64,000 bases of DNA from NCBI RefSeq assembly GCF_030052995.1, contig NZ_JASJPW010000004.1, forward strand, positions 62,001-126,000, given 5' to 3'. The position numbers and the translations under genes were made by a program. The notes beneath the pieces are model-generated. The model saw only the letters and a program-made list of their open reading frames with translations, did not search any database and had not been told where the DNA came from. Shown here in pieces: positions 1-64,000 of this stretch; the stretch's first letter is position 1, and each line of letters opens with the position of its first letter. The stretch comes from Gemmobacter sp. 24YEA27 (lineage in GTDB: Bacteria; Pseudomonadota; Alphaproteobacteria; Rhodobacterales; Rhodobacteraceae).

Positions 1-175
1 ATGCCGCCGCAGCCTCTGCCGCCTCAAGGTTCAGGTCAGCAATCACCACCTGAATTCCCTGCGCTGCCAGCGCCTTCGCAATCGCAAACCCTATCCCGGT
101 CGCAGCGCCGGTGACGAAGGCCCGCTTGCCGCCAAGGCCCGGGTGTTGCTGCTCGGCCAGCTGATCTGCACGCAT
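1..175 (-). CDS. Short-chain dehydrogenase/reductase, N-terminal part (cut by window edge)
   Basis: The minus strand starts ATG at 175, with AAGGGAGA as ribosome site about 6 bases upstream, and is open to position 1. The 58 visible residues contain the SDR nucleotide-binding motif TGAATGIG (TGxxxGxG) and, after the second strand, an acidic residue in IADLN, which usually favours NAD over NADP. Substrate cannot be told. It is divergent from the DeoR-type regulator, so the 256 bases between them probably hold both promoters and the operator. It may belong to the same polyol/diol catabolic island as the genes to the right. The catalytic YxxxK lies outside the window. Confidence 0.8.
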   Translation of the reverse strand, partial: MRADQLAEQQHPGLGGKRAFVTGAATGIGFAIAKALAAQGIQVVIADLNLEAAEAAAA

Positions 176-431
176 TTGGAATCTCCCTTGATGGCAGAAA
201 TCAAACAAAACTTTCAGGCTGACGCAAGAATAATGTTTGAGTATGTTCGATTTTTGCGATTTATATGTTTTGATTTGATCGATCATGCGCCGCTCCGACC
301 TTGTGGCGCAGCACTTGTGCAGGCAAAACATGGAAAGGCCGGGAGATTCCTGGCGCGATGTGATACGGGCCCGGGAATACGATACCCATACCCCGAAAAG
401 GATCAGGCCAGGACATGATACGCCCGAACAG

Positions 432-1288
432 ATGATTGCCACCGAACCCCCTGAGCCCGCACCCCACGGAGCATCAGCGCCACAGCCAGCGACCGGGATT
501 GCCCGCGCCCCGGCTCAGGCCCGCATGGTCCGCATTCTTGAAAGGCTGAATGAAGGGGGCTCGGTTACGGTCACCGATCTGGCCCATGAATTCGGCGTCT
601 CAGATATGACCGTGCGCCGCGACCTTGCGGAGCTTGAACGTGACGGCTTGCTGGAGCGCGTCCATGGTGGCGCCATCGGTCTGAGCCGCGGCCCGCTGAC
701 CGTGATCGATGATATAGAGCCCGCTTTCGAGGCCCGCGCCCGGCAGAATGCCGACCGTAAGGCCCGGATCGCTCTTGCCGCCGCGCGCCATGTGGCGGGT
801 CGCAATGCGCTTGCCTTTGATCTGGGCACCACTGTTCTTGCCGCCGCGCGCGCGGTTGCTGCTGCGGGCCCGCAGCCACAGATGCGGGTGTTCACAAACA
901 GCATGCGCGCCGGCCAGGCGATGGCCCGGGCCGGGCTTTCTGTCTATATGAGCGGCGGCGTGATCCGGGCCGAAGAAATGTCGCTGACCGGCACCGAGGC
1001 TGTTGACGGGTTTTCGCGCTATTATTTCGACGTCGCGCTGCTCGGTGCCTCCGGGATGACGGCCGAAGGTGTGTTTGACTACTCGCCCGAGGAAGCCGCC
1101 GTGAAGACGGTTTTCCTGCAGCGCTCGGCGAACGTGTGCTGCTGCTGGACAGCACAAAGTTCCGCCGGGTCTCCACGGTGCTGATCGCCTCCCTGGCGGA
1201 ACTTTCCACCCTGATCACCGATGCGCCCCCACCCCCGGATCTGGCCTCTGTGCTGGAAGGGGCCGGGGTACGGGTGATCCTTGCCTGA
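432..1288 (+). CDS. DeoR-family transcriptional regulator (one frameshift near the 3' end)
   Basis: The N-terminal DeoR helix-turn-helix is clear: QARMVRILERLNEGGSVTV followed by DLAHEFGVSDMTVRRDLAEL. A sugar-phosphate-sensing DeoRC domain follows, with FDLGTT, FTNS and SGGVIR blocks. DeoR proteins of this type repress sugar or polyol operons and respond to a phosphorylated intermediate. The frame breaks at about 1130 (one base missing); the next frame continues with RVLLLDSTKF and ends at 1288, giving the family's normal length. The start is uncertain: in-frame ATGs lie at 285, 330 and 432, none with a good ribosome site; 432 leaves the shortest non-conserved tail. It precedes the kinase and ABC genes and is the likely local regulator. 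Confidence 0.8.
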
Positions 1289-1317
1289 CCCGAAACCCTG
1301 CGCAGCGGATCTTCTGA

Positions 1318-2800
1318 ATGACTGTCTTTCTCGGCCTTGATATCGGCACAACCTCGACCATCGGCATCCTCGCGGATACTGCGGGCAAAGTGCTGGCGCT
1401 CGCCTCGCGCCCTGTCACGCTTTATGCTGAAAAGCCGGGCTGGGCCGAGGAAGACCCCGCGCAATGGTGGGCGAATTGCTGCGATCTGATCCCGAGCTTC
1501 TGGAAACCGCAGGAATTTCCGGCGCTGATATTGCAGGCATCGGCGTGGCCGGAATGCTGCCTGCCACGGTTTTGCTGGATGAGACGGGTGCGGTGCTGCG
1601 CCGCTCGATCCAGCAAAGTGATGGGCGTGCCGGCGCAGAAGTCGAGGAGATGAAGCGCGAGATTGACGAGCCGGTTTTCCTGAAAGCCGCAGGCTGCGGC
1701 GTCAATCAGCAGCTTGTGGGGGCCAAGATCCGCTGGCTGGCCCGCCATGAACCCGAGATTCTGGCCCGGCAAAGGTGCTGCTTGGTTCATATGACTATAT
1801 CAATTTCCGCCTTACCGGCGTCGCGGCGGTCGAACAGAACTGGCGCTGGAGGCGGGAATCGTCAATGTCGCTTCGGGCAGGGTCGATCTTGCCCAGGCGG
1901 CGATGACCGGGATTCCGCCGCATCTGCTTCCGCCGCTGATTGCCTCCTCGGCCGTGCTCGGAAGTGTCACCGCTGCCGCGGCGGCGGCGACTGGTCTGGC
2001 CGAGGGCACCCCGTCATCGGTGGCGCCGCGGATATGATCGCGTCATGTCTTGGGGCCGGTGTGGTTTCTGGCGGCGATGTATTGCTGAAATTCGGCGGCG
2101 CGGTGGATATCCTGACCGCAACCGATGTGCTGAGCCCGGACCCGCGCCTCTTTCTCGATTACCATCTGATTCCGGGCCTCTGGATGCCCAATGGCTGCAT
2201 GTCGACCGGCGGTTCGGTGCTGAACTGGTCGTGGACACCTTTGCGTCCGGGATCGCTCCGCTCAATGGCTCGCGTCATGCAGCACTTGATGCGCTGGCGG
2301 CAGACACGCCGGCCCGCGGAGCGATGGGGCTTACCTTCCTGCCCTATCTGCTGGGCGGAGAAAACCCCGCTGCATGATCCGGCGGCACGTGGCGCGCTGA
2401 ACGGGCTGACGCTGTCACATGATCTGGGCCATATCTGGCGGGCGATCCTTGAATCCTATGCCTATGCGATCCGCCACCATATCGAGATTTTCCGCGTCGG
2501 CATAAGAAGACGCGGCGCTTCATGGTCTCGGATGGCGGCGCAAAATCCTCGGTCTGGATGGGGATTGTCGCCGATGTGCTCGGGGAACGCTGCACCGGCC
2601 TGGCGGGCATCCGGGCTCCCTGCCGGGCGCGGCATGGACGCGGCGGTCGGGCTTGGTGCCGCAGAGTGGGGTGGGATCACCGCTTTTACCAGCCAGGACC
2701 GGCTTTTCACCCCCGACCCGCCGGCAATAGGAAAGTCTACGACGAGGGCTATGCCGCATTCCGTGATCTCTATCGCCGCCTGGACGGGTCGCAGTGGTGA
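1318..2800 (+). pseudogene. FGGY-family carbohydrate kinase, broken by many frameshifts
   Basis: FGGY kinases phosphorylate sugars or polyols with ATP in the cytoplasm. The N-terminal phosphate motif GLDIGTTST is at residues 5-13, followed by PGWAEEDPAQWW. Later blocks are GVAGMLPATVLLD, QQSDGRAG, FRLTG, FGGAVDIL, FLPYLLGGE, SHDLGHIWRA and MVSDGGAKSSVW, all in family order. Reading continues only by switching frame near 1465, 1770, 1850, 2015, 2225, 2370, 2505, 2615 and 2700. The reconstructed length of about 490 residues is normal, so nothing large is missing. The stop overlaps the start of the HAD gene. The substrate is unknown; the context suggests a polyol or ketose. It is either a decayed gene or sequence error. 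Confidence 0.75.
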
Positions 2801-3417
2801 CGGGTTTTCCCTGGAAGGCGATTGCCTGGGATATCGACGGAACCCTGATCGACAGTGAGCCGCTGCATCACCGGGCGTTGCTGCGACGCGCGGCGCATGG
2901 CCTTGATCTGTCCGCTCTGCCGGAAAGCACATTTGTTGGCACTCATCTGCGCGATGTCTGGCAGGCCATTCGGGGCGATCTGGAAGAGGGGCTGACCGAG
3001 GCAGGGTTTTACCGGCAAATTAACCTCAATTATGCGGCGGGGGCGGGCAGCCTGACTGAGATTCCCGGTGCGGTGGCTGTGGTGCGGGCGCTGGATGCGC
3101 TCGGGGTGATCCAGGTCTGCGCCTCCAATTCTGATCGCGAGGTCGTGGATGCCAATCTGGCCGCCCTGCAAATCGACAAGATCATGCGCGGCACCATCTC
3201 ACTTGACGATGTCCGCGAGGGCAAGCCGGCGCCCGAGCCCTATCTTCTCGCCGCAGAGCTGACCGGCGTTGAACCGGCGGAAATTCTTGCAGTTGAAGAC
3301 AGCCTGACAGGAGTGAGGGCGGCGCAGAGTGCCGGGATGCGTGTTGCGCTGCTGTTGCCTCTGGGGCACCCGACCCTGCAGGAGAGCTGCGCCCTGACTA
3401 CCGCATCACCGCATTGA
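2794..3417 (+). CDS. HAD-superfamily phosphatase / beta-phosphoglucomutase-like hydrolase
   Basis: This is a cytoplasmic HAD subfamily I hydrolase with a small helical cap. Motif I is AWDIDGTLIDSEP (nucleophile Asp, residues about 11-23), motif II the Ser in VCASNSD, motif III the Lys of EGKPAPEPY, and motif IV VEDSLTG. These place it with sugar-phosphate phosphatases or phosphoglucomutase-like enzymes. The start is GTG (2794 or 2797), overlapping the kinase stop, so the two are translationally coupled. The last residues after ALLLPLGH look out of frame; a shift near 3365 would instead give a tail ELRPDYRITAL. The ABC operon resumes only after a foreign segment. Confidence 0.8.
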   Translation: MVTGFPWKAIAWDIDGTLIDSEPLHHRALLRRAAHGLDLSALPESTFVGTHLRDVWQAIRGDLEEGLTEAGFYRQINLNYAAGAGSLTEIPGAVAVVRALDALGVIQVCASNSDREVVDANLAALQIDKIMRGTISLDDVREGKPAPEPYLLAAELTGVEPAEILAVEDSLTGVRAAQSAGMRVALLLPLGHPTLQESCALTTASPH

Positions 3418-3429
3418 ACCACCAGATCC

Positions 3430-3900
3430 CCGGTTTGCACGCTGATCGCAGTTTACCCCTTGTTCTGATCCACGCCTATCGAGGCCCCCGCTGTTGGCGG
3501 GGGTATTCGCCGTTGGCAGAACTGCTTCGCGGTGACTTCGGGCATTTCCCTCATCATCACCGCAAGTCTTGCGAATTTCAGTGACAAGACCAGCGGACTC
3601 TTTGCAAGATCGTTATCTGTTATAAAATACAAATTACAGGCATCGCGGATGCAACCTCTCTCGTCCAGCGTCTTCTGACCCATGCAATCCTCGGTTTTTG
3701 CAGCTGGTGGTGCTTTTGCCGCTGCTTTGTGCTCAGGACCTCGTTTGGGGTGCTGGCTATCAGCTGCTGGCTTCTTCTTGTTACCGGACACTCTGTTCCG
3801 ACCTCCGAATTTCTCTACAAGCTGCTCTCCGAGATGACTTCGGAAATCTTCTTCTTCCGATCGAGAACTAGTCTGGTGAACTCTTCGCTGGTGATCTCTG
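3430..3900. other. Lower-GC inserted segment truncating the ABC permease
   Basis: Between the 3' end of the HAD gene and the first recognisable permease residue, base composition drops and oligo-A/T runs appear. The minus strand carries a 112-residue reading frame with a strong ribosome site (separate entry). Upstream of it on the same strand is the C-terminal piece of another protein (3815-3900) ending KKKISEVISESSL. The permease is missing roughly its first 90 residues right at this junction. No transposase or terminal repeat was recognised, so the mode of insertion is unknown. Confidence 0.5.
3453..3791 (-). CDS. Hypothetical 112-residue protein
   Basis: It starts with GTG at 3791, 9-10 bases after GGAGGT, an unusually good ribosome site for a chance frame. 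The first 35 residues are Lys/Ala/Pro-rich and probably disordered (SGNKKKPAADSQ). The rest contains NLYFITDNDLAKSPL and a basic, Pro-containing tail. No family was recognised. It lies in the lower-GC segment between the HAD and permease genes and reads against them. A truncated reading frame ends about 24 bases upstream on the same strand. Together they look like a fragment of a transferred element rather than part of the catabolic operon. Confidence 0.4.
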   Translation of the reverse strand: MSGNKKKPAADSQHPKRGPEHKAAAKAPPAAKTEDCMGQKTLDERGCIRDACNLYFITDNDLAKSPLVLSLKFARLAVMMREMPEVTAKQFCQRRIPPPTAGASIGVDQNKG

Positions 3901-4491
3901 GCCTCGACCGTGCTGGCGGTGGTGATCGGGGCTTTGGCGGCCTACGCAATCGACCGCTATCAGGCTGGCGGCAAGGCAATGCCGGTGATCATCCTTGCGA
4001 CCCAGATGATGCCGCCCATCGTGCTGGTGATCCCGTTCTTCCTGATCTTCAAAGATATCGGGCTGACCGATTCCCATCTTGGGCTGATCATCACCTATCT
4101 GGCCTTCAATCTGCCCTATGTGGTCTGGCTGCTGATGAGCTTTATGAAGCGCGTCCCGCGAGAGCTTGACGAGGCAGCGCTGATCGATGGTTGCACACCA
4201 TTCACCGCTTTTGTCCGGATCATCGTGCCGGCCCTTCTGCCCGGTATCGGCGCCGCCACAATCCTCAGCTTCGTGCTCAGCTGGAATGAGTTTCTCTTCG
4301 CACTGATGCTTTCCGGCAATGAGTCGAAAACCCTGCCCGTCGCTATTTCGAGCCTCGTAACGCAGCAGGGCACAGCGATCGGTGCGGTCAGTGCCGCGAC
4401 GATCCTCGCCATGCTGCCCATGGCTGTCCTCTATTTTGCCATGCGCCGTTTCCTCGTCTCGGGGCTGAACACGGGCGCGGTGAAGGGCTGA
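3900..4491 (+). pseudogene. ABC sugar transporter permease (MalG-like), 5'-truncated
   Basis: About 195 C-terminal residues of a MalG-type inner-membrane permease are open from about 3900, starting at STVLAVVIGALAAYAIDRY. The ATPase-contact EAA loop is present as ELDEAALIDGCTPFTAFVRI, followed by the usual last membrane segments and a basic tail (MRRFLVSGLNTG). Normal length is 275-300, so the first one or two membrane segments and the start codon are missing. This gene cannot make a working permease as it stands. After the stop a short 5-bp hairpin (4508-4520) lies before the binding-protein gene. Confidence 0.8.
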
Positions 4492-4545
4492 GCCCCAAAA
4501 TAAAACAAGGGCAAAGCCCTGACACACACCAACAAGGAGATAGAA

Positions 4546-5844
4546 ATGACCCGTTTGACGAAAACCGGGCTCGGTATAACTGCCGCGCTTCTGATGACCA
4601 CCTCGGGGCGCTGGCTGATGCGGCCGCCGTCTGCCAGGGCAAGACGCTGAACCTGCTGCTGGAGACCGTGCCCGACAGCACCGCACTTCTGGAAGTCGCG
4701 CCTGAATTCGAAGCGCTCTCTCCGGTGCAAAGCTCAATCTGGAAGCGGTGAATTACTCGCTGATGCATGAAAAGCTGGTGCCAAGCCTTACGGCTTCGTC
4801 CGGCTCCTATGATGTGCTGGTGGTCGACAGCTACTGGCCGGAGAGTTTGTCACTGCAAACTGGATCCTGCCGCTCGATGACCGGATCGCAGCGGACGGTG
4901 TCGATACCTCGGCCTATTATCCGGCGCTGATGGAGGTGAATGGCCATGTCAAGGGCAGCACCTATATGTTGCCCTTCTGGCAATATGCGATGGGATGCTC
5001 TACCGCAAAGACATCACCGACAGCGCAGAGTTCCAGGCTGGCTATAAAGAGAAATTTGGCCGCGACTGGCGCCTGCCCGAAACCTGCAGGAATATGCCGA
5101 ACTGGCGAAATGGGCGGGCGAGTTTACCGGCAAGGCCGGTGTCGCCATGTCCGGTCAGCGCGCCGATCCGGTGGTGATGGAGGCGACCAATTACCTCTTC
5201 TCGCTTGGCGGCGATTTCTACAACCGTGAGACCTGGGAGCCGGCACTGAGCTCTCCCGAGGCCATCGAGGCGGTGACGATCTATGCCGATCTGATGAAGA
5301 ATGCCGCCCAGCCGGGCGCGCTCGGGGCCAATTTTGACGATGTGGCCAATGCGCTGAAACAGGATAAAGCCGTCATGGCAATCCAGTTTCTCTTCCTGAT
5401 GCCGACGCTTCAGGATCCAAAGGAAAGCCAGGTTGTCGACAAGATGGCCTTTGCCCGGATGCCAGGCCAGGACAGCCTGCTTGGCGGCTGGGGCTGGGCA
5501 ATTCCGTCCAACGCGACCAATCCCGACTGCTCGTGGGAATTCATCAAATGGGCGGAATCGAAAGATGTCGCGATGAAGCGCGCTATGGCGGCGGACAGCC
5601 GACCCAGGCCTGGATCTATGACGATGCGGCCTATCTGGAGCGCTGGCCGGCGATGGGCGCGGTCGGTGACGCCCTTGCCCATGCCAAGGGCCTGCCTGTG
5701 ATGTCGCGCGCAACCCAGCTTGTCGAGGTCTTCGCCGAGGTGATGGGCGATGTTCTGGCAAATAACACTGATCCGGCGACCGCCATCGCCAATGCGGAAG
5801 ACAAGCTCGCGCGTCTGACCCGCGGCGATCCCCTGCTGAAATAA
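4546..5844 (+). pseudogene. ABC transporter extracellular solute-binding protein (family 1), frameshifted
   Basis: Start ATG at 4546 follows AAGGAGA. The first 20 residues form a signal peptide (LTKTGLGITAALLMTTSG), so the product is periplasmic. Mature parts resemble MalE-type sugar-binding proteins: LMHEKLVPSLTASSGSYDVLVVD, then NGHVKGSTYMLPFWQ, and a long intact stretch from about 5147 with FLFSLGGDFYN-like and GGWGWAIPSN blocks, ending RLTRGDPLLK. Frame changes are needed near 4605, 4720, 4850, 4990, 5085 and 5587. The reconstructed length of about 430 residues is normal. It should deliver substrate to the MalF/MalG/MalK-type components around it. Ligand unknown; the dehydratase nearby suggests a polyol or glycerol-like compound. 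Confidence 0.75.
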
Positions 5845-5907
5845 GCGGAACCTGTAACATGTCGCGGCCCGCCTTTGCCGGGCCGTGACACCCGATCCCA
5901 GCGACGG

Positions 5908-6816
5908 ATGCCCGAAGACATGACACGCGCCACCCCGAACAGTTCCCGCCGCGACGGCTTCTCTGTCGGCTTTTACAAACTGCTTTTCATGACGCCCACG
6001 ATCCTCGTGCTGGCGCTGGTGGTGGCGGGGCCGCTGCTTTACTCGCTCTGGCTCAGCCTGCACGAATATATCATCACCTATGGCATGGGTGATCTGGTCT
6101 GGTTCGAGAACTACACCCTGATGATGAGCGAGGAATTCGCCGGCGTTTCATGGGTGACGATGAAGCTTACCGTGATCGTCGTCGTGCTGGAGTTTCTGAT
6201 CGCCTTCGGGCTTGCGCTGCTGCTGAACCAGCCCTGGCTGAAGATGCGCAATTTCTATCTGGTCGTGCTGATGCTGCCGATCCTGATGACGCCCGTCGCG
6301 GTGGCGCTGATGTTCCGGCTGATGTTCAACCCCAATCTGGGCATCATCAACTGGGTACTGTCGCAAGTCGGCATTCCCGAACAGGGCTGGTTCGGAGATC
6401 CCGATCTTGCCCTTGCGACAGTGGTCTTCGTTGATATCTGGAACGAGACCTCGCTCATGCTGATCATGCTTTATGCCGGGCTTAAATCGCTGCCCCAGGA
6501 CCCGGTCGAGGCGGCCCGGATCGATGGCGCCAGCTCGTGGCAGATCCTCTGATCCTTGGGTGACATTGCCCATGCTCAAGCCGTGATCCTTGTGACGGTG
6601 CTGATCCGCCTGATCACCGCGCTGAAGAGCTATGACCTGATTTATATGCTGACCCAGGGCGGTCCGGGCAAAGTCACGGAAACGATCAGCTTCTATGCCT
6701 ACAGGCTGGGCTTTCGCTTTCTCGATATCGGCCAGGCGGCGGCTGTGTCCTTCATTCTGCTGGCTGCGGTCGTGGCCCTGACCGTGCTCCTCCTGCGCAT
6801 CATGAAAGAGAAATGA
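5908..6816 (+). CDS. ABC sugar transporter permease (MalF-like), one frameshifted site
   Basis: This is an inner-membrane permease with an N-terminal membrane segment (LLFMTPTILVLALVVAGPLLY), the periplasmic loop typical of MalF-type subunits, and further membrane segments. The EAA loop is DPVEAARIDGASSWQIL, at about residues 200-216. A stop follows at 6550, but the next frames carry on with the expected PVILVTVLIRLITALKSYDLIYMLTQGGPG, ending LLRIMKEK at 6816, so one or two base changes lie at about 6550-6590. Reconstructed length is about 300 residues. ATG 5908 and ATG 5920 are both possible starts. It pairs with the truncated permease upstream. Confidence 0.8.
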
Positions 6817-6818
6817 AG

Positions 6819-8520
6819 ATGGATGCCGGTCGGACCCACGCTGGAAGCGCATGCTGGAATGGGACCAGCGTCCTCTGCGGCTTGACAGCTTCTCAGAGGA
6901 AAACCCGGAACATGGCTTTTCCGTTTTCCATTCCCCCTGGGATCCTGTGCCGGGTCTCGTGCTGGGCGCGGCAGGTGAAATCCTAGAGATGGATGGCCGC
7001 AAGGCTGCGGATTTCGACATTCTCGACGCCTTCATCGCCGCGCATCACCTCGATGTTGCCGTTGCGCCCGAGGCGATGGCCCTCGACAGCACCCGATCGC
7101 CCGGATGCTGGTCGATGTGAACGTGCCGCGTGAAGAGCTGGAGCGGCTGGCGCGCGGCATGACGCCCGCGAAGCTGGCCGAGGTGGTCGGGCGGCTTTCG
7201 ATGCTGGAGGCGACTTTCGCCTATTCCAAGATGCGCCAGCGCCACAGCCCCGGCAATCAGGCGCATGTGACCAATGCCAAGGATGACCCGCTGCAACTGG
7301 CGGCAGACAGCGCCATTGCCGTTGCGCTTGGCTTTGACGAGATCGAGACGACAATGCGGGTGGCGGGGCAACGCATGGGCCAATGCGCTGGCCTGCACCG
7401 TCGGCGCGGCCTCGGGGCGCGGTTCGACCCTGTTCCAATGTTCCATCGAAGAGGCTGAGGAACTGAAAATCGGTCTTGCGGGTCTTGCACCTACGCCGAG
7501 ACGGTTTCGGTCTACGGTTCTGAGCGCAGCTTCGTCGACGGTGATGACACACCCTGGTCCAAGACTTTCCTGACCGCAGCCTATGCCTCGCGCGGCATCA
7601 AGGCGCGCTGCACGTCGGGCGCCGGGTCAGAGCTGCTGATGGGCTTTCACGAGAAATGCTCGGTCCTCTATCTTGAGGCGCGCTGCCTTTGTCTGCAACG
7701 CGCCATGGGTGTGCAGGGCACGCAGAATGGCGGCGTCGATGGGGCACCACTGACCGCCTCTATGCCCGGCGGCGTGCGCGAACTGATGGCGGAAAACCTG
7801 CTGGCGGTCTGGCTGGGCCTCGAATGCGCCTCCGGGAATGACACCAAAACCTCGGAATCCGAGGTCAGGATCGGCGCGAAGATCACGCCCTATCTGCTGG
7901 CAGGATCCGACCTGATCACCTCAGGGTTCGGCTCGATCCGCGCCTATGACAATTCGTTCAATCCCTCCTTGTTCAACGCCGAAGAGCTGGAGGATTATCT
8001 GACCCTGCAACGCGACTTCCAGGCCGATGGCGGGCTGGCTCCGGTTGCAGAGACAACGGCACTGGCCCTGCGCCGTCAGGCGGTCCTGGCTTTGGCCGAT
8101 GTGCTGGACGAGCTGGGCCTTGCGGAGGCCGGGCGGAGATGATCGAAAGCGTGATCCATGCTCTGGCTCGAATGAAACCGAGACATTCTCGCCTTTGCGC
8201 ACGCTCCAGATCAGCCAGGACATCGCAGCCCGCGGCCTTACCGCGCTTGATGTGGTGCGTGCTCTGGCACTGCGCGGGCATCGTGAGATGGCGGAAAACC
8301 TGATGTCCATGCTGCGCCAGCGCGTCAGCGGTGACTATCTGCAGACCTCGGCCATCGTGCGTGACGGACGCGTCGTATCGGCAGTCAACGACCCGAACGC
8401 TATTCCGGCCCGGGCACCGGCTACCACATGGACGAAGACCGGTGGAACCGCGTCAAAGCGGTGCGGGGAACAATCAACCGCAATCATATCCTTGCCGGCG
8501 AGGGCCGCCACCAGGCCCCC
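6819..8520 (+). pseudogene. Adenosylcobalamin-dependent diol/glycerol dehydratase, large (alpha) subunit, frameshifted
   Basis: The alpha subunit binds B12 and substrate and dehydrates 1,2-diols or glycerol to aldehydes by radical chemistry. Family blocks appear in order: WKRMLEWDQRPLRLDSF, MDGRKAADFDILD, MLVDVNVPREEL, SPGNQAHVTN (Gln and His that contact substrate), GFDEIETT (catalytic Glu region), SGRGSTLFQC, DGDDTPWSK, YLEARCL, LECASGND (metal/substrate Asp), DYLTLQRDFQADGGL, NLMSMLRQRVSGDYLQTSA and NDPN. Frame changes lie near 6833, 7095, 7365, 7490, 8145 and 8395. Length is about 555 residues when repaired. No stop is clear before the beta subunit, so the end is approximate and an alpha-beta fusion is possible. 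Confidence 0.8.
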
Positions 8521-9085
8521 TCGGGCGCCGCGCAATTCTACCGATCGGCGAGGCCGCTCCGGGCCGTGATCCGCATGAGGTGGTGATCGGCATCTCTCCG
8601 GCCTTCGGCGAGAGGCTGCACCAGACCACCGCCGGCCACGCCGTGAGCGATGTGCTGGATGCCCTGACAAAGGGTATTCTCGAAGGCGGGGCCTTGCCGC
8701 GTGTCGTCCGCATTCGCCACACAGCGGATACCTCTTTCCTCGGGCTGACGGCGGCCCGGCTGGCGGGATCGGGGTTCGGCATCGGCATCCAGGCCAAGGG
8801 CACCGCGATCATTCACCAGAAAGACCGGCTGCCGCATATGAACCTGGAGCTTTTCTCCAATGCGCCTCTGGTCCGCCTTGATCAGTACGCGCAATGGGTC
8901 GCAACGCGGGCCGCATGACCTGGGGTGAGTTGCCTGAACCGATCATCGTGACCAATGACGGCCAGGCCCTTGGAGCGCGGTTCCATCCGCGTGTGGCCTT
9001 GCTTTACGCCATCGAGACCGAGATGACCGACCCCGCAGCCGCCCCCGAAGAGATGTTTTTCGCCAGCGCGGAGCGCAACGCATGA
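8521..9085 (+). pseudogene. Diol/glycerol dehydratase, medium (beta) subunit, frameshifted
   Basis: The beta subunit helps bind cobalamin. Its core is clear: DPHEVVIGISPAFGERLH, then VVRIRHTADTSFLGLTAARL and the strongly conserved SGFGIGIQAKGTAIIHQ with NLELFSNAPLV. The frame breaks at about 8895; the next frame supplies YAQMGRNAGRMTWGELP and the C-terminal half NDGQALGARFHPRVALL, ending at 9085. No good start codon with a ribosome site was found before residue block LPIGEAAPG; the 5' limit given here is a guess. The stop overlaps the gamma-subunit start (ATGA). Confidence 0.75.
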
Positions 9086-9504
9086 GCCAGTCTCCACTTG
9101 ATCTCTATCCGCTTTCGGAACAGGCGCCGGAACTGGTGCGTACCCCAGGCGGCCTGGGGCTTGATGACTTCACCGTTGATGCGGCCGTGGCGGGGCGGAT
9201 CGGGCCGCAGGATCTTGCGATCACGCCCGAGGTGCTGCGTCTTCAGGCAGATATCGCCCGTGCGGCAAGGCGCGATAAACTGGCCGAGAACTTTGAGCGC
9301 GCGGCCGAGCTGACCTCTGTGCCGCAGGAGATGCTGCTCGACACCTACGAGCTGCTGCGCCCTGGCCGGGCCGGCTCTGCAGCTGAGTTACGCGCCCGCG
9401 CGCAGCTGATGCGCGACAGTTTCAATGCGCCCCTGATTGCGGCGCTGATCGAAGAGGCCGCCGAAATCGGCGAGGAACGCGGCCTTTTCACCAAAAGATT
9501 CTAG
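9082..9504 (+). CDS. Diol/glycerol dehydratase, small (gamma) subunit
   Basis: This intact 140-residue gene overlaps the beta stop by four bases, so it is translationally coupled. The N-terminus [18 protein letters not shown] and [17 protein letters not shown], then [44 protein letters not shown] and the [21 protein letters not shown] C-terminus follow the PduE/DhaB3 pattern. The alpha2-beta2-gamma2 complex needs a reactivating factor (PduGH/DhaFG type), and no such gene is present between here and 15 kb. There are also no microcompartment shell genes in the window. It is followed after 13 bases by the transporter ATPase. Confidence 0.85.
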
Positions 9505-9517
9505 GAAGGACAGGGCT

Positions 9518-10625
9518 ATGGCAGAGGTAGAAGTCGTCCGACTCGCCAAAAGTTTCGGGACCCATGACATCATCCGCGATCTCGATCTGAAGATCGAAGA
9601 CGGGGAATTCGTCGTATTGGTTGGCCCCTCGGGCTGCGGCAAGACCACGCTTTTGCGCATGATCGCAGGGCTGGAGCCGACAACGGCAGGGGAAATCCGC
9701 ATTGGGGCGCGGGATGTGACGCATCTGTCACCGAAGAACCGCGACATCGCGATGGTTTTCCAGTCTTACGCGCTTTACCCGCATATGACGGCGGCCGAGA
9801 ATATGGGCTTCAGCCTGAAGCTCGCGAAGGTTCCGGCGGCGAAGATCACCGATCAGGTGGCGCGTGCGGCAAAGCTTCTGCATATCGACCACCTTCTGAA
9901 CCGCAAGCCGCGTGAACTTTCGGGCGGTCAGCGCCAGCGGGTCGCCATGGGCCGCGCTATGGTACGCGAACCGGCGGTCTATCTCTTCGACGAGCCGCTC
10001 TCCAATCTGGATGCGCAACTTCGCACCTCGATGCGTGCCGAGATCAAGCGGATGCATCTCGAAGAAAAGCAGACGGTGATCTATGTCACCCATGACCAGA
10101 TCGAGGCCATGACACTTGCCGACCGCATTGTCGCGATGCGGGCCGGCAAGATCGAACAGATCGGCAGCCCAGATACGCTTTACAATCGCCCGGCCAGCAC
10201 TTTCGTCGCGAAATTCATCGGCTCTCCGGCGATGAACCTGCTGCCCGCTGAGCTGGCCGGCGGTGAAATCCGCGTCGCGTCCGGCCCTTCTTTTGCCCTT
10301 CCCGCCGGTTTCGCCCATCTGCGCGGCGAGACGGGCCGCAAGGTTTTGCTTGGGATCCGTCCGAAGCCTTCCACCTTGCGCCGCTTCAGGCGGACTGGCC
10401 GGCTTTCCAGGTTCCGGCCTCGCTGATCGAACCCTGCGGCGCCGAGGTCTATGTGATCGGCGATCTCGCGGGCCAGGAGGTGACCCTGCGGCTGGCCCCG
10501 GCACCGCCCCCGCCCGTGGCGAGAGCCGCAGCTTCTTTGCCGATACCGGCGCAATCCATCTGTTTGATGCCGCAACCGAGCGCAGCCTGCGGGAGCCCGT
10601 TGAAGGCGAGGGGGACAAAGCATGA
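9518..10625 (+). CDS. ABC transporter ATP-binding protein (MalK/UgpC type), one frameshift
   Basis: This is the cytoplasmic ATPase for the importer encoded upstream. Walker A is GPSGCGKTT (residues about 36-44), Q-loop [10 protein letters not shown], signature LSGGQRQR, Walker [13 protein letters not shown], switch His [10 protein letters not shown]. After residue about 210 comes the MalK-type regulatory (TOBE) domain: [12 protein letters not shown]. The frame breaks at about 10360 inside LLGIRPEAFHLAP, and continues with [22 protein letters not shown] and ends [13 protein letters not shown] at 10625, giving about 368 residues. The stop overlaps the next SDR start (ATGA). Start ATG 9518 follows AGGAAGGACAG. 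Confidence 0.85.
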
Positions 10626-11416
10626 CCATGCAAAGGCTTCTGGACGGCAAGACCGCCCTGGTGACTGCCGCCGGATCGGGGATTGGGGCGGCATCGGCAG
10701 AAATCCTGGCGGCAAATGGCGCCTTCGTCATGGTGACCGATCGCGACGCCTCGGCTGCGGCTGCGACCGCCGCACGGATCCGGGACGCCGGGGGCGAGGC
10801 AGGGTCTGCCGCGCTGGATGTGGCGGATGAAGCGTCAATCACCTCGGTTTTCGCAGCGCTGGTTGCTGACCGGGGCGCGTTGAACATCCTTCACAATCAC
10901 GCCGGCATTCAGATCGCGGGCGCGATGGAGGATATCGGCGCGCAAGAGATGCGCAAAAGCTATGAGATCAATGTCGTTGCTCAGTTTGCGGCCTGCAAGG
11001 CGGCGCTGCCGCATATGCGCGCGCAGGGCGGCGGCGTGATCCTGAACACGGCCTCAAATGCGGGGGTGTTCCTCGACAAGGGCATGCTTGCCTATATCAC
11101 CACCAAATCCGCCGTCATTACAATGACAAAGCAGATCGCGCTGGATTACGCCAAAGACGGTATCCGGGTGAATGCGCTTTGCCCGGGCTGGGTGGATACT
11201 CCCTTTAACGGCCCTTATGAGGCGCAGCTTGGCGGACGGGCTGCGCTGGAGAAGGTGGTTGGCACCCTGGTGCCGATGGGCCGGTTCGGACGGGTGGAAG
11301 AAATCGCCGAAGCGATCCTCTTCCTGTGCTCGGACCGCTCTTCTTTCATCACCGGCCATGCCCTTGTGGCGGATGGCGGCGAATGCCTCGCCGGTGGCAG
11401 CAATTCCTCTGTGTGA
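10622..11416 (+). CDS. SDR-family NAD(P)-dependent oxidoreductase
   Basis: This intact 264-residue classical SDR has TGxxxGxG as TAAGSGIGAAS (residues 15-25), the structural HNHAG in place of NNAG, catalytic Ser in LNTASNAG and the YxxxK pair in YITTK. An Asp after strand 2 (VTDRD) suggests NAD(H). These enzymes oxidise secondary alcohols or reduce ketones; here it may act on the transported polyol or an aldehyde product. It is translationally coupled to the ATPase gene (ATGA overlap) and is one of the few unbroken genes of this island. Confidence 0.85.
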   Translation: MTMQRLLDGKTALVTAAGSGIGAASAEILAANGAFVMVTDRDASAAAATAARIRDAGGEAGSAALDVADEASITSVFAALVADRGALNILHNHAGIQIAGAMEDIGAQEMRKSYEINVVAQFAACKAALPHMRAQGGGVILNTASNAGVFLDKGMLAYITTKSAVITMTKQIALDYAKDGIRVNALCPGWVDTPFNGPYEAQLGGRAALEKVVGTLVPMGRFGRVEEIAEAILFLCSDRSSFITGHALVADGGECLAGGSNSSV

Positions 11417-11462
11417 GCCGCCCCGAGGGGCCGCGACCGAAGACAGGAACAAGGATAAAGAC

Positions 11463-12610
11463 GTGCAGATCCCGTCCGACCTCAGCGCCAGCCTGGCGCA
11501 TGGCGGCTTGCCGCCCTTCAGGATGACCACCGATCCCGCTCTGGCACCGGATGCCCGCGCGGCAGATGCCAATTTGCTGCTTTCGCAGGATCCGCCCGGC
11601 ATTTCCCTCTCCGAGGCCGAAGAGATCGCCCTGCGCACCTTCGGCATTGCCGGCCAGTTCCGCAGCCTGTCATCCGAGCGGGATTCCAATTTCCATATCC
11701 GTCTGGCCTGCGGCACCCAGGCGCTTTTGAAGATCACCAATGCCAGCGAGGACCGGAGCGTCACCGCGATGCAGACGGCGGCGCTGATGCATCTGGCAGT
11801 GATTGATCCCGATCTGCCAGTGCAACGGATCTGTCAGACGCTGAATGGTGAGGCCTGGGACATCATCACCGGCCCTTCGGGGCAGCAGCATATCGTGCGG
11901 CTGCTGACATGGCTTGACGGCACAATGCTGCATGCCGCAACGCCCGGCCCCGATCTGCATCACCGCATAGGCGCGCTGCTGGGGCGGTTGAGCAAAGGGA
12001 TGCGCGGCTTCTTCCATCCGGCCGCAGGCCATGTTCTGCAATGGGACATTAAACAGGCGGCCAGCCTGCGCCCAATGCTGTCTGCGGTCAGCGATACCGG
12101 GTTGCGCGACCGGCTTTGTGCCCATCTGGACCGCTTTGAGGCCGGGATCGCCCCGCGCCTGCCGCATCTGCGTGCCTGGGTCGTGCATAATGATTTCAAC
12201 CCGCACAATCTGGTGGTCGACGCAGTTGAGGCCAGCGCCCCGACAGGGATCATCGACTTCGGCGATATGGTTCATACGCCGCTGGCCTGTGATCTGGCGG
12301 TGGCCTGCTCATACAATATCACCGGGGTCCTGCGCCGCTTGCGCTGGTCGCGGATATGGTTGCGGGCTATGCCTCGGTTCTGATGCCAGAGGAGGAAGAG
12401 ATCGCGCTGCTCCCCGATCTGATCCGGATGCGCCATGTCACCACGCTGGCGGTTACCTCCTGGCGCGCCGCCCGTTATCCCGAAAACGCGCCCTATATCC
12501 TGAGGAATGCCGCCGCCTCGCTGCGCGGCCTTGATGTGATCGACCATCTTGGCGCCGAAGAGACCACGCGGCTGCTGCGCGCCGCCCTGCCTGTAAAAAC
12601 GACGGAGTAA
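11463..12610 (+). CDS. APH-fold small-molecule kinase (hydroxylysine/amino-alcohol kinase-like), one frameshift
   Basis: The aminoglycoside-phosphotransferase fold is shown by the catalytic loop VVHNDFNPHNLVVD (His-x-Asp-x4-Asn, residues about 240-253) and the metal-binding IIDFGD after it. The N-lobe nucleotide region is NFHIRLACGTQALLKITN. The frame breaks at about 12330 and the next frame continues VADMVAGYASVLMPEE to 12610; repaired length is about 382 residues. Start GTG 11463 follows AAGGA by 8 bases; ATG 11523 is an alternative. Kinases of this group sit beside class-III aminotransferase-fold phospho-lyases, phosphorylating an amino alcohol that the lyase then cleaves. The next gene is exactly such a partner, 6 bases away. 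The substrate is inferred only. Confidence 0.75.
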
Positions 12611-12616
12611 ACCGGC

Positions 12617-13943
12617 ATGAAACCCGATACCACCATGGTAAATGCTTTTGATCCGACGCGGACCGCTGGTCTTGCCCCTGAGGATCTTGCGCTGATCGAA
12701 CGGCGCGGCAAAGCGCTTGGGCCGGCTTACCGCCTGTTCTATGAAGAACCGCTCCATCTTGTGCGGGGCGAGGGGGTCTGGCTTTACGACGCCCAGGGCA
12801 ATGCCTGGCTTGATGCCTATAACAATGTGGCCTCTGTTGGCCATTGCCATCCGAAAGTGGTAGAGGCGGTCAGCCGCCAGCTTGCCACGCTCAACACCCA
12901 TACCCGCTATCTGCATGAGGGCGTGGTCAGCTATGCCGAGAGGCTGCTTGCCACCATGCCCCCGAGCTCGGGCATATGATGTTCACCTGCACCGGGTCAG
13001 AGGCCAATGACCTCGCACTGCGTATCGCGCGGTCTTACACCGGGCGCCAGGGGGTGATCGTGACCCGGCTGGCCTATCACGGGCTGACCGAGTCGGTATC
13101 GGAATTCTCTCCTTCGCTGGGTGGATTCGTACAGAGGGGCGCCAGGGTGCGCCTGATCGATGCGCCCAATGCTCTGTTTGTCCCGCCCGCCGAACAGGGC
13201 GCGAAACTGGCGGCGGATCTGGCAAAAGCCATCGCAGAGATGCGCGCGGAGGGGATCGAGCCCGCCGCTTTCATCGTCGACACCATTTTCTCAAGTGACG
13301 GGCTTTACCCTGATCCGGCGGGCTTTCTGAAACCGGCCGCCGACCTGATCCGCGCCGAAGGCGGTCTCTTCATCGCCGATGAGGTGCAGCCAGGCTTTGC
13401 CCGCACAGGGGATTGTTTCTGGGGCTTCCAGCGGCATGGCATCACGCCTGACATCGTCACGATGGGCAAACCAATGGGCAATGGTTTCCCCGTTGCAGGC
13501 GCGGCGATCCGCCCGGAAGTCGTCGCGGAATTCGGCGGGAAAGCCCGCTATTTCAACACATTCGGCGGCAATCCTGTGGCCAGTGCTGCCGGAATGGCGG
13601 TGCTTGATGTGATCGAAACCGAAGGGCTTCAGCAAAACGCGCGCGAGATCGGGGCCTTTCTGAAGCAGGGACTTTCAGAGATTGCACGCGGACGCGATGA
13701 TATCGGTGACGTGCGGGGGCAGGGCTGTTTCTGGCGATGGAATGTGTCGAGAGCCAGAGCACGAACAAACCGAATGCCCGGCTTGCGGGCCATATCGTCA
13801 ACCATCTGCGGCGCAATGGTGTGCTGATCAGCGCCACCGGACCTGGCGCGAACATTCTCAAGATCCGCCCGCCACTGGTGTTGCAAAAGCCCGAAGCCAC
13901 ACGGTTGCTTGAGGCAATCAATGCGGCGGTTGCCGCCGCCTGA
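12617..13943 (+). CDS. Class-III PLP aminotransferase / O-phospho-amino-alcohol phospho-lyase-like, two frameshifts
   Basis: Family blocks are LYDAQGNAWLDAYNNVASVGH, NTHTRYLHEG (seen in the ethanolamine-phosphate and hydroxylysine-phosphate lyase branch), FTCTGSEANDLALRIAR (phosphate-binding), FIADEVQPGFARTG (Asp contacting the PLP ring) and TMGKPMGNGFPVAG (Schiff-base Lys). Frame changes are at about 12968 and 13725; the repaired protein ends LEAINAAVAAA at 13943, about 440 residues, normal for the class. Paired with the kinase upstream it would release an aldehyde, ammonia and phosphate. An ordinary aminotransferase role cannot be excluded. It is cytoplasmic. Confidence 0.75.
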
Positions 13944-14017
13944 GGCCTGGCTGGCAGCAGGCTCGCGCCTTGCGGGGAAACTGATAGTTTCGGTCAAAGT
14001 GCCTGAAAGACAGCATT

Positions 14018-14706
14018 ATGGATTTTGCCCAACTGACCGCCGAACCCCTGCACGAGCAGGCCTATTCGGCCCTGCGCAATGCGCTTCTTATGGGCCGCTT
14101 CACCCCGGACAATCGGTGACCATCCGTGGTCTGGGGGCGAGCCTCGGCATTTCGGCCACTCCGGTCCGGGAGGCCCTGCAGCGCCTGATTGCCGAAGGGG
14201 CGCTGGAACTTGCTGCCAACCGTACGGTGCAGGTGCCGGTCATGACGCGTGCCCGGTTTGCCGAGATCACCGCGATCCGCCTGCGGCTGGAACCGCTGGC
14301 CGGTGAGGCCGCGCTGTCCCATGCCAATGCAGAGCTGTGTACAAAGCTGGAAGTGTTGAACGAACACATGTTCGCCTCAATCGCCGAGGGCCGTTTTTCT
14401 GATTATCTGGCGGATAACCAGAGCTTCCATTTCCTGATCTACGAGAGCGCGAAGCAGCCATTCCTTCAGCAGATGATCGGCCTGTGCTGGTTGCGGACCG
14501 GTCCCTGGCTGAACCGCCTCGCGGATGAAGGGCGCTTCCATGTCATTGCCAATGAGGAACATGGCCAGATGATCTCGGCACTGCGCAGACGGGACCCCGA
14601 CGCGATCGCCGCAGCGCTGGTGAAGGATATTGGGGACGCCGCCGAAGTTCTGGCAACCCATCTGATCTATGCCGAGGATACCGGTGGCCCGAAATGCCGG
14701 CCCTGA
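14018..14706 (+). CDS. GntR-family regulator, FCD subfamily (one frameshift)
   Basis: The N-terminal winged helix reads LHEQAYSALRNALLMGRFTPG, RGLGASLGISATPVREALQRL. The C-terminal all-helical FCD ligand domain has the metal-type pattern AITAIRLRLEPL, NQSFHFLIYESA, ANEEHGQMISALRRRD. These repressors respond to organic acids or amino-acid-like effectors. The frame shifts at about 14100 within the helix-turn-helix region. Start ATG 14018 gives about 229 residues after repair, the usual FCD length. It closes the catabolic island and reads in the same direction as the kinase/lyase pair, which it may control. Confidence 0.8.
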
Positions 14707-14779
14707 TCCGGTCTTCGCCTTAGCGGGTTGCCGGGTCGGGTGAGGCCGGAGATTTGGGCAGCTCGTTACAGTGGCGACA

Positions 14780-14843
14780 GCAGGGTCTGCCTTCGCAACA
14801 AAACTAGCCATGTTTCAATTAGGCGTCCCGTGGCAGACCCTGC
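14780..14843. repeat. 12-bp perfect inverted repeat with 40-bp spacer
   Basis: Positions 14780-14791 (GCAGGGTCTGCC) and 14832-14843 (GGCAGACCCTGC) are exact reverse complements. They lie in the 477-base gap after the GntR gene (14707-15183), in which I recognise no gene; several frames are open there but none has family motifs or a convincing ribosome site. The repeat could be terminal repeats of a small mobile remnant, an operator pair or a long hairpin. Confidence 0.45.
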
Positions 14844-15183
14844 CCGATAGGTGAACACAGTTGCTAGGAGCGCTGAGAAACCTGCCGGTCAGGAATGGCG
14901 AGATTCTGCGGGGAGAGGGGCTGTGCCCCGGCTTACCATTCCGGAAAACACCGAAGATCTCCGCGCCGGGACGGCCCCGCGTCAGCTGCGCGCAGGCGCT
15001 CCGGAACAACCGGGAATCCGATGCACTGCGCCGGCGGCGCGGAACGGAGGCAGAGGAAAGCCCGGCTCCGGCGCTTTCCGGACTGACCCTGCACCAGATT
15101 TGTCTTGATTCATTTGTGGAAGAGCACAACTATCCCGGCAGAAGATGCCTTAAGCATCTGAATTCACGCACGGGTTTCCTTCC

Positions 15184-16279
15184 ATGGACAACAATACTGA
15201 TCGGGCCATGAACGCCCAGGTTCGTGAATTTGACTGGAGCATAACGCCGCTGGGGTCGCGTGCTGGCTGGCCGGTCGCTCTGCGCATCACATCTGATCTG
15301 ATCCTGCGATCCGACTTCCCCAAATGTCTGTGCTGGGGGCCTGAGATGATCACGATCTACAATGATGCATTTGTACCGATCCTCGGGCATAAGGCGCCCT
15401 GCCTTGGTCAGCCGTTCAGAAAGATCTGGGCCGAAGCCTGGCATGAGATCGGGCCAATTGCGGACCGGGCACTGCAGGGGCAATCGACCTTCATCCGCAA
15501 TTATGAATTGCAGATCGAACGCGGAGACGGGCATGAAACCGGCTGGTTCACCTTTTGCTACAGCCCGGTCGCCGACGAAAACGGCGTGATTTCGGGTTTA
15601 TGAACACCGTTATCGAGACGACTGGCGAGGTGATGACCGCCCGCCGCAGCAGCATCCTGAACGGGGAATTGCGCCACAGGATCAAGAATGCCTATGCGAA
15701 AGCCATTGCGATCGTGCGGCTGACCTTCCGTCAGGCCAGATCGGTCGAAGAAGCAAAGGAAGCCACTGTCAGACGTCTGTGTCAGCTCGACCAGGCGCAG
15801 CGGGCGCTGCTTGCGGATGTCTACGGCACGCTCGACATCCGCACGCTTATTGCCGATGCCCTTGCCGGCAGTCTGCCTGAAAACCGGCTGGTCATGCGTG
15901 GCCCCCTGTGATGATAGAGGCCGATCAGGTGTTCGCGCTGAGCCTTGCTTTGGGCGAACTGGCGACCAATGCTCAGAAATACGGGGTCTGGTCGGATGAC
16001 AAGGGCCGCGTGCTGATCGAATGGACACAGCGGCGTGGCCAGTTCGAGCTGATCTGGCGCGAAGTCGGTGGCCCCCCCGTTATTGAGCCCGCAACCAGCG
16101 GCTTCGGGCGGGAGCTGATCGAAGCGGCGCTCAGTCACGAGTTCCGGGGCGAGGCGCTTTTGAAATTCGACCCCGCAGGCGTGGTTTTCACACTCCGGTC
16201 CTCGTCCATTGGGCAGGAGCCCGCAGATCAGATCAGCGGTCTGCCGCCGGTTACGGCCACGGTGGCGCCCGAGATATAG
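15184..16279 (+). CDS. HWE-family sensor histidine kinase with N-terminal PAS-like domain (two frameshifts)
   Basis: Residues 1-130 form a PAS-type sensor (FDWSITPLGSRAGWP, WGPEMITIYNDAFVPILGHK, typical of cytoplasmic HWE kinases). The phospho-acceptor block is ELRHRIKNAYAKA, then the ATP-binding domain has LGELATNAQKYGVW (N box) and LIWREVGGP (the W-x-E feature). Frame changes are at about 15598 and 15908. There is no membrane segment, so it is soluble. In alphaproteobacteria this class feeds phosphoryl groups to single receivers and to PhyR in the general stress response, and receivers, NepR and EcfG follow within 6 kb. The 3' end overlaps the convergent SDR by about 50 bases, so the true stop is uncertain. 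Confidence 0.8.
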
Positions 16280-17185
16280 CTCGACATCGGTTCTGCCAGC
16301 ATCACATAGGCCGAGGCCAGCTCCACCGGCTGCGCCGGACGCTTCATCGGGTAGTTTTCGCCGAATCCGGAGACTTTTTCGGCGGACATGCTCGCCGGTA
16401 TCAGCGGGGTCCAGACCGGGCCGGGTGCGACGCAATTCACCCGGATCCCTTTTCCGCCAGCAATTGCGCCAGGCCGCCGGTGAAATTCTGAACAGCCCCC
16501 TTCGTGGTCGCATAGGCCAGCAAGGTCGGATTTGGCATATCGGCGTTGATCGAGGCCGTGTTGATGATGGAACTGCCGCGCCGCATATGCGGCACAGCCG
16601 CCCTGGTCAGCCATAACATGGCATGGAGATTGACCGCAAAGGTCCGCTCCCATTCTGCATCCGATATGTCTTCCAGCGCGTCGAATGTGTTCTGATGCGC
16701 CGCGTTGTTGACCAGAATGTCGATGCGCCCGAATTCCGCGACGGCCTTCCCGACAATCGCACGACAATGCGCGGCAGAGGCGATATCGCCTTCTATCGCC
16801 AGGCAGTGGCGCCCGCTGTCGCGGATCAGCTTTGCCGTGTCGGCGGCATCCGCGCTTTCATTGAGGTAAGCCAGCACGACATCTGCCCCTTCGCGCGCAT
16901 AGGCAATGGCAACTGCCCGACCGATGCCGCTGTCGGCGCCAGTGATCACCGCAACCATGCCTTCAAGCCGTCTGGCGCCGATCCAGCTTTCTTCGCCATG
17001 ATCCGGTGGGGCTGCATCATCCGGAAACTGCCGGGCAGGTCCTGGACCTGTTCCGGGAAGGGTGGCCCTGGGTAATCGAAGTATTTCGGCAGCTTGCCAT
17101 TGTCCGTCTCGTCGCCGGTTTTGTCATGTCCCGGCGCGTTGGCGATAATGGTGGGCGGTTTCGTCTGGTCAGAAGAATTGCGCAT
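16228..17185 (-). CDS. SDR-family oxidoreductase of the stress-associated YhdG/YhxC-like type (two frameshifts)
   Basis: The protein has the long N-terminal tail with PPFPEQVQDLPG that marks this SDR branch, common in stress regulons. The fold motifs follow: TGADSGIGRA, LVNNAA, catalytic YATTK. The C-terminus is MLAEPMSSYISGATVAVTGG. Frame changes are needed at about 17012 and 16443; repaired length is about 318 residues. Start ATG 17185 lies 33 bases downstream of a sigma-EcfG-type -10 box, which supports both the start and stress control. Substrate unknown. It converges with the HWE kinase gene. Confidence 0.8.
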
Positions 17186-17217
17186 GTCATGTCCTCCGCT
17201 TTACAGATTGCTGCGTG

Positions 17218-17242
17218 AACATTCAGAACGGCGGTTTGTTCC
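17218..17242 (-). promoter_or_regulatory. Putative sigma-EcfG promoter of the SDR gene
   Basis: On the minus strand GGAAC (17242-17238) is followed by 16 bases and TGTT (17221-17218). This matches the EcfG form GGAAC-N16-17-CGTT except for the first -10 base. It lies 33 bases before the SDR start. Confidence 0.5.
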
Positions 17243-17312
17243 CGCAAGCGAGCGACCTGGAATGGGGCTTCACGCGACTACTGTCTGACGCAAAGGGAAG
17301 GAGTATGTTCCC

Positions 17313-17666
17313 ATGAGGAACGCAGATCTGAGCTCACTTCTGCCTGCATTGAGTGGAATATCTGTCCTTGTCGTCGAGGATGAGTATCTTCTGGCCACCG
17401 ATCTTGCACAGTTCCTGGAGCGGGGCGGGGCCAGCGTGATCGGCCCCTTTCCCACCCTGACCGAAGCACTGAGCAGTGTCTGCGCTGGTGCAAAACCCGA
17501 TTTTGCCATGCTCGACGTCAACCTGAGGGGCGAGATGGTGTTTCCCCTGGCCGATCACCTCATTGCCGCGGGGATCCCATTCATTTTCATGACCGGATAC
17601 GACACAGCCTCTTTGCCGGCGGCATATGCTGAAATTCCCCGTCTTAGAAAACCGGTGGATCTCTGA
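17313..17666 (+). CDS. Single-domain response regulator (receiver only)
   Basis: This 117-residue receiver has the acidic pair in LVVEDEYLLA, the phospho-acceptor Asp in FAMLDVNLRGE, Thr in IFMTGYD and the Lys of RLRKPVDL, where it stops. The family usually runs 8-10 residues further, so the C-terminal helix is short. There is no output domain; such receivers shuttle phosphate from HWE kinases. Start ATG 17313 follows AAGGGAAGGAG with about 10 bases between. It reads away from the SDR gene. Confidence 0.85.
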   Translation: MRNADLSSLLPALSGISVLVVEDEYLLATDLAQFLERGGASVIGPFPTLTEALSSVCAGAKPDFAMLDVNLRGEMVFPLADHLIAAGIPFIFMTGYDTASLPAAYAEIPRLRKPVDL

Positions 17667-17729
17667 CCCGCCTTGAAGGAAAGGAAAATCTTTGCCAGGC
17701 GGATATCCGCAGATTCGGCGATCATGATC

Positions 17730-17760
17730 CATAACATATTGATAAATATAATATGTTATG
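17730..17760. repeat. AT-rich palindrome between the two receiver genes
   Basis: Two perfect 11-base arms (17730-17740 and 17750-17760, CATAACATATT and its complement) flank a 9-base AT loop. In this GC-rich neighbourhood it stands out strongly. It could be a regulator site or a transcript end for the first receiver; no U-run follows the right arm on the + strand, so a simple terminator is less likely. Confidence 0.5.
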
Positions 17761-17872
17761 AATCACGAGAAGGTTGCGACAATTTCATCTTGCTTCATAC
17801 TGTAGCCATAGTCCGATCCGTGCCGGGCCCGCTGCATCGGAACAGCCGAACCAGCCGCGAGACCGATAAGAC

Positions 17873-18436
17873 ATGCAAAACCTTTCTGGCCGCACAATCA
17901 TGATCGTCGAGGATGACTACTATGTCGCCTGCGAACTCGCTGATCATTTCCGTGCGGCAAAGGCCAGGGTGCTCGGGCCGTTTCCATCCATCACCGAGGC
18001 CACGGATTATGTCGGTGATACCGATCTTGCGGTGCTGGATGTCAATCTTCGGGGACAGAAGGTCTATCCGCTGGCCGATCTTTTGATGGGAGCGGCCATT
18101 CCCTTCGTGTTTTACTCGGCGCATGAGATTGCCAGAATCCCGCGACGGTTCGCCCATATCGCGCGCCTGCCCAAACCACATGAAGCGAGCAAGGCTGTGG
18201 CGCTTTTGCAAAGCCAGATCCATACGCAGACGCTGATCGCCCTCCTGCCGAGGCTCAGGCTCTCGGCGCGGCTGATGCTCTCCGACGCGATGGCCGCAGA
18301 CCGGCTGGTCGAGGCGACTTTGAGGCTCGCATTGCAGGAACATTACAGCCTGCCAACGCTGCCGCCTCTGGGAAAATGGCTGCAACGGCTGATGGAACGC
18401 GTTCTGGCAGAGCGAGGCCGCGATTTCCTGCAATGA
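17873..18436 (+). CDS. Response regulator: N-terminal receiver plus sigma-region-2-like C-terminal domain
   Basis: Residues 1-115 form a complete receiver: acidic pair in IVEDDYY, acceptor Asp in AVLDVNLRG, Ser in FVFYSAHE, Lys in RLPKPHE. Residues about 120-187 (LLPRLRLSARLMLSDAMAAD, RLVEATLRLAL, LGKWLQRLMERV) align by eye with region 2 of the EcfG-like factor encoded 3 kb away (PFLRIYARNL, ADDLVQETLVKAL, LRAWLFTIMRNS). PhyR, the anti-anti-sigma factor of this system, joins a sigma-like domain to a receiver in the opposite order. This could be a rearranged PhyR-like partner of NepR, or a receiver with an unrelated helical tail. No PhyR of normal order is in the window. Confidence 0.75.
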   Translation: MQNLSGRTIMIVEDDYYVACELADHFRAAKARVLGPFPSITEATDYVGDTDLAVLDVNLRGQKVYPLADLLMGAAIPFVFYSAHEIARIPRRFAHIARLPKPHEASKAVALLQSQIHTQTLIALLPRLRLSARLMLSDAMAADRLVEATLRLALQEHYSLPTLPPLGKWLQRLMERVLAERGRDFLQ

Positions 18437-18520
18437 CGGGAGTTTTGCAGGAACCGGGATCAGTTGCCGCTGCCCCGGAGCGTTACAGCAGCCCTCTGCG
18501 CGAGACGACCGGGATATCCA

Positions 18521-20496
18521 ATGAACGATGCTTCCCCTCCTGATCCGAAGAAGGATCCTGCAGATCTTCCCCCTGAGGTTGCGGCGATACGGGAGGGTGC
18601 GGCCGTTCCACCCTCGCGGCATCCGCAAACCGGTACAGCCGCCGCCTTTGCTGCGACGGATGACCTGCCGGTGACATCGCCCCGGCTCCCGGACAGCATC
18701 GTCCGTCAGGCCGATGCCATCGCCGCATATTTCGCCCCTGCTTATGTCGTGATCGACACGCAGTTCGAAGTGCTGCAGTTTTCAGGGCCGATCGCACAGT
18801 TTCTGGAGCCACCCGCCGGCGCTGCGCCCCTGAGCCTGATCCGTCTCGTACACCCGGATCTGCGTGGCGCGCTGGAAGCCGCGCTTTATCGGGCCACATC
18901 CCAGACGAAGCGGGTGGCGCTGTCGCGCCAGCTGATCCGGCCTGACGAGCAGGCCTCTTATGTGAATATTGTCATCGAGCCGCTCAGCCTGGACCATGTT
19001 ACCACACTGGTGGTTATCTTCCGCAATGTCGGACCGGTGGGGATGAGAGCGGACACGCCGTACCCTATGACGATGTTTTGCGGCAGGAAAATGAGGCGCC
19101 GCTGAGCGCTGACCAACTTCAGACGGTCAATCAGGAGCTAGGACATCAGATCCGCGATCTGGCGCGCAGAAATTCAGACATCGGGAACTTGCAGGAAGCC
19201 AGCCAAATCGCCACGATCTTCTTCGACAAAGAATTCAGGCTGCGCAGTTTCACCGCATCTGCGTCAGACCTGTTCCCTCAACTGGAAACCGGTGTCGGCC
19301 ACCCGCTGGATCATTTGGCGGCGCGGCTCAGCTATCCAGAGATCCATGAGGATGTGAAGCAGGTTCTGCAAAGCCAGATCCCGGTTGAACGTAAGGTGAG
19401 TGACACTGCCGGGACGCGCGATTACGCCGTGAAGGTTCTGCCCTGTCGCAGCATTGACGATTACATTGGCGGTACGGTCCTGACCTTCACCGATATCACC
19501 GCTACCCGTCATGCCGAAAGCGCGCTGCAAGACAGCGCGGCGCGGCTGCACAGCCTGATGGAAGGGCTGCCACAGCTGTTCTGGCGTGCCGATGCGCGCG
19601 GCTCGTGGACCTGGGTCAGCCCGCAATGGACCACCTGTACCGGTCAGCCTCTGGAAAGCGCTATGGGCGAGGGCTGGCAGGAACAGGCGCATCCCGATGA
19701 TCTGGATGCCCTGCGGAAAGCCTGGGCCGCTGCCGCAGGCGCGGCGGAAACGCAGGGCTTTGCGGCTGATTTCCGGCTGATGGATGCCACGGAGGGGGGA
19801 TGGCGCTGGTTTCGGACACGCGCCACCGCTGTTCGCGACCGCGACGGGAAGATCATTGAATGGCTGGGGATCTCGACAGATGTGAACGAATTGCTCGGCC
19901 TGCAGGAACAGCAGCGGGCGCTGGTAGGGGAACTTCAGCACAGGACACGCAACCTGCTTTCCGTGGTGCGCCAGGTTTCACAGCGCACCCTGAAATCGGC
20001 GCGCGATCTTGGGGATTTCGGACAGCGGTTCCGTGACCGGCTCGAGATGCTGGCGCGGGTGCAGGGCCTTCTCTCGGATCTCGACGGGAATTCAGGCCTC
20101 GGCTTTGACGCGCTGGTGCAGGCGGCGCTTTCGGCTGTCGGCGCGGATTCTGGCGAAGGCGTGAGCCTTGAAGGCCCAGCAAATGTGTCACTGAGGCCTT
20201 CCGCAGTGCAGTTGCTCTCCATGGCCCTGCATGAACTTGCCACCAATGCGGTGCAGCACGGTGCTTTGGGATCTGCGGCGGGACATCTGCATATTGGCTG
20301 GCAGATCGAGGGAAAAGAGCCATCACGGTTGCACATCCTGTGGCGTGAAACCGGTGTCGCTATGCCCGGGGCCGAACCGGCCTGGGGGCAGGGGCGCGAG
20401 CTGATAGAGCGCGCATTGCCCTATCAGCTTGATGCTGTCACCACCTTGCGGACCGGTCCGGACGGGATCCTCTGCACGATCTCATTGCCAATCTGA
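18521..20496 (+). CDS. Multi-PAS HWE-family sensor histidine kinase (one frameshift)
   Basis: Domain order: disordered N-terminus, a PAS domain of the CheB/CheR-PAS kinase type (YFAPAYVVIDTQFEVLQFSG, about residues 70-170), a second PAS (ATIFFDKEFRLRSFT), a third PAS with PAC (LFWRADARGSWTWVSPQW, DGKIIEWLGISTDV), then the HWE core: ELQHRTRNLLSVV (phospho-acceptor His), LHELATNAVQHGAL, ILWRETGV, GRELIERALPY. The frame shifts once at about 19068. Repaired length is about 658 residues. No membrane segments, so it is cytosolic. Start ATG 18521; TTG 18464 is possible. It is a likely upstream kinase of the NepR/EcfG stress switch. Confidence 0.8.
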
Positions 20497-20539
20497 TCTG
20501 TAGACAGCTCCAGGCGGTCTGCCCGCGAAAAACTCCCGG

Positions 20540-20565
20540 GGAACATTCCGCCGTCCTGGCCGGTT
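20540..20565 (+). promoter_or_regulatory. Putative sigma-EcfG promoter of the small acidic protein gene
   Basis: GGAAC (20540-20544), 17-base spacer, GGTT (20562-20565). It lies 33 bases before ATG 20598. The spacer is one base longer than in the other matches of this window. Confidence 0.45.
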
Positions 20566-20597
20566 GTGGTCACAGAGCCAGCCAAATGGAGGTGAAG

Positions 20598-20873
20598 ATG
20601 CAAAGGGATCGCAAGGACCAGCCAGAGGCCTCGCCCGCCGACGATGCGCGGCCCGTCTTTGACCGGGGCGAAGAGGATTTGCCCTGGCCGCCGGATGCGG
20701 CTTTGCCCGCGGATGACGAGGGCAATATCCTGCCTGGAAATGACCCGCAGGACGAAGACCCGAATGACAACGGCGCCGAGGAGCAGTTCGATCCGGAAGA
20801 TCGCCGTCGCAAGTCGCTTCCTGATCCGACCGCCCCCGATGTGGCAGGATCCGTGACAGAGCAGGATCCTTGA
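20598..20873 (+). CDS. Small acidic hypothetical protein
   Basis: This is a 91-residue, very acidic, Pro/Asp-rich protein (ADDEGNILPGNDPQDEDPND) without membrane segments and probably disordered. ATG 20598 is chosen over ATG 20586 because GGAGG lies 5 bases before it. A sigma-EcfG-type promoter sits just upstream. No family recognised; composition recalls small hydrophilic stress proteins. It converges with the sigma-factor gene. Confidence 0.65.
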   Translation: MQRDRKDQPEASPADDARPVFDRGEEDLPWPPDAALPADDEGNILPGNDPQDEDPNDNGAEEQFDPEDRRRKSLPDPTAPDVAGSVTEQDP

Positions 20874-20997
20874 CTGACCGTGCGGCAACAGGCCGGGCGG
20901 TATTTACAAATGCACCAGACCGGCGGCCGCAGCTCATCAGGCGGGCAGCGTTTCTCAGAGCACTGGCCCGCCACGGAGAGGTTTGTTAATTAAAGGT

Positions 20998-21537
20998 TTA
21001 GTAGTTGACAGCGATCAGGTCGCGCAACTCAGTCATCTGCAGATCATCCATCAGCATTTGCCGGCCGCGGCTGATCCGGCTCTTCACGGTGCCGATGGCG
21101 CAATCGCAGATCCGCGCCACATCCTGATAGCTCTCGCCCACCAGAAAAACGAGTACCAGTGCTTCGCGGTACTGCGACGGCAGCCGCCGGATCGCCTGCA
21201 TCACCCGGTTGCAGGCAATATTTGCGTCATGCACGGGAAAAGATATCACCTGGCCTGAGACGCAGTCCTGGCCGCCAACCGGCTCGCGGTTTCTTTTCAT
21301 GATGCCGGTCAGAAAGCTGTTGCGCATGATCGTAAAAAGCCAGGCCCGCAGATTGGTGCCTGGCTGGAAGCGGTCAATATTTGCAAGCGCCTTCACAAGC
21401 GTTTCCTGGACGAGGTCGTCGGCCTCTGGTCCGCCGCGTGTCAGGTTTCGCGCATAGATGCGGAGAAACGGGATCATTTCGACCACATTCTCCGAAGCTG
21501 CTCCGTCCTGCGGTCGTGTCTGCTTCGAGATGGTCAT
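20998..21537 (-). CDS. ECF sigma factor, EcfG (general stress) type
   Basis: Region 2 is PFLRIYARNLTRGGPEADDLV and QETLVKALANIDRF with LRAWLFTIMRNSFL; region 4 is RLPSQYREALVLVFLVGESYQDVARI followed by CAIGTVKSRISRGR. The 179-residue length fits an ECF factor without extra domains. ATG 21537 follows AGGGAGAC; an upstream ATG at 21561 lies inside the predicted transcript start zone. Assignment to the EcfG group rests on the adjacent NepR-like gene, nearby HWE kinases and receivers, and a perfect GGAAC-N16-CGTT promoter directly upstream, which implies autoregulation. It directs RNA polymerase to stress promoters when NepR is sequestered by phosphorylated PhyR. Confidence 0.85.
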   Translation of the reverse strand: MTISKQTRPQDGAASENVVEMIPFLRIYARNLTRGGPEADDLVQETLVKALANIDRFQPGTNLRAWLFTIMRNSFLTGIMKRNREPVGGQDCVSGQVISFPVHDANIACNRVMQAIRRLPSQYREALVLVFLVGESYQDVARICDCAIGTVKSRISRGRQMLMDDLQMTELRDLIAVNY

Positions 21538-21569
21538 GATCGTCTCCCTTTTCTTCTGCATGAAAGGAA

Positions 21570-21594
21570 AACGGGACCTGGGGAGTTCAGTTCC
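21570..21594 (-). promoter_or_regulatory. Sigma-EcfG promoter of the sigma-factor gene (autoregulatory)
   Basis: On the minus strand GGAAC (21594-21590), 16 bases, CGTT (21573-21570): a perfect match to the described EcfG consensus. The start codon is 33 bases downstream of the -10 box. Confidence 0.7.
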
Positions 21595-21641
21595 TCGGAA
21601 CCTCAGAGAGCGGCGACAATCCGCCGTTTTGCTCAGGCGGT

Positions 21642-21875
21642 TCAGGCGGTATCGTCTGTTGCAGCGCCCTGTACGGAAGAGAAGTCAGCTGCACGCTGGT
21701 CAAGCGCCCTGCCGACTTCGGCAGCAAGCGCATGCAGCCGATCCGGAACCGGCTGCGCCATAACCGCTGACAGCAGTTCCTGGCTTGCGGCCCGTATTGC
21801 GGCCCGGATCGGGTCTTCCTCTTCGGAAACCCGCTCAGGATCGGAACCAGGGAACGGAATTACAGAGTTACTCAT
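21642..21875 (-). CDS. NepR-like anti-sigma factor
   Basis: This 77-residue protein has the NepR core ELLSAVMAQPVPDRLHALAAEV, matching the family helix pair with its conserved P-x-P-D-R/H turn. The N-terminus (PFPGSDPERVSEEEDP) is acidic and flexible, as in NepR. NepR binds EcfG until phosphorylated PhyR captures it. ATG 21875 is chosen; GTG 21881 is also possible. It lies upstream of the sigma gene on the same strand, the usual order, with the EcfG promoter between them. No GGAAC-N16-NGTT box was found upstream of it. Confidence 0.75.
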   Translation of the reverse strand: MSNSVIPFPGSDPERVSEEEDPIRAAIRAASQELLSAVMAQPVPDRLHALAAEVGRALDQRAADFSSVQGAATDDTA

Positions 21876-21881
21876 CGGCAC

Positions 21882-22330
21882 AATCCAGCATGCAAGCCTC
21901 GACAGTCAGTTTACCCGGTTCCACCATTTATAACAGCCTGAATAATGCATCTGCTTAACCTGTGTGGGACCACTGCGACACAACAGAGAGCTCCCTGGGG
22001 CGGCAAAGCTACCAGATACCGCGTCGGCGGCCGTGGAATTGCCGTTACAGTGTTGTCTGACGCCGCCCGCCCCAACCCGAATTTTGAGGACAGTGGTAGC
22101 GATGTTGTCGGACTCCGCCAGCCTGTCGCATCGGCCCTCAAAGATCCCGAGCTCTCGCCGGGCATGTTCATCAACCCCGTTTTCACCGCCATTTCCCATG
22201 TCATGTGCTCCTGGCAATGCGGATGCGCCTCTCGCCCCGCGATCAAAGCCAGGCTGATCAAACCGGGAACGTCGCCGGATTGTTCCACAGAAATGGCGGA
22301 GCATAGAATGAGCGCGGGATGCCGTCCGCG
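21882..22330. other. Intergenic stretch without a recognised gene
   Basis: Reading frames are open on both strands here but none has family motifs, a good ribosome site or a sensible start. The segment probably holds the promoter of the NepR gene on the left and leads into the EcfG-type promoter at 22331. Confidence 0.4.
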
Positions 22331-22355
22331 GGAACATTCTTTGCGGTGGTGGGTT
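22331..22355 (+). promoter_or_regulatory. Putative sigma-EcfG promoter of the EF-hand protein gene
   Basis: GGAAC (22331-22335), 16 bases, GGTT (22352-22355). It is followed after about 75 bases by ATG 22430. Confidence 0.5.
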
Positions 22356-22429
22356 CATGCAGCCACCTGGTCGCTGCGGCTCCGCCAGATCCGGACCCCG
22401 CAAAGTGGCCGCTCATCGAGGAGGACGAA

Positions 22430-22957
22430 ATGAAACGTCAAGGTTATGCAGTCCTGATCATCGTCGCGCTGGCGGCACCATCCGCCATGATGGCGCAGGA
22501 AGAAATTCCCGGAATGCCGGATATCTCTCCGGATCAGCAGGAACAGACCACGCAGGGCCTCGCGACTGCTGACTGCGAAGAGCAGCACCGCCTGTTTGAT
22601 ATCAATGGGGACGGCTTTATCAGCCAGTCGGAATCCGAACGTGACTTCGCCCGCGCCGGCATTGACGGCGTGACAATCGGCCCCGATGGGCTGACCCGCG
22701 ACCAGTTTCTCGCCATCTGCGCAGCAGACAGCTGGTCACAACATACGCCCGAAGCCGGCGCTCCGCTGGAAGGCGCGAACAGCTTCACTGAAGAACAGGC
22801 CCGGCAACGCGCGATCGCCTGGAATGTCACCGATGTCTCGGCGCTCGCCCTTGACGAGCAGGGCGTCTGGCGCGGCACCGGCAAGGTCGGCACTGACGCG
22901 GTGGCCGTGGCCATCGATTACAAGGGCAATGTCGTGACCACGCCTGCCGCCCAGTAA
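22430..22957 (+). CDS. Secreted EF-hand protein
   Basis: ATG 22430 follows GAGGAGGAC. Residues 1-22 are a signal peptide ending MMAQ, so the protein is periplasmic. One canonical calcium loop is visible, DINGDGFISQSE (about residues 58-69), and a weaker second one near ITIGPDGLTRDQF. The last 50 residues (ARQRAIAWNVTDVSALALDEQGVWRG) resemble a PepSY-type small fold. Its role may be calcium binding at the envelope under stress. It is upstream of the glycine-zipper stress protein by 29 bases, probably one transcript from the EcfG-type promoter. Confidence 0.7.
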   Translation: MKRQGYAVLIIVALAAPSAMMAQEEIPGMPDISPDQQEQTTQGLATADCEEQHRLFDINGDGFISQSESERDFARAGIDGVTIGPDGLTRDQFLAICAADSWSQHTPEAGAPLEGANSFTEEQARQRAIAWNVTDVSALALDEQGVWRGTGKVGTDAVAVAIDYKGNVVTTPAAQ

Positions 22958-22986
22958 CCCCGTAACCCGACACAAGGAGCTATGAA

Positions 22987-23580
22987 ATGGCTGTTCTCAC
23001 CAGAATTTATGACGACGTTGCAACCGCAGAGCGTGCCCGGGCGAGCCTTGACTCACTTGGATGGAGCGATGTCGAGGTCTCGGTCCTGGGCAATGATCGG
23101 GTGCGTGAGCACTACGGGTCGGTCGACGCTGCCCCCAGGGATTTGTCGGGGACCGCAACCGGCGCGGGGATTGGTGCCGTCGCGGGTGGTGGAGCTGGAT
23201 TGCTGGCCGGCCTCGGGATGCTCGCCATCCCAGGGATCGGCCCGCTGGTCGCCGCAGGCTGGCTTGCGGCGACGGCCGTCGGCGCGGCTGGTGGCGCGGC
23301 CGTCGGGGGCACCATTGGCGCCCTGGCCGATATCGGTATCAGTGAGGCCGATGCCCCGGTCTTTCACGAGGCGATGCAGCGCGGCAATGTCGCACTGACG
23401 GTCCGCTTCCCCGAAGAGCGCCGTGCAGAAGTGACCGCAGCGCTTGCCAAAGTCCCCGAGGTCGGCATTGGCGATCTGCGCTCGCGTTTCGAGGGCGGCG
23501 GCTGGCGCTATGATGAGGCCGAGGCCGAGCGCCAGGCGCGTCTGCGCGATCATGACCCGTCGCGCCTTCCGCCGCTGTAA
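22987..23580 (+). CDS. Glycine-zipper general-stress-type protein
   Basis: This 197-residue protein has an N-terminal soluble fold (MAVLTRIYDDVATAERARASL), a central hydrophobic Gly/Ala-rich stretch with repeated GxxxG spacing (about residues 58-115, GAGIGAVAGGGAGLLAGLG), and a C-terminal soluble part repeating the first fold (VALTVRFPEERRAEVTAAL). A homologous gene lies at 30446-31003. Similar proteins are annotated as general stress proteins of unknown function. The start is ATG 22987, with AAGGAG 7 bases upstream. An intrinsic terminator follows at 23597. Confidence 0.75.
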   Translation: MAVLTRIYDDVATAERARASLDSLGWSDVEVSVLGNDRVREHYGSVDAAPRDLSGTATGAGIGAVAGGGAGLLAGLGMLAIPGIGPLVAAGWLAATAVGAAGGAAVGGTIGALADIGISEADAPVFHEAMQRGNVALTVRFPEERRAEVTAALAKVPEVGIGDLRSRFEGGGWRYDEAEAERQARLRDHDPSRLPPL

Positions 23581-23596
23581 CCGATCCCGGCGTTTT

Positions 23597-23630
23597 CCCG
23601 CATCCTTGTGACGAGGGTGCGGGTCTTTTT
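23597..23630 (+). terminator. Rho-independent terminator after the glycine-zipper gene
   Basis: A 9-bp stem (23597-23605 with 23615-23623, one G-T pair) and a 9-base loop are followed by TCTTTTT. Confidence 0.8.
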
Positions 23631-23777
23631 GCCACTGCGGTTTATGCCGGGTGTCCAGGTATAACTAATCCGATTTTGCCCTGCGGCGGCGGTTCTGGCG
23701 GGGCCTGACCGGCCTATATGCCGTCTGCTTATCAGCCGCGCTCTCTTTCAGGAATGCCGCCACCAGATGCGAAACTT

Positions 23778-25058
23778 TCAGTCGATGGCAGGCTCATCGC
23801 CGGGTTTCGGATGGGCGATCAGGCGGCCGCTGTTCTGGCCGCGCAGATAGGTCCAGAGCCAGTTCCAGGCCACAGACGCCCGGCTGCGGGTGCCGATCAG
23901 AAAGAAGATATGGGCGATCCCCCAGATCCACCACGCCACGGCGCCCCTGAGGCTCAGCCGCCCGATCTTCACGACTGCGGCGCGTTTCCCGATGGTCGCG
24001 AGGTCTCCCTGGTGGCGATAGTGGAATGGCGCGGGATTTCCCTGGCCCTTCAGCCGTGCCCGGATGGTGCCGGCGACATGGCTGCCCTGCTGCTTTGCTG
24101 CGGGCGCGATGCCCGGCACCGGATCGCCATTCTGCTGCACCACCGCTGCCGTGTCACCGATCACAAAGATCTCTGGGTGGCCCGCGACTGTCAGATCTGA
24201 CTGCACCTTCACGCGCCCCGCCTTATCCCCTTCCACCCCAAGCCAGTCTGCCGCAGGCGATGCTGCAACACCCGCCGCCCAGATCAGGGTCCGGCAGGGC
24301 AGAAATTCGTCCCCGATCCGGACGCCTTCTTCGGTGCAGTCCGTGACCGGAGTGCCAAGTCGAAGCTCTACCCCCCGCCGCTCCAGCGCCCGGGCGGCAT
24401 AGGCAGAGAGATCCTCGGGAAAGGAGGGGAGAATGCGCTTGCCCGCCTCGATCAGCAGGACGCGCGTCTGCCTGGTGTCGATATTGCGAAACTCACCCCG
24501 GATCATGTTGCGGGCGAGGTCGGCCAGCATTCCCGCCAGTTCGACTCCGGTCGGGCCACCGCCGATGACGCCGAAGGTCAGCAGCGCCTCGCGCTGCGCG
24601 GGATCGGGTTCGGTCTCGGCCCGTTCAAAGGCCAGAAGGATGCGGTTGCGGATCCGGGTCGCATCTTCGATCGTCTTCAGCCCGGGCGCGTTCGGCTCCC
24701 ATTCGGGATGGCCGAAATAGGCATGGGTGGCCCCGGTGGCGATGACCAGCATGTCATAGCTGATCTGCGCCCCGTCATCGGTGATCACCTGGCGCCGGTC
24801 GGGATCGATGCCGCGCACCCGTGCCATCAGGGTTGTCACATCCGGCCGGTGCTCCATCAGGCTTCGGATCGGCCAGGCGATCTCGGATGGGGCAAGGATG
24901 GTGGTCGCCACCTGATAGAGCAGCGGCTGGAACAGGTGGTGATTGCGCTGGTCGATCAGCGTGATGCGCAGGCCGGCGCCTTTCAGGGCCTGCACGGTTT
25001 GCAGCCCGGCGAAACCGGCGCCGATGACAACGAGGTGAGGCGATTGCTGGCTTGTCAT
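23778..25058 (-). CDS. ndh: Type II NADH dehydrogenase (non-proton-pumping)
   Basis: This is a membrane-associated flavoprotein that passes electrons from NADH to quinone. FAD site LVVIGAGFAGLQTVQAL at the N-terminus; NADH site FGVIGGGPTGVELAGML mid-protein; second FAD motif IFVIGDTAAV; IWAAGVAASP and the C-terminal membrane-binding helix region (GAVAWWIWGIAHIFFLIG). 426 residues, usual length. The start ATG 25058 follows AAGGAGAT; the frame is open further upstream but that overlaps the neighbouring gene. It is downstream of the quinol-oxidase-like genes, suggesting a compact NADH-to-oxygen chain via quinone. Confidence 0.9.
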   Translation of the reverse strand: MTSQQSPHLVVIGAGFAGLQTVQALKGAGLRITLIDQRNHHLFQPLLYQVATTILAPSEIAWPIRSLMEHRPDVTTLMARVRGIDPDRRQVITDDGAQISYDMLVIATGATHAYFGHPEWEPNAPGLKTIEDATRIRNRILLAFERAETEPDPAQREALLTFGVIGGGPTGVELAGMLADLARNMIRGEFRNIDTRQTRVLLIEAGKRILPSFPEDLSAYAARALERRGVELRLGTPVTDCTEEGVRIGDEFLPCRTLIWAAGVAASPAADWLGVEGDKAGRVKVQSDLTVAGHPEIFVIGDTAAVVQQNGDPVPGIAPAAKQQGSHVAGTIRARLKGQGNPAPFHYRHQGDLATIGKRAAVVKIGRLSLRGAVAWWIWGIAHIFFLIGTRSRASVAWNWLWTYLRGQNSGRLIAHPKPGDEPAID

Positions 25059-25108
25059 GAGCCGGGGGATCTCCTTTTGAGTGCAGATGCCGGTGGGGCC
25101 TGACCGCG

Positions 25109-25425
25109 CTATGGCCCGGCGCCGCAGGTCGTCAGTCCGAGGACCGGGAAGAGCGTGAGTAATGTTGCCAACAGACCGATCCAGCCACCGGCGCGGATCA
25201 GGCGGTCGGGAATGTCGCTGCCGCGCGGGGAACACCAGAGGATCGCGCCCGCCCCGCGACGCATATCAGCCAAAGCGATATCAGCGTGAAATGATGCAGA
25301 TCGCCGACCGGGGCAGGGCGCCCGGCCCAGCCCCAGGCGCAGCCGAGCCCATGCGCTGCGTAGATTGCGCAAAAGCTTATGGCCCAGAGGGTCGGGCCAG
25401 ACAGGGCGCGCAGGGGCCAGCTCAT
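25109..25425 (-). CDS. Small membrane protein of the oxidase operon (one frameshift)
   Basis: ATG 25425 overlaps the stop of the oxidase subunit I+III gene (ATGA), so it is translationally coupled. About 105 residues with three membrane segments: LWAISFCAIYAAHGLGCAWG, FTLISLWL and GWIGLLATLLTLFPVLGL. The frame changes at about 25250, then ends LTTCGAGP at 25109. No catalytic motif; position suggests an accessory or assembly subunit of the oxidase. The family was not recognised. Confidence 0.6.
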
Positions 25426-27898
25426 GCGACGATCTCCTGCCCGGTGATCAGGAGCGCGAGGATCAGCGCAGTCGCAAGCGTGAAATCCTGCCATGCGCGC
25501 CAGATCGGCCAGGCCGAAAGCCGGTACGGCGCGATCCTGCCATCGCGGCGTTGCACCAGGCACAACCCGGCCAAAAGCGCGGAAACCGTGCAATGCAGGG
25601 CGATATAGCCAAGCCCGGCGGCGCGCAGCGCGTCGCGGGCGTGGCGGGTCGGATCATCAAGCTGCATGGCCAGACCGCCAGTGACCCCAAGCCCCAGCAG
25701 CAATAACGGTAAGGCGACACTTGCGCCAGCGGCAAGGCGGAAACGCGCCAGCCCGGAGGCTGCAATCAGGATCAGGATCAGCATAGCGGTCAGAGCAGCT
25801 GCGGGAGCAGTCGCGATGCCGGAGGGCGGCGCGGGCCAGCCAGGGGCGATAACCGACAGAAACCCGATTGCGAAGAGAAAGCAGGCAAAGAAAGTGCCAT
25901 TCGAGATCAGGAGGCAGGTGAGCCCGGTCCGCGCCAGCCCGTCCGGGACCATGGCGTTTGCGGGGAGGCTCAGCCCCGGCGCGAGACTGATCAGCGCCTC
26001 ATCCCGGGGGCTGCCCATGAAACGGTGCCACTGCCAGACGGTGGCCGCGATGGCCACAAGGCCAACAGGTGCCACAGCATAAAGCCCGAACAGCATCATC
26101 AGGACAAAGCAGCCGATCACCGCCGCGGTTACAATCGGCAGCGCAGAATTCCCCGGCAGCACAGCGATATGACGGGGCGCGCCGCTGATCGCATCGACGA
26201 CCAGGGTCTCACGCCGGGCGCGGGTGCCCCGGGCAACATACCTTCGCCGCGCGCCAGCTGCAAAGCGCTCTGGCCGGGCAGCGGCAGCGAGGCGATATTG
26301 TAGCTGGGGGCGGGCATCGGCATCGCCCATTCCAGCGTGTCAGCACCCCAGGGGTTGCGCCGTGCCTTCGCACCGAACAGCGCCTGCAACACCAGATCCA
26401 GCGCGAAAAGCGCAAACCCCGCCGCCATCACAAAGCCAAAAAACGAGCTGACGAGATTGGGCCAGATCCACTCCGGATTGTCGGGATAGACATCGATCCG
26501 GCGCGGCATGCCCAAAAGGCCGGTCAGATGCATGATGAAGAATGTGCCGTGAAAGCCGATCAGGATCAGCCAGAAGGCCGCAGGCCCCAGACCACGCACC
26601 GCCGCGCGCCCGGTAAAAAGCGGCATCCAGTAGACCGCTGCCGCCATCATCGGGAAGACGAACCCTCCGATCAGCACATAATGCAGATGGGCGGTGACGA
26701 AAGCCGTGTCATGCGCCTGCCAGTTGAAGGGCACGATCGCCAGCATCACGCCGGTCAGCCCGCCCATCACAAAGGTCGAGAAGAACCCCATAAGATGCAG
26801 CATGGGCAGGCGCATCTGCGGTCTTCCCTGCCACATGGTGCCGATCCAGGCGAAAATCTGCACCGCGGTCGGAACCGCCACCAGCGCCGAGGCCGCCGAG
26901 AAGAACGCCAGCGCCATATGCGGGATGCCCACGGTGAACATGTGATGCACCCAGAGGCCGAAGGACAGGAATACGAGGCCGAGCACAGCGGCAACGATGG
27001 CGCCGTAACCCATGATCCGCGTACGGCACATTACCGGCAGGATGGTCGAGATCGCGCCGGCGGCGGGGAGGAAGATGATATAGACCTCCGGATGCCCGAA
27101 AAGCCAGAAGAGGTGCTGCCAGAGCAAAGGGTCACCGCCCCGCGTCACGTCGAAAAACGGCCAGTCAAACGCGCGCTCGATCTCGAGCAGCACCGAGCCG
27201 AGGATCAGCGGCGGAAAGCCCACCAGCATCATCGCGCTGGTCCCGAGCATATACCAGGCGAAGAGCGGCATTTCCGTCAGCTTCATCCCCGGCGCACGCA
27301 TCCTCAGGATCGTCACCGTGATCTCGACCGCCGCTGCCAGCGCCGAGATCTCGACAAAGGTCACCCCCAGCAGCCAGACATCGGCATTGATCCCCGGGCT
27401 GTAGGTCTTTGACGACAAAGGCGTATACATGAACCAGCCGCCATCCGGCGCGACGCCCGCGACCAGCGCGGAAAGAATGATCAGCCCGCCGAAGAGATAG
27501 CACCACCAGCCAAGCGCCGAGAGGCGCGGGAAAGCGAGATCGCGCGACCCGAGCATCTTTGGAAGCAGATACATCCCCAGTCCTTCCAGCATCGGAATGG
27601 CAAAGAGGAACATCATCAGACTGCCATGCATCGTGAAGAACTGGTTATAAAGTGCTGTGTCGAGAAACGCGCCGCCGGGCGTTGCCAGCTGCGCCCGGAT
27701 CAGCATGGCGAGACAGCCCGCAATGGCAAAAAACACGAAAGAGGCCAGCATGAACCGCAGCCCCAGCTCGCTGTGGTTGACCGAAGTCAGGACGCCGCGC
27801 AGACCCGCCGGGCGGCCCCAGATCTGGTCAAGCTGGCGGTGCAGGTGCAAGGCGCGCTGCGGCGGGCTGGCGGCAAGGCCCGGGGGGAGTTCGGTCAT
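25422..27898 (-). CDS. Heme-copper oxidase subunit I fused to subunit III (one frameshift)
   Basis: The subunit I part carries all metal ligands: low-spin haem His in FFTMHGSLMMF, CuB His and cross-linked Tyr in WLFGHPEVYI, the HH pair in LWVHHMF, and both haem His in TAHLHYVLIGG. After about residue 560 the chain continues into a subunit-III-like membrane domain (VIGCFVLMMLFGLYAV, GLTCLLISNGTFFACFLFAIG). One frame change lies at about 26205, in the linker. Repaired length is about 825 residues, as in known I+III fusions. The start overlaps the subunit II stop (ATGA). It reduces oxygen to water in the inner membrane; the partner subunit II suggests quinol as donor. Confidence 0.85.
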
Positions 27899-28593
27899 GG
27901 GGTGCCCTCCTGGTAGGCGGCAGGCTCTGCCTGATCCGCCGGGCCGGCGGTGCCTGAAAGATCGCTGAAATCGGGCGGGCTGGCCGGATCATAGGCCAGC
28001 ACTTCAAACCGCATCCCGGCATAGCCGATGCCCGAGAATTCGGCAGAGGTGCCGTGGTAGAGGCCGGGCGCTGAAGCCTCGATCCGCAGGAGGTTGTCGC
28101 GGCCGGGCAGGGCGTCCATCTTGCCCGCCAGTTGCGGCACCCAGAAGGCGTGGATCACGTCTTCCGAGCGGATCACGACATCAATCGGCGTTCCGGCGGG
28201 GATGTAAAGACGACCCTCGGTCCCGATCATCGCCCCGTCCGGGCCGGGCTGGTTAAAGCGCCAGTTCCATTGGCGCGCGATGGCTTCGACACGGACAACA
28301 TCCGCGACTGGGCGGGCCTGGATCCGCTCGCCCACCCAGATGCCTGCACCGACCACCGCGATCAGAACGGCAAAGCTGAAGCCAAGACCCATCCCCCTGA
28401 TCCAGAAGCTTTCCGCGGGCGGGCGGACGCCCTGCCGCGCAAAGCCGCGCCAGACCAGTACCAGCACCAGAAGGGTGATCAGTGTGGCGCCTGTCAGCAT
28501 CGCCCACCAGAGGGTCGCGATGTCAGCGGCCGCAGGCCCCTGAGGCGAAAGCGTCGAAAGCGGCCCGCCACATCCGGCCAGCGCCGGAACCAT
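27895..28593 (-). CDS. Heme-copper oxidase subunit II lacking CuA ligands (quinol-oxidase-like)
   Basis: Two membrane segments (LWWAMLTGATLITLLVLVLV and GLGFSFAVLIAVVGAGIWV) are followed by a periplasmic cupredoxin domain with RQWNWRF and DVIHAFWVPQL. Where cytochrome c oxidases have Cys-x3-Cys-x3-His-x2-Met, this protein reads TSAEFSGIGYAGM: both Cys are Ser and the second His is Tyr. It therefore cannot hold CuA, as in CyoA-type quinol oxidases. A lipobox-like LAGC sits near the start. ATG 28593 leaves only 7 residues before that Cys; no upstream ATG is in frame, so the true start may be a non-ATG codon further out. Confidence 0.8.
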   Translation of the reverse strand: MVPALAGCGGPLSTLSPQGPAAADIATLWWAMLTGATLITLLVLVLVWRGFARQGVRPPAESFWIRGMGLGFSFAVLIAVVGAGIWVGERIQARPVADVVRVEAIARQWNWRFNQPGPDGAMIGTEGRLYIPAGTPIDVVIRSEDVIHAFWVPQLAGKMDALPGRDNLLRIEASAPGLYHGTSAEFSGIGYAGMRFEVLAYDPASPPDFSDLSGTAGPADQAEPAAYQEGTP

Positions 28594-28610
28594 CAGCGCC
28601 GCCGCTGGTT
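28586..28610 (+). promoter_or_regulatory. Putative sigma-EcfG promoter of the DUF2231 gene
   Basis: GGAAC (28586-28590), 16 bases, GGTT (28607-28610), 31 bases before ATG 28642. It overlaps the 5' end of the divergent oxidase subunit II gene. Confidence 0.5.
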
Positions 28611-28641
28611 TTCCAAAGGGTACAGAGGAGGAAATTCGCAG

Positions 28642-29184
28642 ATGACACAGGCCAGACGACCCCGCCGCGGGCTGCGTGACCCGATCCATGAACATCGCAG
28701 CTTTCACCGGACGGAATCGAAGATCGCGGTGGCGGGCCACCCGATCCATGCCATGCTGGTGGCCTTCCCCATCGCGCTTTGCGTCAGCACGCTGGGCGCA
28801 GATGCGCTTTACTGGTGGACCGGGGATCTCTTCTGGCCGCGCGCGGCGCTCTGGGCGGCAGGGGTTGGTTTCGGGATGGGTATCCTTGCCGGTGTGGCGG
28901 GCACCGCCGAATTGTTGCTGGTGCCGGGTATCCGTATCCGCGCCGCCAGCTGGACGCATTTCATCCTCGCGGTGATGCTGCTGTCGGTGCTCGGTGCGAA
29001 TTGGGGAATGCGGCTCGCAGATCCCGTCGGCGCGGTACTGCCCTGGGGCTTTCTTGTATCGCTGCTCGCGACCGGGATGACTGCGATGACCGGCTGGCAT
29101 GGCGGCAAGCTGGTTTTCGACTACGGGCTGGGAACGCAGAACGATCATGATGCGCCTCCTCCTCCGCGTGGCGCGAGGAACTGA
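28642..29184 (+). CDS. DUF2231-type four-helix membrane protein
   Basis: This 180-residue protein has a basic N-terminal tail, then VAGHPIHAMLVAFPIALCV (the HPIH motif of this family), three further membrane segments, and a soluble C-terminus with the GWHGGKLVFDYG motif. The two His motifs may bind a metal or haem; the biochemical role is not known. ATG 28642 follows GAGGAGGAAAT. It is divergent from the oxidase operon, with its own EcfG-type promoter, and its end overlaps the convergent CopD-like gene by 40 bases. Confidence 0.75.
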   Translation: MTQARRPRRGLRDPIHEHRSFHRTESKIAVAGHPIHAMLVAFPIALCVSTLGADALYWWTGDLFWPRAALWAAGVGFGMGILAGVAGTAELLLVPGIRIRAASWTHFILAVMLLSVLGANWGMRLADPVGAVLPWGFLVSLLATGMTAMTGWHGGKLVFDYGLGTQNDHDAPPPPRGARN

Positions 29185-29627
29185 TCCGGGATCAACCCGC
29201 GCAGTGGCGTGAGGTCGGGCTTGCCGAGAACCAGCGCCAGCACAACTGCGATCAGCGGCAGCACCAGAAGCAGTCCTGTAAGCGGCGCGGCCTGCCAGTG
29301 GCTGCGTTTCTCTTCGCCCGAGCGCTGGATCAGGTGGCCGAACCAGACATGCACCAGCACCATGGCCGCGACGAAAGCCAGTTTCACCAGCAGCCATGGC
29401 GCGAAAACCTGTGCCGCGAAGATCAGCGCAGTGCCGGCAATGATTGTCACCAGCGCGGCGGGCGTCGCAAAGGCAATATAGCCGATATGGGTCACAAGCC
29501 GGAAATGCGCATATTGACGCTGGTTCTGTGCGCGGCCATGGGCTTTCATCAGAAGCGGCAGCGCGATCAGGCTTGCGCACCAGCAGGCGAGCGCTGCGAC
29601 ATGCAGGAATTTCAGCGCGGCAATCAT
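29145..29627 (-). CDS. CopD/HemJ-like four-helix membrane protein
   Basis: 160 residues, four membrane segments: LKFLHVAALACWCASLIALPLL (with the conserved His of this family), HIGYIAFATPAALVTIIAGT, WLLVKLAFVAAMVLVHVWFG and LLLVLPLIAVVLALVLG. The His residues near the ends of helices 1 and 3 suggest haem or copper binding. It overlaps the CtaG-like gene by ATGA, and both precede the oxidase operon on the same strand, so an oxidase-assembly role is likely but unproven. Confidence 0.65.
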   Translation of the reverse strand: MIAALKFLHVAALACWCASLIALPLLMKAHGRAQNQRQYAHFRLVTHIGYIAFATPAALVTIIAGTALIFAAQVFAPWLLVKLAFVAAMVLVHVWFGHLIQRSGEEKRSHWQAAPLTGLLLVLPLIAVVLALVLGKPDLTPLRGLIPDQFLAPRGGGGAS

Positions 29628-30358
29628 GCGACCTGCCCCACGCGCCAGGCGCGCCTCAGCATGATCGCGGCGACCATTGCCAGCGGCAGCAGCCCGGGCA
29701 CCCACATGATCAGCCCGGCGGTTTGCTGATCCGTAAGCGGCTCGATCCCCCAGGCCAGCGGTGCTGCCATATGTTCAGTATAAAGGAGCCGGTTCGAGAA
29801 GGTCAGCACCGCCCCGATCAGCCCCATTACCCCCGCAAGCGCGCCGGTCAGCGCCGCATTGACCAGAACCGCGCCCGCGTCGCGATCCGCCGGAAAAAAG
29901 GCAGAGGACCAGAAGGCCCAGGCCGGCAGCAACAGGGCGAATTGAAGCAGCCAGTATATCCCGGCGCTGTCCCATGCCGCGCTGTAGACTGCGGGAATAT
30001 GCCAGAGAACCAGGGCGACTGCGGTCAGGAAAAACGCGACCGGCGCGCCGAACCAGCGCAGGGGCAGGCAGAGCGCGAGCAGCGGCGCGGCGAGACTGAC
30101 GAGCAGCAGGTGATGGAGGGATCTGGCGCTGAAAAGGGCGGTGGTCATGGCGCAAAGCGGCGAGACGAACGCAATGACAAGCGCGCCCCAGGCCATCAGG
30201 AAAATACCCCGGCCCTCAGCGCGCAGAAGACCGAAGATCAGTGCCGCCAGCATAGCCGTCAGGAGACCCGGATGAAAATTCCAGCTGCTCAGCAGCGCGG
30301 CCGGGTCTGGCGCAGGGCCGCACCAGGGAACCGGGTCCGGCAGTCCTGTTCTGTCCAT
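29624..30358 (-). CDS. ctaG: CtaG-type (caa3 class) cytochrome oxidase assembly membrane protein
   Basis: 244 residues, about seven membrane segments, with the family features FHPGLLTAMLAALIFG near the N-terminus, SARSLHHLLLVSLAAPLLALC and LWHIPAVYSAAW. ATG 30358 follows AGGAGA. This CtaG family is distinct from the Cox11-type copper chaperone and accompanies caa3-like and quinol heme-copper oxidases. It is coupled to the CopD-like gene by a 4-base overlap. Presumed role: delivering copper or maturing subunit I. Confidence 0.8.
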   Translation of the reverse strand: MDRTGLPDPVPWCGPAPDPAALLSSWNFHPGLLTAMLAALIFGLLRAEGRGIFLMAWGALVIAFVSPLCAMTTALFSARSLHHLLLVSLAAPLLALCLPLRWFGAPVAFFLTAVALVLWHIPAVYSAAWDSAGIYWLLQFALLLPAWAFWSSAFFPADRDAGAVLVNAALTGALAGVMGLIGAVLTFSNRLLYTEHMAAPLAWGIEPLTDQQTAGLIMWVPGLLPLAMVAAIMLRRAWRVGQVA

Positions 30359-30445
30359 GAAAGCGTTCTCCTGAAATATTTCCGTGGCCGCCCGGTAATG
30401 TAACGCGCAATTGCGCAGCAGGTTTCCCACTCGCGCCCGGAGCGA

Positions 30446-31003
30446 TCAGCGCCGCCAGGCCCCGGTCTGATGCGCGCGGCGTAAATCGGGCAGCGAACTG
30501 GCATCGGTCTGCGCCAGGGCCGCTTCCACCATGCCTCGGTAAGCCTCCGGGAAACGCACGGCGACAGCAACGCCGCCGCGCCGGAACGTCTCAGTGTAGA
30601 GATCCGCATCCTCTTCCTGGATGCCAAGATCGACCAGCGCCCCGAAAGAAGCCCCGGCCAGCGCGCCGCCCGCCGCGCCGGTCAGCGCCGTCACCAGCCA
30701 CCCGCCGGCGGCGACCGGGCCAAGGCCGGGAATGGCGATAAACCCAAGCCCTGCGAGAAGGCCCGCACTGCCACCCACCGCCGCGCCGAGCGCCCCACCC
30801 GCCGCTGTCGCAGGGGCGGGTTCAGGGATCTGGGTCTTTTCGCCCGTGACCGGATCACGTTCGATCCGCATATCGCGGTAGTCCCTGAGGGCATCCCCGC
30901 CAAGAATCGACGGCTCGACCGAGGGCAAGGCAAGCGCCTCGATATGCTCAACGGCACGCATTGCGGCGGCGTGATCTTGGTACAGCCGGGTCATTACGGG
31001 CAT
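30446..31003 (-). CDS. Glycine-zipper general-stress-type protein (paralogue of 22987-23580)
   Basis: 185 residues with the same layout as the gene at 22987: N-terminal PVMTRLYQDHAAAMRAVEHI, a central GxxxG-rich hydrophobic region (AAGGALGAAVGGSAGLLAGLG, then FIAIPGLGPVAAGGWLVTAL), and a C-terminal VAVAVRFPEAYRGMVEAAL. ATG 31003 follows GGGGAGA. An EcfG-type promoter lies about 88 bases upstream. The two paralogues with the same promoter type suggest an envelope or membrane-associated stress function. Confidence 0.75.
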   Translation of the reverse strand: MPVMTRLYQDHAAAMRAVEHIEALALPSVEPSILGGDALRDYRDMRIERDPVTGEKTQIPEPAPATAAGGALGAAVGGSAGLLAGLGFIAIPGLGPVAAGGWLVTALTGAAGGALAGASFGALVDLGIQEEDADLYTETFRRGGVAVAVRFPEAYRGMVEAALAQTDASSLPDLRRAHQTGAWRR

Positions 31004-31090
31004 GTCATTCTCCCCCCTTCCGGACAAAGTGGTCTCCTGGCGGCCCACCCTCAGCTGTCCAGACGTCAAAGGCGGCGCATCAGGGGGAGA

Positions 31091-31115
31091 AACCCATTGG
31101 CCCGCGATTTGTTCC
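31091..31115 (-). promoter_or_regulatory. Putative sigma-EcfG promoter of the second glycine-zipper gene
   Basis: On the minus strand GGAAC (31115-31111), 16 bases, GGTT (31094-31091), identical in form to the boxes at 22331, 28586 and 31208. Confidence 0.5.
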
Positions 31116-31207
31116 AAAGTGATCCCGCCCTGCGCGGTATTGACCCGCTTTTGTTCCGCTCCACCGCAGCCGGGAGGCGAAAAAGCGCTCTATGCCCGGT
31201 CGTGACG

Positions 31208-31232
31208 GGAACAGAGCCTGCCGCAGCGGGTT
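31208..31232 (+). promoter_or_regulatory. Putative sigma-EcfG promoter of the 31285-32677 operon
   Basis: GGAAC (31208-31212), 16 bases, GGTT (31229-31232), 53 bases before ATG 31285. It is back-to-back with the box at 31091. Confidence 0.5.
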
Positions 31233-31284
31233 TGCTTCCTGTGCCGGACACCATTCCGGCCTCACATCAGACGGAGGATTTACA

Positions 31285-31551
31285 ATGCCACATGGGGGCG
31301 AAGATCCCGATCTGCCGGTCACACCGGTTCCACCCGCAGGCCCGGATGTACCGCAGGATCCGCCCGATACTCCGGTACAGGACCCAAGTCCGGGCCGCCG
31401 CGGCCCCGATATCCCGCAACTCCCCGATGTCGGAGACCCTATACCGGCGCCAGATCGGCCCGAGGGCCCGGTCGCCTCTTCCCGGCACGGCGGGGCAGGA
31501 GCCTTGCAAGCCCGGTCCGCCACCGCCGCGTCAGGGCAGTGCGCGTGCTGA
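31285..31551 (+). CDS. Small Pro/Asp-rich hypothetical protein
   Basis: 88 residues, almost entirely Pro, Asp and Gly in short repeats (DLPVTPVPPAGPDVPQDPPD, then PDIPQLPDVGDPIPAPD), certainly disordered. ATG 31285 follows GGAGG. The last 25 residues change composition (Arg/Ala/Ser/Cys), which may mean a late frameshift at about 31480. No signal peptide. It is first gene of a probable EcfG-controlled operon with the peptidoglycan-binding protein and a small membrane protein. Confidence 0.55.
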   Translation: MPHGGEDPDLPVTPVPPAGPDVPQDPPDTPVQDPSPGRRGPDIPQLPDVGDPIPAPDRPEGPVASSRHGGAGALQARSATAASGQCAC

Positions 31552-31604
31552 GGCGGTCTTGTGCCATGACAGGGCGCACGGCGCCTGACCAAAGGAGGAA
31601 CACT

Positions 31605-32384
31605 ATGAGGAAGTCAGTCTCTGTACTTGCGATTTTCGTCTGTCTCGGGGGGCAGTCTCCGGCACAGGCCCAGGGTGACCTGGAAGGTATCATCTCGGGC
31701 GTTGCACAGGGCCTGCTGGTGCAGGAGCTTGACCGCCAGGCCGGCGCCGAGGCGCGGCAGGCGGGAACGCTGAATGGCTGGCGTGCCTATCTGCAACGCT
31801 TCCCAAATGGTCTTTCCCGTGCCGAGGCGGAGCGCGAAATCGCGCGGCTTGGCGGTGTGGTCCGACCTGCCGACCCGACGCCCCTGCCCGCACCTGCGCC
31901 TTCCGACAGTGCCAGCAGTGCAGAAGCGGCACTGGCACTGAGCCGCGACCAGCGGCGCCAGATCCAGAGCCAGCTGACCTCGCTCGGCTATGACGCCGGG
32001 GTGGCGGATGGGCTCTGGGGGCGCAAGACCCGCGACGCCATACGGCGCTGGCAGACGGCAAACGGGGTGGCCGCCAGCGGTTATGTGACCGACCGCCAGG
32101 TCCGCCAGCTTCGTGAACAGGCCGGAACGGTATTGCCGCCCGAGGATCCTGTCGCCATGGACGACCGGGCAGAGGAACGCCTCCTCGGGCTGACGGTCTC
32201 TGAACGCCGCGACCTTCAGCGCCGCCTGACGGTGCTCGGCTACAACACGCGGGGCGCCGATGGTGTTCTGGGTCAGAACAGCCGCAATGCCATCGCGGCC
32301 TGGCAGCGGGACGAAGGGCTGCGGGCCAGCGGCTATATCACCGCCGACCAGCTGCGCGAACTGCGCCGGCAGAGCGGCGGGTGA
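31605..32384 (+). CDS. Exported protein with two peptidoglycan-binding (PG_binding_1) domains
   Basis: Signal peptide at residues 1-23 (SVSVLAIFVCLGGQSPAQAQ). A coiled region follows (LDRQAGAEARQAGTLNGWRA), a Pro linker, and then two PG_binding_1 repeats: RDQRRQIQSQLTSLGYDAG with ADGLWGRKTRDAIRRWQ, and RRDLQRRLTVLGYNTRGADG with LGQNSRNAIAAWQ. 259 residues, no enzyme domain. It probably anchors to the cell wall in the periplasm. ATG 31605 follows AAAGGAGGA. Confidence 0.8.
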   Translation: MRKSVSVLAIFVCLGGQSPAQAQGDLEGIISGVAQGLLVQELDRQAGAEARQAGTLNGWRAYLQRFPNGLSRAEAEREIARLGGVVRPADPTPLPAPAPSDSASSAEAALALSRDQRRQIQSQLTSLGYDAGVADGLWGRKTRDAIRRWQTANGVAASGYVTDRQVRQLREQAGTVLPPEDPVAMDDRAEERLLGLTVSERRDLQRRLTVLGYNTRGADGVLGQNSRNAIAAWQRDEGLRASGYITADQLRELRRQSGG

Positions 32385-32434
32385 AAACCGGCACCCGGGG
32401 GGATGCCCTGAACCTGATATGAAAGGAGAAGAGG

Positions 32435-32677
32435 ATGTTTCCCTGGCTTCGCCTGCTGCTCGTGCATCTCTGGGCGGCCTGCATCGCCGGAACGGTGGTG
32501 ATCGCGGGTCTCGCGCTTGGCTATTATAATGCGGGAACCTTTGTCATCGCGGCCCTGACCGGGCTGCTGCCTGGCGTTCCGGCAGGCCTTCTGAACTGGA
32601 TCTGGCTGCGCCCGAACCGGTCACGCGAGATCGGCTGGACCTGGCCCATCGCACGTTTTATCCGCCGCGCGACGTAA
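32435..32677 (+). CDS. Small two-helix membrane protein
   Basis: 80 residues with two hydrophobic helices (LRLLLVHLWAACIAGTVVIAG and FVIAALTGLLPGVPAGLLNW) and a basic, Trp-rich tail (IWLRPNRSREIGWTWPIARF). ATG 32435 follows AAGGAGAAG. It is last gene of the EcfG-promoter operon; a strong hairpin lies between it and the convergent otsA. Function unknown; not related to a family I recognise. Confidence 0.6.
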   Translation: MFPWLRLLLVHLWAACIAGTVVIAGLALGYYNAGTFVIAALTGLLPGVPAGLLNWIWLRPNRSREIGWTWPIARFIRRAT

Positions 32678-32726
32678 GGGTCTCTTGCCGTTATGTGACA
32701 GTGGCGGGCCTTTCGGTATTTGGCAC

Positions 32727-32752
32727 CCGGGTCAGACAACAGTCTGACCCGG
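32727..32752. terminator. Bidirectional hairpin between the small membrane gene and otsA
   Basis: Perfect 11-bp stem (32727-32737 with 32742-32752) and a 4-base loop AACA. It overlaps the last codons and stop of the otsA frame on the minus strand. No long T-run on either side, so it may work as a transcript-end stabiliser rather than a full terminator. Confidence 0.6.
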
Positions 32753-34167
32753 CGCGCGGCGGTCAACCTCGGCCTGAGAGGCGAAAGCGGGGCGATCCTC
32801 CCCAAGCTGCGCCATAAAGCTCCGGCACCAGGCAAATACATCATGTTCCGCCAACACCGCTGACATAGCGGCATGGCGCGCCTTACGCTCTTCGCGGGGC
32901 ATTGCAACCGCCTGCGCAATGGCACGCGTGATGGTTTCGTCATCATAAGGGTTGACCAGCAGCGCGCCGTCCCGCAGCTCGGCTGCGGCCCCGGCGAAGC
33001 GCGACAGGATCAGAGTGCCGGGATCCTCGGGATCCTGGGCCGCGACATATTCCTTTGCCACCAGATTCATGCCGTCGCGCAGGGGCGTGACCAGCCCGAT
33101 CCGGGCAATGCGGTACAGCCCCGCCAGCGTCTGCTGGCCAAAGGCGCGGTTCACATAGCGCACCGGCATCCAGTCAAGCCGGCTGTGCATGCCATTGATC
33201 TGTCCGGCCAGACCGGCCACTTCCTGGCGCAATGTGTCATATTGCGCGACGCCTTCGCGCGTCTGCGGTGTAACCTGCAAATATGTCACCCGGCCCAGCC
33301 ATTCCGGACTGGATTCAAGAAAACGGCCAAAGGCATGCATGCGCTGCGGCAGGCCCTTGGTATAATCAAGCCGGTCGACACCCATGATCAGCATCCGCCC
33401 CTCGAGCGAGCTGCGGAACTTGCGCATCGCGACATTGCGCACGGCATTCGCGGCGGTACGGCCAAAGGCTGCCGCATCGATGCTGATCGGGAAGGCACCG
33501 ACCTGGAACCGCCGGCCATTGGCGAGATGGGTACCATCCTCGCCCGAAACCGGCTTTGCGATCCCGCTGCGGCTGAGGCAGAGGCTGAAATTCCCGGCAT
33601 CCGGCGCGGTCTGAAAGCCCAGGAGATCATAGCTGGTCATCGCACGCAGCAATGTCTCGCCCACCGGAGGGTAAGAAAAACATCCGGCGCGGGCCAGGGT
33701 ATATGCATGAAAAACCCGATCCTGTTCGTGATCCCCAGTTTTCGCAGTTCGGCCGCCAGCGGGATCAGGTGGTAATCATGGATCCAGATCAGATCGCCTT
33801 CGCGGATCAGAGGCGCAAGACGCCCGGCAAAAAGTCGGTTGACGCGGAAATATCCCTCGGCATCGCGGCGGCTGTAATCTGTGAGGTCGATCCGGTAATG
33901 GCACAAAGGCCAGAGCACGCTGTTTGCAAGGCCATTGTAATATTCCGACAGATCGCGCTCCGACAAATCGCTCAGCGCATAGGTGATCTGGCCTTCCTCA
34001 AAAAGCTTCAGCGGTCCGGGATCGGCCTCGCCAGAGGATTGCCCGGACCAGCCCATCCAGACCCCGCCGCGTTCCTGCAGCGCGGCCCGGACGGCCACCG
34101 CAAGCCCGCCCTGTGGCGGGCGGTCCGGCGCAGGCACACGGTTCGAGACGACGATAAGACGGCTCAC
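32732..34167 (-). CDS. otsA: Trehalose-6-phosphate synthase (one frameshift)
   Basis: GT20 glycosyltransferase joining UDP- or GDP-glucose to glucose-6-phosphate. N-terminus SRLIVVSNRVP, then GGLAVAVRAAL, WPLCHYR, LIWIHDYHLIPLA, MHIPWPAPDVF; after a frame change at about 33660 it continues LLRAMTSYDLLGFQT, MGVDRLDYTKGLPQRM and TPLRDGMNLVAKEYVAAQ with the sugar-nucleotide Glu region. Repaired length about 478 residues, full size. It overlaps the GH15 gene by ATGA. Trehalose protects against osmotic, heat and drying stress and often lies in EcfG regulons; no EcfG box was found before this operon. Confidence 0.85.
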
Positions 34168-36008
34168 AGCACATCCTCCCAGGGGCGCGACAGCGCCATC
34201 GCGGCATTGATCAGCCCGACCATCGAATAGGTCTGCGGGAAATTGCCCCAGAGCTCGCCGCTTTCGACATGGACGCCCTCCGAGAGAAGGCCCAGATGGT
34301 TCCGCCGCGCCAGCACATCGGCGAAGATCCCGCGCGCCTCTTCTTTGCGGCCGGTGCGCACCAGCGCATCGATCAACCAGAAGGTGCAGGCGGTAAAGGC
34401 GGTCTCGGGCGCGCCGAAATCATCGGGGCGGCGGTAGCGGTAGAGGTGGTTTCCGAACCGCAGATCTGCCTCGCAGGCCGCAACCGTAGCCAGAAAGCGC
34501 GGATCATCGGCGGCAATGAACCCGGTCTGCGCCATCAGGAGCAGGCTCGCATCCACCTCATCGCCGCCAAACGCTGCCACGAAGCAGCCGCGCTCAGCGT
34601 TCCAGCCCAGGCGGAAGATTGCCTCGCGGATCTTCGACGCGCTGGCGGACCAGCGCGCGGCCTCGGGCGCGAGGTCCAGCTTGCGCGCGATCCGCGCCAG
34701 CCGGTCGCAGGCGGCCCAGCACATCAGCGCGGAATGGGTATGGACCTCTTCGCGGGTGCGAAACTCCCAAAGCCCCGCATCGGGCTGGTCCCAGCAGGCT
34801 TCGGCCTCGGCCCCCAGCTTTTCCAGCCGGCGGAACAAAGTCTCATCCCCCATATCGGGCAGACGTTCGTCAAAGAAACACTGGATTGCCGCCAGGATGA
34901 CAGAGCCGTAGCCGTCATTCTGCACCTGGGCGAAGGCCGCATTGCCACGCCGGACCGGTCCAAACCCGCGATAGCCCGGCAGGGCGGCGACGATATGCTC
35001 GTCCAGCACCCGCTCCAGCCCGAGGCCGAACAGCGGCTGCATATAGCCGCTGTCAGACCCTGCCGCGAGGTTCGACACATAGCTGAGGTAGTTTTCCATT
35101 GTCCTGGTGGCGTTGAGACTGTTCAGCGCCTGGACGGTGAAATAGCTGTCGCGGAGCCAGCAGAAGCGGTAATCCCAGGTCCGTCCGCTGGCGCCATATT
35201 CCGGGATCGAGGTGGTGAGGGCCGCGACAATCGCCCCGGTTTCCTCGTTCGAGCAGAGCTTCAGCGTGATTGCCGCGCGGATGACCACATCCTGGAAATC
35301 GGCGGGCAGCGCCAGGCTGCGGACCCAGTTCCGCCAGTAATCAGTGGTCTCTTGCAGGAAATGGCGGGCAAGGACCATCGGATGATGCGTCAGGCTCTCA
35401 TCCGGCCCGAGGATAAAAGCCTGCGGATGCTCCAGCAGGAAAGGGGTCTCTGAGAGGATGTAATCGACCGGCGCATCGGTGGTCAGGCGCAGCACCTCCG
35501 GCCCGAGGATATAGCGGATATGGCTGGTGCCGCGCGTCATTCCGGGCGTATTGGTACCATAATCGGATCTTGGCCGCAGAGAAACCGTCAGCCGTGGTGT
35601 GCCGCGCAGCGGCTCGACGATGCGCAGGACGGAATAGCCGCGGAATATGCGGCCATTGCGCAAAAAGCGCGGCGCGAAATCGAGTATCCGCGCCTCATTG
35701 CCGTGTTCATCAGTCAGGATCGTTTCCAGGATGGCGGTATTGCGCAGATAGCGCTGGCGGGCTTCCGTCTGGCGGTCCAGCCGGATGCGCCAGGCGCCGT
35801 CGCGGGCATCGGTTCCCCCGCCCGAGCCGCCGACCAGCAACCCGCAAAAGACCGGATCGCCATCCATGCGCGGCACGCACATCCAGTCCAGTCCGCCGTC
35901 GCAGTCGATCAGCGCCGCAAGGCTGGCATTGCCAATGACGGCGCGATCGAGGCCCGGATCAGTTCTTTGATCAGCACGGGCGCCGTCAGCGAGTGTTTCT
36001 TCTGTCAT
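34164..36008 (-). CDS. GH15 glucoamylase/trehalase-like glycoside hydrolase
   Basis: 614 intact residues. The N-terminal beta domain begins IGNASLAALIDCDGGLDWMCVP; the (alpha/alpha)6 domain has YGASGRTWDYRFCWLRDSYFTV, NDGYGSVILAA, EEVHTHSALMCWAACDRL and the catalytic-base region LLSEGVHVESGELWGNFPQTYSM. This bacterial GH15 branch commonly sits between otsB and otsA, as here, and some members hydrolyse trehalose. There is no signal peptide, so it is cytoplasmic and may tune the trehalose pool. It overlaps otsA and follows otsB by 20 bases. Confidence 0.85.
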   Translation of the reverse strand: MTEETLADGARADQRTDPGLDRAVIGNASLAALIDCDGGLDWMCVPRMDGDPVFCGLLVGGSGGGTDARDGAWRIRLDRQTEARQRYLRNTAILETILTDEHGNEARILDFAPRFLRNGRIFRGYSVLRIVEPLRGTPRLTVSLRPRSDYGTNTPGMTRGTSHIRYILGPEVLRLTTDAPVDYILSETPFLLEHPQAFILGPDESLTHHPMVLARHFLQETTDYWRNWVRSLALPADFQDVVIRAAITLKLCSNEETGAIVAALTTSIPEYGASGRTWDYRFCWLRDSYFTVQALNSLNATRTMENYLSYVSNLAAGSDSGYMQPLFGLGLERVLDEHIVAALPGYRGFGPVRRGNAAFAQVQNDGYGSVILAAIQCFFDERLPDMGDETLFRRLEKLGAEAEACWDQPDAGLWEFRTREEVHTHSALMCWAACDRLARIARKLDLAPEAARWSASASKIREAIFRLGWNAERGCFVAAFGGDEVDASLLLMAQTGFIAADDPRFLATVAACEADLRFGNHLYRYRRPDDFGAPETAFTACTFWLIDALVRTGRKEEARGIFADVLARRNHLGLLSEGVHVESGELWGNFPQTYSMVGLINAAMALSRPWEDVL

Positions 36009-36028
36009 AAACCTCAGTCTCCTGCGCT

Positions 36029-36922
36029 TTACGCTGCGGCGAGGTGGGTCAACCAGGCCCGGAAGGTGGCCGGGCTGGCAATTCGTGCAGTGGCAGCGCT
36101 CGGGCTGTCCTGCGCTCCGATGCGGATCGAGAGCCCCCCCAGGGCATTGGCCGCCTTAAACATGGCCTCATCGGTGAGGTCATCGCCGGCAGCCAGGGGA
36201 TGTCGGCTGTTAAACGGCGGCGATGCCATAAGGTTCCGGAGCGCGGCCCCTTTGTCCGCACCGGCGGGGCAAAGTTCGATGACGCATTTCCCCTCCCGCA
36301 GCCGGTAGCCGGGCCCTGCAATACGCGCGGCCTCAGCCATGATCCGCTCCGCCTCTCCGCGCAGTTCGGGCGCCTGTCGATAATGCAGGGCGAAGGCGGC
36401 TCCCTTATCCTCGGTCAGAAGGCCGAGGCCTCGGGCCGCTGTGTTCATACGGGAAAAGGCTGCCTGAAACGATTGGGTTTCTCTTGTCGGTGCAGCAATC
36501 GCGGCAATCCCGACCCCGGCTGCTGTGCCAGGGCGCAGTTCGGCCCCGTGCAGCCCGGCCACAGTGAAATGATGACCGGGGAAATGATGGCCTGGGAACA
36601 GGGCGTCGACAAAAGCCACCTGGCGCCCGGTCACCAAAGCCAATGCGCCAGCTGTCCTTCTTTCCAGCTGCAGCAGCAAAGCACGCAGCCCCGGTTCCGC
36701 CACCACCTGATCCGGCGTTGCTGCCAGATCGAGCAAAGTTCCATCCAGATCCAGGAAGAGCGCAACATTGCCGGGGTCTGGCAGATTTGGCCCGTCCTCG
36801 GTGACCAGGACAGATGTCCGGGACGATAAGTCCGGCGGTTCTGAAAAGCCCTTACCTTCCGGCGGGACTTCCGGTGACGCTTCCTGTCGATTTTTAGCAA
36901 CCATATCCGGAATAGTGGGCAT
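36029..36922 (-). CDS. otsB: Trehalose-6-phosphate phosphatase
   Basis: HAD phosphatase removing phosphate from trehalose-6-phosphate. Motif I is ALFLDLDGTLLDLA, motif II LALVTGR, then VAGLHGAELRPG, Lys in TEDKGAAFALHYR, and motif IV PLAAGDDLTDEAMF; EGKCVIELCPAGADKGAAL is the family block. ATG 36922 gives 297 residues, slightly long because of a Pro-rich N-terminal tail; ATG 36904 is an alternative, and the frame is open far beyond. First gene of the otsB-GH15-otsA operon. It is divergent from the PNPOx-like stress gene. Confidence 0.85.
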   Translation of the reverse strand: MPTIPDMVAKNRQEASPEVPPEGKGFSEPPDLSSRTSVLVTEDGPNLPDPGNVALFLDLDGTLLDLAATPDQVVAEPGLRALLLQLERRTAGALALVTGRQVAFVDALFPGHHFPGHHFTVAGLHGAELRPGTAAGVGIAAIAAPTRETQSFQAAFSRMNTAARGLGLLTEDKGAAFALHYRQAPELRGEAERIMAEAARIAGPGYRLREGKCVIELCPAGADKGAALRNLMASPPFNSRHPLAAGDDLTDEAMFKAANALGGLSIRIGAQDSPSAATARIASPATFRAWLTHLAAA

Positions 36923-37134
36923 ATCCCACCCGGGTTGCAAACAGGGGCGCGGATCTTCGCCTGGCGATGCACCTGACGACGCAGCCGGGAACGCGTTCAA
37001 CAGGCGATGCAGGGCCACCCGACGACGGTTTCGCGCCTTGTGTGTTCTTCCTGGGCAGGCTGCGCCACACCGCGCCTCTGACGGGCATAAACCTGCTGAT
37101 CGCGCAAATCTTGCGCATCCGGGCCGGAGCGACG

Positions 37135-37159
37135 GGAACAGATCGGTCCTTCGCCAGTT
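37135..37159 (+). promoter_or_regulatory. Putative sigma-EcfG promoter of the PNPOx-like gene
   Basis: GGAAC (37135-37139), 16 bases, AGTT (37156-37159), 28 bases before ATG 37188. Confidence 0.45.
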
Positions 37160-37187
37160 CAGAACCCGACAGCAACAGGAGGACGTT

Positions 37188-37667
37188 ATGTCGACAGCCG
37201 CTGAACTGGAGACCAGACTCTGGAACGCCTTGCGCTCGGACCGTGTGCTCATGTTGGGCCTTGCGGGCAAGGATGACGGCCATACCCGGCCGATGACCGC
37301 AATCCTCGAGGACGAGGATCGAAGCCCGATCTGGTTCTTCACCAGCATCGACAACGAGATCGTGACTGCAGGTGGCGGGCGCGCAGTGGCGGCCTTTGTT
37401 TCAAAAGGCCATGATCTCTTTGCGACGATTCATGGCAAAGTGACCGTCGACACTGATCCGCTGGTGGTTGATCGCCTCTGGAACAGCATGATTGCAGCGT
37501 GGTTCGAGGGCAAGGGTGACCCGAAACTGCGCCTTCTGCGCCTGGATCCGGAAGGTGCGCAGATCTGGGAGAACGCCTCCTCGATCCTCGCGGGTTTCAA
37601 AGCGCTGTTCGGCGCAGACCCGAAGGAAGATTACAAGAGCAAGGTCGCCTCCGTCCCGTTGCGCTGA
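37188..37667 (+). CDS. Pyridoxamine-5'-phosphate-oxidase-fold general stress protein
   Basis: 159 residues with the split-barrel flavin-binding fold of the general stress protein 26 group: LETRLWNALRSDRVLMLG, RPMTAILEDEDRSPIWFFT, VAAFVSKGHDLFATIHGKVTVD and WFEGKGDPKLRLLRLDPEGAQIW. Such proteins bind FMN or F420-like flavins; the reaction is not established. ATG 37188 follows AGGAGGAC. The sigma-EcfG-type box upstream fits its name. Downstream is the decayed hipA. Confidence 0.8.
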   Translation: MSTAAELETRLWNALRSDRVLMLGLAGKDDGHTRPMTAILEDEDRSPIWFFTSIDNEIVTAGGGRAVAAFVSKGHDLFATIHGKVTVDTDPLVVDRLWNSMIAAWFEGKGDPKLRLLRLDPEGAQIWENASSILAGFKALFGADPKEDYKSKVASVPLR

Positions 37668-37854
37668 TGTGGTGCGCTGATGTGGTGCAATGCAAGCGGG
37701 GCCGGAACCCGGAAGGCCGCTGAAGATGTGAATGCCCGGCCAAATCAGGCCGGGCGCGCCTTTTGCACGCCGCTGTCAAGGTAAGGCGTACTGAAAGGGC
37801 TGGGAGATCACGGGATGTGTGATGGGCTGGCAGGACAGCCATCATAGCCCCGTA

Positions 37855-38460
37855 TCTTCAAAACGCTGATCGGCCGGTTGCCGGGTGGGATCGATCTGTC
37901 GGACAGCGTCGAGAACGAATTCTATAGCCTGACGCCTGCGAGATTTTTCGGCCGGCGGTCCGTCAGGCCGGAATGGAAGCTTTCGGTGAGACCAGGGCAT
38001 GGGTTCTCGTGCGTTTCGACCGGACCCGGACCCGTGACGGTCGCCTTTTGCACCTGCCGCAGGAAGACTGCTGCCAGGCATTGTGCATCCCGCCGACGCT
38101 GAAATACCAGAGCGACGGCGGCCCGGGATGGTGGCCACTACCGGATGACGCCACTTTACACATCGTGACTGCACAGCCGGCACCCGCTGCCGGCAGATCG
38201 AACAGAAGCAGATGAAGCTGGCGATGTCTGCCGGTGACAGCCGCCACTATCGCCCCGACAAGATCCAGGGGCGGGGTGTCCCGTGCAAGGGCAGTCACCA
38301 TCCTCGAGGAAGTCCGCAGCCGCTTTCCCCCAGCCCTGGACGAGGCGGCGAGCCAACTGCCCCAGGGGTTTTCCCGCCGCCGTCGTCAAGAGCGTTTCCG
38401 CCTGCGCAATATGGCGCAGCCGCAGCCTTCTGGCGCTCGGGGCGCAAATGGCCGGCCGCG
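37855..38460 (+). pseudogene. HipA-like toxin kinase remnant
   Basis: Pieces of a HipA-family serine/threonine kinase lie in order across three frames: LPGGIDLSDSVENEFYSL (HipA N-terminal/ATP-lobe block), AFGETRAWVLVRFDRTR, GRLLHLPQEDCCQALCIPP and KYQSDGGPG; then LAMSAGDSRHYRPDKIQGR and EEVRSRFPPALDEAASQLPQG near the C-terminus. The catalytic core between KYQSDGGPG (about 38128) and the C-terminal block (about 38212) is almost wholly missing, so there is an internal deletion of some 100 residues plus several frameshifts. No hipB partner is visible. It fills the gap between the stress gene and the SDR. Confidence 0.65.
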
Positions 38461-38473
38461 CGGCGGGGCCCGG

Positions 38474-39210
38474 TCAGATCATGCCGCCATTGGCGCGCAG
38501 CACCTGGCCGTTGATCCAGCCGCCATCCGGGCCGACCAGGAAGGCGACCACGGCTGCGATGTCTTCGGGGCTGCCGAGCCGTTCGAGCGGGTTCATCTTC
38601 GCCAGATGCCCGACAAGCTCGGGCGTTTTGCCATCAAGAAACAGCGCGGTCGCGGTCGGCCCGGGCGCGACGGCATTGACGGTGATCGAGCGGCCCCGCA
38701 ATTCCTTGGCCAGAATGCCGGTCAGCGTCTCAACTGCGGCTTTGGTGGCAGCGTAAATGCCGTAGGTTTCAAGTTTAAGCCCCACCACGCTGGTTGAAAA
38801 ATTGACGATGCGCCCGCCGTCGCGCAGGCGTCTTGCCGCCTCGCGCAGGGTGTGGATCGTGCCTCTCAGGTTGATGTCGATCTGGCTGTCGATCAGCGCG
38901 TCTTCGCTCTGGCCGATCGGGGCCAGCTTCATGATTCCGGCATTGTTGACGAGAACATCAATACCTCCGAAAGCGGTCTCGACAGTGTCGAACATACGGG
39001 TGACAGCGCGGGCATCACTTACATCGGCCTGGACGGTGAGGGCCCTGCCGCCCGCTTTTTCGACAGCGGCCGCAAGCTCTTCAGCAGGCCGACCGAGCCT
39101 GCGTAATTGATGACGACGGTGTAGCCGTCGGCGGCAAGGTGACGGGCGATGGCCGCGCCGATGCCGCGAGACGCGCCGGTGACAAGGGCGACCTTATTGG
39201 TATCAGTCAT
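38474..39210 (-). CDS. SDR-family oxidoreductase (one frameshift)
   Basis: Classical SDR of about 245 residues: [28 protein letters not shown], catalytic Ser in VNFSTSVVG and YAATK; C-terminal [20 protein letters not shown]. The frame changes at about 39105, just after VVINYAG. ATG 39210 follows GGAGA. It is divergent from a LysR-type regulator 160 bases away, the usual arrangement for a LysR target gene, so it is probably controlled by it. Substrate unknown. Confidence 0.8.
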
Positions 39211-39370
39211 TTCATTTCTCCTGTGTTCAGCGTCCATGCGCCGGATTGCAGGAAATATGCGCCTTTCTTTGAATTGAATAATCACCTATGTTTTGGCATC
39301 ACTATTCCACTGTAGCGAACAAAAGCGGGACGGCATTCGCAGCACCCGCGCGGGAAACAGAGCAGAGACG

Positions 39371-40270
39371 ATGGACCGACTGGACGCGATGCGGCTCTTC
39401 ACGCGGGTCGTCGAAAGACGGAGCTTCACCCAGGCGGCTTTTGATCTCGACATTCCGCGCTCAACCGCGACCCAGGTGATCCGGCAGATGGAGGACCGCC
39501 TCGGAGCGCGGCTGCTTCAGCGCACGACGCGCAGCGTGCGGCCGACCCTCGACGGCGAGGCATATTACCGGTGCTGCATCACAATTCTTGCCGATGTCGA
39601 GAATGCCGAAGGGGCTTTTGCCGGTGCAACGCCAGAAGGACCGCTGCGCGTAGATGTACATGGCACATTGGCGCGCCACTTCATTCTGCCAGCCCTGCCG
39701 CAGTTTCTGGAGCGCTATCCCGGGATCGCACTTTACTTGAGCGAGGGCGACCGGCTGGCAGATCTTGTGCGCGAGGGGATCGATTGCGTGCTGCGTGTCG
39801 GCCAGCCGCAGGACAGCGAGATGATCCTGCGCCGTCTCGCCAGCCTGGCAGAGGTCACCCTTGCCTCACCGGATTATCTGGCCCGGTTCGGCAATCCCGC
39901 TGATGTTGACGCCCTTGCCGGCGGCCATCGCATGATCGGATTTCACTCGACTGCCACCGGGCGGCTGATGCCGCTGGAGTTTTCGGTTGGCGGCAAGGTG
40001 CGCGAGGTGGTCCTGCCGACAACGCTTACCGTCAATGCCGCCGAAAGCTATGTGGCGGCCGCCAGGCTGGGCCTCGGAGTGATCCAGGTGCCGCATTACC
40101 ATGCCGAAGCCGCGATTGCTGCCGGCGATTTGGTCGAGGTACTGCCGGCCAGCCTGCCGCCACCCCTACCTGTTTCGCTTCTCTATCCCACCAACCGGCA
40201 GCTGTCGCCCCGGGTGCGATTGTTCATCGACTGGGCGGCGCAGCAGTTTGCCAGCGGGCAGCGGGCCTGA
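39371..40270 (+). CDS. LysR-family transcriptional regulator
   Basis: 299 intact residues. N-terminal winged helix DRLDAMRLFTRVVERRSFTQAA and FDLDIPRSTATQVIRQMEDRL, followed by a two-lobe substrate-binding domain (GPLRVDVHGTLARHFILPAL, EGIDCVLRVGQP, GLGVIQVPHYHAEAA). The ATG at 39371 starts directly at the DNA-binding domain. Members of this MDRLDAMRLF subgroup usually control a divergent oxidoreductase, here the SDR at 38474-39210. The intergenic region 39211-39370 should hold the operator. Confidence 0.85.
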   Translation: MDRLDAMRLFTRVVERRSFTQAAFDLDIPRSTATQVIRQMEDRLGARLLQRTTRSVRPTLDGEAYYRCCITILADVENAEGAFAGATPEGPLRVDVHGTLARHFILPALPQFLERYPGIALYLSEGDRLADLVREGIDCVLRVGQPQDSEMILRRLASLAEVTLASPDYLARFGNPADVDALAGGHRMIGFHSTATGRLMPLEFSVGGKVREVVLPTTLTVNAAESYVAAARLGLGVIQVPHYHAEAAIAAGDLVEVLPASLPPPLPVSLLYPTNRQLSPRVRLFIDWAAQQFASGQRA

Positions 40271-40314
40271 CACTCGCGCCTGATGCACGGGCCGGGCCCT
40301 TGCCGGTATGGGGT

Positions 40315-40878
40315 TCAGAACGTCCGGCCAAGCATCGTGGCCCGTTCCAGCAGGCCGGAGCGACTGCTTTCTGACCCTGTACTGCCATGCAGAAGCTCCA
40401 GAGACGCGTCCGCTATACCGCAATAATTGAGGACGCCCTGCACCAGCTGTGTCTGCATGGCGCTGTCATAGCTGCGCTTCGCATATTGCCCGGCATCGGC
40501 TGAGGCGAGGCCGATCATCAGGGCCTTGTTATGTGTCAGTTTGCGCGCGCCATAGGCCCAGTCACGGTTCCAGACCCGGTCGATCCAGCCCTTGCTCGTG
40601 GCTGGCAGCGACCACCACCAGACCGGAAACACAAAGGCGAGCGCGTCGTTTCTCGTGACGCGCGCCTGTTCGGCCAGAACGGCGGGGCTGTAGATTTTAC
40701 CGGGCGCATCACGATCAGGCTCGTCTTCTACGCCCAGGCGCGGATCAAAGCCTTCCGCACGCAGATCGGCGATTTCGGCCTGATGCCCAGCCTCTTGCAG
40801 TCCGGCGACAAAACGGTCGAGAACCGCGCCGCAGAACGAATTCCGGCGCGGATGATCAAAAACGACCAGGACGTTCAA
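40315..40878 (-). CDS. NAD(P)H dehydrogenase (quinone)/flavodoxin-2-type oxidoreductase
   Basis: 187 intact residues. Flavodoxin-like fold: NVLVVFDHPRRNSFCGAVLD (FMN phosphate site), FVFPVWWWSLPATSKGWIDRV (flavin ring site) and LMIGLASADAGQYAKRSY. Related to KefF/NQO-type enzymes that reduce quinones or azo compounds with two electrons. It converges with the LysR gene; the hydrophobic/Trp-rich loop is complete so the enzyme should be active. It stands 66 bases downstream of the ABC operon on the same strand and could be its last gene. Confidence 0.8.
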   Translation of the reverse strand: MNVLVVFDHPRRNSFCGAVLDRFVAGLQEAGHQAEIADLRAEGFDPRLGVEDEPDRDAPGKIYSPAVLAEQARVTRNDALAFVFPVWWWSLPATSKGWIDRVWNRDWAYGARKLTHNKALMIGLASADAGQYAKRSYDSAMQTQLVQGVLNYCGIADASLELLHGSTGSESSRSGLLERATMLGRTF

Positions 40879-40944
40879 ATCGGGCCTCCATACTTTTGTG
40901 ATGCGTCATCTGGCACAGCCGGTTCCGGCAGCGCCCGTGACCGC

Positions 40945-41991
40945 TCAGGGCAGAATCCAGGGCTGCCGCAGGATGCGGAGAGAGACCTGGTCTCCCGGAC
41001 GCAGATCCGCGGTCAGGTCGGGGGCCTGCCGCACCAGAATTCGGGCACCGGATGCGAGGCAGACCAGGATTTCGACGACTGGTCCCAGGAACACGATGTC
41101 GGTAATGGTGCCGGTCAGGGCGGCGGTTCCGGGGTCGCTGCGCAGAACGGTGAAATCTTCGGGCCGGAACAGGGCCGCGCCCTTGCCAGGCTGAAAGCCT
41201 GGCGTTCCGGTGGAATCCTCACCCGCCAGGGCGACAGCAGGGTGCGCCTCGCCAAACATCTCTGCCGGCAAGAGGTTCGAATGGCCGACAAAGCCCGCGA
41301 CAAACGCGCTGCCTGGCTTCTGGTAGATCTCTCCTGGCGTCGCGAACTGTTCGACCGTGCCATTGTGAAAGACCGCGATGCGATCAGAAAGCCGCATCGC
41401 CTCTTCCTGATCATGGGTGACGTAAAGGATCGTGGCGCCGGTGCTGTCATGGATCCGTCTGATCTCGCGCTGCAGATCCAGTTTCAGGCTCTGATCCAGC
41501 GCGGCCAGCGGTTCATCCATCAGCAGCATCTCCGGCTCGTAGGCCAGGGCGCGCGCCAGGGCGACCCTTTGCTGCTGCCCGCCCGAAAGAGCAGTCGGCC
41601 GGCGATCCGCGAATTCCTCAAGCCGCACAAGCGCCAGCATCTCCTCGAGCCGCCGCTTTTGCCGCTGCCGGTCCCATTTGCGCATCTTCATCGGAAAGGC
41701 GATGTTTTCTGCGACAGTCAGATGCGGGATCAGCGTGTATCTCTGGAAGACCATGCCGATATTGCGCAGGTTCGGCGCCACTGGCAGCAGCGAGTCACCC
41801 GCAAGCCGGATATCCCCGGTGCTGGGTGTTTCAAGCCCTGCGATCATATAGAGCAGCGTCGATTTGCCCGAGCCGGACGGGCCCAGAAAGGTGACGAATT
41901 CGCCGCGTCCGATCTCCAGGCTGACATCGCGCACGGCAATGCTTTGGCCAAAAGATTTGCTGAGCGCGTCAATTGAAAGCCAGGCTGTCAT
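40945..41991 (-). CDS. Polyamine-type ABC transporter ATPase
   Basis: PotA-like ATPase: Walker A GPSGSGKSTL, Q-loop FQRYTLIPHL, signature LSGGQQQRVAL, Walker B MLLMDEPLAALD, His in YVTHDQEEAM, then a TOBE-type C-terminal domain (LFRPEDFTVLRSD). 348 intact residues. It overlaps the permease stop by ATGA. It powers the importer made with the two permeases and binding protein upstream; substrates of this family include polyamines, opines and small organic cations or acids. Confidence 0.85.
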   Translation of the reverse strand: MTAWLSIDALSKSFGQSIAVRDVSLEIGRGEFVTFLGPSGSGKSTLLYMIAGLETPSTGDIRLAGDSLLPVAPNLRNIGMVFQRYTLIPHLTVAENIAFPMKMRKWDRQRQKRRLEEMLALVRLEEFADRRPTALSGGQQQRVALARALAYEPEMLLMDEPLAALDQSLKLDLQREIRRIHDSTGATILYVTHDQEEAMRLSDRIAVFHNGTVEQFATPGEIYQKPGSAFVAGFVGHSNLLPAEMFGEAHPAVALAGEDSTGTPGFQPGKGAALFRPEDFTVLRSDPGTAALTGTITDIVFLGPVVEILVCLASGARILVRQAPDLTADLRPGDQVSLRILRQPWILP

Positions 41992-42785
41992 CTGCCCCTC
42001 CGGGTCAGGATTGCCGCGATCAGCAGCAGGATCAGGGAAAAGGCCAGCACCATCGTCGAGGCCACCGCAATCACCGGCGTCAGGTCCTGGCGCAGCGTGG
42101 TCCAGAGCTTGACCGGCAGGGTTTGCAGGTTCGGGCCCGCCATGAAGATCGAGATGACGATCTCGTCCCAGGAAATCAGGAAGGCGAAGATCACCGCTGT
42201 GATGATGCTGAGACGAATGGACGGAAAGGTCACATGCAGCCGCGCCCGCCAGCGGCTGGCGCCGCAAAGGACGGCTGCGTCCTCAAGCGAGGGATCAAAG
42301 CTGTTCAGCCCGTTCACAAGGATGATCACGGTGAAGGGCAGGGCCACGATGGCATGGGACAGCACGAAGCCAATGAATGTGTCATTCAGCCCGGCCCGCA
42401 GCGCGAGAGAATAGATCCCCACGGCCAGAACGACCACCGGCAGCACCATCGGCATCAAAAGCAACATATGCAGCCACCAGGCCCCGCGCAGCCTGCCGCG
42501 GCTCATCGCAAGGGCTGCACCCAGACCGAAGACCACCGCGATCACCGCCGCAGCAAGCCCGACCCGCAGGCTGGCACCGAGGGCCGCAAACCAGCCGGGA
42601 TCGGCGAAAAACGCCTCATACCATTTCAGCGTCCATCCCGGCGGCGGGAAGATCAGCCAGCGGGACGATCCGAAGGACAAAAGCACGATGAAAACGACCG
42701 GCAGCAGCAGGAAGGCGGCCACCAGAAGCCCGATCGCAACCAGGACCCAGCGGAGGGCGCCGAGATGGCGGAAATCCAATAACAT
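41988..42785 (-). CDS. Polyamine-type ABC transporter permease (PotC-like)
   Basis: 265 residues, six membrane segments; N-terminal LVAIGLLVAAFLLLPVVFIVLLSF, the periplasmic block WTLKWYEAFFADPGWFAAL typical of PotC-like subunits, and the EAA loop LEDAAVLCGASRWRARLHVTFP. ATG 42785 shares bases with the stop of the upstream permease (TGATG), so translation is coupled. Together they form the inner-membrane channel. No disruption. Confidence 0.85.
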   Translation of the reverse strand: MLLDFRHLGALRWVLVAIGLLVAAFLLLPVVFIVLLSFGSSRWLIFPPPGWTLKWYEAFFADPGWFAALGASLRVGLAAAVIAVVFGLGAALAMSRGRLRGAWWLHMLLLMPMVLPVVVLAVGIYSLALRAGLNDTFIGFVLSHAIVALPFTVIILVNGLNSFDPSLEDAAVLCGASRWRARLHVTFPSIRLSIITAVIFAFLISWDEIVISIFMAGPNLQTLPVKLWTTLRQDLTPVIAVASTMVLAFSLILLLIAAILTRRGR

Positions 42786-43696
42786 CAGCGGCCTCCCTTT
42801 GCGGAGCGCAGCGGGTCGAACAGGCGCAGTTGCAGGGCATAGGCCGCAAGCGTGATGGCAAAGAGGATAAAGGCTGCCGCCGCGCCGAGGCCCCAGCGAA
42901 GCAGGGATTGCACCAGATGCACGATCAGCTCGGCCAGCATCATGGTTGAACTGCCGCCCAGCATCACGGGCGTGATGAAATAGCCCAGCGACATGACAAA
43001 GACCATCAGGGCGCCCGCCGCGATCCCCGGCGCGCAGGCCGGCAGGAAGACATGCAAGAAGCACTGCCATCGGTTTGCGCCGCAAAGCGCGGCGGCCCGC
43101 AACAGGCCCGGCTCGATCGCGCGCATCGTGCTGAGCAGGGGAAAGATCACGAAAGGCAGCAGGATATAGGTCATGCCGATCACGACCCCGGTCATATTGT
43201 TGACAAGGCTCAGCGGCTCCGAGATGAGGCCAAGCCCTTTCAGCATCCGGTTGATCACGCCATTGGACTGCAACAGGATCAGCCAGGCAAAGCTGCGCGT
43301 CAGCAGGCTGGTCCACATCGAGATGAAGATCAGCCCCAGAAGCGCCATGCCCCAGAACCGGTTTGAAACCGCAATCAGCCAGGCGACGGGAAAGCCTATC
43401 AGCACCGTCACCACGGTCACCACCGATGCGATGGTGAATGTGTTGAGCAAAACCGTGCGATAGGCCCCCGATTGCAGCAATTCGGCATAATTCCCGAGCC
43501 CGGCTTCGGGCTCGAGAATGCTTCTGGCCAGCAGCAGCGCGACCGGCAGGATGAAGAAAAACAGAACCAGAAGCAGCGCCGGAACCGCAAGGGTCGCGGT
43601 CGCTCCCCCAAGCCTTGCGCGCAGCCCCGCGCCCCGGCCCCGGGAGGCAGGGCCGGACAGTGGCACGGAGCGGGTCTCGTCAGGGCCTGTCTGCAT
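42785..43696 (-). CDS. Polyamine-type ABC transporter permease (PotB-like)
   Basis: 303 residues. A basic cytoplasmic N-terminus, then LAVPALLLVLFFFILPVALLL, further membrane segments with VAWLIAVSNRFWGMALLG and the EAA loop PGLLRAAALCGANRWQCFLHVFLP. ATG 43696 starts 22 bases after the binding-protein stop. It is the partner of the PotC-like permease. Intact. Confidence 0.85.
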   Translation of the reverse strand: MQTGPDETRSVPLSGPASRGRGAGLRARLGGATATLAVPALLLVLFFFILPVALLLARSILEPEAGLGNYAELLQSGAYRTVLLNTFTIASVVTVVTVLIGFPVAWLIAVSNRFWGMALLGLIFISMWTSLLTRSFAWLILLQSNGVINRMLKGLGLISEPLSLVNNMTGVVIGMTYILLPFVIFPLLSTMRAIEPGLLRAAALCGANRWQCFLHVFLPACAPGIAAGALMVFVMSLGYFITPVMLGGSSTMMLAELIVHLVQSLLRWGLGAAAAFILFAITLAAYALQLRLFDPLRSAKGGR

Positions 43697-43718
43697 CTGT
43701 TTTTCCCCTCATGACGGA

Positions 43719-44748
43719 TCAGCCTGCCTGCCACTCATACCAGCGCGCGCTGATTGCGTCGCGATTTGCGGCCCACCAGGCGATGTCCAGCGGCACATTC
43801 TGCGCTGCATGTTCACTGGGCTGATAGGGCAGGATCTCTGCCGCCAGCTCAGGGATCGCGCCGGGATTGGTCGGCCCATAGGCCGAGAGATTGGCCATGC
43901 GGGCCTGGCCTTCTGCGCTGCCCGCATAGGCAAGAAAGCGCATCGCCGCCTCTTTGTTCGGCGTGCCTTTGGGCACGACCAGCACATCGGCCGCGACCAG
44001 GTTCTGATCCCAGGAGATGCCGATATCCAGCCCATCCTGGATCAACGACCAGAGACGCCCGCTCCAGAGCATCCCGATCTTGGTCTCGCCCGAAGCGACC
44101 AGCTGCTGCGATTCCGCGCCGCTGCTGTACCAGACGATCTGGGATTTGATCTCGTCGAGTTTCCTGAACGCGCGGTCCAGATCGAGGGGATAGAGATCCT
44201 CGGGCTTTACGCCATCTGCCAGCAGTGGCACCTCCAAGAGGCCCGGCCCGACCCATTTGTAATAGGCGCGTTTGCCCGGGAATTTTTCGAGATCGAAAAG
44301 ATCCGCCCAGCCTGCGGGCTCGGTATCGAAGCTGTCTTTGACAAAGCCGAGCACATGGGTCGAGACATAGCTGCCGATGGTGTAATCGGTCACAAAGCGC
44401 GGGTCATGCGAGTCGCGGTCGATGATCGAGAAATCCAGTTTCTCCAGCAGCCCCGCATTGCCGGCAAAGACGCCGAAGTCATGTTCGACATCAACCACGT
44501 CCCAGGTGACATTGCCGGCCTCGACCATCGCCTGCAGCTTGCCGTAATCCGAGGGCCGCCGGGGCCACTTTGATCCCGGTCGCCTCGGTGAAGGGGCCGA
44601 TCCATGCCTCTTCCTGCGCGGCCTGGGTGGTGCCGCCCCAGCTGATGAAATTGACCACTTTACCATCGGCCAGGGCGCTGCGCGCGCCGATCAGGGCCAG
44701 TGCGGTGCCCGAGCCGAGAGCGGCAAGGAGAGAACGTCGGTTTATCAT
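43719..44748 (-). CDS. Polyamine-type periplasmic binding protein (one frameshift)
   Basis: ATG 44748 starts a twin-arginine-like signal MINRRSLLAALGSGTALAL ending ARSALA. Mature N-terminus KVVNFISWGGTTQAAQEEA; later LQAMVEAGNVTWDVVDVEH, IGSYVSTHVLGFVKD, WADLFDLEKFPGKRAYY, WSGRLWSLIQDG and VPKGTPNKEAAMRFLAYA, the pattern of PotD-like proteins. The frame changes at about 44560 (after EATGIKV). Repaired length about 343 residues. Ligand unknown; the M19 peptidase and amidohydrolase in the same operon suggest an amide- or dipeptide-like nitrogen compound. Confidence 0.8.
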
Positions 44749-44781
44749 GGGTTTCTGTCCTGTTTTCGGTATGAGGGGAAA

Positions 44782-45786
44782 TCAGCCGAGGATCCGGCGA
44801 TAGTAATCCAGCCAGTTCTGGCCGAGGAAATCGTCGATCTGCTCCTCGGTCCATTTGCGGCGCGCAAGCTCATCGGCAAGGCGCGGCAGGTCTGCGGGCG
44901 TGCGCATCCATTCCGGCCAGACCGGCGGCACCACCGGCGCCCAGTCATAGGTCGACCGCCCGGTCCGGACCTGACGGATATAGGACAGCGGGCGCCGCCA
45001 GACGAAATCGGTGCCAAGCCCCAGCGATTTATGGCCAACCACCGAAGCCGCATGTTCGACCATATCGACAAAGGTCTCCAGCTTGCAGTCAATCCCGCCG
45101 GGAAGCATCGCGGGAAACAGCACCATCCCGAACATGCCGCCGGTTTCGGCCACCTTCTTCAGCACATCATCGGATTTCAGCCGATGGGTCAGCTCGAATT
45201 TATGGCCGTATTTCGTGCCGAAACTTGACGGGTTGGAATGGGTGACGGCGATCGGCTGGCTCGAATGCTCGATACTGTCCAGCGTGGTGCGCAACCCGCA
45301 ATGCGACACATCGACGATCATCCCGAGGCGGTTCATCTCGGAAATTATCTTCTTGCCGTAAAGCGACAGCCCGCTGTCATTCGGCTCCAGACAGCCCGAA
45401 CCCGCCAGGCCCTGGTGATTATAGCTCATCTGCAGGCAGCGAATGCCCAGGTCATAGAAGATCTCGACCAGCGCCAGGTCATCTTCCAGCGGCAGGGTGT
45501 TCTGGAAACCGAGGATGACGGCGGTGCGGCCGCTTTCGGCGATCCGGGTGATGTCATCGGCGGTCCGGGCCTGCTCGATCAGATCGGGATGGTGCCGGAA
45601 GGCACGCCGCCAGCGCGACAGGGCGGACAGCGCGTCACGTGTGTTGTCGAAGGTATAGTTCATGCAGGTGGTATGAACACAGGACAATCCGCCGCGGTTC
45701 CATTCCTGAAAAACCTCGACATCGCATTCATCGGCCTGCAATCCGTCAATCAGGATGCGGCGCTTTTGGGGGGTGAGTTCGGACAT
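44782..45786 (-). CDS. Peptidase M19-family (membrane dipeptidase-like) hydrolase
   Basis: 334 intact residues of the M19 amidohydrolase-superfamily fold. Visible are LGFQNTLPLEDDLALVE (bridging Glu region), LGIRCLQMSYNHQGLAGSGCLE, LGMIVDVSHCGLRTT (His), IAVTHSNPSS (His), and LGLGTDFVWRRP (Asp). The canonical first metal pair His-x-Asp (DGHND in renal dipeptidase) is replaced by IDGLQADEC, so the first His is absent; this is a feature of one bacterial subfamily. No signal peptide, so cytoplasmic. It lies 33 bases before the binding-protein gene in the operon. Confidence 0.8.
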   Translation of the reverse strand: MSELTPQKRRILIDGLQADECDVEVFQEWNRGGLSCVHTTCMNYTFDNTRDALSALSRWRRAFRHHPDLIEQARTADDITRIAESGRTAVILGFQNTLPLEDDLALVEIFYDLGIRCLQMSYNHQGLAGSGCLEPNDSGLSLYGKKIISEMNRLGMIVDVSHCGLRTTLDSIEHSSQPIAVTHSNPSSFGTKYGHKFELTHRLKSDDVLKKVAETGGMFGMVLFPAMLPGGIDCKLETFVDMVEHAASVVGHKSLGLGTDFVWRRPLSYIRQVRTGRSTYDWAPVVPPVWPEWMRTPADLPRLADELARRKWTEEQIDDFLGQNWLDYYRRILG

Positions 45787-45831
45787 GGTTGCCTCGTCGG
45801 GTCAGGATTTGCGGGTCAGGATTTGAAGGTG

Positions 45832-46463
45832 TCAGAAGAAAGGGGCGGTGATGGATTCCGCCGCAAAACTGCGCTGGATCGCGGGGCGCTCGACCAGAGT
45901 GTCGAGATGGCGGGCCAGGTCTGGGAAGCTGCGGGTGGGTGTTGAGAGCAGGCGGCACCAGCGCCCGAGGAGCAGCAGGTAAAGATCGGCAATCGAAACC
46001 CGCTCGCCCGCGAGCGCGCTCCGCCCCTGCAAGGCCGCATCCAGCACGGTCAGATGGCGCAGAAGATGCTCCTCCATCCGCTCCCGATAGGCGGGCTCGT
46101 CTTGGGGCGGCACATAGAATTCGGGGCGGTAATACTGCCAGAAATCCACCTGGACCGTATTCGTAAGAAAGGTCAGCCATTGATAGGTCAGGGCCCGCTC
46201 GCGGCTGCCAGGCGCGGCGATCAGACCCGCCTCGGGATGACGGTCTGCCAGATGCAGGCAGATCGCCGCCGCCTCGAACAGCGTCAGATCGCCATCGACG
46301 AGCGTCGGAATTCTTCCATTCGGGTTCAGCGCCAGATAGTCCGCACTTTGATGCTCGCCCTTTTTGCGGTCGACGAGGATCAGCTCATAGGGCGCCCGAT
46401 TTCGTTCAGCACAAAATGGGGCGCGAGACTCGCAAGTCCCGGCGCGTAATAGAGTTTGTACAT
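45832..46463 (-). CDS. Glutathione S-transferase-like protein (one frameshift)
   Basis: ATG 46463 gives MYKLYYAPGLASLAPHFVLNEIG, the thioredoxin-fold start with the usual Ser region; the frame shifts at about 46400 and continues PYELILVDRKKGEHQSADYLALNPNGRIPTLVDGD with the glutathione-contacting P-T-L turn and the following ETTAICLHL-like ESAA block (LFEAAAICLHLAD). The helical C-terminal domain has VSIADLYLLLLGRW. About 210 residues. It lies 12 bases after the amidohydrolase stop; the operon position suggests a role in handling a reactive substrate. Confidence 0.8.
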
Positions 46464-46475
46464 TCTGGGGTGTCC

Positions 46476-47891
46476 TCAGCTCAGGCCGGTATTTTGCGGC
46501 GGATCGGCCTGCCATCGCGGTTTCATATCGAGGCGCTCCAGCATCCGCAGATGCGAATGCCGCGCCTCGTCATAGGCTTTCGCGGCATCAACGAGCTGCG
46601 GGTGACCGTCCGCCCAGACGAGGACGCCGTTGACGATCACCCTGTCGACCGATTTTGACCCGCAATTATAGACCAGCGACTGCACCGGATCAGACCATGG
46701 ATGCGCCTCGGGCAGATCGGTGCTGCGGATGACGATATCGGCGTATTTCCCCGGTTCCAGCGAGCCAAGATCGGCTGCCATTCCCACCGCTTTCGCACCG
46801 CCGATGGTGGCCAGTTCCAGCACATCCATCGCGGTCATCTGCTGGCCGTCGCCCTTGGCGCGGGTGCCCAGAAGCGCGACAAGCCCCTGAAACCCCACAT
46901 CATAGCGACAGCCGGAGGCAACACCGTCGCTGGCGAGCGAGACATTGGCGCCGTGGCGGCGCATCTCGAGATGCCTTGCATGTTTTGCCGCCTGCGCGCC
47001 CAGATTCATCGAGGTCACCGGGCACCAGACCGCCGTCACCCCGGCTTCTGCCGCCAGCTTCGCCTCATCGGGATCGAGATCATTCATATGGCTGAACGTC
47101 ATATTCTCGCCCAGCAAACCGTGATCGGCATAATGGCAGATCGCCCGTTTCCCCAGGCGCGCGGCATCGGCCCCGGCATCATGGTGGTCAAAGGACTGAT
47201 GCATGGTCAGGATCACGCCATTTGCATCCGCGACCGACTTTGCCGCCTGAAGCAGTTCGTCCGAGGCCGAACCCAGCCCGAAAACCACGACACAGCCGCG
47301 GATCAGCGGCTCTTTCACCGCCGTATTGCGCTTCAGCTGGCCACCCAAGAGATCAAGGCTGCGGTCCAGATCGCGCGCGGCCCGCGACATGTCGTAAACG
47401 CCATCGCTGATCGGCAGATCCCACAGGAACGGATCCCCGATAAACCCCCTGATGCCGAGCTCAGCGGCAGCTTCGGCGGCGGCATCGGCATATTTCAGCG
47501 TTCCGGCCTCAAGAAAGCAGGTCGTGCCATTCGAGAGCATTTCGAGGCAGTTGAGCATGGTCGCCGCGCGCTCATCGGCAAGATCGGAGAGGTCCCACCA
47601 CCGGCGCAGCACATTCATCATCGTGCCGGTTTCCAGCGTATCCGGCAGCGCGCCCCGGGCGGTGTTCATGAAATGCACATGGGTGTCGATGAAACCGGGA
47701 TGAACCGTGCCGCCTCTGGCGTCGATCACCTTATCCGCGCGGTAGCGGGTAAGGAGCTCCGCCTCTGGCCCGACATCAACGATACGCCCGCCACTGATCG
47801 CGATCGCCCCGTTGGGCAGGCAGCGCCGGCCGGCATCCATGATGATGACAAAGCCGTTGCGGATCAGACTATCGACAGGCAGCTGCTCCAT
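46476..47891 (-). CDS. Amidohydrolase-family deaminase/chlorohydrolase-like enzyme
   Basis: 471 intact residues of the cytosine-deaminase/TrzN/SAH-deaminase type. Metal ligands are HPGFIDTHVHFMN (HxH), the His in ILTMHQSFDHHD, the His in FSHMNDLDPDE and the Asp in SLASDGVASGCR. The C-terminal beta strands end with DIVIRSTDLPEAHPW and the VDRVIVNGVLVW block. It would hydrolyse a C-N bond of a cyclic or substituted nitrogen compound. ATG 47891 with GGAG 8 bases before. It is first gene of the operon amidohydrolase-GST-M19-ABC. Confidence 0.85.
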   Translation of the reverse strand: MEQLPVDSLIRNGFVIIMDAGRRCLPNGAIAISGGRIVDVGPEAELLTRYRADKVIDARGGTVHPGFIDTHVHFMNTARGALPDTLETGTMMNVLRRWWDLSDLADERAATMLNCLEMLSNGTTCFLEAGTLKYADAAAEAAAELGIRGFIGDPFLWDLPISDGVYDMSRAARDLDRSLDLLGGQLKRNTAVKEPLIRGCVVVFGLGSASDELLQAAKSVADANGVILTMHQSFDHHDAGADAARLGKRAICHYADHGLLGENMTFSHMNDLDPDEAKLAAEAGVTAVWCPVTSMNLGAQAAKHARHLEMRRHGANVSLASDGVASGCRYDVGFQGLVALLGTRAKGDGQQMTAMDVLELATIGGAKAVGMAADLGSLEPGKYADIVIRSTDLPEAHPWSDPVQSLVYNCGSKSVDRVIVNGVLVWADGHPQLVDAAKAYDEARHSHLRMLERLDMKPRWQADPPQNTGLS

Positions 47892-48049
47892 GACATAGGC
47901 TCCACAAAGGCTGTTTCCTGTGGCACCCCTTTGGAAGGCGCGCCGCTTCTCTCCAATCATAGGGGGTCAGCCGGGTCGCTCAAATACTTATTACGACTTT
48001 GTTGATAGATATTTCGTATCAATAGCGTCGGGGGAGGAGCCGGCCATGA

Positions 48050-49020
48050 TCAGACAATCCCAGCCGGCAGTTTTGCTGTAACGGCCCGCGTTGCCTTGCC
48101 AAAGCTTTCGTGGGGAGGTTTTCCGGCACCCACTGCCACAGTGCGGGCCCGACTCGGGGCCTGATCACGGATCGCATCGATGATTGACATGACAGCCGGG
48201 CTGCTGGCGGCCGCCTCAGGGAAAACCGCGTGCAACGTGCTGACGGCCGTCAGATCCGGCGGGCACAGGACCGCGACCCCTCTCGTTACGGCGGCCACGC
48301 TTTCCGGGACAAGGCTGTACCCGCAACCGGCCGATACCAGCGCGACCATTGTCAGGGTGGAGCCCACGACCTGCGACACCTCGGGCGAGAATCCGGCGGT
48401 CATGCAGGCCCCCATGACGGCATCGAAATAGCCCGGTCCGATATCGCGGGAAAAGAAGACAAAAGGCTCGACGGCCAGATCTGCCAGCCGCAGCGTCGGA
48501 TCGCCGACCCGGGATGATCTTCGGCCAGCACAAGGACGAGACGGTCAACGGACACCTCTTCCGTCACAAAACCAGGCGCACGCCAAGGGCCCCGGATCAG
48601 GGCGATATCCAGTTCGCCTTCCAGCAGCATCTCGCCCTGGCGCACCGAATTCGCCTCGGTCAGACGAAGCTCGGTTTCGGGCCAGGCCTCGCGGAAGACT
48701 TTCAGGATCCCCGGCAGCAACACCGAGGACGAGCTGACAAAGCCGAGGCGGAGCGTCTCGCCTTCGGCACGCTGCACGGCCCCGAAAGCGATCTCGGCGG
48801 CCTTGAGCGCGCGCCGCGCATGGGGAAGGAGCCGGCGCCCTGCAGGGGTCAGCCTGACCCCTTTTGTGTCACGGTTGAACAGTGCCTGCCCGACATAATC
48901 CTCAAGCTGGCGGATCTGCTGGGACAAGGGCGGCTGCGAGATATGAAGCTTTTGCGCTGCATTGCGGAAATGCAGCTCCTCCGCGACGGCGACGAAATAT
49001 CTAAGCTGACGCAGATCCAT
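48050..49020 (-). CDS. LysR-family transcriptional regulator (one frameshift)
   Basis: The N-terminus DLRQLRYFVAVAEELHFRNAA and QKLHISQPPLSQQIRQLEDY is the classical LysR winged helix; then TLRLGFVSSSSVLLPGILKVF starts the effector domain. The frame changes at about 48510 after LVLAEDHP and continues GACMTAGFSPEVSQVVGSTL to LPAGIV at 48050. Repaired length is about 323 residues. It lies directly upstream of the amidohydrolase operon on the same strand, and could regulate it or the TRAP transporter genes to the right. Confidence 0.8.
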
Positions 49021-49307
49021 ATTTCATCAACTCCCTTGCGGCAGAATATGAGATGGGCGGGGACGCGGAATTCCAGGCTGCCCCGGTGAAGGCGCTGACT
49101 ATAGGGCCGGATCCGGGCGCCAGCCACCTGGGGTCCCGGAACCATGTTCTCTTCTTCTTCGCTTGCATAGCGTTAACCTGCTAAAGGTTGCCAGCATCGC
49201 AAAACTGGACACGATCTGACCGGAACAGTTGCGCCGGTGACAGATTTCTCATGCAGCGCGCCGCCCGCACTGAAGGGCGCGGTCACTGACGATACCTTTC
49301 CCCGAAA

Positions 49308-49347
49308 TCCCACCCGCAAGCGCCCTGCAGGCCGCTTGCGGGTGGGA
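49308..49347 (-). terminator. Strong hairpin after the TRAP permease
   Basis: Perfect 15-bp stem (49308-49322 with 49333-49347) with a 10-base loop, 31 bases past the TRAP permease stop on the minus strand. It is followed by a short T-containing stretch. The gap 49021-49377 holds no gene that I recognise; it ends the TRAP transcript and contains the promoter of the LysR gene. Confidence 0.7.
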
Positions 49348-49377
49348 AGACAGGTTCTGGCCTGCGCCCCTGACGCC

Positions 49378-51398
49378 TCAGGCCGGCAGGCTGCCGCTGT
49401 GCCGGCGGAGCATCGGGCGCAGCAGGATCGGCAGGAAGATCGCCGTGCCGATGAGGGTGGTGACGATCTCGGGGGCGACCAGCAGGACGGCGGCGATCGC
49501 GAGGAGCCAGCGCTCCCACACATAAAGCCGGTCGGTCAGATAATCCGGGAAAGCCGCCGAAAGCGCGATGATCCCCAGGGCACAGCCATAGACCGCAAGG
49601 GTGAATTCCGACCATGAAAAGTTCTGCACCATGATCAGCATCGAGGGCGAGAAGACGAAAGGCACCATGACCTTGCCCATCGAAAGCCGGAACGCGGTGT
49701 TGCCGGTGGTGAAGGGGTTCGAATTCGCAATCCCCGCCGTGGCATAGGCACAAAGCGCGACCGGCGGCGTGATGTCGGCAAGGATGCCGTAATAGAAGAC
49801 GAAGAAATTCGCCACGATCTGCTCGACACCCAGCATGGCAAGGATCGGCGCCGCGACCGTCACCATGATCAGATAGTTCGCCGTGGTGGGAACGCCGGTC
49901 CCCATCACGATACAGACGATTGCGGTCAGCAAAAGCGTCAGCAACAGGGTCAGGCCCTCGGGTGTCATGATACCGAAGGGGATCCAGGCAGACAGCGATC
50001 CGGCCCAGTCGCCTGCGGTCTGGGTGACGATATAAGCCACCTTGAACGACACACCCGTCAGGGTGAAGACGCCGATAATGATGCCGACCGTGGCCGCCGC
50101 CGCCCCCACCGCCAGCGCCAGCGCATATTTCGCGCCGACCACAAAGGCCGCGAAGATATCGGCAATCGTCATCCGGTTGCGCGGATTGACGAGACCGATG
50201 ATGATGCAGAACGTGATCCCCCAAAAGGCGGCAAGGTAAGGCGTATTGCCGTTCATCAGCACGCCGACCAGCACGAAGAACGGGAAAAGCGTCGGCCAGT
50301 CGCGCCTGAGGATCGACCAGATTTTCGGCATCTCATCCCGGCTCAGCCCGCGCAGGCCCTGACGTTTGGCCTCGAAATGAACCTGCATCAGCACGCCGAA
50401 AAAATGCATGAAGGCCGGCACCAGGGCCGCGATCATGATATGGGTATAGGGGATGCCGAGGAATTCGATCATCAGGAAGGCGGCGGCCCCATGATGGGCG
50501 GCGTGATCTGCCCGCCGGTTGAGGCGGCGGCCTCGACAGCGGCGGCAAAGTGGCGCTGATAGCCGACCCGCACCATGGCGGGTATGGTCAGCGCGCCGGT
50601 TGTGACCGCATTTGCGATCGACGAGCCGGTGATCGTTCCCATCATCGCCGATGAGAGCACCGCGACCTTGGCAGGCCCGCCGGCATAGCGCCCGGCAATC
50701 GAGGTGACGGCATCGATGAACAGCTGGCCAAGCCCCATCCGGGTCGCCAGCACCCCGAACAGCACGAAATGGAAAACATAGGTCGCCACCACGCCCACCG
50801 GCATGCCGTAAATGCCCTGGCTCGTCAGATAGAGGTGGTTCACCAGCGCCGACCAGCTTGCGCCGGGATGGACCAGCATCCCGGGCATCTGGCGGCCGAA
50901 AATCGCGTACAGGATCATGAGCGCGGCAATCACCGGCAACGGCCACCCCATCGAGCGGCGGGTCGCCTCAAGCAGCACGACGATCAGCGTGGTGCCCATG
51001 ACCAGATCCGGCATCGAGGGATTGCCGACCCGGAAGGCCAGCTCCGGGAAGACCCAGGGCACATAAAGCGTCGAGACGGCAGCGGCCGCCTTCATCACCC
51101 AGTCGTAAATCGGAATTCCCGCCGGGCGCCAGAGACTGGAGCGGTGCAGCCGGTCGTCGGCACGCCGGGCGGCAAACACCAGAAAGATCAGCGCCAGCAC
51201 GAAAGACATATGGATGGCGCGATGCGTCACCTCGCGCATCAGGCCAAAGCCGGCGGTGTAATAATGAAACGCCGAAAGACTGAAAAGGGCCACGGCCGCC
51301 AGGCCGACTGTGAATTTCTCTTCCAGCGCGCGGGCTTCTGCCTCGTCAGGCCGGATGTCGCGGGGCTCTGCCGCCCCTTGTCTGTGCGGATCGCTCAT
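49378..51398 (-). CDS. TRAP transporter fused permease (4TM/12TM, TAXI type), one frameshift
   Basis: The N-terminal small-subunit part has four membrane segments (VGLAAVALFSLSAFHYYTAG, IHMSFVLALIFLVFAARR) followed by the large DctM-like part: VVATYVFHFVLFGVLATRMG, SSAMMGTITGSSIANAVTTG, then, after a frame change at about 50485 (ITPPIMG), FLGIPYTHIMIAALVPAFMH and GTGVPTTANYLIMVTVAAP, YYGILADITPPVALCAYA. Repaired length about 673 residues, typical for fused TRAP permeases. It takes substrate from the TAXI binding protein upstream using a sodium gradient. ATG 51398. Confidence 0.85.
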
Positions 51399-51429
51399 CG
51401 GAACTCTTTCTGTTCTGGAGGTTGGCACG

Positions 51430-51509
51430 GAAAGACGAAAGCACGGCAGGTCGCGGCGCCGCGAGCAGAGGGGCGGGGTTTAACCACCCCGCCCCAGGCT
51501 TCGTCTTTC
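51430..51509 (-). promoter_or_regulatory. Nested hairpin between the TAXI binding-protein and TRAP permease genes
   Basis: An inner 9-bp GC stem (51470-51478 with 51487-51495) lies inside a perfect outer 10-bp pairing (51430-51439 with 51500-51509). It sits between the binding-protein stop and the permease start. Such structures usually protect or attenuate the transcript so that more binding protein than permease is made. Confidence 0.55.
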
Positions 51510-51517
51510 AGGGCAGA

Positions 51518-52534
51518 TCACTCAGCGGCGGGGATCCCGAGGCCTGCCTCGCGGTAGAACCTTTCGGCGCCCGGATGCAGCGGAATGCCAACGCCATCCA
51601 GCGCATGGTCCAGCACGATTTCCTTGCCTTTGGCGTGACCCGCATCCAGAAGCGCCCGCGAGTTCTTGTTCCAGACCGCTTTGGTGATCTCCTAGATCAG
51701 GTCTTCGGGCTGAGAGGCACCGGTGATCCAGAGCGCGCCCACCGCCAGCGTCGCCACATCCTGATCAACACCCTGATAGGTGCCTGCCGGAATGGTGTTC
51801 GGCGCGAAGAAACCATAATCTTTCAGCACGCCCTCGGCCTCGGGGCCGGTCAGCGGAACGATGGTAATGTCGCGGCTGGTCGCCAGCTCGGCAATCGCCC
51901 CGGCGGGGAAGCCACCCACGAAGAAGAAGGCGTCCATATGACCGTCACGCATCAGATCGGCGGCCTGGTTCGGCTTCAGATATTCCGGGGTGATGTCAGC
52001 TTCCGAGAGGCCCCAGGCCGCAAGGATCAGCTGTGCATCGACCAGCGTGCCCGAGCCAGGCTCGTCCAGCGAGACCTTCTTGCCCCTGAGGTCAGCAACC
52101 GAATTGATCCCGGAGCCGGCCCGCGCCACCAGGTGGATCGATTCCGGGTAAAGGTTTGCGATGGCACGCAGCTCGGTCACCGGCTCCTGGCCATCGAAAA
52201 CGCCGGTGCCGGTCCAGGCCCAATAGGCCACGTCGGATTGCGAAAAGCCCGATTCAATCGCGCCGCCCTTGATGCCGTTGACATTTGCGACCGAGCCGTT
52301 CGAGGCGATTGCAGTGGCCACGAGGCCTGGCGCGCCGCAGCTGCCCCCCTCGTTGCAGGCCCGCGAGCCGGGCGGGTTCGAGATCGCGTTGGCCAAAAGC
52401 CCGCCGATCGGGAAATAGGTTCCGGCGGTGCCGCCGGTTGCGATGCGGAAGAAGCTGATCTCCTGCGCCGACGCCCCCGAGGCGCCAAATGTGAGTGCCG
52501 CTGCCACCAGCAGTCTGGTAAGTCTGCCCACCAT
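51518..52534 (-). pseudogene. TRAP transporter TAXI-family binding protein with an in-frame amber codon
   Basis: ATG 52534 follows GGGAGAA. Signal peptide MVGRLTRLLVAAALTFGASGASAQ, then FFRIATGGTAGTYFPIGGLLA, the TAXI hallmark, and RGKKVSLDEPGSGTLVDA. The frame is open to PEDLI and meets TAG at 51694-51692; the same frame then continues EITKAVWNKNSRALLDAGHA to FYREAGLGIPAAE and stops at 51518. In relatives a Tyr or Asn stands here, so one base change (TAC or TAT to TAG) explains it. The missing 57 residues include part of the second lobe. It is the partner of the TRAP permease. Confidence 0.8.
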
Positions 52535-52859
52535 TAATTCGTTCTCCCTGTTATTATTTGTGCAAGGAAGGCTAGCGGCAGGTTCCCCATGTAACATCCC
52601 GTGAATCCATTGAATGCGCACTGTAGCGACCCGTGCCACTGCTGCGGTGTGGTTTTGCGCAGCTGGCGCGCCCCTTCGGGCACCGGTCGCAGGCTGGCGT
52701 GTGGGGCTCAAATGGCCCGCTGACCAGATGAGCCCGACGAGATCAGGACGGCAGATCGAAGCCTCGCGCATCCATGTCCCGCCGGGTGACCTGACCTGCG
52801 TCGCAGTGTTCCAGCCTATCCTGGAGCGATCATCACCATTTAAGCCGGCAGCAGTGCGC
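52535..52859. other. Intergenic stretch upstream of the TAXI gene
   Basis: No gene recognised. It should contain the promoter of the TAXI/TRAP operon (minus strand) near 52560, and possibly the lost N-terminal part of the IS110-like transposase on the plus strand, of which no clear motif remains. Confidence 0.4.
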
Positions 52860-53578
52860 ATTTCCGGGTGCCAGAGTTGATCGGTCACATCCATCAGATT
52901 CTGATGATCCCGCAACAGTATGAGCGCCCGTATGTTAAGCGCCAGAAAAACGACGCACCAATGCCAAGGCAATTGTCACCACGGCTCGCCAGCCCGGAAT
53001 GCGCTTTGTGCCTACGAAAACCGACCGGCAGCAGGCCCGTGCTATGCTGTGCCGCGCCAGGGAACGCCTTTCGCACCAAAGAACCGAACTATTAAATACG
53101 GTGCGCGTCGTTCTTTATGAGTTCGGCTTTGTGGTTCGGCAGGCCTCAGGCACATCGGTCGTGTGAACGCTGTTCTTGATACAGGTGAAGCAGCGGTCGC
53201 TCGGTGCGTGAGCGGAGAATTCCCAGATCTTCTGCGACACACTGCAGAACAAACAGCCTGTACCGACCAGAGAGCCGGGCGGCTTTCCGGTGGTGCCGAG
53301 GCGGCGAAGCATCTGCAGGCCGTGCCGGGGCAAGGCCCAATCACCGCCCTGGCATTCGAGGCCTTCGCAGCGGACATGAAGGCTTTTCGTCGGGCCGCGA
53401 CTGCGCGGCCTGGCTGGAACGATCACGCCTCCCGCAAGCTTCCAGGCCGGAGAGAATGCTTGCAAGAAAGCCGCGCGTTCTGGTCGCAATTTCCGTGGCC
53501 CATAAAATGGCGCGCGCCATTTGTGACATAATAACGAAACAACAGGACTATGGGATCCCTGCTGCCGCTACGGCCTGA
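52860..53578 (+). pseudogene. IS110-family transposase remnant
   Basis: Blocks of an IS110/IS1111-type transposase lie in order in changing frames: MIPQQYERPYVKRQKNDA, then AKAIVTTARQPGMRFVPTKT with QQARAMLCRARERLSHQRTE, then LQAVPGQGPITALAFEA (the helix-hairpin-helix part of Transposase_20), FSSGRDCAAWLERS, and near the end ARKPRVLVAISVAHKMARAI. The N-terminal DEDD catalytic domain is not visible. At least three frame changes and a stop at about 53164 make it inactive. It lies just past the 3' end of dhaL and may mark a past insertion or rearrangement point. Confidence 0.7.
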
Positions 53579-53598
53579 TCCGGGCGCCTCGCCCGGAC

Positions 53599-54194
53599 CT
53601 AAGCGGGATGCAAGCCTTCAAGGATCCGCTGAAATGCCAGCTGGCCGGGATCGGCAAGTCCGACCGAACGCTCTCCAAACATCCGGGCCCGGCCGAGAAG
53701 ACAGGGTCGGGACCGAAATGCCTCGACGACCTCGCCTGCGCTGGCGGTTGCGACGCGCGCCATCTGCTCCGGTGGCACCCCGACAAGCGATCTCGCCACT
53801 GCGTCGAGACTGTCAAGCACCGTCTTGTCACCCAGATTTCCCTTGCCGCGCGCCATCATCGCATCCCGCCCCCTCCGACGAGGGCCGGAATCCGGGCGGG
53901 ATCAAGGCTGTCAGTGCCCTTCAGCTCCCGCGCTGCCGACATGAATCCAGTTGCAATCAGCGTGCCATAGGAGGAGGACGACACCCGCTGAAAGGCCTTT
54001 GCCACTTCCAGAAGTGCCAGACCGAAATCAGCCGGGAGATCGATCCGCGCCGCCTCGGCAAATCCATTGGCGACGGTGATCCCCAGATCGCCGTCGCCAA
54101 GTTCGCCATCGGCGCGGCAAAGTTCATCCGAAAAGCCGGCGGTATAGGCTGCCACCCGCTCCAGCCCCGCTTTCAGATCGGCAACCGTAATCAT
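53599..54194 (-). CDS. dhaL: Dihydroxyacetone kinase DhaL-like ATP-binding subunit (one frameshift)
   Basis: ATG 54194 overlaps the dhaK stop. The Mg-ATP loop is LCRADGELGDGDLGITV (Asp-x4-Asp-x-Asp type), then SSSYGTLIATGFMSAAREL. The frame changes at about 53870 (LVGGGG) and continues GNLGDKTVLDSLDAVARSL and GRARMFGERSVGLADPGQ, which is the conserved DhaL C-terminal region with the nucleotide-contacting Arg. Repaired length is about 198 residues. No DhaM phosphocarrier is seen, so ATP is the likely donor. Confidence 0.8.
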
Positions 54195-55188
54195 GCGACG
54201 CTCCAGAAGGCACAATGCGCCGGCGCCTTCAGCCAGCGCTCCAGATCCGCGTCCAGTTTAAGTACCGTCAGTGTCAGGCCGGTCATCTCCATCGAGGTGG
54301 CGTAACGCCCGATCAGCAGCCCGGCTACAGTCACCCCGATAGCGTCGAGCCTGGCCCTGAGACGGCGGTAAAGGATATAAAGCTCCTCTTGCGGGTAGCC
54401 CCCAGCGAATTGACCAGAAGCGCGATGCGCGCCCCCGCTTCAAGCGGCTGATCAGAAACCAGCTGATCCAGCATCTCATCGGCGATCTCATCGGCGGTTT
54501 TGATGGCTGAGCGGTAAATGCCGCGCTCGCCATGAATACCCATGCCCATTTCCATCTCATTCTCGCCCAGCTCGAAAGTGGGTTTGCCATGCTGCGGAAT
54601 GATGCAGGGCGTCAGCGCCATGCCGATCGACACGAGATTATCGGCGGCCTTTTGTGCAGCGGCGGTCACGCCGGCGAGGTCAAGCCCTTCATCCGCAGCG
54701 GCTCCGGCGATTTTGAAGGCGAAAACCATGCCACCGACACCACGGCGCTTGGCAGCCTCGCTCCTCGGGGCCGATACCACGTCATCGGTCAGAAGAACGG
54801 TCGATGTGGAAATGTCATTCTCCAGATCAACCATCTCGCAGGCCATGTCGAAATTCATCACATCGCCACCGTAATTGCCGTAGAGGCAGAGCACGCCTTT
54901 GCCGCGATCGGCAAGCCGGATCGCCTCGGCCATCTGTTCCGCCGAAGGGCTGGCGAAGACATCCCCGACCGCGCAGGCTGAAAGAAACCCCTCGCCGACA
55001 TAGCCGGTGAAAACCGGCAGATGGCCCGAGCCCCCCCCGGAGACGATACCGACCTGGCCCTCGGCCGCGCCGCCGGCGCGCGCCACCACCCGGCGCGACG
55101 GCTGGGCATAGATGTCCGGATGGGCGAGGATCATGCCCTCAAGCATCTCATCAACGTAATGCGCGGGCTGGTTCAGGATTTTCTTCAT
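54191..55188 (-). CDS. dhaK: Dihydroxyacetone kinase DhaK-like substrate-binding subunit (one frameshift)
   Basis: MKKILNQPAHYVDEMLEG, GIVSGGGSGHLPVFTGYVGEG, GNYGGDVMNFDMA, RRGVGGMVFAFKIAGAAAD, and the substrate-binding catalytic His in MGMGIHGERG. The frame changes at about 54402 after LLVNSLG and continues EELYILYRRLRARLDAIGVTV to the stop at 54191. Repaired length about 331 residues. DhaK binds dihydroxyacetone or related short ketoses such as erythrulose covalently through this His. Next to an RbsABC-type importer and FGGY kinase, a tetrulose or other short sugar is plausible. ATG 55188 follows GGGAGGA. Confidence 0.85.
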
Positions 55189-55229
55189 CGTGGCGTCCTC
55201 CCGGGGTCTGTGGTTCTGGTTTTTCTGCG

Positions 55230-56273
55230 TCACGCCCGGCTGCGGATGCTGCGCGCCTGCCAGCGCTCCATCGCGATGGGCAGTGCTGTTCCGATGATGA
55301 TCAGAGCGCCGACCACCACTTTCTGCCAATAGGACGGCACACCCACCATCAGAAGGCTGGTATTGATCATGGTGATGACCAGAACACCCAGCATCGTACC
55401 GACCACCGTGCCGTAGCCGCCCGTGATCCGCGCGCCACCTAACACGACAGCTGCGATGACATTCAGTTCCTGCCCGACCAGATCGAAAGGGTTCGCCATA
55501 CGGGCCAGCGTCATATGGGTTATCCCGGCAATCCCGGCAATTGCCCCTGCCATCACGAAGACAGCAACCTTGACCCCCGCCACATTGATCCCAAGCCGCC
55601 GCGCGCCTTCCTCTGAACCGCCGATCGCATAGACCTTGCGGCCAAATATTGTGAATCGCAGAATAAGCCCGACCAGAACTGAGACAGCTGCGAGGGCCCA
55701 GAAGGCCTTTGGCAGCGAGACCATCTGGCCCATCTCATTCTCGATCCGCACAATATTCGAGCGTGCAAAGCTGACCACTTCGCGCGGCATATTGGTGACA
55801 TAGACTGTGCCAAGGAAGGTCAGAAGCGCACCGCGGATCAGGCTCATGGTGCCCAGCGTCACAATCAGCGTGTTCAGCCCGAACCCGCCAACCAGAGTTC
55901 CGTTTATCAGGCCGAGCAGAGCCCCGATCAGCGCCCCCATCGCAAACCAGGCCCAGATCGACAGGCCGGGATCAATGGCCATGATAAGTTTTGCGGTTGC
56001 ATACATCGCAAAGGCACCGATGGCCGTGCACGAGACGTCAATCCCCCCGGCGCAGAGCACCAGCATCACCCCGATGGCGAAAATTCCGGTCACCAGCCCG
56101 TTGCGGGTGATGTCGATCAGCGTGGCTGCGGAAAAAAAGGCCGGGTTCAGGGCGCCCAGAAACAGCGCCAGAGCCAGCGCCATTGCCATGACCACCCCTT
56201 GGGGTGAGCGCAGGGTTCGGGTCAGAATGCCTGTCATATTGCCCATCAGTTTTCCTGCCGGATCAGCGGTCAT
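55230..56273 (-). CDS. Ribose-type ABC transporter permease (RbsC-like)
   Basis: 347 intact residues with eight to ten membrane segments: VVMAMALALALFLGALNPAFF, IFAIGVMLVLCAGGIDVSC, VGGFGLNTLIVTLGTMSLIRG, IFGRKVYAIGGSEEGARRLGI (family signature), and GGARITGGYGTVVGTMLGVL. ATG 56273 overlaps the ATPase stop (ATGA); ATG 56246 is also possible. It is one of two RbsC-like permeases in this operon, so the importer may be a heterodimeric channel. Confidence 0.85.
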   Translation of the reverse strand: MTADPAGKLMGNMTGILTRTLRSPQGVVMAMALALALFLGALNPAFFSAATLIDITRNGLVTGIFAIGVMLVLCAGGIDVSCTAIGAFAMYATAKLIMAIDPGLSIWAWFAMGALIGALLGLINGTLVGGFGLNTLIVTLGTMSLIRGALLTFLGTVYVTNMPREVVSFARSNIVRIENEMGQMVSLPKAFWALAAVSVLVGLILRFTIFGRKVYAIGGSEEGARRLGINVAGVKVAVFVMAGAIAGIAGITHMTLARMANPFDLVGQELNVIAAVVLGGARITGGYGTVVGTMLGVLVITMINTSLLMVGVPSYWQKVVVGALIIIGTALPIAMERWQARSIRSRA

Positions 56274-57785
56274 GCGGCGCTCTCTCCTTGCGGATGATCG
56301 GCGGTGACGGCCGCATAGATTTCGTCTTCAGTGACGGATTCAGCGTCGAAAGTGGCGGTCAGACGGCCCCCGGTCATGACCCTGATACGGTCGGACAGCG
56401 CCATTGCCTCGTAAATGTCATCGGTGACCACCAGAACCGCACAGCCCTGACGCGAAAGCGCCAGCACCAGTTCATGGATGGCCCGTTTCGAGCCGACATC
56501 GACGCCGACGGTTGGCCCGTTCAGGATCAATAGCTTCGGGTCGGTTTCCATCCAGCGTGCCAGAACCACCTTCTGCGCATTGCCGCCCGAAAGGGTCGAA
56601 ATATTCGGTCCCGGCCCGGGCGCGCGGACCGAGAGGCGCCGGATCGCATTGCTTGTGCGGGCTGCCATGGATCTGAGGCTGAGGAACGGGCCGCGCAGGT
56701 CACGCTCCATGGTTGCCACGCCGAAATTATCCCGGATCGGCTGGTCGGCGAACAGGGCCTCGGTCAGCCGGTCTTCGGGAACATAGGCGATACCGCGCGC
56801 CATGGCATCTTGCGCGGAGCGCAGGCGGATCACCCCGGATGCGTCCTCAATCGTGCCACTGTCGGGCTGCAACAGGCCAAACAGCGACAGGGCCAGCGGC
56901 GTGCGCCCCGAGCCGAGCAGGCCAACAATCGATGTGATCTCGCCAGGATGCAGATCAAGATCCACACCCTCATAATCGCCCCGACGCGTCAGACCGCGCA
57001 GCCGCAGAACCGGCGCCGCTGCAGCGACCGGGCTCCGCGCCAGGCGCTGGCTGTCGATGGGCGCCCCGACATCGCTTCGACAAGGCCGGCTGGCCGGAAT
57101 GCCGTAATTGGCCCCGCGACAACCGCCTTGCCGTCGCGCAGCACCGTGACCGTATCGCAGACCGCGAAAACCTCTTCGATCTTGTGAGACACGAAAAGAA
57201 AGGCAACGCCATCGGCCTTCAGCTGGCGCACGATCCCGAACAGCTGCGCCACCTCGGCCCGGGTCAGGGCGGTGGTCGGCTCGTCCATCACGATGATGCG
57301 CGCTTCGTTTGCCAGGGCGCGGGCAATGGCCACGACCTGTTTTTCGGCCACGGGAATTTCCTCCAGCACCCGGTCAGGATCAAGGCTGACCCCCATCCGC
57401 GCCAGGACCTCCAGCGCCAGAGCCCTGCTACGGCGCGCCGAATAGACCCTTGCCCCCGACGAAAGCGCTGACAGGAAAGAGATGTTTTCATGGACTGTCA
57501 GATTGGGCAGCAGCGAAAAATCCTGCCAGATCACCGAAAGGCCATCGCAATCGCCGCGCGCGCGCCTTTTGGTGCGCGCTTGCCGTCGAACAACACCTCG
57601 CCCGCATCGGCGGCAATGACCCCCGAGAGGATCTTGATCAGGGTTGATTTGCCCGACCCGTTCTCGCCGGCAAGACAGCGCACCTCACCCGGCCAGAGCG
57701 TGAAGCCGACCCCTTCCAGCACCGGGATTGGCCCATAGGCCTTGGCAAGGTTTCGCAGGTCCAGCAGGGGAACGGGTGAGGGCAT
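56270..57785 (-). CDS. Ribose-type ABC transporter ATPase (RbsA-like, two domains), two frameshifts
   Basis: First ATPase domain: Walker A AGENGSGKSTLIK, IWQDFSLLPNLTV, signature-like region EIPVAEKQVVAIARAL, Walker B IIVMDEPTTAL, FVSHKIEEVF. Second domain: GLLGSGRTPLAL, YVPEDRLTEALF, LSGGNAQKVVLARWM, and LLILNGPTVGVDVGSK, where the usual Asp-Glu of Walker B is Asn-Gly, so only the first site should hydrolyse ATP normally. Frame changes are at about 57535 and 57060. Repaired length is about 500 residues, normal for RbsA. It drives the two RbsC-like permeases. Confidence 0.8.
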
Positions 57786-57812
57786 GGAAATATCCCGAAG
57801 GGCAGAGCGCGC

Positions 57813-57840
57813 GCCCTGCCCGGACCAAACCGGGCAGGGC
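57813..57840 (-). promoter_or_regulatory. Hairpin between binding-protein and RbsA genes
   Basis: Perfect 11-bp GC-rich stem (57813-57823 with 57830-57840), 6-base loop, in the 65 bases between the SBP stop and the ATPase start. It has no T-run and is typical of a partial terminator or mRNA stabiliser that keeps binding protein in excess. Confidence 0.65.
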
Positions 57841-57850
57841 CTGAAACGGA

Positions 57851-58785
57851 TCAGAAGTTGTAATCGCCCATATTCGCCGAGGTCACATCTTCCCAGGCCT
57901 GGCCATAGATCACATGGCCATCGACCTTGACGTCATTATAGCCGGGGATCCCCAGGTCATCGCCGGTTTTGACCGCCTGCCCCTCGATCGCCATGACCGC
58001 CAGCTTGTTCATCGCCTCGCCGGCCTTGGCGGATCCCAGAATGAAATCATGCTGATGGTGCCCGCCTCGAGATAGGGGCCGCGAGACCGACACCAGCGAG
58101 GTGCCGACAATGTCACCTTGCCTTCAAGCCCGGCTTCCTCAACTGCGAGGGCGGCGCCAACCACATCCTCACCGGCGACCCCTGGATGCCCTTGAGGTTC
58201 GGATAGGTGCGCAGCAGTTCCTTGGTTTTGGCATAAGCGGTCTGCTGCTGTTCGTTCGATTCCACCTTGCCGCCAACCATTCATTATGGGTTTTCATTAT
58301 GCGGTCAGATGGCGACAAAAACGGCATATTCGCCTTCCTCGCCCATACCTTCGCCGCGCCTTCATCAGATGCTCGCCATAAGCGCCATTGTCGAAGGCCT
58401 CGATATCCCAGGTGACATTCTGCAGCGAGGAAGCCTCATGGCCGATCACCTTGATCCCGGCATCAAGCGCCTTTTTCAGGACAGGCTCCAGCGCCTCGGC
58501 GAATTCGGCACCACGGTGATTGCGTCAACGCCGCGCGCGATCAGATCCTCGATCATCTGAACCTGCAACGCGGCATCGGCCGAAACCGGGCCAATCGTGG
58601 TGGCATTATGGCCGGAGGCTTCTTTGAAGCCGGCCACGCCCTCGGCCATGCGGTTGAACCAGGCGATGCCTTCCAGCTTCACCACGGTCACGATCTCATA
58701 GCTTTTGGTTTCGGCCAGCCGGGCCTGCGAGGCATGTCGCGCCAAGCGCCAGTGCCAGAGCGCCTTTGCGGATGGAAAAACTCAT
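57851..58785 (-). pseudogene. Ribose-type periplasmic binding protein (RbsB-like), frameshifted
   Basis: ATG 58785 starts a signal peptide MSFSIRKGALALALGATCLAG. After a frame change at about 58735 the mature part runs [61 protein letters not shown], typical of sugar-binding proteins of this class. Further shifts lie near 58510, 58300, 58170 and 58060; the C-terminus is GYNDVKVDGHVIYGQAWEDVT. Reconstructed length about 310 residues. It belongs with the RbsA/RbsC genes; ligand unknown. Confidence 0.75.
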
Positions 58786-58812
58786 GTCGTCCTCCTCTGT
58801 TTTGTTTATTTT

Positions 58813-60308
58813 TCAGTTATTGCCACCGGCCAGCAGCGGCCGGGTGCTGTGGTAAAGGCTTTGGAAACGCGCTGCCCCCTCTTGGTAAAGCTGTGCCAGA
58901 TCAGGATCTGGTGTCAGCGCGCGCGCGCTCGGGTTCCAGCGCGTGATATCGCGGGGAGCGACCATGCCGACCCCGACCGCCGCGAGAAAGGCATCGCCAT
59001 AAGCCGCACCGGTCGAGCGGGCGCGGATCGTCTGCTGCCGTCCCGTGATATCCGAGATCCCCTGCGCCCAGATCGAATTGCGGGTGCCGCCCCCACCGCA
59101 ATCACCTCGGTGATGCGCGCACCTGCCGCCTTATAGGTATCGAGGATCTGGGCGATGCCATAGCCAACCCCTTCCAGCAGGGCCCGATAGAGATCACCGC
59201 GCTGATGTGAGAGGTCGAGGCCGAAAATAACCCCTTTCGCCGCTGCATCATGGATCGGAGTACGCTCTCCCGAGAAATAGGGCAGCATCACCAGGCCCCG
59301 CGCGCCGGGAGGTGAGGCTGCCGCCTCGGCGCTGAGCAACTCAAAAACCTCTGTCTCGGGCAAATCGCGGGCGAACTGGCTGACAAACCAGCGTGTGAGC
59401 GTGCCCGCAGTGGCGGTTCCCGACATCAGCGCGTGCTGGCCCGGGAAAAGCCAGGGCGCATACCAGAGGTGCGGGTCCGCAATTCTTTCGCCGGTCACAA
59501 GGATCAGGAACATTGACGACCCATACATGAGCATCATCTGACCGGAATCCTGCACGCCCACAGAAACCGCCTCGGCGGCGGCGTCGATTGTTCCCGCGAT
59601 CACCGGCGTGCCTTCGGCAAGGCCCGTCAGCCTCGCGGCCCCTGAAGAGATATATCCGGCGATATCGGTGGCCCAGGTCAGTGCGGGCAAAAGCGCGGCC
59701 GGCGCGATCAGATCATCGTAATCACGCGTCCAGGACTGGCTTTCGATGTCGTAATAGGGGTGATAGCTGGAGGCGGAATAATGGTCGATCACCACTTTCC
59801 CCGTCAGCCGGAACACGAGCCAGGTGGTCGAATTCATGATGTATTTCGTGCGCGCGAAAATCTCGGGCCGGTTGCGTTTCAGCCAGAGCATCTTGGGCCC
59901 GACGGATTGCGAGGTCAGACCATTGCCGGTGCGCCGCAACAGCGTTTCGACGCCGATTTCCGCTGTCAGCTCTGCGATCTCCCGGCTGGCGCGGGTGTCG
60001 ACGCCGTAAAGCACGCCATTCATCAGCGCCTGGCCTGCCGCATCGACCGGCAGCATGCAGGGTCCGATCCCCGAGAGGCCGACCGCGGCAATCTCTTTCG
60101 GATCAATGCCACTTTTTGCCAGCAACTCCCGCGTCAGCGTGACAAAGCCCTGCCACCAGTCGGCCTCGGCATCATGTTCGGCATAGCCCGGCTCGGGGAT
60201 CTGCATGTCATGGCGACGCGCAGCCTCGGCCATGACCCGCCCTGTCTCATCGACAAGGCATCCTTTCGCCTCATAGGTGCCGATATCAATGCCGAGCGTA
60301 TAGCGCAT
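58813..60308 (-). CDS. FGGY-family carbohydrate kinase (one frameshift)
   Basis: N-terminal GIDIGTYEAKGCLVD phosphate-binding motif, AEADWWQGFVTLTRELL, GLSGIGPCMLPVD, NGVLYGVDTRAS, YGSSMFLILVTGERI, LPYFSGERTPIHDAAAKGVI. The frame changes at about 59095 and continues IWAQGISDITGRQQTIRAR, STGAAYGDAFLAAVGVGM, to the stop at 58813. Repaired length about 498 residues, normal. The G-Y-D-T-R block resembles xylulokinase and related ketose kinases. ATG 60308 shares bases with the M42 stop (TGATG). It should phosphorylate the imported sugar. Confidence 0.85.
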
Positions 60309-61414
60309 CAGGTCACCAGATCACGGTCGAGACTGAAATCACCTGCCATGCGCGCAATGGCCGCACTGACCAGCCGGGTCAGTTGTGCAAGGTCACGCAA
60401 GTCGCACAATTCCAGCGAAGTATGGGTGTAGCGACAGGGAAAACACATATCGATACAGGCGACGCCGGTGCCGACCAGCTGCACATAAGAGCTGTCGGTA
60501 AGAGCGCCGGTATGGGCGGTGCGCTGCAGGGGGATACCTTCGGCGGCGGCGGTCTCATCCATCAGTTTCGGAAGCGCCGGATGGGGGATAGTGCCATTCA
60601 GCGTGCCCCGCCCGTGAAAGGAATACAGCGCCATTGCCGGGCCACCGCCCAGGATGACCTCGCCGCGGCTGGTCATGTCCGGCGTGTCTGAGTTCAACGC
60701 GAGGTCAATCTGAATCGCCACATCGGGCCGCAGCCCCTGGGCTGCCACCATCGCGCCACGGAGGTTGAATTCTTCCAGCACGGCAAAGACGAAATGCACC
60801 GTCGGGCGCTGAGCAGCCGGCAGTTCCGCCAGGACCGCCGCCGCCGCCATCACCACCGCGCAGCCTGCGCGATCGTCAATCCAGGTGCCCGCTACGCGGT
60901 GCTCGTTCAGATGCACAACCCGGGGCGTATACACCACCGGCGTGCCGATCCGGATCCCGAGCGCTTCGACAGCACTCGCGCTTTCGGCGCCGATATCAAT
61001 GAAAAGATCCGCATAGGGCGTGACCTTGTACTTCTCATCAGCCGGGGTCGCGTGGTGCGATTTATTGGCGATGATGCCATGCACATCGCGCCCCTCACCC
61101 ACGCAGAACGTGACCAGCTGCGCCGGAAGCGCTTTCTCGGGAATACCGCCAAGCCGCTCGATGCGGATCAGCCCGTTCGCTTCAATTTTACGAGTCACGA
61201 AACCAAGGCTGTCCATATGGGTAAACAGCATCACCGAAGGTGCGGTGTCGGCACCCGGCAGCGTACAGATCAGATTGCCCAGCATATCGACCGAGACCTG
61301 CAATGGCAGATGCGCAAGCTGCCCGGTGATATGGCGCCGGACCCGATCCTCATGCCCGGCGAGGCCCGGGATCAGCATCAGCGCTTCGAGTGACTGGCGA
61401 AGAGAGTCGATCAT
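60308..61414 (-). CDS. M42-family metallo-aminopeptidase/endoglucanase-like hydrolase
   Basis: 368 intact residues. Metal ligands: His in LFTHMDSLGF, bridging Asp in TWIDDRAGCA, catalytic Glu-Glu in AVLEEFNLRGA, Asp in IQIDLALNSDTPD and His in CRYTHTSLE. The start MIDSLRQSLEALMLIPGLAGHED is typical of M42. ATG 61414 overlaps the permease stop. M42 enzymes are cobalt/zinc aminopeptidases, and some are mislabelled as endoglucanases; inside a sugar ABC/kinase operon it may act on an amino- or peptidyl-sugar conjugate. That role is a guess. Confidence 0.85.
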   Translation of the reverse strand: MIDSLRQSLEALMLIPGLAGHEDRVRRHITGQLAHLPLQVSVDMLGNLICTLPGADTAPSVMLFTHMDSLGFVTRKIEANGLIRIERLGGIPEKALPAQLVTFCVGEGRDVHGIIANKSHHATPADEKYKVTPYADLFIDIGAESASAVEALGIRIGTPVVYTPRVVHLNEHRVAGTWIDDRAGCAVVMAAAAVLAELPAAQRPTVHFVFAVLEEFNLRGAMVAAQGLRPDVAIQIDLALNSDTPDMTSRGEVILGGGPAMALYSFHGRGTLNGTIPHPALPKLMDETAAAEGIPLQRTAHTGALTDSSYVQLVGTGVACIDMCFPCRYTHTSLELCDLRDLAQLTRLVSAAIARMAGDFSLDRDLVT

Positions 61415-62390
61415 ATCCGTTTGTTCCGCATGAAAAGAGGGCCGAGGCCCAGATTGCCGGCCATCCAGCGCCCCAGCATCACCGCAACCAGCAGGCCGCC
61501 GTAGAAGAGGTCGCGCGAATAGGCGCTGAAGGCCATAAAGTTCAGACCGCTTGAGATCAGCTGCAATGTCAGCACCGCCAGCACCACTCCGATCACGGTG
61601 CCACGGCCGCCATTGGGATCCACCCCGGCCAGCACATTGATCAGGATCACAAGCAGCAGATAAGAGCTGCCGTAATCGGGATTGGCCGAGCTGACCCGCG
61701 CCAGCACAACCAGCCCGGCCAGAGCCGCGATACCGCCGCAGATTGCATAGGTCCGCACAAGGGTTGTCGTCTCGGAAATGCCGGCAAAGCTGGCGGCAGT
61801 TGCATTGGCACCGTAAAGCCTGCCACGCAGTCCAAGCCGCGTCCGCGCCAGCACAAGTCCCAGCACCAGCGCCACGCTTGCGAAGATGACCAGCGGCAGC
61901 GGCAGGATCCCGAAGACAGACCATGTCCCCAAAGCGGCATACCAAGCCGGCAGCCCCGTCAGCGACGGGCCGCCCGTTATGACGATAGCGATGCCGCCAA
62001 ACAGCTGCATGGTGCCCAGTGTTGCAAGGATCGCGGGCAGCCTGAGCCATGAGATCAGGAGCCCGTTGACCGCACCGCAGCACAGCCCCGCGAGGATCGT
62101 TACCGGAATCGCGACTGACGCCGCAACACCGCCTTCACGCAGCAAGACCGCGCAGATCACCGCGCTCAGATTGGCGACTGCCACGACAGAAAGGTCGATC
62201 CCCCGGCAACCATCGCGGGCAGAATTGCCAGTGCCAGCAGCCCGAATTCCGGGAACTGGAACCCCATCGACGAGAGATTGTTGAAGGAAAGATAGCCCGG
62301 CGCCGCCAGTGACAACGCGACGAAAATCCCGACCGCCAGCGCTGCGAGGCCGTAAAGATAGCTGGTTGTCGTATCGCGTCTTACGTCCAT
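61411..62390 (-). CDS. Ribose-type ABC transporter permease 2 (RbsC-like), one frameshift
   Basis: Start ATG 62390: LAALAVGIFVALSLAAPGYLSF, FGLLALAILPAMVAGG; frame change at about 62190, then VAVANLSAVICAVLLREGG, LRLPAILATLGTMQLFGGIAI, RTRLGLRGRLYGANATAASFAGI (family signature) and VDPNGGRGTVIGVVLAVLTL. About 326 residues, eight or more membrane segments. It precedes the M42 gene and is the first recognised intact-length gene of this operon; it pairs with the permease at 55230. Confidence 0.8.
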
Positions 62391-62420
62391 CGTCTCTCCC
62401 CGGTACGGTCTGCCCGAACG

Positions 62421-62645
62421 TCAGCCCAGGCTGGCTCTCACAATCCTCATGAACTCCTTTTCACGGTCCGGATCGACGGCATTGACATCTGCGGCCTGCA
62501 AAGCCTCCGGATCGCAGGCAACCGAGTTGACGATCTCCTTTATCACCGCGGCCTCATCATAAAGCCGGGTCCCCGGCAAAGGGTTCAGCTGGACCATGGC
62601 AGTCACCTGTTTCGTGCCGGGAAACAATTCTGCGAAGTTTGACAT
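62421..62645 (-). pseudogene. BtpA/SgcQ-family protein remnant (internal deletion)
   Basis: ATG 62645 gives SNFAELFPGTKQVTAMVQLNPLPGTRLYDEA, the N-terminus of BtpA-family TIM-barrel proteins, followed by CDPEALQAADVNAV. The sequence then jumps in frame to DPDREKEFMRIVRASLG, the expected C-terminus. About 180 central residues are absent, so the barrel cannot fold. BtpA/SgcQ proteins often sit in sugar ABC operons; this one lies 31 bases before the permease gene and would have been the operon's first gene. Confidence 0.6.
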
Positions 62646-63232
62646 AGCTGCCCTCATGGCAATCTGAACATGCCGCGAAAATTGCGCCCCGGGCAAACCT
62701 GCCCTGCCTCTCTCTCGATGATAATCCCCCTGCAACCCTGTCTGCGGGTCTGGAGAAAAGGCTAATGGATGGCCTCGACAAGCGTCAACAGGATTCGAAC
62801 ACAATCGAAAAAGAATTCTGTGCGGACACCTGTAACTATCAGAGATTTTCGGTGAATTCTGCCGGGACCCTCATAGCAATCTGCATAAAAGTCTTCATAT
62901 ATTAATGATTTTGCTTAGGAAAATGATTTATGGACGAAGTCGCGACAGCCGGGAGGCCTCCTGCAACCATCAAACATTATCGAACATATCAAACAAAGTG
63001 CCCCGTCCGATAAGTCTGAAATTCCACCGGACCCTGCGCCTATGCCCTGGTCAGAGGTTGTGAATGTGATGAACAAACGGAGACACCGTGGGCCAGCGCC
63101 ACCGGGGGAGGTCGCAGGCCATGCTTTGCCCCTGAACTGCGGTGGCATGGTCCCGGGCGCGCCACGCACCGAAAGACCCGGCCCGTCGCAACGATCATTC
63201 GAAGCGATCTGTTTGGCTCGATCAGAGTTAGC
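62646..63232. other. Intergenic region between the sugar operon and the IS481-like element
   Basis: No gene recognised in 587 bases. The part at 62880-62940 is AT-rich (for example a TATATTAATGATTTT run) and suits a promoter for the leftward sugar operon. A short open frame at 63042-63239 on the plus strand has no family motif. Confidence 0.4.
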
Positions 63233-63287
63233 TGTTTGATCCAGGGTTTGATGGTTAGATCCTTTCTTTAGAATGCAAGGATGCCCT

Positions 63288-64000
63288 ATGGGACAAATTG
63301 GTCACGGAAGCGCCAGGACCACGCACGTCATCCGAGCATCTATACAGCGATCGGAAGCTTCGAGCGCGGCGCTGAGCCGCGAATTGGGCATCAACCCAAA
63401 GACTGTTGCGAAGTAGCGGAAGCGTCAGATGGTCGAGGACATGAAGACTGGACGAAAGAACCTCGTTTAACGGTGCCAGGCGGGACGAGGAAGCATTGGT
63501 CGTGGCGTTCAGGCGGCATAACTGCGACCCTTAGACGACTGCCCCTATGCCCTGCACCCGTCTCTTCCGCATTTGACACGCTCGGCCTTGCATCGTTGTC
63601 TTCAACGCTATGGGATATCGCGCCTGCCGGAAGTGGATGGCAACAAACCAAAACGGCAGCGCTTCAAACGCTCCCCCATCGGCGACTTCCACGCGGATAT
63701 TGCCGGGGTGCAGACCGCCGAAGGCAAACTCTGTCTCTTTGTCGCAATTGACAGAACCAGTAAGTTTACCTTCGTTCGCCTCGTCCAGAAGGCAGGAAAG
63801 ATGGCTTCGGCCCAGTTTCTGCGGGACCTGATCGCAGCCGTGCCATATCGGATCCACACGGTATTGACCGCCAATGGCGTGCAGTTCGCAAATCGAAGCA
63901 TCGATACCAGCGCCTTAGAGCACATTTTCGGGCGCGTTTGCCGCGAACACAGCATCGATCACCGGCTGACTAAGGTGAAACACCCATAGACCAACGGCCA
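63288..64000 (+). pseudogene. IS481-family transposase, decayed and cut by window edge
   Basis: ATG 63288 starts MGQIGHGSARTTHVIRASIQ, helix-turn-helix AALSRELGINPKTVAK, then TAG at 63414 where relatives have Trp (TGG). Frameshifts follow to about 63560; from there an integrase core is open: LTRSALHRCLQRYGISRLPE, DIAGVQTAEGKLCLFVAIDRTSK, PYRIHTVLTANGVQFA, EHSIDHRLTKVKHP and another Trp-to-stop TAG at 63987. The second catalytic Asp of the DDE triad (TDNG) is Ala (TANG, codon 63870). A possible left end lies near 63233 (TGTTTGATCCAGGG). Confidence 0.8.

Follow-up and report, generated by a model that had tools for sequence, protein, structure and literature searches.

A putative EcfG regulon of a second general stress response module on a probable RepABC-type plasmid of Gemmobacter sp. 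24YEA27

Introduction

In most accounts, the general stress response (GSR) of Alphaproteobacteria is a single-locus PhyR-NepR-EcfG switch. In Gemmobacter sp. 24YEA27, a 64-kb stretch of contig NZ_JASJPW010000004.1 (the window; the whole 64,000 nucleotides analysed) carries promoter-like boxes of the form GGAAC-N16/17-NGTT around an ecfG-type gene, which raises the question of what reads these boxes and how their reader is controlled. From the sequence comparisons below, we conclude that eight boxes and a ninth at 22261(-) are probably read by EcfG as the local regulon of a second GSR module, located on a probable RepABC-type plasmid.

Results

The motif search recovered all eight sites that an earlier note on this DNA had described, at the same coordinates and on the same strands, seven with N16 and the one at 20540 with N17. 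The features are as follows (window positions; promoters are predictions from the motif search, with the distance from the -10 box to the start).

16437..17185, -, short-chain dehydrogenase (SDR) gene; the middle piece matches adh_short (E 7e-46), the first piece gave no match
17218..17242, -, predicted EcfG-type promoter GGAAC-N16-TGTT, 32 bp upstream of the SDR gene
17313..17666, +, single-domain receiver protein; Response_reg E 1.9e-6, just below the cut-off; nearest to PRK13435-type/PhyR receivers
17873..18436, +, REC-sigma2 protein; receiver at the N-terminus followed by a sigma2-like part, without sigma4; starts at either 17873 or 17900
18521..20496, +, PAS-HWE histidine kinase gene; HWE_HK E 4.5e-14 in 19078-20496
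20540..20565, +, predicted promoter N17-GGTT, 32 bp upstream of the gene for the small acidic protein
20598..20873, +, small acidic protein that matched no family
20998..21537, -, EcfG-type ECF sigma factor, the genome's second ecfG; Pfam domains and structure match
21570..21594, -, predicted promoter of ecfG itself, GGAAC-N16-CGTT, 32 bp upstream of the 21537 start
21642..21875, -, NepR-like protein with PVPDR core (by motif), directly upstream of ecfG and without its own box
22261..22286, -, ninth promoter-like site, N17-GGTT, overlooked in the earlier note
22331..22355, +, predicted promoter N16-GGTT of the EF-hand and glycine-zipper genes, 74 bp
22430-22957, +, EF-hand-like secreted protein; matches below the cut-off
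22987-23580, +, glycine-zipper protein; matches below the cut-off
28586..28610, +, predicted promoter N16-GGTT, 31 bp before DUF2231, overlapping the probable start of divergent coxB
28642..29184, +, DUF2231 membrane protein; Pfam E 1.3e-36
30446-31003, -, second glycine-zipper protein, downstream of the 31091(-) box
31091..31115, -, predicted promoter N16-GGTT, 87 bp upstream of the second glycine-zipper gene
31208..31232, +, predicted promoter N16-GGTT, 52 bp before the small protein 31285-31551
31605-32384, +, peptidoglycan-binding protein (Pfam), after the small protein 31285-31551
37135..37159, +, predicted promoter N16-AGTT, 28 bp upstream of the PNPOx-like gene
37188..37667, +, PNPOx-like (Pyrid_ox_like) protein; Pfam E 6.4e-24

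Each of the eight sites stands before a credible start, as the earlier note had it, and the distance is 28-32 bp at five of them. A simple, home-made gene finder used in the analysis put the coxB start in the wrong place, labelling 28586 as within coxB, and overlooked two small genes, at 31285 and at 21642. With the coxB start placed at 28593 by eye, the 28586 site is divergent from coxB and not inside a gene. The sigma gene has the only CGTT box among the eight; five boxes end in GGTT (20540, 22331, 28586, 31091, and 31208), as described before, and the remaining two in TGTT and AGTT. Six of the eight thus have the C or G of the EcfG promoter class GGAAC-N16/17-C/GGTT, and two carry A or T at the variable position.

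The window contained 13 matches to GGAAC-N16/17-NGTT, against 1.85 on average and at most 5 in 100 dinucleotide shuffles of it. Four matches, at 36213(-), 37480(+), 45676(-), and 62258(+), lie inside genes and were not counted as promoters; the shuffles lead one to expect about two matches. When the spacer was varied as a control that involves no shuffling, N16 gave 10 and N17 gave 3 matches in the window, against 0-5 for each of 17 other spacers (8 to 26; 25 in total). Across 32 Rhodobacterales stretches (630,519 bases), which are surroundings of ecfG-like genes or the window's own contig and include the near-identical stretch L084, the counts were 178 for N16 and 47 for N17; the other spacers between 9 and 26 gave 9-25 each. 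A mostly Hyphomicrobiales set of 59 stretches gave 347 and 169, against 18-47. Both sets leave out duplicates and seven stretches whose sigma gene is at most 41% identical. On these spacer controls, chance or base composition was rejected as the source of the motif.

The boxes also recur in front of orthologous genes. With L084 omitted, a box was present at 4/4 diverged relatives of the EF-hand gene (L082, L083, L086, and L089), where the spacer sequence was not conserved, at 5/7 of ecfG, and at 5/5 of the SDR gene (L082, L083, L001, L085, and L088). In this last case it lay within 200 bp upstream, at 21-141 bp from starts estimated with an assumed offset. The relatives of ecfG are 48-87% identical; the box was present in the five with a NepR-like neighbour and absent in L085 and L088. 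Given that only spacers 16 and 17 show the excess and that boxes reappear in front of diverged orthologues of several genes, we regard the window boxes as very probable EcfG promoters. In diverged relatives, again without L084, the 200 bp upstream of the NepR-like (0/5), REC-sigma2 (0/2), and kinase (0/2) genes contained no box. The single-domain receiver gene has no exact box in the window and one in two of three diverged relatives. The REC-sigma2 gene of L154 is preceded by a box at 66 bp.

Other sites had few or no relatives for comparison. The box at 31208(+) is also present in the single relative (L086), whereas that at 28586 has its sole other copy in near-identical L084, which gives no footprint comparison, and that at 37135(+) has zero relatives. 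The small acidic protein had no box in either relative (L082 and near-identical L084). The L086 relative of the second glycine-zipper gene sits behind the EF-hand gene, without its own box. The ninth site is retained in L083 and L084, and L082 has a different box at the same place; a BON-domain gene comes next in two relatives, and the window keeps no recognisable BON domain there.

Among the products that the earlier note had named, the SDR, peptidoglycan-binding, and PNPOx-like proteins were borne out by Pfam, and the glycine-zipper proteins gave sub-threshold matches only. In the assembly, the SDR gene is split over more than one frame (16946-17185 and 16437-16958), and the kinase gene lies in two overlapping frames (18521-19105 and 19078-20496). 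No exact box was found within 220 bp upstream of otsA, otsB, GH15, NDH-2, coxB, or CtaG, and one-mismatch matches occurred at CtaG only. Since the cox, NDH-2, otsA/otsB, and GH15 genes are without an exact box, membership of every gene in the interval is not established. Most large operons of the island have no box.

The start of ecfG is probably 21537 and not 21561. Its product contains Sigma70_r2 (residues 30-92), Sigma70_r4_2 (119-170), and a PhyR_sigma2 match (4e-15), with no sigma3 in Pfam, which is the domain content of ECF15. The best solved-structure match was 5uxx (E 2.6e-32), ahead of SigH (8e-22); the search itself labels 5uxx an RNA polymerase sigma factor, and we take it to be Bartonella EcfG, so that the closest solved relative is an EcfG. 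The EcfG-type promoter of the gene itself agrees with this membership. For the NepR-like protein, the Pfam NepR model matched two orthologues weakly (E 0.015 and 0.085) and gave no match for the window protein or two other orthologues. By analogy, it is the probable anti-sigma factor of the module.

PhyR carries an N-terminal sigma2 and sigma4 followed by a C-terminal receiver. The protein at 17873-18436 has the reverse domain order without sigma4, and was therefore not classed as PhyR. The residues for receiver phosphorylation are in place: E13/D14, D56, and K101 are nearly invariant in 49 REC-sigma2 sequences. The sigma2 model matched 45 of these 49 at E 0.01; the window protein scored E 0.0012, below the cut-off, and among the scores inspected single members were mostly below Pfam's cut-off. 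The longest invariant run of the family, AADRL at 141-145 plus E147, falls in the sigma2-like part. A profile of the family matched the SdrG and PhyR receivers, and its residues 120-183 matched the sigma factor 5uxx (E 2e-4). Among the best 50 Foldseek matches listed for the REC-sigma2 model, SdrG was at the top and PhyR was included, the titles being those of response regulators or receiver-containing chains. Such matches are not specific to the sigma2-like part, and for that half the fold search is neutral. Because sigma4 is absent and the protein ends, as judged by eye, near where region 2.4 of EcfG would begin, REC-sigma2 is not expected to bind the promoter itself.

Relatives of REC-sigma2 occur on plasmids of three alphaproteobacterial orders. 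An EcfG-like gene was found in 8 of the 12 plasmid stretches opened (two orders) and was missing from the other four, in which 6-8 kb on either side were searched; NepR-like ORFs, by motif alone, were present in four of the 12. A search of the open-licence literature found no published description of this arrangement, which is possibly new.

The 194-kb contig that contains the window encodes RepC (RP-C at C4:45150, E 4e-28), in line with a probable RepABC-type plasmid. Just past the window end, the same contig holds a second motif cluster of eight further N16/N17 matches, two of them overlapping on opposite strands. Canonical PhyR and EcfG are encoded at C1:3.176 Mb, with NepR (E 1.9e-16). Of the single regulon around its own switch that the earlier note had envisaged, the clustering of EcfG-type promoters at ecfG thus stood, but the switch in the window is the second one of the genome, the canonical phyR-nepR-ecfG set being on contig C1. 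In the whole genome (G000), GGAAC-N16/17-SGTT occurred 131 times, against 130 in a reversed control, so the bare motif is uninformative at this scale and a chromosomal regulon is not visible in that way. Only the stricter form, GGAACAWW-N13/14-SGTT, separated same-genus genomes: its counts in 13 of them tracked the window-type EcfG and not the canonical one (Mann-Whitney p 0.004, for groups formed post hoc, after the loci had been seen). By eye, GGTT and CGTT counts were no guide to whether a genome has PhyR/EcfG matches. Thirteen sampled stretches of C1, C2, and C3, the canonical locus included, gave 8 N16 and 4 N17 matches against 2-10 at other spacers, which is no clear excess.

Discussion

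In the working that we propose, the PAS-HWE kinase would sense stress and phosphorylate the receiver of REC-sigma2, perhaps via the single-domain receiver protein. Following the precedent of PhyR-NepR-EcfG, the freed sigma2-like helices would take the NepR-like protein from the sigma factor, and the released EcfG would, with RNA polymerase, transcribe the GGAAC-N16/17-NGTT promoters and, via the CGTT box, ecfG itself. The promoters of this scheme are strongly supported by the spacer and orthologue comparisons, and REC-sigma2 may work like PhyR. We suggest tentatively that REC-sigma2 represents a new anti-anti-sigma class ("mini-PhyR", of reversed order and with a sigma2 mimic only), which together with the NepR-like protein and the EcfG paralogue would form a portable plasmid switch with its own regulon in at least two alphaproteobacterial orders, CGTT being kept for the switch gene and the first base left free at the targets.

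It is hardly credible that the boxes accumulated by chance in G+C-rich DNA or serve as -35 elements of a different ECF factor. The S form is genome-wide no commoner than its reversed control, but the excess occurs only at spacers 16 and 17 and mainly between genes, and boxes upstream of orthologues were kept while the spacers changed. Real EcfG promoters could also be read mainly by the chromosomal EcfG, with an accessory or near-redundant plasmid sigma factor and a plasmid that carries targets of the host GSR. A canonical PhyR-NepR-EcfG set does exist, its factor could act on plasmid ecfG through the CGTT box of that gene, and G009, without a window-type EcfG, has six strict sites, as many as G007 with one. 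Moreover, published EcfG paralogues share promoters; the Sphingopyxis pair, assayed in vitro on the same five promoters, is described as unequal in strength (PMC7083833). Nevertheless, canonical-only genomes of the genus have few strict sites (for instance, G004 2, G006 3, and G010 1), compared to 9-16 in G000, G001, G002, G005, and G008, and the sampled C1, C2, and C3 stretches showed no clear excess, which makes this reading unlikely.

Somewhat less unlikely, though still improbable, is that REC-sigma2 stands outside partner switching, as a phosphate sink or kinase regulator like single-domain receivers, with the NepR-like protein under chromosomal PhyR. Among the best 50 matches listed, the REC-sigma2 receiver is closest in fold to SdrG, a single-domain GSR receiver that also ranks with its nearest matches in sequence. 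The sigma2-like part of the window protein is short and weakly scored, and a third of the plasmid stretches (4/12) have no EcfG-like gene nearby. Against this, that same part holds the longest invariant run, and 45/49 members match the sigma2 model of PhyR.

The promoter type is already known. The window shares with the PhyR-NepR-EcfG GSR, as published, an EcfG sigma factor, an adjoining NepR-like gene, an HWE kinase, C/GGTT promoters, a box at ecfG, and stress-type targets; it differs in having no canonical PhyR in the module, which has the reversed REC-sigma2 without sigma4, in its divergent NepR-like protein, and in its probable plasmid location. Rhizobium etli likewise has a second, plasmid-borne and autoregulated EcfG (EcfG2, PF00052) besides the chromosomal set (PMC3892343). 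That account reports neither a response regulator nor an anti-sigma gene in the vicinity of PF00052, and its search for a motif shared by genes under EcfG2 control found none (PMC3892343), whereas the window has an adjoining receiver-containing regulator, a NepR-like gene, and a plain motif. Rubellimicrobium thermophilum is described as having two GSR loci in its genome, one with an HWE kinase, and a C/GGTT consensus, but PhyR at both loci (crystallography) and a single NepR (PMC12148442). In Sphingopyxis granuli, of another order, the genes beside ecfG2 are named phyR; its -10 box also varies, and the promoters described as transcribed in vitro by both EcfG1 and EcfG2 include one with GGTT ahead of a putative EF-hand gene (PMC7083833). 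The box of the EF-hand-like gene in the window is GGTT as well.

A plasmid that combines a sigma factor, its probable anti-sigma factor, a kinase, and a rearranged PhyR-like protein with a full set of promoters would show how stress tolerance can pass between bacteria as a unit, and a sigma2-only mimic would directly test which half of PhyR suffices to displace NepR.

The earlier proposal that GGTT is a lineage-specific -10 variant did not hold. The published consensus, including that of PMC12148442, is given as C/GGTT, and transcription from GGTT in vitro is described in another order (PMC7083833). G was the commonest first base at the Rhodobacterales targets (73/122), and exceeded C in 21 of 26 non-tied loci, yet this was not significant compared to control spacers (17/35; Fisher p 0.25), and GGTT was rejected as a lineage signature. 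G was also commonest in the mostly Hyphomicrobiales set (127/343, against 39/87 at control spacers; p 0.22). In contrast to the targets, with CGTT in 82/279, the promoters of the ecfG genes themselves had CGTT in 26 of 34 after deduplication; this contrast between switch gene and targets is a simple promoter prediction that can be tested in vitro.

EcfG-type promoters around the ecfG gene

The eight EcfG-type boxes (GGAAC-N16/17-NGTT) that an earlier note had placed at 17218-37159, around the ecfG gene, were all recovered by a motif search of the window. Their density was also compared with that in shuffled sequence, and the window contained 13 matches against 1.85 expected, with a maximum of 5 in 100 shuffles. 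Because shuffling destroys codon structure, the spacer length was varied as an additional control. The window had 10 matches with N16 and 3 with N17, and 0-5 with each of the 17 remaining spacers (8-26). The same preference was seen in 32 Rhodobacterales stretches (N16, 178 matches, 146 of them intergenic; N17, 47; other spacers, 9-25 each) and in 59 mostly Hyphomicrobiales stretches (N16, 347; N17, 169; other spacers, 18-47). These sets comprise 78 of the 80 loci of the first locus set (L040 and L055 were removed as duplicates) and 11 of the 20 stretches of a second batch, in which two duplicated first-set loci and seven were excluded for a distant sigma gene (≤41% identity) with few or no boxes nearby; this exclusion favours the signal. 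The Rhodobacterales set was completed by the window and L104 (its contig beyond the window end), and includes L084, which is near-identical to the window. The EcfG-type boxes in the window are not due to chance.

Boxes were next sought within 200 bp upstream of the relatives of the window genes in L082, L083, L086, L089, L001, L085, and L088, with the near-identical L084 omitted. A box preceded the EF-hand gene in 4/4 relatives, the SDR gene in 5/5 (start estimated, offset assumed), the small gene at 31285 in 1/1, and the receiver gene in 2/3, with none at the window's own copy of the latter. For ecfG, five of seven relatives had a box, including all five with an adjoining NepR-like gene; none was found within this distance of ecfG in L085 and L088 (49% and 50% identity). 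Within the same 200 bp, no box was present upstream of the NepR-like gene (0/5 relatives), the REC-sigma2 gene (0/2), the kinase gene (0/2), or the small acidic gene (0/1, or 0/2 counting L084). The spacers had diverged and the boxes were retained, which is the pattern expected of promoters. The DUF2231, second glycine-zipper, and PNPOx-like genes had no informative comparison, and their candidate promoters were assigned from the motif and its distance.

Composition of the -10 box

GGTT had been proposed as a lineage-specific -10 box. The C/G alternative is already published: a legend in PMC12148442 shows GGAAC-N16-17-C/GGTT, and PMC4814048 has GAAC-N16,17-C/GGTT. For Sphingopyxis, PMC7083833 describes 14 different -10 boxes and counts a GGTT promoter of a putative EF-hand gene among those from which either EcfG protein drove transcription in vitro. 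G was the commonest first -10 base of the targets and about as common at control spacers, both in Rhodobacterales (73/122 vs. 17/35; Fisher p 0.25) and in the mostly Hyphomicrobiales set (127/343 vs. 39/87; Fisher p 0.22). Therefore, GGTT is not lineage-specific, and selection for it is unsupported.

The ecfG promoters themselves differed from the targets. After removal of near-duplicates, the first -10 base was C in 26 of 34 ecfG promoters compared to 82 of 279 targets (p 1e-7); A followed GGAAC in 4 of 34 compared to 132 of 279 (p 4e-5). The hypothesis had come from the single window and was tested mostly on other loci, with orthologous promoters that are not fully independent. C was also more frequent at ecfG promoters than at control spacers (14/21 vs. 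7/35 and 18/19 vs. 20/87), and was found in 24 of 31 ecfG promoters after the window, L104, and L081-L084 had been dropped, with four more same-genus loci retained. Across L001-L092, CGTT predominates in the ecfG boxes and GGAAC is seldom followed by A; in targets, A is frequent at this position and the first -10 base is free.

A proposed PhyR-NepR-EcfG-type module

Ahead of ecfG in window coordinates are genes for a receiver protein, a REC-sigma2 protein, a PAS-HWE kinase, and a small acidic protein, and the immediate neighbour of ecfG encodes a small protein whose core is PVPDR. The gene order is the same in L082 and also in L083, there without a match to the small acidic protein. For the REC-sigma2 protein (17873-18436), which itself scores under the Pfam cut-off, about 55 relatives were found over the full length, with sizes of 171-199 residues. 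At E 0.01, the PhyR sigma2 model matched 45 of 49 aligned members and the receiver model 27 of 49. The profile of this 49-sequence alignment matched the SdrG and PhyR receivers, and its residues 120-183 matched the sigma factor 5uxx (E 2e-4). The predicted structure (mean pLDDT 82.8, pTM 0.61) has three long C-terminal helices. Compared to PhyR, the domain order is reversed and sigma4 is missing. The protein was rejected as a PhyR proper, since it lacks the defining domain order. By type, we class the module as a PhyR-NepR-EcfG variant, within which we infer partner switching.

Four genes of the window run over two frames in the assembly, through errors in the assembly or genuine gene decay on the plasmid:

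16437-17185, SDR gene
18521-20496, HWE kinase gene
32732-34167, trehalose-6-phosphate synthase gene
38474-39210, second SDR-like gene (by eye)

A further gene lies behind a ninth site:

22261, minus strand, ninth promoter-like site, equal in quality to the other boxes
21906-22260, minus strand, apparent remnant of a BON-domain gene that follows this promoter

An intact BON-domain gene follows the corresponding site in L083 (Pfam E 1.5e-13) and in L082 (Pfam E 6e-17). The window's open frame 21906-22199 had no Pfam family match and shared only short fragments with the relatives' gene (by eye). The BON-domain gene in the window therefore seems to have decayed, with its promoter left behind.

Probable plasmid location and the sigma factor likely to read the boxes

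The window's sigma factor matched the PhyR sigma2 model (E 4e-15), and its best solved-structure match was 5uxx. The same genome carries a canonical PhyR at C1:3176150 (C1 being another contig) with an adjoining EcfG and NepR between the two, and the window's EcfG is the second of its kind in this genome. Its contig, C4 (193,733 bases), encodes RepC and is therefore probably a plasmid; RepC is also encoded on two further contigs. Of the proposed island, a stress regulon surrounding the gene of its sigma factor, the promoters are strongly supported, with the amendment that the switch is the genome's second and on a probable plasmid. We interpret the whole as the genome's second general stress module, carried on a plasmid together with a regulon of its own.

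Outside the window (leaving out C4:60001-62000), C4 has 7 N16 matches, 6 of them intergenic, all within a second cluster just past the window end, which also includes one of two N17 matches:

C4:127344-133995 (L104 1344-7995), both strands, second motif cluster, eight N16/N17 matches, of which two overlap, one per strand

Genes here with an upstream box are those for DUF892 (E 4.5e-60) and for a superoxide dismutase of the copper/zinc type (E 1.8e-38). With 3.8% of the genome's DNA, C4 carries 17 of 131 SGTT (C/GGTT) sites (binomial p 1e-5) and 8 of the genome's 13 GGAACAWW sites (binomial p 5e-9).

Either EcfG could read these boxes. Thirteen same-genus genomes were split by the presence of an EcfG at least 48% like the window's and searched with a strict pattern, GGAACAWW-N13/14-SGTT. 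Genomes with such an EcfG (G000, the window's own, G001, G002, G005, G007, and G008) had 13, 9, 11, 11, 6, and 16 sites, with control counts of 1, 3, 1, 1, 3, and 2. The remaining seven (G003, G004, G006, and G009-G012) had 0, 2, 3, 6, 1, 3, and 4, with control counts of 0, 1, 4, 2, 3, 0, and 1. The groups differed (p 0.004, for a post hoc grouping of only thirteen genomes). This difference favours the plasmid-type EcfG as the reader, possibly with cross-talk with the other EcfG. Of note, G008 has two module copies on different contigs, one near-identical to the window (L084), where the SDR match is split into two pieces, and one diverged (L083).

Distribution of the REC-sigma2 family

Full-length matches to the REC-sigma2 protein were rare in the genomes sampled from the family, occurring in at least 5 of 296 (G000, G030, G085, G230, and G279), a lower bound as up to 11 candidates were scored per genome. 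Named plasmids that carry such matches come from Paracoccus, Roseivivax, Martelella, Shinella, Mesorhizobium, Ensifer, Sinorhizobium, and Tistrella. Near-full-length matches were present in 14 records, from which 12 stretches (L151-L162) were examined and two near-duplicates omitted. An EcfG-like gene was present in 8 of the 12, every one from Rhodobacterales or Hyphomicrobiales, and NepR-like ORFs were recognised by motif in L151, L152, L154, and L156. The 12 stretches contained 72 N16 and 14 N17 matches, and 0-11 for any other spacer. In the four REC-sigma2 proteins from these stretches that were run against Pfam, the receiver came first and sigma2 second, with scores mostly under the cut-off. 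On plasmids of Alphaproteobacteria, members of this family often have an EcfG-like gene close by.

The island also contains genes for NDH-2 and cytochrome oxidase (23778-29148), yet these have no upstream box there. In plasmid modules elsewhere, NDH-2 adjoins in L151 and L154, and the oxidase in L152.
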